Source: a virus. From it: DNA of 27,489 bases. The notes below the pieces were generated by a model, which was given only the letters and a program-made list of their open reading frames with translations, had not been told where the DNA came from and did no database searches. Of the stretch, positions 1 to 27,489 are shown piece by piece. A program made the position numbers and the translations under genes. The stretch is taken from IMG/VR virus record IMGVR_UViG_3300031515_000003, positions 1-27,489 of that record; one strand, 5' to 3'. Each line of letters begins with the position of its first letter. Within the stretch, counting starts at the first letter, position 1.

Positions 1-1
1 A

Positions 2-145
2 AAAGAAGAAAAAAAAGAGATTTTAACTTCAAGTTTAGAGGAAGAAGAAAAAGAAGAATTATCTCAAACTTCGGTTGATTTAGAAGAGGAGTTTTTAGAG
101 GAAGAGTCAGAGTTTGACATCCCAACATTTCTTAGGAAAAAATGA
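2..145 (+). CDS. ftsZ: FtsZ C-terminal end (partial, host gene)
   Basis: This frame is open from the window edge to TGA at 143-145 and gives 47 residues. It is a Glu/Lys-rich linker followed by DIPTFLRKK. That end matches the conserved C-terminal peptide of the cell-division GTPase FtsZ, which docks FtsA, ZipA, SepF and related partners (family knowledge). The GTPase domain lies outside the window. The last codons fall in the attL site, so the last nine codons up to the stop (ACA onward) are probably supplied by the prophage and keep FtsZ intact. The identification rests on the tail motif plus the acidic disordered linker. Confidence 0.85.
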   Translation, partial: KEEKKEILTSSLEEEEKEELSQTSVDLEEEFLEEESEFDIPTFLRKK

Positions 146-191
146 GGCTAAACTTCTTCCCTTCATTTAAAAACTTCTTAACTTAAGTAAA
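115..191. other. attL: left attachment site with arm repeats
   Basis: The core TGACATCCCAAC (115-126) recurs exactly at 27364-27375. Just inside the element are AAACTTCTT (150-158 and 171-179), CCCTTCATTTAAAAACTTC (159-177) and CTTAAGTAAA (182-191). These reappear inverted at the right end (27321-27358), as expected for integrase arm-binding sites in attP. That it is an attachment site is inferred from the split ftsZ tail, the shared core and the adjacent integrase gene. Confidence 0.8.
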
Positions 192-242
192 ACATAATAT
201 TTTTTACTTGTCAAGGGGTATTTTGATTTTTTATTTTTTTGT

Positions 243-248
243 TATAAT
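243..248 (+). promoter_or_regulatory. Possible -10 box of the integrase promoter
   Basis: A perfect TATAAT lies 22 bases before the integrase ATG. No good -35 at 16-18 bp spacing is visible: TTGTCA at 208-213 is too far away and TTGATT at 223-228 is too close. Weak call. Confidence 0.3.
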
Positions 249-270
249 AACAAGATAAACCAAAAACAAA

Positions 271-750
271 ATGATTGATTTTAATGATTTTAAAGCATAT
301 ATTACCGTAAAATCGGGATTAAAACCAAATAGCATAAGACACGCCCTTTCTAGGATAAAGATTTTTTTAAATTGGTTAAAAGAAAACAAAAAAGAATTAA
401 ATCAAAAATCAACGGAGGAGTTTTTTATCTTTCTTAAAAACAAAACTACCAATAATAATACCTTAAACACTTATGTATACGCACTAAGACAATTAAGAAA
501 CTATTTATTTCACCGGGGGATTTTAAATAATTTTTTTGAAGGAATAAGATCGTTTAAAAAATATCAACCGCCAGTTTTAATCTTAAGCGAGAAAGAAGTT
601 GAAAAAATAATAAAAGCTGACACAACAAGTAAAAAATATAAAGGTGAAAAAATAGAAAAGCTTCAGTTTACCCTTCAGACTCTTCGGATGTTTTTGGCCT
701 ATACCGGCTGTCGATTTGAAGGCGGCATCTTTGGAGGTAAAATCTGTTGA
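271..750 (+). CDS. int: Tyrosine recombinase (integrase), N-terminal part, frameshifted
   Basis: Residues 1-90 form a SAM-like core-binding domain, and the catalytic domain begins near residue 105. The first catalytic arginine is R148 in AYTGCR, the usual box I. After E150 the frame goes wrong: a single extra G at 721-722 sends it to a stop at 750, while the expected continuation (EAASLEVKSVDL) lies one base on in the downstream frame. Without the extra base the gene would encode about 345 residues, a normal length for a phage integrase. It lies next to attL, as an integrase should. As read, this half alone cannot be active. Confidence 0.85.
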   Translation: MIDFNDFKAYITVKSGLKPNSIRHALSRIKIFLNWLKENKKELNQKSTEEFFIFLKNKTTNNNTLNTYVYALRQLRNYLFHRGILNNFFEGIRSFKKYQPPVLILSEKEVEKIIKADTTSKKYKGEKIEKLQFTLQTLRMFLAYTGCRFEGGIFGGKIC

Positions 751-1309
751 TTTAGAAAATCAAAAAGCAGTTCTTTACTATACCAAAAATAGCGAGCCAA
801 GAAATGTTTATCTTATAAAACCATTGGTAAAAAGAATAAAAAAATTAATAGAAAACAAAAAACCAAATGAGTTGGTGTTTCAAAACTTAAGGGGAAAGAA
901 AATATACGCAACTGACTTTAGCAAAGACTTGAAAAAAGCGGCTTTAAAGGCAGGAATAAAAAAACGTGTTCACGCTCATATTTTTCGCCATACATATGGC
1001 ACTCTTTTATATCTCTCAACCCGAGATGTTGCTTTGGTTAAGGAAGTATTAGGACACAAAGATATAAAATCAACAATGACCTATGTTCATATTGCCGATG
1101 AAGTTGTCAAAGAGGGGATGTTATACCGTCATCCGTTTGCCTATAAACATATACCGCCAAAAAACTACATTGAGATTATAAAAAAAGCAATAGAACAGTT
1201 TAAACTAACCGAAGATAAAAGATTTGACTATCTGAAAGTATTAAAAGCAATCAACGATTTTATCTATGGCTTAAATGAAGCGGTTCTTCCAAACTTAAGA
1301 AATATTTGA
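716..1309 (+). CDS. int: Tyrosine recombinase (integrase), C-terminal catalytic part, frameshifted
   Basis: This is the rest of the integrase, in the next frame. It carries the remaining catalytic residues: K24 in the beta-hairpin (YYTKNSEPR), H88-x-x-R91 (HIFRHT), H114 (VLGHKD) and the nucleophile Y123 (STMTYVHI). A 60-residue helical tail follows. The listed TTG start at 716 is only the open-frame limit, and no ribosome site supports separate translation. The set R148, K, HxxR, H, Y is complete across the two halves, so the break looks recent, or is a sequencing error, or is bypassed by a +1 frameshift. No classical slippery site is visible at the junction. Confidence 0.85.
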   Translation: MKAASLEVKSVDLENQKAVLYYTKNSEPRNVYLIKPLVKRIKKLIENKKPNELVFQNLRGKKIYATDFSKDLKKAALKAGIKKRVHAHIFRHTYGTLLYLSTRDVALVKEVLGHKDIKSTMTYVHIADEVVKEGMLYRHPFAYKHIPPKNYIEIIKKAIEQFKLTEDKRFDYLKVLKAINDFIYGLNEAVLPNLRNI

Positions 1310-1332
1310 TAAAAAAATAGTATCATTTTATT

Positions 1333-1599
1333 ATGATCAATGTTTATTTAGCAATTACCATCAATATATTAACCAACTTAATAATTATTGCCTTCTTTTA
1401 TTTTTACTTTGCTAAAAAGAATAAAGAAAAAGAAAAACTATTTACCACTTATTTGTCGGAATTGGATGAAAAAAACAAAAGGCTTCAAAAAAGATTAGAA
1501 AGACTTAATGAGATAGAAAAAAAGATTAAAAGTTTACAAAATAAAAATGAGGTTAAAGAAAAAGGAAATAAGAAAAAAAACAATAAAAACAAGTTTTGA
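1333..1599 (+). CDS. Small membrane-anchored coiled-coil protein
   Basis: The 88-residue protein has one N-terminal membrane segment (about residues 4-27, rich in Ile, Leu and Phe). A charged Lys/Glu helix with coiled-coil character and a poly-Lys/Asn end follow. Such a protein would sit in the membrane with a basic cytoplasmic tail. I do not recognise a family. It begins 23 bases after the integrase stop, no clear Shine-Dalgarno site is seen, and its 3' end overlaps the next small frame. Confidence 0.55.
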   Translation: MINVYLAITINILTNLIIIAFFYFYFAKKNKEKEKLFTTYLSELDEKNKRLQKRLERLNEIEKKIKSLQNKNEVKEKGNKKKNNKNKF

Positions 1600-1705
1600 T
1601 GGCTATAGATTATTAATTGAAAAAATATTTGACGGAATTGGTTGGTTTGGAGTTCGAACGAAGCCTAAAAAAATAAAAAAAACTCTATTGACAGAGGACA
1701 AATAA
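1547..1705 (+). CDS. Small basic protein, 52 aa, unknown
   Basis: An ATG at 1547 opens a +1 frame that overlaps the end of the preceding gene and runs to TAA at 1705. The first 18 residues are Lys/Arg-rich. The rest (FDGYRLLIEKIFDGIGWFG, then KPKKIKK) has a balanced, protein-like composition, which favours real coding over a chance frame. Its last codons contain the -35 box of the promoter at 1688-1716. No known family is recognised. Alternatively the region 1600-1705 is simply a leader. Confidence 0.4.
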   Translation: MRLKKKEIRKKTIKTSFDGYRLLIEKIFDGIGWFGVRTKPKKIKKTLLTEDK

Positions 1706-1716
1706 AAAACTACAAT
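1688..1716 (+). promoter_or_regulatory. Sigma-70-type promoter for the regulator and packaging genes
   Basis: TTGACA (1688-1693), a 17-bp spacer, and TACAAT (1711-1716) match the housekeeping consensus closely. Transcription would start near 1723 and run into the regulator at 1749 and then terS and terL. It is the best canonical promoter seen on the plus strand. Confidence 0.75.
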
Positions 1717-1748
1717 TAAAATAGGCGGCTCACGAAAGAATTTAAAAC

Positions 1749-2255
1749 GTGGGCTATAAAAGAGAAAACTATTACTTCATTCCAACCTATTCGTTGGAAT
1801 CTTGCGTTGGCGACTTCGAGCCAAGAGTAGATGATCCATTGGAAAAAATCATTCAGGATGATTATGAGGATAAACTAATTGATAACTTCGATGGCATTGA
1901 GAAAGATATTGTGTCTATGGCAATGGAAGGATATAACCTTCATCAAATTTCTCAAATTTTAGGAATTAAGCTTTCAAAAATATATAAGATTAAAAAATCC
2001 CTGGCATCAAAAATAGTATCCATAAAAAAAGAAAATCTTAAACCATCGAGAATAAAATTTTTGGAAAACCTTCTTTTTTTATACATTTTGACCCAAAAAA
2101 AAAGGGATAAAGAAAAAAACCAAATTTTAAATGAAAAGGAAATATATGACAACTGGGAAAAAGATACCATTCTTAAAGAGTATAAACGACCGCCATATAA
2201 TATCTTTGTCGCCATAATTGGCGATATTAAAAATTATTTTAATGAAAATGGATAA
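1749..2255 (+). CDS. Sigma-region-4-like HTH regulator, probable late-gene activator
   Basis: In this 168-residue protein, residues about 48-90 read as a sigma-70 region-4 or ArpU-like helix-turn-helix: GIEKDIVSMAMEGYNLHQIS, then ILGIKLSKIYKIKKSL. An acidic N-terminus precedes it and a Lys-rich helical part follows. The start is GTG at 1749, 26 bases after the predicted transcription start; the ribosome site is weak. Lying just upstream of terS, it has the position in which many phages encode a late transcription activator (ArpU, RinA and sigma-like proteins). I infer that it may drive the recurrent CCATAAAATATTT promoters downstream. The HTH is fairly clear and the exact family is not. Confidence 0.65.
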   Translation: MGYKRENYYFIPTYSLESCVGDFEPRVDDPLEKIIQDDYEDKLIDNFDGIEKDIVSMAMEGYNLHQISQILGIKLSKIYKIKKSLASKIVSIKKENLKPSRIKFLENLLFLYILTQKKRDKEKNQILNEKEIYDNWEKDTILKEYKRPPYNIFVAIIGDIKNYFNENG

Positions 2256-2443
2256 TAATACCCGTTCAGAATACTGGGAAATAGAGCGATTAAAAGAATG
2301 GGATAAAAACCCAAGAAAAGCAACTGGAAAGGAAAGCCTACCTTATGGAGCTTGATCCTTATTATTGCGATGTTATAAGAAAACGTTATGCAAAGTTTAT
2401 AGGAAAGGAGGAGGCATGGGAAGACGAAACAAAACCGATTTAA
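2242..2443 (+). pseudogene. Remnant of a ParB-like/DNA-methylase gene with internal deletion
   Basis: Two fragments in different frames abut. ATG 2242 opens a 37-codon frame (EYWEIERLKEWDKNPRKATG) that looks like the start of a ParB-like nuclease domain, as found at the N-terminus of phage ParB-methylase fusions. From about 2336 another frame gives AYLMELDPYYCDVIRKRYAK and stops at 2443. That matches the C-terminal end of N4/N6 DNA methylases, where the cofactor pocket closes on a 'xELDPxYxDVIxxRW' motif. The catalytic middle is missing, so the gene is a deletion scar near 2325-2338. A methylase just before terS is a common phage arrangement. Confidence 0.65.
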
Positions 2444-2985
2444 AAAAAGCAAAATCAACAAAAATCAACAAAAATCAACAAAATCAAAACAATGTTGATT
2501 ATATTGAGTATGATAAGTTAAATCCGACCCATCAAAGAGCTATAGACTTAAGATTAAATGGGGTTAAATATAAAGATATAGCAACAGAACTAAATATAAA
2601 AGAACAAACTGTAAGAAGTTGGTTTATGAAGGAAGGGGCATGTTTTAAAGTTTTTAATCAAATCAAAAAAGAACGGGAAAAAGAAAAAAGAGATTTATTT
2701 AAAGAAATTGATCAGCGATTAAAAGATATAGCAATTGATGCGGTAATAGTTTTGGAAAATACGGTTAGAAAAGGCAATTGGAAGGCGGCAGTTAAAGCTT
2801 TGGAAATGGCAGGATTTGAACCAGTGCATAAAGTTGCTGATGTGACTGAGGATGAAAAGCAAAAGACGTTACAAATGTTAAAAGAAATTTTTCAAAAACA
2901 TGGACGACATCGACAAACTGACCAGTCTGTTTCAAATCAAAGGAAAACCGGTGGAGCTAACACCGATGCAAAAGAAGATTTTTAG
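2416..2985 (+). CDS. terS: Terminase small subunit
   Basis: This protein would recognise phage DNA and load the packaging motor. I chose ATG 2416 because AAAGGAGGAGG lies directly before it; the open frame begins at 2365. The protein then has 189 residues: a basic Asn/Gln-rich arm, a helix-turn-helix at about residues 38-72 (HQRAIDLRLNGVKYKDIATE, then EQTVRSWF) typical of small terminases, and a helical oligomerisation region. The last 86 bases overlap terL in another frame, which is longer than usual. A 10-bp tandem repeat lies inside the 5' part of the gene. Confidence 0.8.
   Translation: MGRRNKTDLKKAKSTKINKNQQNQNNVDYIEYDKLNPTHQRAIDLRLNGVKYKDIATELNIKEQTVRSWFMKEGACFKVFNQIKKEREKEKRDLFKEIDQRLKDIAIDAVIVLENTVRKGNWKAAVKALEMAGFEPVHKVADVTEDEKQKTLQMLKEIFQKHGRHRQTDQSVSNQRKTGGANTDAKEDF
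2451..2487 (+). repeat. 10-bp tandem repeat inside terS, possible packaging site
   Basis: AAAATCAACA occurs three times in a row (2451-2480), followed by the start of a fourth copy. The unit is one helical turn and not a multiple of three, so it is not a simple amino-acid repeat. Phased A-tracts should bend the DNA. Small terminases often bind sites within or near their own gene (P22, SPP1), so this is a candidate pac or cos-side binding site. Confidence 0.45.
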
Positions 2986-4252
2986 TCTTATAGCTTTTGC
3001 TAAACACCCAAGAAACCAAATAATAGCGCCGACCCAATATGGGAAGTCTTTAACTGTGGCCTTAGCTGTTTTGATTAGAGCGCTGGTTGCTGGAGAAAGA
3101 TTCATAATTTTGGCTCCATCAGAAAATAAAGCTCAGATAATTATGAGCTATATAATTGAGCATTGTTTTGATAATGCTTTGTTTTTAGATCAACTTGAAC
3201 TTGACCCATCAGAAAAACTTGACCGACTTCGAAGACAAAGATCAAGAGACTATATAACTTTTAAAACCGGTGGAGGTGTTAGAACATTGACACTGGATGC
3301 CAGAAATACAAAAAGAAATATTGAGGCGGCAATGGGATTTGGCGGCAATCGAATAATTTTGGATGAATCATCGTTAATTGATGATGCTTTGTATGCAACC
3401 GTTAAAAGAATGCTTGGCGGATATTCTTACGATGACCAGTTTCTTTTGGAAATAGGCAATCCTTTTTACCGAAACCATTTCTATCGCACTTGGCATTCAA
3501 ATTTATACAATAAGATTTTTATTGACTATAAAATCGGTTTGAAAGAAGGAAGATATTCACCTGAATTTATTGAAGAAATGAGACAAGAGGCTTTTTTTGA
3601 TATTTTATATGAGTGCAAATTCCCAGATGAAGATGAGATAGATCAGCGAGGATACCGAACCCTTTTAACTTTAGAGCAAATTGAAAAAGCATATACCGAA
3701 ACTTTACCAAAAGAGGAAAAGACCGATTGGATTTTAGGTGTTGATATTGGAGCCGGTGGGGATTTTAATGTCTATGTTTTGCGAAATAAAGATGTGGCAA
3801 TAATTGAAAGTAAAAACCAAAGCAATGATACAATGACAAACATAAATGAAGTTGAAAGAATAATAAAGGAGTATAAAGTAGAACCATCAAATATTTTTAT
3901 TGATGACACTGGTGTTGGAAAAGGAGTTACTGATAGATTGAAGGAAAAAGGAATAAAAGTCAACGCCGTCTCATTTGGCCAGGAGCCACAGGATAAAACT
4001 AAATTTAAAAACTTAAAAGCCGAGATTTATTGGAAAGCAAAACAATGGATTGAGGCTGGCGGCAAACTTTATAAAAATCAAAACTGGCAACAACTTCACT
4101 GGATAAAATATAAAATCTCAACCGATAAGGTTTTGCAAATAGAACCAAAAGATGAGTTGATTCGTCGAACTGGTAAATCGCCAGATTTTGCTGATGCTTT
4201 TGCTTTAACATTCACCCCCAAAAAACCCGAACCAAAAATACGCTTTCTTTAA
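2900..4252 (+). CDS. terL: Terminase large subunit
   Basis: This 450-residue ATPase-nuclease translocates and cuts phage DNA during head filling. The Walker A motif is APTQYGKS (43-50), and Walker B is RIILDESS (about 150-158) with the catalytic Glu after Asp. The RNase-H-like nuclease part carries GVDIGAGGD (about 280), FIDDTGVGKG (about 333) and a late DFADA (about 430), which supply the three acidic metal ligands. The start at ATG 2900 lies inside terS and has no obvious ribosome site, so translation is probably coupled. Length and motif order are normal. Confidence 0.95.
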   Translation: MDDIDKLTSLFQIKGKPVELTPMQKKIFSLIAFAKHPRNQIIAPTQYGKSLTVALAVLIRALVAGERFIILAPSENKAQIIMSYIIEHCFDNALFLDQLELDPSEKLDRLRRQRSRDYITFKTGGGVRTLTLDARNTKRNIEAAMGFGGNRIILDESSLIDDALYATVKRMLGGYSYDDQFLLEIGNPFYRNHFYRTWHSNLYNKIFIDYKIGLKEGRYSPEFIEEMRQEAFFDILYECKFPDEDEIDQRGYRTLLTLEQIEKAYTETLPKEEKTDWILGVDIGAGGDFNVYVLRNKDVAIIESKNQSNDTMTNINEVERIIKEYKVEPSNIFIDDTGVGKGVTDRLKEKGIKVNAVSFGQEPQDKTKFKNLKAEIYWKAKQWIEAGGKLYKNQNWQQLHWIKYKISTDKVLQIEPKDELIRRTGKSPDFADAFALTFTPKKPEPKIRFL

Positions 4253-4282
4253 AAGGCGCCAATAAAAAAATACACGCTCCAT

Positions 4283-4297
4283 CCATAAAATATTTGT
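4283..4297 (+). promoter_or_regulatory. Late-promoter-like motif before the portal gene
   Basis: CCATAAAATATTTGT ends directly at ATG 4298. TAAAAT lies six bases before ATG, so transcription from a -10 at this place would begin at or near the start codon. There is no TTGACA-like -35 and no Shine-Dalgarno site. It is one of seven copies in the late region. Confidence 0.6.
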
Positions 4298-6259
4298 ATG
4301 AATCCACTAAACTTTTTAAAAACAATCACCAAAGCCTTAAGTCGAAAACCTGTGTTTTCTAGTATTTTTATCCCTTGGGGAGTTGGTAGAACATTCACGC
4401 GTCGTGATTATTATTATGGCATTGTTTTTTCTTGTATTGATGCAATAGCTCAAAATGTAGCCGCAAATAGATTTTTTGCGGTTAAAAAAGATGATAAAAG
4501 CCAGGTAAAAGAAGAAAATCACCCATCAATTAAACTTTTATATAAACCAAATCCTCTTCAATCCTCTTACGATTTTTTTTATCTTGTTTCTTCTCATATT
4601 GATGCTTTTGGAAAAGCCTACATCTATCCTGTGTTTGACGGCAAAGGCGAGCCAAAAGAACTTTGGTTATTAGATCCTCAAAGAACAAAGCCAGTTCCAG
4701 GAAAAGATAGCTTGCTTGCTGGATATGTTTACTATAACTTAAAAAATGAAAAATTACCATTTGATGTTAATGAATTAATTGAAATCAAACGTCCTCACCC
4801 ATTTAACCAAATAGAAGGTGTTTCAACAATTGAAATGGCTCAACACTCAATCGAAGGCGATATAAACGCAGTTGAGTGGAATAAAAACTTCTTTGAAAAT
4901 GGAGCGATGCCATCAGGGGTGTTGTCAACCGATCAAGAAATATCGGAAGAGGCATTTCAGCGATTAAAAAAACAATGGCAAGAAAGGTACCAAGGAAAAG
5001 GAAATGCACACCGGCCGATGATATTAGAGGCAGGTTTAACTTGGCAGTCTTTAACCATAAAACAAAAAGATATGGATTTTATTGAACAGCGACGATTTTC
5101 TCGAGATGAGATTTTATCGATTTTTAAAGTGCCAAAAACAGTATTGGCAATAACCGATGATGTTAACCGAGCCAATGCTGAAGCCTCTGAATATGTCTTT
5201 GCCAAAAGAACAATTGAACCAAGACTTCGACTTATCTTTGACAAATTAAATCAGTTTTATATGCCTTTATTTTCCGATGGTAAAGACTATACTCTTCGTT
5301 TCGAAGATCCAACCCCAGAGAACGTAGAGATGAAACTTAAAAAATGGGAAACTGGATTGCGTGCTGGATTTTTAACAATAAATGAAGTAAGGTCCGAAGA
5401 CAAAAAAGAACCGGTAAAAGGTGGCGATGTGATTTATATTCCTTTTAATTTAGTTCCTTTATCATCAAATGAGAGCAATAATCAAAATAGTAGCGGTGGT
5501 GAAAATCAAAAATCGATTTTAAAAAAAGAAGTTAATCATATTCCTTTGCGTGATCAAACACTTGAAAGACTTGAAGGCCAGTATCGGGCTAAACTTGATG
5601 AGCTTTTTAGAAAACTAACTTTAGAAATAAGGAAAAATAAAAAAAGCATAAAGAAAAAACAAAAAGATCCATTGATTGATGAAATAATTGGCAATATTTA
5701 CCCAGACACAACTGAGTGGAAAAAACTTTTTACCACAATTACTTTTGATTTAGGCGTTCAAGCGACTCAGGCGGCAATTGAACATCTTATTCAAATTTAC
5801 GGTATTCAACGAATGACTGATTCAGCATATAAAAAGGTTATTGACTGGTTAAAAAAAAGAATAGAAACATCAGCCTCACAAGTTGATCAAACATTATACA
5901 ATCGAGCAAGAGAAGTAATTGCTAGAAATTTGGCTGATAGTGTTTTTGACATAGACAAAATAAGAGAAGAAGTAGCACAAGTAATTGATGATGAAAGATA
6001 TTGGCGGGTTGAAAGAATAGTAAGAACTGAACTTTTTACTGCTTATTCAGAGACAGAATATCAAAGTTATTTGCAATCAGGAACGGTAAAAAATCTTAAA
6101 TGGATCGCCGCTGCCGATGAGCGAACTTGTCCTATATGCATGGAAAACCATTTAAAAGTTGTTGGGCTTGGAGAAGAGTTTCCAAGTGGTCACACTCATG
6201 CTCCAGCTCATATTCAATGTCGATGCTCATCTATTCCAACTTTAGATGAAAAAACCTAA
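4298..6259 (+). CDS. Portal protein fused to a MuF-like minor head domain
   Basis: The protein has 653 residues. Residues 1 to about 390 are an HK97/SPP1-type portal: N-terminal RDYYYGIVFSCIDAIAQNVA, then FGKAYIYPVF, LLDPQR and the C-terminal NRANAEASEYVFAKRTIEPR. A Ser/Asn-rich linker follows at about 390-405. From about 570 comes a Mu gpF/SPP1 gp7-type domain with VERIVRTELFTAYSETEY and a Cys/His cluster (DERTCPICMENH, then HIQCRC) near 609-648. Portal proteins form the dodecameric DNA gate, and MuF proteins are minor head components at the portal vertex. They are usually separate neighbouring genes and here form one chain. The gene begins directly after a late-promoter-like motif. Confidence 0.92.
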   Translation: MNPLNFLKTITKALSRKPVFSSIFIPWGVGRTFTRRDYYYGIVFSCIDAIAQNVAANRFFAVKKDDKSQVKEENHPSIKLLYKPNPLQSSYDFFYLVSSHIDAFGKAYIYPVFDGKGEPKELWLLDPQRTKPVPGKDSLLAGYVYYNLKNEKLPFDVNELIEIKRPHPFNQIEGVSTIEMAQHSIEGDINAVEWNKNFFENGAMPSGVLSTDQEISEEAFQRLKKQWQERYQGKGNAHRPMILEAGLTWQSLTIKQKDMDFIEQRRFSRDEILSIFKVPKTVLAITDDVNRANAEASEYVFAKRTIEPRLRLIFDKLNQFYMPLFSDGKDYTLRFEDPTPENVEMKLKKWETGLRAGFLTINEVRSEDKKEPVKGGDVIYIPFNLVPLSSNESNNQNSSGGENQKSILKKEVNHIPLRDQTLERLEGQYRAKLDELFRKLTLEIRKNKKSIKKKQKDPLIDEIIGNIYPDTTEWKKLFTTITFDLGVQATQAAIEHLIQIYGIQRMTDSAYKKVIDWLKKRIETSASQVDQTLYNRAREVIARNLADSVFDIDKIREEVAQVIDDERYWRVERIVRTELFTAYSETEYQSYLQSGTVKNLKWIAAADERTCPICMENHLKVVGLGEEFPSGHTHAPAHIQCRCSSIPTLDEKT

Positions 6260-6282
6260 AAAGAAAAAAAAATAATAGTTGA

Positions 6283-6297
6283 CCATACAATATTTAT
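6283..6297 (+). promoter_or_regulatory. Late-promoter-like motif before the protease gene
   Basis: CCATACAATATTTAT ends directly at ATG 6298, with the same spacing as the copy at 4283. GTTGA precedes it. Confidence 0.6.
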
Positions 6298-7536
6298 ATG
6301 AAAAATAAACTATTTACATCAGCAACTTGCAAAGCTGTTGTTAACAAAGACGAAAAAATCGTCCATGTAATTGCTTCAACTGGTGTTATTGACCGGCATG
6401 GTGAATCGGTTAATCCTCAAGGGTGGTTGTTAGATAACTTTAAAAAAAATCCAGTGGTTTTAATTGCTCATGATTATCGATCACTTCCAATTGGAAAAGC
6501 AGTTAAAGTTTGGGTGGAGGATGAAAAACTTCAAGCCTATATTCAAATTGCCGACACTCAAGAAGGAAGAGAAGTTTTTTATCTAATTGAAAATGGATTT
6601 TTAAACACAGTCTCAGTTGGTTTCATTCCAACTAAATATGGTGTTTCCGGTCAGGATCCATATACCATTATGGAAGCTGAACTTTTGGAAATTTCATTTG
6701 TGGCTGTCCCAGCTAATCCTGAAGCTTTGATAAACAACGACGTTCAATCAAGATTTTTATTTTTAGAGAAATCACTTGATGAGGCTCAATATAAAGGAGC
6801 GGTTCCATTTGAATCTTATGAGAAAGATGAATCATCCTCTTGGGATGGAGATAAAGCAAGAAAACAATTAGCAAAATGGGCTTCATCTGATGGGTCAGGT
6901 GATAAAGACAAAATTGACTGGGGAAAGTATAAAAAAGGTTTTGGTTGGTTTGATGAGAAAGATAAAGAAAATTTTGGTTCTTATAAACTTCCCCATCACT
7001 ATGTAAAAGATGGGAAATTGGTAACGGTTTGGTCAGGATTAAAAGCAGCAATGGGGGCTTTACTTGGTGCTAGAGGCGGAACAAACATACCGGCTGAAGA
7101 TCGCAAAGGGGTATACAATCATCTAGCCAAACATTATAAAGAATTTGAGAAAGAAGCGCCAGAGTTTAAGGAATACACAAACGAAGAACTTTTTGAATTA
7201 GATCAAAAAGGATTAATTGATTGCGGTGAAGTCTTGGAAATAAATAAAGAATATTTAGCAAAGATAAAAAAAGAAGCCGATGAAATAAGAAATCTTAAAA
7301 AAACAATTAAAAGCATATTGGAAGAAATGTTTTTGAAATATAAAGTGGTTGAGGAAAAAGTTGTTGAAAAAATCATTCGAGTAAAAGATGATGAGCTGTC
7401 TGAAGACGCAGTTAAGCTTCTTTATAAGATGAGAAAGGAAATGAGAAAAAGTGATAAATATACCGGGCTGTCTTTAAAAATTTTAAATTCGCTATTAAAA
7501 GTTAGTAGTTCCGAAGGGAAAGGGGGTGAAAAATAA
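6298..7536 (+). CDS. HK97-type prohead protease with extra domain and scaffold-like tail
   Basis: This enzyme cleaves capsid precursors during head maturation. Residues 1 to about 155 form the U35 serine protease: H58 in VVLIAHDY, S106 in NTVSVGF, and the following ELLEISFVAVPANP with E131. Residues about 165-285 form a second domain (DGDKARKQLAKWASSDGSGD, then FGSYKLPHH, ALLGARGG and RKGVYNHLAKHYK) that I know as an add-on in some phage proteases, of unclear function. The last 110 residues are a charged coiled coil, probably acting as the scaffold for the capsid protein encoded next. The gene ends inside the ribosome site of the capsid gene. Confidence 0.9.
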   Translation: MKNKLFTSATCKAVVNKDEKIVHVIASTGVIDRHGESVNPQGWLLDNFKKNPVVLIAHDYRSLPIGKAVKVWVEDEKLQAYIQIADTQEGREVFYLIENGFLNTVSVGFIPTKYGVSGQDPYTIMEAELLEISFVAVPANPEALINNDVQSRFLFLEKSLDEAQYKGAVPFESYEKDESSSWDGDKARKQLAKWASSDGSGDKDKIDWGKYKKGFGWFDEKDKENFGSYKLPHHYVKDGKLVTVWSGLKAAMGALLGARGGTNIPAEDRKGVYNHLAKHYKEFEKEAPEFKEYTNEELFELDQKGLIDCGEVLEINKEYLAKIKKEADEIRNLKKTIKSILEEMFLKYKVVEEKVVEKIIRVKDDELSEDAVKLLYKMRKEMRKSDKYTGLSLKILNSLLKVSSSEGKGGEK

Positions 7537-7537
7537 T

Positions 7538-8668
7538 ATGGATGAGGAAAGAAAGGCCTTCGAGGAATTAAGCCAAAAGGTTATTGAAACCGTAACACCG
7601 GCAATTACCGAAAAGGTGTTGGCTGAACTTCCTCGAAGAAAAAATATCTTCGGCGGCGAAAGCGCTAATGCTGAAGTTCTCGAGCAAAAACAGGCTGCGG
7701 CCGAATATTTGCGAGCTAAATTCTTAAGAGATGAAGCTAAAGCAAAAGCTTTATCTTCAGGCACCAGTGGTAGTGGTGCTGAGTTGGTCCCAACCTATAT
7801 CTCCTCAGAAATCGTAAGATTGTCTGAGAAGGTTGGGTTGGTTCGCCAATATGCTCGCAAATGGCCGATGCAAGGTGGTAACGAAAACGTGCCCACTCTA
7901 TCAAGCGTAACTTCTTATAGAGTGGATGAAGGCACAAAAATCAACTCATCTCAGCCAGCAACAGGAAACGTCCAACTAAGAACTAAAACTGTTGGCGTAA
8001 TTATTCCTGTGACCAAACGCCTACTTCGAAATGCGAGCATTCAGTTGGTCGATGCGCTTAACGCTTTGGCCGCTGAAGCTATCGCAAAACTCGAAGATAA
8101 ATGGGCGATTTTGGGTCTGGCATCCGGTGAGGGGGTTTTTCAAAATCCTTCAGTTCCTGGTGTCACTTTAGGAACTGGAAAAACCACCTATGCAAAGGTC
8201 GAACCCGAGGATCTTTTAGACGCAATCGACTTGGTTGCTGAAGAGGCTGTCAACGAAAAAATGAAATGGGTAATGTCCTTATCCGTTTTAAACGCTCTTC
8301 GAAGAAAAAGAGCGGTCGTTGGCACTGATCCTCAAGGGTTCTTGCTTGGGGGCTTCGGTAGCGTTATCCCAAAAACTTTATGGGATATAGCATATGAGAC
8401 TCGTTCTTATATGCCTAAAACCACCGAAGGCAGTCAGGCTGGCAAAAAGTTTATGGCTCTTGTTAACTTTGATTACGTTTTATTCGGTGATGAAAACGTC
8501 TACACCTTAGACGTGTCAGATGTGGCAACCATCACCGATACAAACGGATCAACGCTTATCAACTCCTTTGAACAGGAGATGGTGGCGATCAAAGTTACTG
8601 AGTCTGTAGACATCCAGCTGGCTGAACCAAGCAAAGCATTTGCCTGGATCAAAACAGCAGCGTCATAA
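7538..8668 (+). CDS. Major capsid protein, HK97 fold
   Basis: This protein forms the icosahedral shell. I chose ATG 7538 rather than the in-frame GTG at 7526 because AGGGGGTG stands at the right distance; this gives 376 residues. The first 60-70 residues are a charged helical delta-like region, probably removed by the protease. The capsid core starts near GSGAELVPTYISSEIVRLSE and continues through VGVIIPVTKRLL and the acidic DKWAILG segment to the C-terminus. The gene uses visibly more C- and G-ending codons (GTC, ATC, AAC, GGC) than its neighbours, which fits very high expression. A structured RNA follows immediately. Confidence 0.92.
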   Translation: MDEERKAFEELSQKVIETVTPAITEKVLAELPRRKNIFGGESANAEVLEQKQAAAEYLRAKFLRDEAKAKALSSGTSGSGAELVPTYISSEIVRLSEKVGLVRQYARKWPMQGGNENVPTLSSVTSYRVDEGTKINSSQPATGNVQLRTKTVGVIIPVTKRLLRNASIQLVDALNALAAEAIAKLEDKWAILGLASGEGVFQNPSVPGVTLGTGKTTYAKVEPEDLLDAIDLVAEEAVNEKMKWVMSLSVLNALRRKRAVVGTDPQGFLLGGFGSVIPKTLWDIAYETRSYMPKTTEGSQAGKKFMALVNFDYVLFGDENVYTLDVSDVATITDTNGSTLINSFEQEMVAIKVTESVDIQLAEPSKAFAWIKTAAS

Positions 8669-8677
8669 GTTTAAACC

Positions 8678-8797
8678 GATGGCCGTAGGGTGAGCGGAAA
8701 TGCCTAACGAAAAAGATAAGTTAGGCAAATACCGCCGGCCAACATCCTAGGCCATCTTAGGGATGGGAGGTGGCCTAAGATGTTGAAAGTTTTTTAA
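8678..8797 (+). ncRNA. GC-rich structured RNA element downstream of the capsid gene
   Basis: The 135-base gap between the capsid gene and the next gene is GC-rich and full of complementary segments. GGCCG (8681-8685) pairs with CGGCC (8736-8740), GCGG (8694-8697) with CCGC (8732-8735), and TGCCTAAC (8701-8708) with GTTAGGCA (8720-8727). This makes one long arm with an 8-base bulge. AACATCCTAGGCC (8741-8753) pairs with GGCCTAAGATGTT (8772-8784) with one mismatch, followed by T6: a terminator-like hairpin. Competing pairings exist: GATGGCC/GGCCATC (8678/8750) and CATCTTAGG/CCTAAGATG (8753/8774). GGGAGGTGG (8765-8773) precedes a mini-frame of five codons at 8780-8797. It could be an attenuator that sets capsid excess, or an RNA with another role. 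Confidence 0.6.
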
Positions 8798-8803
8798 AAA
8801 AAT

Positions 8804-9004
8804 ATGAGAATAAAAATGATTGAAACAACTGTTTTTGAAGGGATAAAGTATGAGAAAGAAAAAGAATATGAGGTTGAGAAAGAAACAGCGAAGGCTTTAG
8901 GCTCATCGGCAAAAATTATAAAAGAAGAAAAAACAAAAATCATCGATGAGTCAAAAAATACAATGATGACTGGTAAAGAAGTTAAAAAGAAAGAAAAAAA
9001 ATAA
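8804..9004 (+). CDS. Small charged head-region protein
   Basis: The 66-residue protein begins RIKMIETTVFEGIKYEKEKE and continues YEVEKETAKALG, then ends in a Lys/Glu-rich tail. The short beta-type start with 'YxKxxxYxVxxxTAKAL' resembles the tiny proteins often found between capsid and connector genes in siphoviruses; the function is not known. It follows the structured RNA and its mini-frame, so its translation may depend on re-initiation. A second small protein of similar style is encoded at 10910. Confidence 0.65.
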   Translation: MRIKMIETTVFEGIKYEKEKEYEVEKETAKALGSSAKIIKEEKTKIIDESKNTMMTGKEVKKKEKK

Positions 9005-9008
9005 AAAT

Positions 9009-9614
9009 ATGTTATATGCAACTCTCTATTATAGTGGCTATTCAGGAGTAACCGCACAGGCGGTTGCGAATTTTTTGGGAAAAACACTAAACACTACCGA
9101 ACAGAATATTGTCACAGCATTAATTTCTTCAATTGAACTTTTTATCGCACAAAAATGCCGAAGGAATTTTAAATATGATTTAGGCTCTGATTATTATGAG
9201 GAAACATTTGATGCAGGATTAGACAAATACTACTTTCACAACTTTCCGGTAAAAGAAGTGGCAAAAATAACCATTGGCAATCAAGATGTTTATGTAAAAG
9301 GTGGAGGGGCTAATCTTTATGAGTTAAACAAAGACTTTTTCGTTTATCGTGATAGTATTGTTTTTTTAACCATTCCTCAATCAACATATAATCGTCAAGC
9401 TTTAAAAATTGCTTATAGCATTGAGAAGTTTTGGGGTGAGGATTTGGAGCTTGGAATAAAACAATGGGCGGCTCAGATATTTACTCAAAAAGAATATGGG
9501 GGTAAAAACGTCTCTTCATTTAATTTTGCTGGTTTATCAATTTCTTTCAATCAAGAGCCAATCCCAGAATACATTCAGCAATTAATTAAAACTTATAAAA
9601 AAGTGCTTGTATGA
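9009..9614 (+). CDS. Head-tail connector (gp6/adaptor-like)
   Basis: The 201-residue protein is probably the adaptor ring below the portal. The N-terminal half is helical (VTAQAVANFLGKTL, then QNIVTALISSIELFIAQKC), as in HK97 gp6 and SPP1 gp15. A beta-rich middle (YYEETFDAGLDKYYFHNFPV, KEVAKITI) and a helical end (LGIKQWAAQIFTQKEYGG) follow. The aromatic 'YxE.FDG..K..FL..FPV' pattern is typical of the family. The gene overlaps the next by four bases (ATGA), so translation is coupled. Confidence 0.7.
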   Translation: MLYATLYYSGYSGVTAQAVANFLGKTLNTTEQNIVTALISSIELFIAQKCRRNFKYDLGSDYYEETFDAGLDKYYFHNFPVKEVAKITIGNQDVYVKGGGANLYELNKDFFVYRDSIVFLTIPQSTYNRQALKIAYSIEKFWGEDLELGIKQWAAQIFTQKEYGGKNVSSFNFAGLSISFNQEPIPEYIQQLIKTYKKVLV

Positions 9615-9940
9615 TAAGGCAAAACTGTATTGTAAAAATTCAAAGATTGACCGGTGATGAGAATAATAAAAACTATCAAGATTTAGCAACTAATGTTTAC
9701 ATTTTAATTGAACCAGCATCAAATGAAACGGCGGTAATGTATGAGGTGCCAGTTGGTCAATCTTATTCTTTTATGATAATGGATCAAGTTGATTGGATAA
9801 GACCAGGGGATAAAATCATTGTTTTAGATCCTCAAACAAGTGGACTATCAGTAAATGATCAATTAATAGTTAGAGGTAACGCTCAAAAGTCGTACGTCTT
9901 AGGTCATATTTTCAATAGTGGCGTTGCCGTAAAAACTTGA
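9611..9940 (+). CDS. Probable head closure (stopper) protein
   Basis: The 109-residue protein is predicted mostly beta, with the segment SYSFMIMDQVDWIRPGDKII and later DQLIVRGNAQK. Both look like the small barrel proteins that close the head channel (SPP1 gp16-type). The call leans on gene order, between the connector and the gp10-like gene, as much as on sequence. It starts within the ATGA overlap with the connector gene. Confidence 0.5.
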   Translation: MIRQNCIVKIQRLTGDENNKNYQDLATNVYILIEPASNETAVMYEVPVGQSYSFMIMDQVDWIRPGDKIIVLDPQTSGLSVNDQLIVRGNAQKSYVLGHIFNSGVAVKT

Positions 9941-9945
9941 AAAAT

Positions 9946-10458
9946 ATGCCATCAGGTTATCAGGTTGAAATAGAACTTAAAGGATTTGAAGAGTTTAAAG
10001 AAAAGCTACGTCAAGCGCCTGATATTGTGGCTGATGTTAAATATAGGATGATGGATGCGATGGTGACTATTGCAAGAGAAAAAGCTGTGATGGAGGCGCC
10101 GATTGATACTGGTAATTTGCGAAGAAATATTGGAGCAAATAGTAAGGTGGTTGCCATGGGAAATGATCTTTATGGGACGGTTGGCACAAACTTGGTTGCA
10201 AGTGGTTTTCCTTATCCTAAAGCTCAAGAGTATGGTAGTGGTATTTATGGTGAAAGAAGAACACCAATTACCCCAAAACGGGGAAAGTTTTTGATTTTTA
10301 AACCCAAAGGCAGTGATAAATATGTCTTTGCTAAAAAAGTATCTGGTGTAAAACCAAAATACTTTATGAAGAAAGCGGCTGAGGAGGTAAAAAGACGAAG
10401 TAGTGAGATTTTAAAGATAGGATTGGAGATTGTTAATAAGTTATCTTTTTCATCATGA
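9946..10458 (+). CDS. HK97 gp10-like head-tail joining protein
   Basis: The sequence contains the family pattern: VEIELKGFEEFKEKL at the start, AREKAVMEAPIDTGNLRRNI (the 'AP.dTG.Lr.sI' hallmark), AQEYGSGIYG and PKYFMKKAAEE. HK97 gp10-like proteins take part in joining head and tail or in tail completion. I chose ATG 9946; a TTG at 9937 overlapping the previous stop would add three residues. The gene overlaps the next by four bases. Confidence 0.8.
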   Translation: MPSGYQVEIELKGFEEFKEKLRQAPDIVADVKYRMMDAMVTIAREKAVMEAPIDTGNLRRNIGANSKVVAMGNDLYGTVGTNLVASGFPYPKAQEYGSGIYGERRTPITPKRGKFLIFKPKGSDKYVFAKKVSGVKPKYFMKKAAEEVKRRSSEILKIGLEIVNKLSFSS

Positions 10459-10877
10459 CATACAATAGCTTAATTGAAAAAATAAAAAACATTATTGTAG
10501 CTGGGGTACCAGATATTCAGTCATCATATGACTATTACCCAGAAAGCTTATCATCTTTCCCGGCGCTTGTGGTTGGTGCAATTGGTCACGAAGATAGCTT
10601 TTATACTTTATCATCATCGGGATTCAATACTAGGCATTACTCAATCTCAATAAGAATTATTGGTGATTTAGAAAATACCGAAATAAACACACAGAAAAAA
10701 ATAAGAGAGATAACTGATAAGGTGATTGATGTTTTAGAAAAAAATCCTACTTTAGATAATACAGTTGATTGGTGTTATCCAACCAAAGCTCGCTTTGGTT
10801 TTCAAGGAGAACCAGCAAAGTATTATTACTCAGAAATTACTTTAACTGTTAAATTTAGATTTCAACGGGCAAATTAA
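10455..10877 (+). CDS. Probable tail terminator protein
   Basis: The 140 residues have an alpha/beta layout: an N-terminal helix, then FPALVVGAIGHEDSFYTL, RHYSISIRIIGD, a central helix and C-terminal YYYSEITLTVKFRF. This matches small tail terminators (lambda gpU or SPP1 gp17 type), which cap the tail tube. The position, between the gp10-like gene and the tail tube gene, supports the call. Confidence 0.6.
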   Translation: MTYNSLIEKIKNIIVAGVPDIQSSYDYYPESLSSFPALVVGAIGHEDSFYTLSSSGFNTRHYSISIRIIGDLENTEINTQKKIREITDKVIDVLEKNPTLDNTVDWCYPTKARFGFQGEPAKYYYSEITLTVKFRFQRAN

Positions 10878-10894
10878 AAAAAATAAAAAGGTAA

Positions 10895-10909
10895 CCATAT
10901 AATACTTTT
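10895..10909 (+). promoter_or_regulatory. Late-promoter-like motif before a small gene
   Basis: CCATATAATACTTTT ends directly at ATG 10910. The spacing equals that of the copies at 4283 and 6283. TATAAT here is a perfect -10. Confidence 0.55.
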
Positions 10910-11065
10910 ATGAGAAAAAAATATATTTACAAAGGCGAGGTTGAAACTTATATTCCAGGAATAGGGATTGTTTATCCCAATCAAGAGATTGAAACGGAAA
11001 AAGAAATTAGAAATTTGTTATTTGAAGAAAAAAAAGAAAATAAAGAAAAAAAGAAAAAAAATTAA
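10910..11065 (+). CDS. Small protein, 51 aa, unknown
   Basis: Read from ATG to TAA, it gives KYIYKGEVETYIPGIGIVYP, then an acidic and Lys-rich helix. It looks like a small beta-hairpin protein with a basic tail, similar in style to the product at 8804. The late-promoter-like motif abuts its ATG and another copy follows its stop, which supports real expression. No function recognised. Confidence 0.6.
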   Translation: MRKKYIYKGEVETYIPGIGIVYPNQEIETEKEIRNLLFEEKKENKEKKKKN

Positions 11066-11072
11066 AAGTTAA

Positions 11073-11090
11073 CCGTAAAATATTAATACT
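11073..11090 (+). promoter_or_regulatory. Late-promoter-like motif before the tail tube gene
   Basis: CCGTAAAATATTAATACT ends at ATG 11091. TAAAAT stands nine bases before ATG, so a leader of about three bases would result. Confidence 0.55.
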
Positions 11091-12041
11091 ATGTCATCAG
11101 GACTAAATAACCACATAGGAATTGGAAAGGAAACAGCATTTGGCACACCAGTTGCGCCAACAGTTTTTCTACCTATTAAAGAATCAGACGGAATTCAAAT
11201 AAATAAAGATATTCAATTTATCGAATCAATTAAATCCGGGGTGGCGGGCAAAAACAAAGGTGCTTTTGTTGGCAAAGTTGAATATAGTGGTAGTTTTGAA
11301 AGTGATGCTCATCCTCAATTTTTAGGTCATATCTTACGATCAGTTTTTGGTTCAGTTTCTTCAGCTTTAGAATCAGGAGAAACAACCGTCTACCGACACA
11401 CATTTACCGAAACCTTATCAAAACCATCATACACTGTTGAACAAAAGATCGGTGAGATTGTTAAAAGATTTGCTGGATTTGTCGTTAAAAACTTAAAAAT
11501 AGAATCAAAAGCCGGTGAATCGGTGGCGATTTCATTTGAAGGATTGGCCAAATCTCAATCTGATGCAACGGCTCAAACACCAACATATGAGACCTCAAGA
11601 CCATTTAACTTTGCCGATATAACCTCAATTAAAATTGGAAATATTGAAGTTAAATCTTATTGTGAAGAGCTTAGTTTTGAATATGATAACCAACTTGAAG
11701 GATTTTATAGCATGGGGGCTAATGAACTGCAATCGGTTTACCCAAAACCATCAGAGGCTAAAGGAAAACTAGCTCTTTATTTAGATGATACAACTAAGGC
11801 ATTCTTAGAAGACTATGTCGCAAAAACCGAAAGAGCAATTGAAATAAAAATAGAGGGTGATTCAATCGGAAATGCTAGTAAAGAGACTTTATATATAAAG
11901 CTTCCAAAAGCAGTAATGACATCGGTTGGGACCAAATTATCAACGGAATATAATGCATTAGAGATTGAGTTTGAAGGTGTGGTTGATCCAACTGACGGAT
12001 TAATCACCGCCTATCTTATAAACACATTATCAAGTTATTAA
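11091..12041 (+). CDS. Major tail (tube) protein
   Basis: The 316-residue protein has the pattern of phage tail tube proteins. It opens with NHIGIGKETAFGTPVAPTVF, and GSFESDAHPQFLGHILRSVF is a family-like segment. Duplicated beta-sandwich halves follow (KRFAGFVVKNLKIESKAGES in one, IKIGNIEVKSYCEELSFEYD in the other). It would polymerise around the tape measure. The next gene starts two bases after its stop, so the two are coupled. Confidence 0.85.
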   Translation: MSSGLNNHIGIGKETAFGTPVAPTVFLPIKESDGIQINKDIQFIESIKSGVAGKNKGAFVGKVEYSGSFESDAHPQFLGHILRSVFGSVSSALESGETTVYRHTFTETLSKPSYTVEQKIGEIVKRFAGFVVKNLKIESKAGESVAISFEGLAKSQSDATAQTPTYETSRPFNFADITSIKIGNIEVKSYCEELSFEYDNQLEGFYSMGANELQSVYPKPSEAKGKLALYLDDTTKAFLEDYVAKTERAIEIKIEGDSIGNASKETLYIKLPKAVMTSVGTKLSTEYNALEIEFEGVVDPTDGLITAYLINTLSSY

Positions 12042-12042
12042 T

Positions 12043-12384
12043 ATGGTTGAATTTAAAACACCAGGAGGGTATACAGTTAGGCTTAAAAGACATTATCTAA
12101 CTTATGGGGAAAAAGTAGAACTGCAAAAGCTGTATTTAAAATCAACTAAAATCGACCCAACAAGCCAAAAAATAACCGAATTAGATCCATCGGTGGTATT
12201 TGAGGCAAATAAGATGGCTTTTAATTATTTAGTGATTGAAATTGTCACACCAGACGGTCAATCGGTAAAAGAAAATCTTTATGACTATGTAATGAACTTA
12301 AAAGAAGAAGATGGACAGGCAATCTTTAATGAAATAAACAAATACACTAATCCTCAGCAAGATTTGGAAAAAAAAAGCAATTGA
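12043..12384 (+). CDS. Tail assembly chaperone, upstream part (gpG-like)
   Basis: The 113-residue protein sits between the tail tube and tape measure genes, the position of tail assembly chaperones in siphoviruses. It starts VEFKTPGGYTVRLKRHYLTY and is otherwise mostly helical and acidic. The frame ends soon after a run of nine A residues. A second frame without its own start codon continues there, the classic G/GT arrangement, in which a minority of ribosomes make a longer fusion that binds the tape measure protein. The family call relies on this layout. Confidence 0.7.
   Translation: MVEFKTPGGYTVRLKRHYLTYGEKVELQKLYLKSTKIDPTSQKITELDPSVVFEANKMAFNYLVIEIVTPDGQSVKENLYDYVMNLKEEDGQAIFNEINKYTNPQQDLEKKSN
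12366..12378 (+). other. Predicted frameshift site (A9) in the tail chaperone gene
   Basis: GGAAAAAAAAAGC: the zero frame reads gaa aaa aaa agc aat tga. The downstream frame starts with gca at 12377, which needs a +1 or -2 shift. Nine A residues allow ribosomal slippage, or RNA polymerase slippage on the homopolymer. Confidence 0.6.
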
Positions 12385-12601
12385 GCTTTTTAAATTCTTT
12401 AAAGGCTCCGGTAAACTTCCACCTGATTTTGAAGATGTTTATATTTGCGATATTTTAGGGATTACCTACACTGAACTTAAAAACCAACCGGCTGACTGGG
12501 TAGAAAGAATGATTTTGTATAAGAACCAAAAAGCAAAGGTGGAAGAGATGGAGATAAAGAAACAAAAAAGAATCGGCCAAAACCCGAAAAGAGATTATTA
12601 A
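12377..12601 (+). CDS. Tail assembly chaperone, downstream part (gpT-like, reached by frameshift)
   Basis: This frame encodes 74 residues: AIELFKFFKGSGKLPPDFED, ICDILGITYTELKNQPADWV, then a Lys-rich helix. It has no start codon near its beginning, yet its composition is clearly coding, and 'yTy.eL..qPa.wv' is seen in downstream tail chaperone parts. It is therefore read as a fusion with the preceding gene. If the shift is -2 or +1 at the A9 run, the fusion protein has about 185 residues. Confidence 0.65.
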   Translation, partial: AIELFKFFKGSGKLPPDFEDVYICDILGITYTELKNQPADWVERMILYKNQKAKVEEMEIKKQKRIGQNPKRDY

Positions 12602-12620
12602 AAACATTTGTAATTAATAC

Positions 12621-13163
12621 TTAATCGTTTAAATGTTGAATAGCATAATCAGCTTCTTCTTCGGTAAATTTTTCTCCATAAGGTGATATTAGCTGGTCGC
12701 GAATCGCTGCTGGTGACATATTCATATTTTTAAGATAAGTTTTTGCTTTGATTAAAGCATTTTTTTTCCAATCGGCTTTGACATTATCGATAGCGTATTG
12801 AGCAGCTTCTTGACTAAATTTTTCGCCGTATGGAGAAATTAATTGATCATAAACAGATTTTTTTGACATATGCATAAGGTTTGCATAAGTATAAGCTTTA
12901 TTTAACGCCGCTTTATATTCTGGCGAAATTTGAGGAACGGGTGTATTTTTTGTGGCTTCTTTTGATGTATTTGAATTCAGATTAGTTTTTAGATCTGATT
13001 GTTTATTAGACCCGCTTGATCCGACTATGCTAATAATAATTAAAATTAAGAAGAATGTAATAATTGGATGACGAATAAACCAGTTTCTTAAATCAGTCTG
13101 ACAATAAGGGCATTTGGTTGCTTTTGGATCAATTTCTTTTTGGCAGGCTTTACATTTTTTCAT
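12621..13163 (-). CDS. Ltp-like superinfection-exclusion protein, zinc ribbon and membrane anchor
   Basis: In this 180-residue protein, C4, C7, C18 and C21 form a zinc ribbon. Residues about 33-50 are one membrane segment, a polar Ser/Asn/Thr linker follows, and two repeats (about 83-131 and 132-180) each contain DQLISPYGEKF followed by AxYAI. These repeats match the Ltp domain of the Streptococcus phage TP-J34 lipoprotein, which sits at the outer membrane face and blocks DNA entry of related phages by binding their tape measure protein (published knowledge). This gene is reversed in the late operon, has its own promoter and strong ribosome site (AGGAGGTGA), and lies just before the tape measure gene. 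It should be expressed in the lysogen. It is anchored by a membrane helix, not a lipobox. Confidence 0.8.
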   Translation of the reverse strand: MKKCKACQKEIDPKATKCPYCQTDLRNWFIRHPIITFFLILIIISIVGSSGSNKQSDLKTNLNSNTSKEATKNTPVPQISPEYKAALNKAYTYANLMHMSKKSVYDQLISPYGEKFSQEAAQYAIDNVKADWKKNALIKAKTYLKNMNMSPAAIRDQLISPYGEKFTEEEADYAIQHLND

Positions 13164-13190
13164 TTACTTCACCTCCTTCCATAAATTCAA

Positions 13191-13219
13191 ATTTTAATAC
13201 ATCATTAATTTTTTTTCAA
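13191..13219 (-). promoter_or_regulatory. Sigma-70-type promoter of the Ltp-like gene
   Basis: On the minus strand TTGAAA (13219-13214), a 17-bp spacer and TAAAAT (13196-13191) lie upstream of the GGAGGTGA site and ATG at 13163. This gives the gene expression independent of the late genes. Confidence 0.55.
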
Positions 13220-13243
13220 TCATAAAAAAAAGCCGTGCACTCT

Positions 13244-13259
13244 CCATAAAATATTATAT
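13244..13259 (+). promoter_or_regulatory. Late-promoter-like motif before the tape measure gene
   Basis: CCATAAAATATTATAT ends at ATG 13260. It restarts plus-strand transcription after the reversed Ltp-like gene. Confidence 0.6.
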
Positions 13260-15572
13260 ATGGAAAACAATAATCTTCAGATAGTTTTTAGAATAAAGGA
13301 TGAAACAACTGCAGGTATAGAATCTGCAAAAAAAAATATAACCGGGCTGCAAAAGACGGTTCAGGGTTCTTTTAGTTTTATAAAAGATCATTTAAAAGAA
13401 GGAGCATTAGCCGCTTCAGGTTTTCTTGCATCAATGGGATTAATGGCTAAAGGAATGATTGATGTAACATCAAATATGGAACAATGGAGAATGGCTTTTG
13501 AGACAATGCTTGGTTCAGCTGATTTAGCAGGAAAAAAATTAAAAGAATTATCAGATTTTGCTATAAAAACACCATTTGATTTGCCGCAAGTTATAGAAGG
13601 AGCAAAAAGACTTTTAGCTTATAACGTTGAGGCTGATAAATTAATTCCTACTTTTAAGATGCTTGGCGATATAGCAGCCGGAGTAGGAAGAGAAAAGTTG
13701 CCAAACTTAATATTAGCATTTGGTCAGGTAAAGGCAGCAACTAAATTAACTGGTGCGGAGTTAAGACAGTTTAGCGAGGCAGGAGTACCATTATTACAAG
13801 CATTAGTTGATCAGGCAAATGAAACAGGTGGAGCTTTAACAAAGGTTGGTGGCGTATCAAAAGAAACAGCTAAGAAAATTAAATCTTTAGCCTCTTCTAT
13901 TGCTCAAGCGGAATTTGATTTGAATTATTTTAGACAAACTGGTGGTAAAACTGAAAAACAATTAAAAGCACTTGAGGAAAGAATAAAAAAGAATAAAGAA
14001 CAATTATCTTCATTTGGTTCAGTTGGACAAGAGGTTTATACAAAAGTTAAGGTAAGTGCTAAAGAAATGATAAAACAAATAAGTGAAGGAAATGTGAGTT
14101 TTGAGCAAGTTGAAACCGCATTAAGAAAGATGACTGAGGAAGGTGGAAGATTTTATAACCTAATGGATAAACAGTCAAAAACTTTTGGTGGAGTGATGAG
14201 TAATTTAAGAGATGAGATGGTAAGGTTTAGTATTGCATTAATGGGCATGACCGATGAAGGTGAAATAAGAAAAGGAAGTATATTTTATTATCTTAAAATT
14301 GGGGCTGAAGAGGCTTTAAAAGCAGTAAACGTTGTTAGACCAGTAGTAGTTGATTTTATTGATAATTTATTGAGAAATAAAGAAGCATTAGCGGTAATTG
14401 CTGGGGCGATAGCAGGATTATTTGTTTTGATTGGACTTGCCTTTCTTCAGCTTTCAGCACCAGCTTTAGCAGTAGCAGGTTTTTTTGCTCTTGTTGGTGG
14501 AGCTATGGGATTTATTTTAGAAAAAGCATCTCCATTAATTTATTTTATAAATGGAGTTTTTACTCCTGTATGGAATAATTTTCTAAAACAACTTGATCAA
14601 TCAAGGTTATATTTTGAATTGTTAGGAAAAAACATTGAAGGATTTTTTATTGCTCTTTTTATAGTTTTTGGTAAATTTTTAATTCCTCTTATTGGTAATT
14701 TTATTTTATTTTTTGTTGTGGTTACAGGAGTATTGAGTGGAATAGCTAACGCAATAAGTGGGTTTGTTCAAATGTTTGCTGGTTTAGTTCAATTTTTTAA
14801 TGGTATTTGGGAGATAATAAAAGGTATATTCACTTTAAATCTAAATTTGATTTTGACGGGTTTTTACAACACTTTTATGGGGATATGGAATACAGTGGTT
14901 GGGTTTTTAACTGCGATTTATTTGTTTATTGAAGGCTTTATTAAAGCTGTTATTAATATATTTATATCTTTATATAATGCTTTAATTGGTCATTCTATTA
15001 TTCCTGATTTAGTTAATGGAATTTTTAATTGGATAAATAAATTAGTATCAAACGTAACTAGTTGGATTACCACAATGAAAGATAATCTTATTTCTATTGT
15101 TGATAATTTAAAAAATAACATTATTTCTTCATTTTCAACTTTAAAAACAAAAGTGGTTGATTTTATAACTGGAATGGCAAGATCAATAGAATCAATTTTA
15201 GGAGGACTTGCGTCAAAAGCTTGGAATTGGGGTTATAACATTATTAAAAATATGATTAATGGTTTAAAAAATGCTATAAAGTCAGCGGGAAAATTAGCAG
15301 GACATCTTTTGGGAGCTTTGGGTATTTCAATGTCTGATTTAGATCATTATGCTGGTGGTGGTTGGGTAAGAGAAACGGGGCCTGCTATAGTTCATAAAGG
15401 CGAGTATGTTTTGTCAAAAGACATGTTGGCTGGTAGACAACCATCTATATTACCAGCAATTACAAATAATTATAATCGACCAATAAGTATCCAGATGAAT
15501 CCGGTTATTCACACTCAAGTTGATTTGGATTATTTAGCTTATAAATTAGCTTATCAATTAAGAAATATATGA
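13260..15572 (+). CDS. Tape measure protein
   Basis: The protein has 770 residues. The N-terminal part carries the typical tape-measure region: MEQWRMAFETMLGSADLAGK, FAIKTPFDLPQVIEGAKRLL, LTGAELRQFSEAGVPLLQAL. A helical stretch follows, then several hydrophobic segments between about 375 and 570 that probably insert in the host membrane. The C-terminal AGGGWVRETGPAIVHKGEYV is a common tape-measure end. Family knowledge puts tail length at about 0.15 nm per residue, so a tail near 115 nm is expected. It overlaps the next gene by four bases. Its product is the type of target bound by Ltp proteins, one of which is encoded just upstream. Confidence 0.93.
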   Translation: MENNNLQIVFRIKDETTAGIESAKKNITGLQKTVQGSFSFIKDHLKEGALAASGFLASMGLMAKGMIDVTSNMEQWRMAFETMLGSADLAGKKLKELSDFAIKTPFDLPQVIEGAKRLLAYNVEADKLIPTFKMLGDIAAGVGREKLPNLILAFGQVKAATKLTGAELRQFSEAGVPLLQALVDQANETGGALTKVGGVSKETAKKIKSLASSIAQAEFDLNYFRQTGGKTEKQLKALEERIKKNKEQLSSFGSVGQEVYTKVKVSAKEMIKQISEGNVSFEQVETALRKMTEEGGRFYNLMDKQSKTFGGVMSNLRDEMVRFSIALMGMTDEGEIRKGSIFYYLKIGAEEALKAVNVVRPVVVDFIDNLLRNKEALAVIAGAIAGLFVLIGLAFLQLSAPALAVAGFFALVGGAMGFILEKASPLIYFINGVFTPVWNNFLKQLDQSRLYFELLGKNIEGFFIALFIVFGKFLIPLIGNFILFFVVVTGVLSGIANAISGFVQMFAGLVQFFNGIWEIIKGIFTLNLNLILTGFYNTFMGIWNTVVGFLTAIYLFIEGFIKAVINIFISLYNALIGHSIIPDLVNGIFNWINKLVSNVTSWITTMKDNLISIVDNLKNNIISSFSTLKTKVVDFITGMARSIESILGGLASKAWNWGYNIIKNMINGLKNAIKSAGKLAGHLLGALGISMSDLDHYAGGGWVRETGPAIVHKGEYVLSKDMLAGRQPSILPAITNNYNRPISIQMNPVIHTQVDLDYLAYKLAYQLRNI

Positions 15573-16402
15573 TAAAAAAAATTGTTATTGGCGATCTAAC
15601 AATATCACCCGAAAACGGCTACTTTATTCAATCTATAAAGGATTTAGGATATAAAACCAAATATCCGGTAGCCTCTATTTTGTATTTACACGGAGTAAAG
15701 ATTGGTGATTTATTTTTTGAAAATAAAGCGTTGGCGGTTGAACTAAAAATCGGGGCTTCAACAATCGATGATTTAATTGAAAAAAGAAGTAAGATTTATG
15801 AGAAATTGACATTAAAGGAATACGGTGATGATAAGATAACAATTGAGTTTCATTTAGGCAATAACTTAATTTTAGAAGCCAAAGGGGTGGTTAAAGATGT
15901 TAATTCTGATTTGGTGGTTGATAATTTAACAACTTGCGATTTATCATTCACAATTGAACTTGAGGAACCATTTTTAAAATCAAAGCAAGTTTATGAGGTA
16001 ATTTTTGGAATAACCAAAGGTGGCGGGGCTTCAGTACCAATGGCAATTCCCTTAAATATGACGCAAGGCTCAAGCGGATTTTCACTTGTTAATAACGGAG
16101 GCAATATTTTCTCTTTCCCAGAGATTTATTTCTACGGCAAATTGACTAATCCTGTGCTTTTAAACAAAACTACCGGTAAATCAATCTCTTTTAATCAATA
16201 TATAGAAAGTGGCAATTATATTTACGTTGATACTTATAATCGGATTGTTATTGATAACTTAGGAAATAACAAAAGAGATAAAATGAGTGGGGATTTTGTG
16301 ATTTTGGAAAAAGGCGAAAATCAATTTACTTTGTCATCTGATGTGCCAACCGAAAATGGCTATGTGAAGTTTATTTATAAGTATTTCTATATCTCAATAT
16401 GA
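15569..16402 (+). CDS. Distal tail protein (Dit-like)
   Basis: The 277-residue protein comes directly after the tape measure gene, the standard Dit position. The N-terminal half is a beta domain (IVIGDLTISPENGYFIQSIK and later LYLHGVKIGD), and the middle LSFTIELEEPFLKSK matches the siphovirus tail-component pattern. The C-terminal half is a galectin-like beta sandwich (FPEIYFYGKLTNPVLLNKTT). It would form the hexameric ring at the tail tip. Coupled by ATGA overlaps on both sides. Confidence 0.75.
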   Translation: MIKKIVIGDLTISPENGYFIQSIKDLGYKTKYPVASILYLHGVKIGDLFFENKALAVELKIGASTIDDLIEKRSKIYEKLTLKEYGDDKITIEFHLGNNLILEAKGVVKDVNSDLVVDNLTTCDLSFTIELEEPFLKSKQVYEVIFGITKGGGASVPMAIPLNMTQGSSGFSLVNNGGNIFSFPEIYFYGKLTNPVLLNKTTGKSISFNQYIESGNYIYVDTYNRIVIDNLGNNKRDKMSGDFVILEKGENQFTLSSDVPTENGYVKFIYKYFYISI

Positions 16403-17424
16403 TTGGCAACTGGCGGGCTTTTTTGTATGACAAATCCGATGTTTTTTTAGCCGAACTTCCAATGGAAGGGCTTAGTATAACTTTTGAATTAAATGGTATT
16501 CCGAAAGCTCAAATTAGGGTAAACTATCATATTTTCAAAGACTGGATGACAAGACAAAACATAGCAGTTAATGATGTTTTATCATCAGGTTTTAGGTGGG
16601 TAAAAATCACTCGAAATAATACCGTTATTTTCAAAGGAATATTGACTGAAGCATCAGTTAGAAAATATGTGATGGATATAAATGTCTTTTTAACTTTTAG
16701 AGGATGGCTTGCTTATTTTGAAAAACGATATATCACCAAAACCTATACAAACACCGATGCGGGTCAAATCGCTTGGGATATGATTTTAACCGCTCAAGGT
16801 GAAACATATGGGAATATTGGAATAACACAGGGAACAATTCAAACAACGGTTTCTCGGGATAGAACATATAAGGATGATGATATAGCAAAAAATATTATTC
16901 ATTTAACAAATTTTGAAATAATAAACGGGTTTGAGTTTGAAATAACCAATGATAAAGTCCTTACTGTCAAATCACGAATCGGGACGGATAAGCCATACAT
17001 TGTTTTTGATAGAGCAAATATCAAATCGTGGCAGATTGATTATAAACTGTCTTTACTTTTGACAAATGAAGTTATCGCTTACGGGGAAGGAATTGGTGAT
17101 GATCAACTAAAAGTGGTAAGAGAAGCGTCAAATATTTATAAGGACAAATGGTATTTACTTGAAGATATTTATAACAACATCTCAGTCAAAGAACAATCAA
17201 CACTTGAAGCACAAGCGGACAAATATATAGATCAAAACAAAGATGCGTCAAAAGTTTTTAATATCACAGTAATAACCAATAACATTGATTTAAACGACTA
17301 TAATGTTGGCGATGGAGTTAAAGTTGAGATTGAGGATATAATAAACGGAATTTATAGGATTAAAACAAAAGAAATCTATGTTAATGAAGGCAGTGAAGAA
17401 ATAAGGTTAGAATTTTTGTTTTAA
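16399..17424 (+). CDS. Tail hub/baseplate protein (Gp37-like)
   Basis: The 341 residues are beta-rich, starting WRAFLYDKSDVFLAELPMEG, with TRNNTVIFKGILTEASVRKY and DAGQIAWDMILTAQGETYGN. This matches siphovirus tail proteins of the ReqiPepy6 Gp37/Tal N-terminal type, which form the trimeric hub below Dit. There is no C-terminal lytic or fibre extension; the fibres are encoded by the next genes. It overlaps the preceding gene by four bases. Confidence 0.7.
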   Translation: MIGNWRAFLYDKSDVFLAELPMEGLSITFELNGIPKAQIRVNYHIFKDWMTRQNIAVNDVLSSGFRWVKITRNNTVIFKGILTEASVRKYVMDINVFLTFRGWLAYFEKRYITKTYTNTDAGQIAWDMILTAQGETYGNIGITQGTIQTTVSRDRTYKDDDIAKNIIHLTNFEIINGFEFEITNDKVLTVKSRIGTDKPYIVFDRANIKSWQIDYKLSLLLTNEVIAYGEGIGDDQLKVVREASNIYKDKWYLLEDIYNNISVKEQSTLEAQADKYIDQNKDASKVFNITVITNNIDLNDYNVGDGVKVEIEDIINGIYRIKTKEIYVNEGSEEIRLEFLF

Positions 17425-17429
17425 AAATT

Positions 17430-18332
17430 ATGGATAATTTTTTAGAGGAATTTAAAAAATTGAAAGAAAAGGTTGAAGCGTTGGAAAAAAGAACTTTGTC
17501 AAGTTTAAAACTTGATAGTTTAACTACTGGGATAATAAAACCATCTTCAGATTCAAATTCAGCGATTAAAATAACAAAAGCAGACGGAGAAACTAATGTT
17601 TTAAGTATAGATACTATTAATAATCGTGTTGGCATTAATACAATTAGTCCTTTGCACAATTTTCAAGTTTACAGAACATCACTTGTTGACCCATCTCTAA
17701 CATTTACAACTAACGCTACTGCAGGGATAAGAACAGAAAATATTGATATTGTTTTTGGAGCATACACGACTCATCCATGGGCAGCGTGGATTCAGGCCCG
17801 TCATACAACTAACCAAGCCTGGCCTTTAGTTATTAATCCCCTTGGAGGAAACGTTGGCATTGGGACAAATGCACCATCAGAAAAATTAGAAGTAAATGGC
17901 AATGTTAAAGTTAGTGGAATAAAAGTATCAAATGGAGTTTTTAGATCTTTGACAAGATCTGATTTTCTTTTAGTTTTACAAAGTGATAGAAATATGGTTT
18001 TATATGATAATGGCACAGCTATTTGGAGTTCAGGAACGGGTCAATCGGATATTAGACTAAAAAAAAATATTAAAGAAATGGAAAGTGTTTTAGAAAATAT
18101 AAAAAAAATAAGAGTTGTCAGATTTAACTATAAAAACTATCAACCAAAAAAACAACAAATAGGAATAATAGCTCAAGAATTAGAAAAATATTATCCAGAA
18201 TTTATTTTTACTGATAAAAAAGGCTATAAATTAATATTTTATGATAAATTAACAACGATTTTAATAAAAGCAATTCAAGAATTATCATTAAAAGTTGAAA
18301 ATTTAGAAAAAAAATATGAAAAACTTAACTAG
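17430..18332 (+). CDS. Tail fibre with lectin motif and S74 self-cleaving chaperone
   Basis: The 300 residues start with a coiled coil (about 3-22), then a Thr/Asn-rich beta region with NVGIGTNAPSEKLEVNGN (141-158), a common fibre repeat. Residues 178-203 contain LVLQSDRNMVLYDNGTAIWS. Q184, D186, N188, V190 and Y192 give the QxDxNxVxY mannose-binding motif of bulb-type lectins. From S206, SDIRLKKNI and IGIIAQELEKYYPE mark a Peptidase_S74 intramolecular chaperone, which trimerises the fibre and cuts itself off at the Ser of the Ser-Lys dyad. It probably contributes to host binding through a sugar. The C-terminal coiled coil is typical of this chaperone. Confidence 0.85.
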   Translation: MDNFLEEFKKLKEKVEALEKRTLSSLKLDSLTTGIIKPSSDSNSAIKITKADGETNVLSIDTINNRVGINTISPLHNFQVYRTSLVDPSLTFTTNATAGIRTENIDIVFGAYTTHPWAAWIQARHTTNQAWPLVINPLGGNVGIGTNAPSEKLEVNGNVKVSGIKVSNGVFRSLTRSDFLLVLQSDRNMVLYDNGTAIWSSGTGQSDIRLKKNIKEMESVLENIKKIRVVRFNYKNYQPKKQQIGIIAQELEKYYPEFIFTDKKGYKLIFYDKLTTILIKAIQELSLKVENLEKKYEKLN

Positions 18333-18477
18333 TCAAGAGTTTGATATTATCATTCAAGCTCTATACAACTCAAACGTCAGGGTGGCTGACGCACCAATAA
18401 TTTTAAGATTAATTGAAAAAATCTTAAAAATTAAAGAAGAAAGTCAAAAAGAAGAAACTCAAAAACAAAAAAAATAA
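18316..18477 (+). CDS. Small helical protein, 53 aa, unknown
   Basis: ATG 18316 lies within the end of the fibre gene. The product (LTSQEFDIIIQALYNSNVRV, then ILRLIEKILKIKEES and a Lys/Gln tail) is a compact, probably helical protein. Short helical proteins of this kind are frequent beside fibre genes. No family recognised. The balanced hydrophobic pattern supports coding. Confidence 0.55.
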   Translation: MKNLTSQEFDIIIQALYNSNVRVADAPIILRLIEKILKIKEESQKEETQKQKK

Positions 18478-18485
18478 CCCTCCCT

Positions 18486-18500
18486 CCATAAAATATTTAT
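18486..18500 (+). promoter_or_regulatory. Late-promoter-like motif after the S74 fibre
   Basis: CCATAAAATATTTAT ends directly at ATG 18501, matching the copies at 4283 and 6283 in spacing. It probably drives the baseplate protein gene at 18596 through a micro-frame. Confidence 0.6.
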
Positions 18501-18572
18501 ATGATCGACTTTCAAAAAATAAAACAAAAAGAGGAAAAAGGAATTGATTTAAAAGAATTGATCATTTATTAG
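18501..18572 (+). CDS. Micro-frame of 23 codons behind the late motif
   Basis: MIDFQKIKQKEEKGIDLKEL, then IIY and a stop. It begins exactly where the motif places the start and ends 23 bases before the next gene. It could be a leader peptide or a small protein. Support comes mainly from the motif. Confidence 0.35.
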   Translation: MIDFQKIKQKEEKGIDLKELIIY

Positions 18573-18595
18573 TTTATTAACAAAGCAAAAAATCT

Positions 18596-19474
18596 ATGGC
18601 TAAATATATCTCAATCAGACAAGGAACTTCCGCACATCCCGAACAATCCGTTGCTCACTTAACACACGATTTAATATATCAAACAGGGGTTGTTGATTTA
18701 ACTTCCGATTGGAAAGTCACTGAAAACAATCCGCAAAACTTAAGTGTTAATATAGAGCCAGGTCGAGGCTTTTTCAAAAAAACAGTAATGACATATCACG
18801 GCTATTCAGACGCGGTTGAAAACATAACAATTACATCTAACAATTCAGGCAATCCTCGAATTGATGCGGTTGTATTATATGTTGACTTATCAGTAACTCC
18901 TAATTCAGACGCTTCAAATGTTTTGAAATCAAGGGTAATTCAGGGAACACCGGCTTCATCACCATTACCACCAACGGATAATGAAATACAAACAGTAATA
19001 GGAGCAGGAAATCCATTTTTACGATTGGCCAATGTTTACGTTGCTAATGGGGCTTCGTCTATCACCAATGCTAATATCACAGACACAAGAGTGCCAGCGT
19101 ATTTAAAAACACCAAATGGAATTAAGGATCAAAGGATTATCAATCCAACCACCAAAGGAGGAAAACAAGAGGTTTTTCAAACATCAGGAAGTGGAAATAT
19201 TACTTTGGATTTTGGTAGTTATAATGTTTTTAAAATCACACTTACCGGCAATGCTACTTTAAGTTTTATCAACGCCGAAGTTGGCCAGTTTAGAAAGATT
19301 GATTTAATTCAAGATGGAAATGGTTCAAGAACCGTCAATTGGCCAACAGGAATCAAATGGCCAGATGGGGTGGCACCAGTATTGACACCAACAGCAAATA
19401 AAACTGATAGTTTTGTTATTGAGGTTATAGGAACAAATCAATACAACGGTTATATAGTTGGTCAAAACTTATGA
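18596..19474 (+). CDS. Baseplate or tail fibre structural protein
   Basis: The 292 residues start ISIRQGTSAHPEQSVAHLTH and continue with MTYHGYSDAVENITI, GNPRIDAVVLYVDL and RLANVYVANGASSITNANIT. I know this arrangement from phage upper-baseplate or adaptor proteins that hold receptor-binding proteins. The C-terminal 100 residues (SGNITLDFGSYNVFKITLTG, NWPTGIKWPDG) form a beta-rich domain seen at fibre tips. No enzymatic residues are visible. It overlaps the next small gene by four bases. Confidence 0.7.
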   Translation: MAKYISIRQGTSAHPEQSVAHLTHDLIYQTGVVDLTSDWKVTENNPQNLSVNIEPGRGFFKKTVMTYHGYSDAVENITITSNNSGNPRIDAVVLYVDLSVTPNSDASNVLKSRVIQGTPASSPLPPTDNEIQTVIGAGNPFLRLANVYVANGASSITNANITDTRVPAYLKTPNGIKDQRIINPTTKGGKQEVFQTSGSGNITLDFGSYNVFKITLTGNATLSFINAEVGQFRKIDLIQDGNGSRTVNWPTGIKWPDGVAPVLTPTANKTDSFVIEVIGTNQYNGYIVGQNL

Positions 19475-19653
19475 TTAATACAATTTTTGTTATTCAAGGG
19501 TATGAACAAAAAATGGAAGATGGAAGGCTTTTAGATGTGGTTGTTTTTGAAGTTTATGCTAAAAATGAAAAAGAAGCGATAAACAAAGCAAAGAAATATC
19601 TAAAAAAACCATTTTATAGAGTTAGCAATATTATTGAAAAAAATGAAAAATGA
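19471..19653 (+). CDS. Small protein, 60 aa, unknown
   Basis: It reads INTIFVIQGYEQKMEDGRLL, VVVFEVYAKNEKEAINKAKK: a beta-beta-alpha pattern. It is held between two fibre genes by ATGA overlaps, so it is translated with them and may be a fibre chaperone. Family not recognised. Confidence 0.6.
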   Translation: MINTIFVIQGYEQKMEDGRLLDVVVFEVYAKNEKEAINKAKKYLKKPFYRVSNIIEKNEK

Positions 19654-20930
19654 GAATTCCCAAAGATGTTATTTTAATTTGGACAGGGTTGAACTCAAAT
19701 ATCCCATCGGGTTGGACGAGGGAGACTTTATTAGACGACAAATTTCCAAAAGCTTGGGGAAGTGAAAATCCAAATGTTATCGGTGGAGCAGCAACCCATA
19801 GTCATACAACACAACCACACTCCCATAATTTAAGCAATCATAATCATTCATATACTTTAAATCCAGATCCAAATACTCAGGCTGGTGGAGTATGGGGTGG
19901 TGGTCAAAGTATTAGAGATGGTCATACGCATACAGGAACAAGTGGTAATGTTATTGGCGGGACTACTTCATCTGATAGTTTTACAACTGGTCAAGCGTCT
20001 AATTTACCACCATATTATGAAGTTATTTTTATCAAAGCTGGTTTAACCTCACTTCTCCAAGATGGGATTATTGCTTTATGGGGTAATAATAATCCACCAT
20101 CAGATTGGCAAATTTGTAATGGTGACAATGAAAGTCCAGATTTAAGAAACAGATATATTAAAGGTGCACCAACTAATGAAAATGCTGGTGGTATTGGTGG
20201 AAGTTATTATAATACACATAGTGTAAATCATAATCATACCCCAAGCCCACATTATCACGCAACCTCAACAAGCAATCAATCATCAGATGCTCGTGCTGGT
20301 TTAGGCGGAAGTAATGAATTTGCTGTTCCTTATTGGCATACTCATCAGGTTAGTTTTGGTAATTCAATTCAAAATATAAATGAATTTACTGGCAACTATA
20401 ACACTTCTGAAATAGTTGAGCCAGCTTATAAAAAAGTTTTAGCAATACAATTTAAGACTGGTGCTATAAAAAGAAAAGGAATAATTGGTTTATGGTTGGG
20501 TGATGTTAACAACATTCCAAAAGGTTGGGTTTTGTGTGACGGAAATAACGGGACGATAGATTTAAGAGATAAGTTTATAAAAATAGCAAATACTCCAGAT
20601 GAGGTTGGAATGACGGGTGGAAGCAACACTCATACTCATGCTAATTTTTCCCATAGTCATACTGGAAATACAAGTCATACTCATTCTGCTTCGTCTGATG
20701 CACACCGAAATCATCCAACACTAATTCAAGCAGGTAATGCTAGTCATTATCATAGAACTATTGCTGGAAATTATCATCAAAGTATTAGTGTAAATTCAGT
20801 TTTAGCAAATTATGATAGTGCAAATATAGTATTTAATCAAGCTGATAACCAACCACCATATAGAACAGTTGCTTATATTCAATTTCAAAAAGAAATTTAT
20901 GGTGGAAGCGCGCTTTTAAACTTCATTTAA
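19650..20930 (+). CDS. Tail fibre with three tandem tail-collar-like repeats
   Basis: The 426 residues form three similar units, about 1-128, 132-270 and 276-415. Each unit starts with a Trp segment (ILIWTG, IALWGN, IGLWLG) and 'nnIPkGW.lCdG', goes on to a DLRdkFIK segment, a Gly run, a His-rich stretch (THSHTT, NHNHTPSPHYH, THTHANFSHSHT) and ends with PPYYEVIFIKA, PAYKKVLAIQF or PPYRTVAYIQF. This is the phage tail-collar pattern of T4 gp12-type fibres, in which HxH motifs of three chains bind metal. Here one chain carries three copies. It is a likely receptor-binding fibre. Confidence 0.8.
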   Translation: MRIPKDVILIWTGLNSNIPSGWTRETLLDDKFPKAWGSENPNVIGGAATHSHTTQPHSHNLSNHNHSYTLNPDPNTQAGGVWGGGQSIRDGHTHTGTSGNVIGGTTSSDSFTTGQASNLPPYYEVIFIKAGLTSLLQDGIIALWGNNNPPSDWQICNGDNESPDLRNRYIKGAPTNENAGGIGGSYYNTHSVNHNHTPSPHYHATSTSNQSSDARAGLGGSNEFAVPYWHTHQVSFGNSIQNINEFTGNYNTSEIVEPAYKKVLAIQFKTGAIKRKGIIGLWLGDVNNIPKGWVLCDGNNGTIDLRDKFIKIANTPDEVGMTGGSNTHTHANFSHSHTGNTSHTHSASSDAHRNHPTLIQAGNASHYHRTIAGNYHQSISVNSVLANYDSANIVFNQADNQPPYRTVAYIQFQKEIYGGSALLNFI

Positions 20931-20964
20931 ATCATCCTACCTTAAAAAAAATATAACCTCTCGA

Positions 20965-20981
20965 CCATAAAATATTTTTGT
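20965..20981 (+). promoter_or_regulatory. Late-promoter-like motif before the endolysin gene
   Basis: CCATAAAATATTTTTGT ends at ATG 20982, giving a start two bases further from the motif than at 4283. It marks the lysis cassette as its own transcription unit. Confidence 0.6.
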
Positions 20982-21968
20982 ATGAAAATCAATTTACCAA
21001 AAATATACAGTCAAAATGATGAGCGGTGGAAAAACAAGACGCTTGGGACAAAAGGAACTATTGGTGCTTATGGTTGTCTTTTAACCGATATAGCAATGCT
21101 ATGTGTATATTTTGGAAAAAATGAGACACCGGACACCCTTAATGAAAAACTAAAAGCAAATGGAGGATTTGTAAACGGCAACTTGTATGTTTGGGGAGCA
21201 TTGACTAAAATTTTTCCTGATATAACCTATCAAGGTCAAGTTTTAACTCCTGACCCTCTTACCAAAACCCAGATGGATTTTATAAGAGCAAGAATAAATG
21301 AAGGTTATCCAGTAGTTTTACAGATAGATGCGATCCCATCTACCTCTCAATTAGATGAGCACTGGATTTTAGCCGTTGATTATGATGGAGACGACTTTAT
21401 TGTCGTTGACCCGTGGGACGGAGCGGTAAAGAGAATAACCTCTTGGGGCGTTCAACCTCAAAAATTAATCTACGCTTATGCTTGGTATAAAGGAACCCCT
21501 GCTAAGCCAACTGGCGATTATTATCTTGGAATTGATTTAAACAATAAAGAAAGTGTAAAAGTGTGTGTTCAAACTTGGAAAGATGTGGTTGATGGGAAAT
21601 TTATAAAAAAAGAAGAATATGATAAGGTGGTTAATGAACTAAACGAATTAAAGAAAAAACAATTAAATGCTGAAGTTTTGCTTACTGAAAAAAACACATT
21701 AGCACTCAAACTTCAGGAATGCGAAAAACAAAGGGATATATACAAGGCTGAATATGACAATGCAACTAAAGAAGGTGGCTATATTGAACAAATTAAGTAT
21801 TTAGAAGAAATAAAAAAGAAACAAATTGATGAGATTTCTGAACTAACCCGCCAAGTAAACTACTGGCAAACAAAATACAACTTAATCAAAAAATCAGGTT
21901 TAAAGTTTATCCAGCACGCGGTTATTTTACTTTGCGAAAAGGCTGGGATTGATCTATCAAAAATATGA
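20982..21968 (+). CDS. Endolysin, C39-like cysteine peptidase with coiled coil
   Basis: The 328-residue protein has an N-terminal papain-like C39 peptidase domain (about 1-170). The nucleophile is C32 in IGAYGCLLTDIAML, H127 is in DEHWILAVDYDGD, and D143 is in VVDPWDG. This is the family that cuts peptide links in the cell wall. Residues about 200-300 form a coiled coil (LNELKKKQLNAEVLL, EIKKKQIDEISELTRQ). No signal peptide is seen, so release needs a holin. It heads the lysis cassette, and the following membrane genes fit that role. A tail-borne peptidoglycan hydrolase is the alternative. Confidence 0.8.
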   Translation: MKINLPKIYSQNDERWKNKTLGTKGTIGAYGCLLTDIAMLCVYFGKNETPDTLNEKLKANGGFVNGNLYVWGALTKIFPDITYQGQVLTPDPLTKTQMDFIRARINEGYPVVLQIDAIPSTSQLDEHWILAVDYDGDDFIVVDPWDGAVKRITSWGVQPQKLIYAYAWYKGTPAKPTGDYYLGIDLNNKESVKVCVQTWKDVVDGKFIKKEEYDKVVNELNELKKKQLNAEVLLTEKNTLALKLQECEKQRDIYKAEYDNATKEGGYIEQIKYLEEIKKKQIDEISELTRQVNYWQTKYNLIKKSGLKFIQHAVILLCEKAGIDLSKI

Positions 21969-22237
21969 AAAAAGACGACCTAATCCAAAAGTTTATTGAA
22001 ATGAATGAAAAAACCATAACCTTTATGGATAAGGTTTCTTCTGTTTTGGAAGAATTAAATGATAATAACAAACTTCACAAGCAAGCAATAGATATTAATA
22101 CGCAAGCAACAAAAGAGATGACGCAAATAACAAAAGAAATGATAAAGCATTTAAATAAAATTTGGTATATCTTATTTTTAGTTATTTTAGCCCTTATAGT
22201 TTTAGCGGGGGCTGAAAAAGTTCTTAAATTTATTTAA
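21965..22237 (+). CDS. XhlA-like coiled-coil protein with C-terminal membrane anchor
   Basis: The 90 residues begin with helical, heptad-like sequence (about 1-65: IQKFIEMNEKTITFMDKVSS, EMTQITKEMIKHLNKI) and end with one membrane segment (about 67-88: IWYILFLVILALIVLAGAE). This shape is that of XhlA-type lysis accessory proteins, encoded next to endolysins. It overlaps the endolysin gene by four bases. A holin or a membrane-anchored regulator of lysis is possible. Confidence 0.55.
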   Translation: MKKDDLIQKFIEMNEKTITFMDKVSSVLEELNDNNKLHKQAIDINTQATKEMTQITKEMIKHLNKIWYILFLVILALIVLAGAEKVLKFI

Positions 22238-22241
22238 AACT

Positions 22242-22580
22242 ATGATAGAACATTGGTTTAAGTTCTCGGCAATTTTAAGGACTGCTGTTTATTTTTATAT
22301 CGGGCTTCTTTCAACTTTTCTAACAGTTTTATATTATCGGGCTTATTGGAAGTCCAAAACAACACCAATCATAAAATCACTCCAAGTTTTTTTAATGGGA
22401 ATTGCTTTTATGTTTTGTGTTTTGACAATTGCCTCATTAAGTTATGTTTTAGGAGAATTACATAAATATCAATTAGTTGTCTCATTTCTTATTTTCCCAG
22501 CAATTTTCCTTGCTATTGGATTGACTTTGTTTTTTTATAATTCAACAAACGAATATGAAGATAGGAATAAAAGAGAATAA
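22242..22580 (+). CDS. Three-helix membrane protein, possible holin
   Basis: The 112 residues have three membrane segments (about 13-33, 44-67 and 75-98) with short loops and a charged end (NEYEDRNKRE). In the lysis cassette this would fit a class I holin. I do not recognise a named family, and a plain membrane protein of other use is possible. It starts five bases after the preceding stop and has no clear ribosome site. Confidence 0.5.
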   Translation: MIEHWFKFSAILRTAVYFYIGLLSTFLTVLYYRAYWKSKTTPIIKSLQVFLMGIAFMFCVLTIASLSYVLGELHKYQLVVSFLIFPAIFLAIGLTLFFYNSTNEYEDRNKRE

Positions 22581-22701
22581 AAAATTTGGATTTTGGGTTG
22601 TTTATAAAAACTATAACAAACACGGATTAACTGATGTAAGAGAATACTTTACTAACAAAAATGACGCTGAAAAAAGGCTTTTAGAGTTAAAAGTTAAATA
22701 A
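22555..22701 (+). CDS. Small protein, 48 aa, unknown
   Basis: ATG 22555 lies in the end of the previous gene. The product contains KKFGFWVVYKNYNKHGLTDV and REYFTNKNDAEKRLLEL, a beta-beta-alpha pattern with aromatic strands that looks like a genuine small folded protein. It resembles in outline the 60-residue protein at 19471. Function unknown. Confidence 0.55.
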   Translation: MKIGIKENKKFGFWVVYKNYNKHGLTDVREYFTNKNDAEKRLLELKVK

Positions 22702-22706
22702 AAAAT

Positions 22707-22940
22707 ATGAAAAAATCACCAATTTTGGAAGCCATAAAAGAAGCTGGACGATATTCCGTTTTTATGGCAATATCAGTTTTTGTTTCAATCCTATCTCAAA
22801 AGTTAGCTAATATGCCGCAAAATGATGCGATGATTGTGATTTTAACTTTGGCTTTAAGAGTAGTGGATAAATATTTACACGAAAACAATAAAGAAAAAAG
22901 AGATGAAGAAATAAAACCATCAGGTTTATTACCATTTTAA
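22707..22940 (+). CDS. Small membrane protein, holin-like
   Basis: The 77 residues begin KKSPILEAIKEAGRYSVFMA with one membrane helix (about 16-36), then a second hydrophobic stretch (about 42-57: DAMIVILTLALRVVDKYL) and a hydrophilic end (HENNKEKRDEE). Two membrane helices and a charged tail are the plan of class II holins. It is the last gene of the plus-strand arm. It may act as holin or antiholin together with the product at 22242. Confidence 0.5.
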   Translation: MKKSPILEAIKEAGRYSVFMAISVFVSILSQKLANMPQNDAMIVILTLALRVVDKYLHENNKEKRDEEIKPSGLLPF

Positions 22941-22983
22941 TGTTTTTATATTTCAAAAAGATTTAGACCAGAATCACCAAAAG

Positions 22984-23181
22984 TTAATATATATTAAGCT
23001 CTTTTTCCCAAAATGAAATTGCATCCGGTAACGATTCAAAATACATTCTTTTAAGACTTTGATTTAAATCACCAACCAAATAACCATCTGGTGTTTTTAC
23101 ATCAACTACCATTAATAATCCATCTTCTTCGATAAAGTTTATTTTGTAATTATGATTTTTTAAAAGAATTGATTTAACCAT
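22984..23181 (-). CDS. Small protein, 65 aa, unknown
   Basis: It is the last gene of the leftward early arm. It reads VKSILLKNHNYKINFIEEDG, LLMVVDVKTPDGYLVGDLNQ, then an amphipathic helix: a beta-rich small fold. No family recognised. A TTGACA box lies upstream on the same strand, so it may have its own promoter. Confidence 0.55.
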   Translation of the reverse strand: MVKSILLKNHNYKINFIEEDGLLMVVDVKTPDGYLVGDLNQSLKRMYFESLPDAISFWEKELNIY

Positions 23182-23212
23182 ATTAAATTAAATTTAATTA
23201 TTAACTATATGT

Positions 23213-23241
23213 ATTAGGCCGTAAATTATTTGATTTGTCAA
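23213..23241 (-). promoter_or_regulatory. Possible promoter of the last early gene
   Basis: On the minus strand TTGACA (23241-23236) is followed after 17 bp by CCTAAT (23218-23213), a poor -10. The -35 is perfect. It could also serve a small RNA. Moderate to weak call. Confidence 0.35.
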
Positions 23242-23266
23242 GTCATTTTTATTATTAGAAGATTAA

Positions 23267-23623
23267 TTAAATAGAGCTTAATACATTTATAACTTCATCA
23301 ATATTGTCGGTCCAAATACCAATGCCACCGCATTTTTTAACTCTTTGTAAAAACTCTAGTTGAAAATCAGTAGGCTTTCTTCCCGGGGATTTTACCTCGA
23401 TTGCAATAAATTTACTTTTATAACAAGCAATAATATCGGAAACGCCGTATTGATTTTGATAGGGGAAAAAGTAGCGTTGGTTTTTGGGATTAAAGATGCC
23501 GCCATTGTAGATTTTTATTGCCACCGCTCCTATAGTATTTAGGTAATCAAGGATTGCTTTTTGCGTTTCTTTTTCATTAGCCAAAACCTTTATTTTTCTT
23601 TTTTTTATATCTTTATGTATCAT
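23267..23623 (-). CDS. VRR-NUC family nuclease
   Basis: The 118 residues carry the PD-(D/E)xK-type VRR-NUC core. E17 and E19 lie in the first helix (NEKETQKAILDYLN), D63 is in YGVSDIIACYKSK, and E76 and K78 are in FIAIEVKSPGRKPTDFQ, with Q88 after them. VRR-NUC enzymes act on branched DNA, and in phages they are usually coded with replication and recombination genes, as here. They may resolve replication or packaging intermediates. Length is normal for the stand-alone phage form. Confidence 0.85.
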   Translation of the reverse strand: MIHKDIKKRKIKVLANEKETQKAILDYLNTIGAVAIKIYNGGIFNPKNQRYFFPYQNQYGVSDIIACYKSKFIAIEVKSPGRKPTDFQLEFLQRVKKCGGIGIWTDNIDEVINVLSSI

Positions 23624-23693
23624 AAGATAACAGTTTTTATATCAAAATATATCATTTTTAACGATTAAAAAAATCTTATATTTCGAGTAATAA

Positions 23694-23885
23694 TTAAAGT
23701 AATGATTGATTTGTTTTTAAAACTTCTTTTGCTAATTTTTGCGCATCAGGGTGTCCTTTAGCAATTTCTTTTAAAACAATAAAATATAAATTATCTTCAT
23801 CCCAATGAGCTTTCTCATTATCCCAAGCTTCTTCTTTTATCTCTTTTATTTTTTCTCTAATCCACTGAATAGTTATTTTTTTCAT
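23694..23885 (-). CDS. Small acidic protein, 63 aa, unknown
   Basis: It reads ITIQWIREKIKEIKEEAWDN, KAHWDEDNLYFIVLKEIAKG, then HPDAQKLAKEVLKT. The protein is helical with many Trp and Glu residues. It begins just before the stop of its upstream neighbour (one-base gap), so the two are co-translated. Small acidic early proteins of phages are often inhibitors of host systems, but nothing here shows that. Confidence 0.6.
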   Translation of the reverse strand: MKKITIQWIREKIKEIKEEAWDNEKAHWDEDNLYFIVLKEIAKGHPDAQKLAKEVLKTNQSLL

Positions 23886-23886
23886 A

Positions 23887-24117
23887 TTATTTTCTAACTT
23901 TTAACCTTTCCTCCAACATCTTAATTGCTTTATTTAACAACGCAGCTACCTTCTTCCACCTTTTTATAGTTTTGTCATTAAACCCACAATCAAAAATAAA
24001 ATTTCTTTGACCTCGCTCATTCAATAAACTTACTCTGTTATTTTCAAACTCGACAAACAACTGATAATCACCTTCCCAGACTTTCATTGTTTCTTTTATT
24101 AGTTTGGTTTTTATCAT
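23887..24117 (-). CDS. Small protein, 76 aa, unknown
   Basis: The N-terminal part is beta (VWEGDYQLFVEFENNRVSLL, then NFIFDCGFND), followed by a basic helix (TIKRWKKVAALLNKAIKMLE). A strand-helix layout with a positive helix could bind nucleic acid, but no family is recognised. It is part of the leftward early operon. Confidence 0.6.
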   Translation of the reverse strand: MIKTKLIKETMKVWEGDYQLFVEFENNRVSLLNERGQRNFIFDCGFNDKTIKRWKKVAALLNKAIKMLEERLKVRK

Positions 24118-24124
24118 ATTATTT

Positions 24125-24673
24125 TTAAATCAACGACAGCTGACTAGCCAGCTGAACGTTGGAACTTTTAATGGTTTTTAAAATCTTCATTTTTACCTCA
24201 TCCGGTATCAGTTGGCCAGAGAAAACCTCCTCCTCATTTGCCCTTAAAAGATCATTGATTGAAATCTCACTATTTATCCACGGCACCTTATAACCTCTTT
24301 TGCTTTTGGTAAACAAATCCTTTGGAATAAAAAATTGGGTGTGATTGTTTAACGTTTCTTTTTTAATATTGCCTAACTTTATATGTCTTTCTACCTTATC
24401 AATCGCTATCCTTAAAAGCTGTCTTTTTGGAACGATGAAATAATGAATCTCTTTAATGTCTTTTTTAATTAACCAATCTAAAACCAAATGATCAATGTTG
24501 TAGCTTTCGCTTTCTGGTTTTTCATATCTTGTCTTCCATAAGGTTGATCGCTTTGGGTAAACGTCCCGATAATAAATATGGTATTCGTAACCTTCGGGTA
24601 TAAAAACCTTTCCTTGCAAAAACCTTTTGATTCCCTCCGGTGTGTGATAAATTCGGTAAATGACTATTCTCAT
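24125..24673 (-). CDS. Conserved-looking early protein, 182 aa, unknown
   Basis: The sequence is evenly mixed: RIVIYRIYHTPEGIKRFLQG, IPEGYEYHIYYRDVYPKRST, DHLVLDWLIKKDIKEIHYFI, VPKRQLLRIAIDKVERHI. It is a basic alpha/beta protein with no membrane segments or known motifs. Its ATGA overlaps the stop of the initiator gene, so it is translated with it and may have a replication-linked role. I cannot name a family. Confidence 0.65.
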   Translation of the reverse strand: MRIVIYRIYHTPEGIKRFLQGKVFIPEGYEYHIYYRDVYPKRSTLWKTRYEKPESESYNIDHLVLDWLIKKDIKEIHYFIVPKRQLLRIAIDKVERHIKLGNIKKETLNNHTQFFIPKDLFTKSKRGYKVPWINSEISINDLLRANEEEVFSGQLIPDEVKMKILKTIKSSNVQLASQLSLI

Positions 24674-25971
24674 GGTTTTAAAAAACGTTTATAACTTCCA
24701 GTTCTATAAACGGTCCAGGAATAAAATCCTTGGCGTTTATATATCTCATAGGCAACCTCAATGTTGGCATCGCAGTCATAAGGGTCTTTTCCTTTAAACT
24801 TTGGAAAATGAACGGCGTTTATTTGAAACACTCCATGATCATTGGTTGGGGATATGGCATCGCATCGTAAACCGCTTTCAGCTTTTGCCACAGCTACAGC
24901 TACTTGACAATCTTCTTTGAACTTTTCGCATATTTTTTGTTCTATGGTTTTAGTTGGAGTTGGTGAGGGCATACTATCGGAAGGTCGGATCTGAAAGGAG
25001 GTGATAGGTTTTTTATCGGAAACACCCGATCCTGACACCAAACCTTTAGTACGCCCGGCAAAGATAGAAAAAACCAAGGTAGCAAAAATAATTCCAAGAA
25101 ATGAGGCAACTAGCAAAGATGATGCAATAAAACCATATTTAGCCTTTGGTAACCCTCTTTCATAGATCCAAAAGAAAAACTTTATCTTGGCTTCATTTGA
25201 CAATTGTCTTGGATAATCGGATAAGTAGGAGTAAGCAAGTTCAAGATTTTTAGCATTTCTTCCTTCATAAGCTTGTTTGAAAACTTTAAGCCACCGAGAT
25301 TTTATGTCATCGTCTTTTAAATCTATTTTTAGCGCTTGAGCATAACGGAAAGCTTTATCTTGCCAAGCAGTTGAAATGCCGTTTTTTTTCTTTACGGGTT
25401 TTTCTAGCGAATTTAGTTTTTCTTCTAAAATAGAGCCAACTGATTGAGTATTGCCTTTACCATCTGCTAAATCTAAGTTTTCTGATTTTTTAATCTCTGG
25501 CGAAGCAAGAGAAGAGGGGGATTTTTGGGGGAGATGAGATCTCCCCCCAATATTTAACTTCTCTTTACTTCTCTTCTCTTCTGCTGTCACTTGTTCGCCA
25601 TTGTCTGACACTTGTCTGTCACTTGTCTGACAAATGTTACATTTCGGGTATGTGGTTGGCTGAATTCTGTCTTCTCTTTGTTTTTGATATTTCCTCCATT
25701 TAACAAAATGCGCATATTCTTCGCCATCAATCTCATAAAAATGAACGGTCTTTAACTTTTTAATTTGATCTAAATATTTTTGAACTTCTTCTTTTGAAAT
25801 ATTGTCAAAACCAAAGATTAATCTTTTAATACTTCCGGCATCGGCTCTTATGTATCCTTCATCATCAGCATTGGAGATCATACCGATAAATATCAAACGA
25901 GCGGGTATTTCTAAAGAATTAAAACCAGGATCCTCCCAAATATGTGGATCGATGGATCTTTTTCTGGCCAT
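24670..25971 (-). CDS. Replication initiator fused to a membrane-anchored lysozyme-like domain
   Basis: The frame gives one chain of 433 residues. Residues 1-110 are a phage replication-initiator type winged helix (DPHIWEDPGFNSLEIPARLI, RADAGSIKRLIFGF, FVKWRKYQKQREDRIQP). Residues 111-195 are a low-complexity linker whose DNA contains 11-bp iterons. Residues 200-275 (DKAFRYAQALKIDLKDDDIK, YLSDYPRQLSNEAKIKFFFW) complete the replication protein. Then comes a membrane helix (279-305), a Pro/Ser/Thr spacer and a lysozyme or transglycosylase-like domain (340-433: VAVAVAKAESGLRCDAISPT with E365, HGVFQIN, and C348, C355, C370 and C400). This joins a cytoplasmic DNA function to a wall enzyme. A lost stop codon, or internal initiation at TTG before LLVASFL, are alternatives. 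Confidence 0.8.
   Translation of the reverse strand: MARKRSIDPHIWEDPGFNSLEIPARLIFIGMISNADDEGYIRADAGSIKRLIFGFDNISKEEVQKYLDQIKKLKTVHFYEIDGEEYAHFVKWRKYQKQREDRIQPTTYPKCNICQTSDRQVSDNGEQVTAEEKRSKEKLNIGGRSHLPQKSPSSLASPEIKKSENLDLADGKGNTQSVGSILEEKLNSLEKPVKKKNGISTAWQDKAFRYAQALKIDLKDDDIKSRWLKVFKQAYEGRNAKNLELAYSYLSDYPRQLSNEAKIKFFFWIYERGLPKAKYGFIASSLLVASFLGIIFATLVFSIFAGRTKGLVSGSGVSDKKPITSFQIRPSDSMPSPTPTKTIEQKICEKFKEDCQVAVAVAKAESGLRCDAISPTNDHGVFQINAVHFPKFKGKDPYDCDANIEVAYEIYKRQGFYSWTVYRTGSYKRFLKP
25527..25547. repeat. Perfect 9-bp hairpin beside the iterons
   Basis: GGGGGAGAT, GAG, ATCTCCCCC: a perfect G/C-rich inverted repeat inside the linker part of the initiator gene, about 40 bp from the iterons. It could be part of the origin or pause transcription. 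Confidence 0.5.
25587..25629. repeat. 11-bp iterons in the initiator gene, candidate replication origin
   Basis: On the plus strand, TCACTTGTTCG, CCATTGTCTG, ACACTTGTCTG and TCACTTGTCTG follow each other with a 10-11 bp period. The unit is not a multiple of three, so the protein is not repeated and the DNA itself appears conserved. In lambda, the origin iterons lie inside gene O in the same way. Confidence 0.55.
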
Positions 25972-25989
25972 ATTTTTTAAAGAAACTTT

Positions 25990-26077
25990 TAATCCTCAGC
26001 CGCCGACTTTTAAAGTCGGAAGCCTCGTCGACACCCCAAACGAGCGGCTAAGGATTACCCCGCCTAATCCAGCGGGG
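25990..26077 (-). ncRNA. GC-rich three-way-junction element upstream of the initiator gene
   Basis: The 113-base gap 25972-26084 differs sharply from its AT-rich surroundings. TAATCCTCAGCCG (25990-26002) pairs with CGGCTAAGGATTA (26045-26057) with one mismatch. Inside it sit CCGACTTT/AAAGTCGG (26003-26019) and CTCGT/ACGAG (26024-26044). Next to it, CCCCGC/GCGGGG (26058-26077) forms a fourth stem, and TAATCC at 26065-26070 can compete for GGATTA. As RNA it would be the leader of the initiator gene, ending about 18 bases before its ATG. A cis-regulatory RNA or a DNA origin structure are both possible. No tRNA or known riboswitch core fits. Confidence 0.55.
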
Positions 26078-26084
26078 CGGCGGC

Positions 26085-26897
26085 TCAATTGTTAATGTTT
26101 TTCATTTCTTCAATTCCTCGATCAACCTCATCAATATCAACTTTCTCAATGTTTTCTGCTTCCATTCTTTCTTTTGTTTCTTTAACAACTTGCGCTTTAA
26201 CTGGCGGCATTTTTTGTAATCTTTTAATAACGTTAGAAGCTTGTTTCATCGTTAAATCCTCAAGTTTTTCTATTTTGTAAGCACGACAAACATCAGCTGG
26301 GGTTTTACCTCGATTTGGCAACATTTGATAAATTAAATTTAGCTGTCTTGCCGTTGCTTTAGGCTCAGGCTTTACTACCACTGCATCAGGGTGATCTTCT
26401 AAATCTTGAGTGAAGAAATCAGATAATCCGCCAGTTCTAAGGACCGCATCAAGCTGAGCTCTTTTTTCAGCTAACTTTATAGCTTCGTTAGCAGATTTTT
26501 TTTCGTTTATATGACAACTTCCTCTTCCTTCACCAACTACATTTCCCTTTGAATCAACAAGGTGGCAAATATAACAAAACAACCCTGGCTGTTTACCGGC
26601 CATTTCCCATGTTTCGTCGTCTCTTTTAAAGACTGCTTTAAGGTGCATTAAAGAAAGAAACTTCTCTGATCCAGCTTTAAAAAGGGTTGGTTTTGATTTA
26701 TATTTTTTTCCTGTATTTTTACTTTCAATTTCAATGATTCCATAATCGACCCCTTCGATTAAATTTTTTGCGATATACTCTTTTAAAAGTTCTCTTTTCT
26801 CTTGCTCTATTTTGATAAACTCTTTTAATCTTTTAACATCGGGTAAAGCACTTAAATTGTTATTGACATCGTTAGTTTTTTTTGCTAAAGTTTTCAT
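26085..26897 (-). CDS. Possible single-strand annealing or recombination protein
   Basis: The 270 residues contain NLIEGVDYGIIE, then SKPTLFKAGSEKFLSLMHLK, then a beta region with Cys residues (LFCYICHLVDSKGNVVGEGR), and ANEAIKLAEKRAQLDAVLRT. 'VDYG.I....KPTL.K.GaEKl' followed by a 'mAeKRA.vdAvL' helix is a widespread phage pattern that I associate with recombination or annealing proteins, though I cannot fix the family. The C-terminal part (KATARQLNLIYQML, EDLTMKQASNVIKRL) resembles the small helical end of ERF/RecT-region proteins. The partner genes (VRR-NUC, initiator) suit a DNA role. Its start overlaps the upstream gene by four bases. Confidence 0.6.
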   Translation of the reverse strand: MKTLAKKTNDVNNNLSALPDVKRLKEFIKIEQEKRELLKEYIAKNLIEGVDYGIIEIESKNTGKKYKSKPTLFKAGSEKFLSLMHLKAVFKRDDETWEMAGKQPGLFCYICHLVDSKGNVVGEGRGSCHINEKKSANEAIKLAEKRAQLDAVLRTGGLSDFFTQDLEDHPDAVVVKPEPKATARQLNLIYQMLPNRGKTPADVCRAYKIEKLEDLTMKQASNVIKRLQKMPPVKAQVVKETKERMEAENIEKVDIDEVDRGIEEMKNINN

Positions 26898-27082
26898 AGA
26901 GATTTAATTAAATTAATTTCTAACGAGACACGCTTGCCGGCGTGTCTTTTTATTACCTGGGCTAATCTAAAACCGTCTATTTCGTAATATTCTTTATTTG
27001 AAAGATGGTTGGTTGCATCAGCTACCACTGGATCAGCCGAAAGCAAAAAGCGAACCAAGTAACGAAGTATTTTTCTAATCAT
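26894..27082 (-). CDS. Small basic protein, 62 aa, unknown
   Basis: It reads IRKILRYLVRFLLSADPVVA, EYYEIDGFRLAQVIKRHAGK, RVSLEINLIKSL. The first helix is amphipathic and basic. A strong ribosome site (AAAGGAGGTG) stands eight bases before ATG 27082, inside the preceding gene. A GC-rich perfect hairpin lies in the middle of its coding sequence. Function not recognised. Confidence 0.65.
   Translation of the reverse strand: MIRKILRYLVRFLLSADPVVADATNHLSNKEYYEIDGFRLAQVIKRHAGKRVSLEINLIKSL
26926..26951 (+). terminator. Possible terminator (plus strand) inside an early gene
   Basis: AGACACGC, loop TTGCCG, GCGTGTCT, then TTTT: an 8-bp perfect stem with a U-run on the plus strand. It could stop plus-strand transcripts, antisense to the early genes, before attR and the host flank. 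On the minus strand no T-run follows. Confidence 0.45.
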
Positions 27083-27290
27083 TATTTTTCACCTCCTTTC
27101 CGTATTTTTTATGTAATTGCTGTATTCTTTGCTTTGAAAGTTTCCTTCCAAAAACAGCACTAACTATTTGTGAGATCTCATCATATGTATATCCTTTATT
27201 AAGAAGAGCGGGAGTAAGTTTTCCAATAGCGCGGTTTTCAATAACAATAAGAGCGAAGTGAAATATGTCTTTGGGATGGGTATAAGCCAT
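27075..27290 (-). CDS. Small HTH protein, first early gene, possible regulator
   Basis: The 71 residues contain a sigma-region-4-like helix-turn-helix: KGYTYDEISQIVSAVFGRKL, then SKQRIQQLHKKYG. It is the promoter-proximal gene of the leftward early operon, beside attR, which would suit a repressor, an early activator or an excision factor. It is the only visible candidate for lysogeny control, but it has no dimerisation or cleavage domain. TTATAT lies just upstream of its ATG, so its message may have a very short leader. Confidence 0.6.
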   Translation of the reverse strand: MAYTHPKDIFHFALIVIENRAIGKLTPALLNKGYTYDEISQIVSAVFGRKLSKQRIQQLHKKYGKEVKNND

Positions 27291-27319
27291 ATGTGATATA
27301 ATTAAGAAAAATTGTTAAA

Positions 27320-27394
27320 TGAAGTTTTTAAAATGAAGGGTATTTACTTAAGAAGTTTGCCTCTGACATCCCAACTTTTTTGAGAAAAAAGTGA
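27320..27394. other. attR: right attachment site with duplicated FtsZ tail
   Basis: The core TGACATCCCAAC (27364-27375) equals that of attL. Downstream, codons for TFLRKK and a TGA stop repeat the FtsZ end with different codons (ACT/ACA, TTG/CTT, AGA/AGG, AAG/AAA), so this copy is probably the original host tail. Upstream, GAAGTTTTTAAAATGAAGGG (27321-27340) and TTTACTTAAGAAGTTT (27343-27358) are inverted copies of the attL arms. No start codon serves this fragment. Bases 27395-27489 are host 3' flank with no gene seen. Confidence 0.8.
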
Positions 27395-27489
27395 GCTTAA
27401 CTTTTTAAACTTTTCATTAAGAAACTTATTTTTCAACAAAAAATAATCTTTTTGAAATAAAAAAAATTATATCAACCTCACCTTAATAC

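Follow-up and report, generated by a model that had tools for sequence, protein, structure and literature searches.

The window, i.e., the whole stretch of DNA analysed here, is an IMG/VR virus record of 27,489 bases with a GC content of 33%. Pfam and tblastn identify it as a tailed phage: Pfam recognised a portal, a prohead protease, an HK97-type capsid, a tail tube, a tape measure and a C39-like peptidase, and the protein encoded at 2900 matched phage terminases in tblastn. Rfam and tRNA scans of the window gave no match.

Seven copies of a bipartite element precede genes of this phage, at the positions named in a preliminary description of the DNA. All are on the plus strand and each abuts an ATG; none lies on the minus strand. 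A typical copy consists of eight A's, about 11 bases and then CCATAAAATATT against the start codon, and the full element can be written as A8 - N10-13 - CCATANAATATT - N3-6 - ATG. The copies, here called putative late promoters, and two features further upstream are as follows.

1688..1716 (+), canonical sigma70-type promoter TTGACA-N17-TACAAT, ahead of the 168-aa protein gene
1749..2255 (+), gene of a 168-aa protein with a weak sigma-70 region-4-like HTH match, ahead of the terminase genes
4264..4297 (+), putative late promoter 1, before the portal gene (ATG 4298); A7 4264-4270, core CCATAAAATATT 4283-4294, -10 TAAAAT 4286-4291
6264..6297 (+), putative late promoter 2, before the prohead protease gene (ATG 6298); A9 6264-6272, core CCATACAATATT 6283-6294, -10 TACAAT
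10876..10909 (+), putative late promoter 3, before a 51-aa ORF (ATG 10910); A8 10876-10883, core CCATATAATACT 10895-10906, -10 TATAAT (consensus)
11054..11090 (+), putative late promoter 4, before the tail tube gene (ATG 11091; Phage_tube_2, E 1.1e-26); A8 11054-11061, within the end of the upstream ORF, core CCGTAAAATATT 11073-11084
13224..13259 (+), putative late promoter 5, before the tape measure gene (ATG 13260; TMP_3, E 2.5e-23); A8 13224-13231, core CCATAAAATATT 13244-13255
18467..18500 (+), putative late promoter 6, before the tail-fibre module (ATG 18501); A8 18467-18474, core 18486-18497; identical block in the unrelated phage G002
20944..20981 (+), putative late promoter 7, before the C39-like peptidase gene (ATG 20982; Peptidase_C39_2, E 1.6e-11); A8 20944-20951, core 20965-20976

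The C39-like peptidase at 20982 is probably the endolysin. The ORF at 18501 comprises 23 aa in the window compared with 90 aa in G001, a relative of the window phage, and in G002; we hence conclude that it was shortened by an internal deletion.

Architecture and conservation of the element

All seven cores end 3-6 nt before the ATG. In site order, the distance from CC to ATG was 15, 15, 15, 18, 16, 15 and 17 nt, in agreement with the 15-18 bases reported before, and from the last base of the hexamer to the ATG we measured 6, 6, 6, 9, 7, 6 and 8 nt. At eight of eight independent sites the CC is invariant despite the 33% GC genome, and the hexamer TANAAT, found as TAAAAT, TACAAT or TATAAT, varies at position 3 only. 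Every window copy moreover has a run of 7-9 A's with its last base 25-30 nt before the ATG. Such a run was found at 0/21 plus-strand genes without the motif, while the window holds 50 runs of seven or more A's. The spacing is elastic, i.e., A-run to CC (10-13 nt) and hexamer to ATG (6-9 nt) each shift by 1-3 nt independently. In order 1-3 Markov models of the window, the core followed by ATG was expected at a mean of 0.0025-0.01, with a maximum of 1 in 400, against seven copies observed; A7 plus core was not obtained in the same models.

A T immediately before the ATG was rejected as evidence for the start site because it is general in the window genome: it is present in 7/7 motif genes, but also in 14/21 other plus-strand and 7/10 minus-strand genes.

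Five contigs encode a portal protein 88-98% identical to that of the window, and further relatives were added by capsid and pattern searches. Searches of phage and PDB sequences yielded distant relatives only, and a terminase-based prophage search of genome contigs found no relative. Some of the relatives derive from metagenomes of hot springs, among them Great Boiling Spring at 60 C (3300020153; PMC6624737) and LCB019 in Yellowstone (3300031463; PMC10033731). In the related record G003, a complete bacterial ftsZ lies immediately before the integrase, from which we conclude that bacteria are the hosts in which the phage integrates, and that it does so at the 3' end of ftsZ. At best, the encoded FtsZ is 64% identical to proteins from the sampled phylum of G014, a value that is not decisive as to the host.

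A search in related phages, as suggested in the preliminary description, found the motif together with its A-run in eight records. Including the window, the A-run was 7-10 long and ended 10-13 nt before CC in 31/31 copies from nine records. Putative late promoter 1 is conserved in five relatives (G001, G003, G005, G006 and G007). G001 (24 kb), the most diverged relative with the motif, served as the reference pair for conservation counts. Core and A-run are better conserved than the sequence around them: between the window and G001, 82/84 core positions (98%) and 54/59 A-run positions (92%) were identical, compared with 67/84 (80%) in the spacer, 210/315 (67%) in the 40 nt upstream and 243/315 (77%) in the first 42 nt of the coding sequence. 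At putative late promoter 5, A-run and core are kept in G001 and G004, with spacer and flank diverged and largely replaced. In G001, the homologue of gene 15569 is preceded by an eighth copy; gene 15569 itself is stop-start coupled in the window. The more distant phage L019 (capsid 55%) has Shine-Dalgarno (SD) sequences and lacks the A8/CC-TANAAT motif.

When 2.9 million viral contigs were scanned with the strict bipartite pattern, matches came only from the window lineage and G002. A relaxed pattern gave three extra matches before ORFs of 1-6 codons, which were rejected as chance. The exact core occurred in 31 unrelated viral contigs, with an A-run in 0/31 and an ORF of at least 50 aa downstream in 1/31. 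Across 84,980 genomes, the strict pattern matched 38 times, always singly and scattered and mostly without a following ORF; these matches too were rejected as chance. Scans of viral and genome collections, which may lack the host's genome, thus support a confinement of the motif to the phage, a point that the preliminary description had suggested for testing. G002, a different phage whose head genes are unrelated, has the module at 18261-19062 in common with the window, and one copy of the motif lies within it. Its identity to the window cannot be credited to the motif alone, since the approximately 105 nt surrounding the copy are identical as well.

Promoter reading and its alternatives

The motif had been described as lying after gaps. 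It was found at 7/10 genes that start at least 20 nt past the previous stop compared with 0/15 others (Fisher p = 2.5e-4). Also, the reported lack of SD sites was borne out: the best anti-SD dG at motif genes was -1.1 to +1.7 kcal/mol, compared with -10 to -12 kcal/mol at two SD genes (2416, 7538). Genes 8804 and 22707, both after large gaps, have neither motif nor SD, which shows that not every unit requires the motif. Between the units no clear terminators were found, and readthrough mRNAs with long leaders may therefore also exist.

We consider the element very probably a promoter. A TANAAT hexamer that varies only at position 3 and is sited 6-9 nt before the ATG points to this reading; in sigma70 -10 elements the third position is likewise variable. 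Promoters also tolerate spacing changes of 1-3 nt, as seen between the copies. Compared with sigma70 promoters, the sites have the -10 hexamer (TAnnnT/TATAAT) but neither TTGACA at 16-18 nt nor a TGn extended -10. The preliminary description had reported that there is no -35. TTGACA is indeed absent, but every copy has the conserved A8 box upstream, which spans about -34 to -27 and reaches -36. The proposal of a phage late promoter hence stands as the best reading, whereas the claimed absence of an upstream element does not. The conservation of core and A-run, and the genes that follow, i.e., portal, protease, tail tube, tape measure, tail-fibre module and endolysin, likewise argue for a phage late promoter. 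From the hexamer-to-ATG distance and standard promoter geometry, RNA is predicted to start at the ATG or at most 3 nt before it. The sites are thus probably phage-specific late promoters that yield leaderless or near-leaderless mRNAs.

Two variants of the promoter reading were rejected. If the core were an archaeal TATA box, the start would fall inside the coding sequence, yet the N-termini are conserved; moreover, host DNA beside the prophage encodes a bacterial-type FtsZ. An UP element in place of the A-run appears to be too close to the -10.

Alternatively, the host holoenzyme alone, with housekeeping or alternative sigma and without a phage factor, might read the sites, which would then represent the host's own leaderless promoter type. 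In favour of this, the hexamer resembles that of sigma70 promoters, and in some bacteria leaderless genes whose ORF adjoins a -10 are frequent (PMC3160421, PMC12340547). Moreover, G002, available as a 20-kb fragment only, has a copy and no detectable homologue of the 168-aa protein. Yet the strict pattern never matched twice in any of the 84,980 genomes, and its 38 matches are chance-like, in collections that may lack the host's genome. Other G002 genes are without the motif, though the G002 host is probably related, and the window phage uses TTGACA-17-TACAAT elsewhere. We regard host reading alone as possible but rather unlikely.

The restriction of the motif to gaps fits a promoter and a translation signal alike. 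As a translation element, it would recruit ribosomes independently of SD to those genes of a polycistronic late mRNA that stop-start coupling cannot serve; that it abuts the ATG at genes with no SD agrees with this. The promoter is nevertheless favoured because of the two-part layout with parts 10-13 nt apart, the A-run reaching to -36, the hexamer pattern with its single variable position and the elastic distance to the ATG. Also, genes 8804 and 22707 manage without the motif after their gaps, and start-associated sequences thought to be translational sit at the ribosome-binding position (PMC3203893, PMC7302621). We hence consider a translation element improbable.

Even less probable are module-boundary repeats that promote recombination between phages at cassette borders. 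Such repeats could account for the shared module with one copy in G002, for the extra G001 copy and for the 89% identity between 18468-18504 and 4264-4301. In G002, however, the motif is found about 240 nt downstream of the border; spacers diverge without loss of A-run and core, and recombination has no need of an invariant TANAAT-to-ATG spacing. Chance in an A-rich, AT-rich genome, as the many A-runs of the window might suggest, is refuted by shuffles, conservation and the viral-contig control, and we give it practically no weight.

A putative activator and comparison with known systems

The 168-aa protein ahead of the terminase genes gave weak matches to sigma factors (TIGR02937, best E 6e-4, 4/5 members; phrog_351 sigma factor, E 2.7e-4). 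Its AlphaFold model had a pLDDT of 47.7, which is too low for use. The TTGACA-17 promoter ahead of its gene is found at the corresponding place in G003 (TACAAT) and in G001 (TAAAAT). Kept in three records, it shows that a host-type promoter exists in the window phage, in contrast to the putative late sites. Relatives of the 168-aa protein were found only in motif-bearing contigs; these are close kin, and the association of protein and motif is hence not independent. Whether the late sites depend on this protein we judge to be about an even question.

In the favoured reading, the A8 box, centred near -30, would stand in for the -35. Extended -10 elements of sigma70 promoters can carry TG; here CC and TANAAT would form an extended -10 with CC in TG's place. 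We further propose that the 168-aa region-4-like protein would activate the late sites while host sigma would still read the -10, i.e., it might redirect host RNA polymerase from TTGACA to the A8 box and the CC-extended -10. The order would be host-type promoter, then activator and terminase, then late sites. With RNA beginning at the first base of the ATG or no more than 3 nt ahead of it, separate leaderless mRNAs would be made for portal, protease/capsid, small protein, tail tube, tape measure, tail-fibre module and lysis, and genes within each unit would be translated through stop-start coupling. Bipartite late promoters with leaderless or near-leaderless starts are the probable part of this scheme; that the 168-aa protein redirects the polymerase and that each late unit is made as a separate leaderless mRNA is, taken as a whole, conceivable but doubtful.

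If true, a small temperate tailed phage would possess a compact switch for its late genes, with promoter choice tied to SD-independent translation. Late genes of temperate tailed phages are usually thought to be read from one or few promoters; a 27-kb phage with seven putative promoters, and eight in a relative, would thus offer a simple case of promoter-array late control with leaderless mRNA. The signal can moreover mark candidate transcription units in related uncultured hot-spring phages.

T4 middle promoters have a MotA box centred at -30, 12 +/-1 bp from a -12 TAtaaT -7, and depend on sigma appropriation via AsiA/MotA (PMC2988021). The window sites likewise combine a phage box near -30 in place of the -35 with an intact sigma70-type -10, and the distance from box to -10 is nearly fixed in both (13-16 from the A-run end to the hexamer here). 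By this analogy they probably work like T4 middle promoters. In contrast to these, the box is A8 and not (a/t)(a/t)(a/t)TGCTTtA, CC replaces TGn, structural and lysis genes are served and the hexamer is merely 6-9 nt from the ATG. They are hence not members of the T4 middle family, as the box sequence differs and no MotA/AsiA is established. Neither the A8 box nor the CC resembles the phage boxes compared, and the two provide a defined sequence for finding the reading factor.

Late promoters of phiKZ and AR9 resemble the window sites in being phage-specific and present in many copies genome-wide. They are read by phage multisubunit RNA polymerases, and AR9 leaders measure 26-491 nt (PMC5312081); in contrast, no such polymerase was recognised among the searched window proteins. 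Conserved short sequences that abut several start codons in one orientation are also known as SAS/ESAS from Cluster K mycobacteriophages (PMC3203893) and Cluster EF Microbacterium phages (PMC7302621), some SAS with a second element upstream. Unlike the window motif, which has a -10 hexamer and no anti-SD pairing, SAS are RBS-like and sit at the ribosome-binding position; the RBS-like, GGAG-containing sequence at the SD position is absent from the window motif.

Leaderless phage late mRNAs and ORF-adjoining -10s are precedents already known. For the Thermus phage phiYS40, leaderless middle and late mRNAs were reported from experiment (PMC3594737). The window phage is, like phiYS40, from a thermal habitat with structural genes apparently on leaderless mRNAs; promoter sequence and host differ, and the 5' ends are predicted here. 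In Deinococcus-Thermus, a host-wide TANNNT -10 lies next to ORFs (PMC12340547), and the window sites share the -10 a few bases before the ATG, the leaderless geometry and the lack of SD. They differ in that CC and A8 are added, in seven near-identical copies, within one phage lineage.

The ftsZ integration site and the integrase

The prophage sits at the 3' terminus of the host's ftsZ gene. In a related record (G003, L007; positions 1-1320), a complete ftsZ has the C-terminal end DIPTFLRKK* and is directly followed by the integrase. Codons for the DIPTFLRKK peptide are present at both ends of the window, i.e., at 110-150 and 27360-27405, and these two copies show synonymous differences flanking a common TGACATCCCAAC. 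Judged from the sequence, it is as if the phage restored the FtsZ C-terminal peptide. The window integrase is interrupted:

271-1309: tyrosine integrase, frameshift-split into ORFs 271-750 and 716-1309

The frameshift, located near 716-750, reflects either a sequencing error or a broken gene.

Gene starts and adjoining hairpins

Gene 8804 follows a 135-nt gap and has neither the proposed late-promoter motif nor a Shine-Dalgarno site. Between the capsid gene and 8804 we found:

8753-8803: 9-bp hairpin (CATCTTAGG/CCTAAGATG) and T6A7 tract

Both elements are conserved in L018. In the reverse-complemented G002 record (L064), a 20-kb fragment of a different phage, the genes at 1735 and 15047 begin immediately 3' of a terminator-like hairpin and T8, reading TTTTTTTTGTATATG, which is possibly a second kind of start-abutting signal.

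Downstream of promoter 6, the motif copy preceding the tail-fibre module, the ORF at 18501-18596 encodes only 23 amino acids, compared with 90 in G002 and in the diverged relative G001; relative to G002, roughly 170 nt are internally deleted.

Opposite-strand genes

24670-25971 (-): single ORF with fused domains, including transglycosylase SLT
12621-13163 (-): moron between tail genes

The first combines a replication-initiation-like N-terminus and a transmembrane-like stretch with the SLT domain. The moron has its own Shine-Dalgarno site, contains two Ltp repeats, a zinc ribbon and a transmembrane-like stretch, and resembles superinfection-exclusion lipoproteins (phrog_4980, E 4.9e-55).
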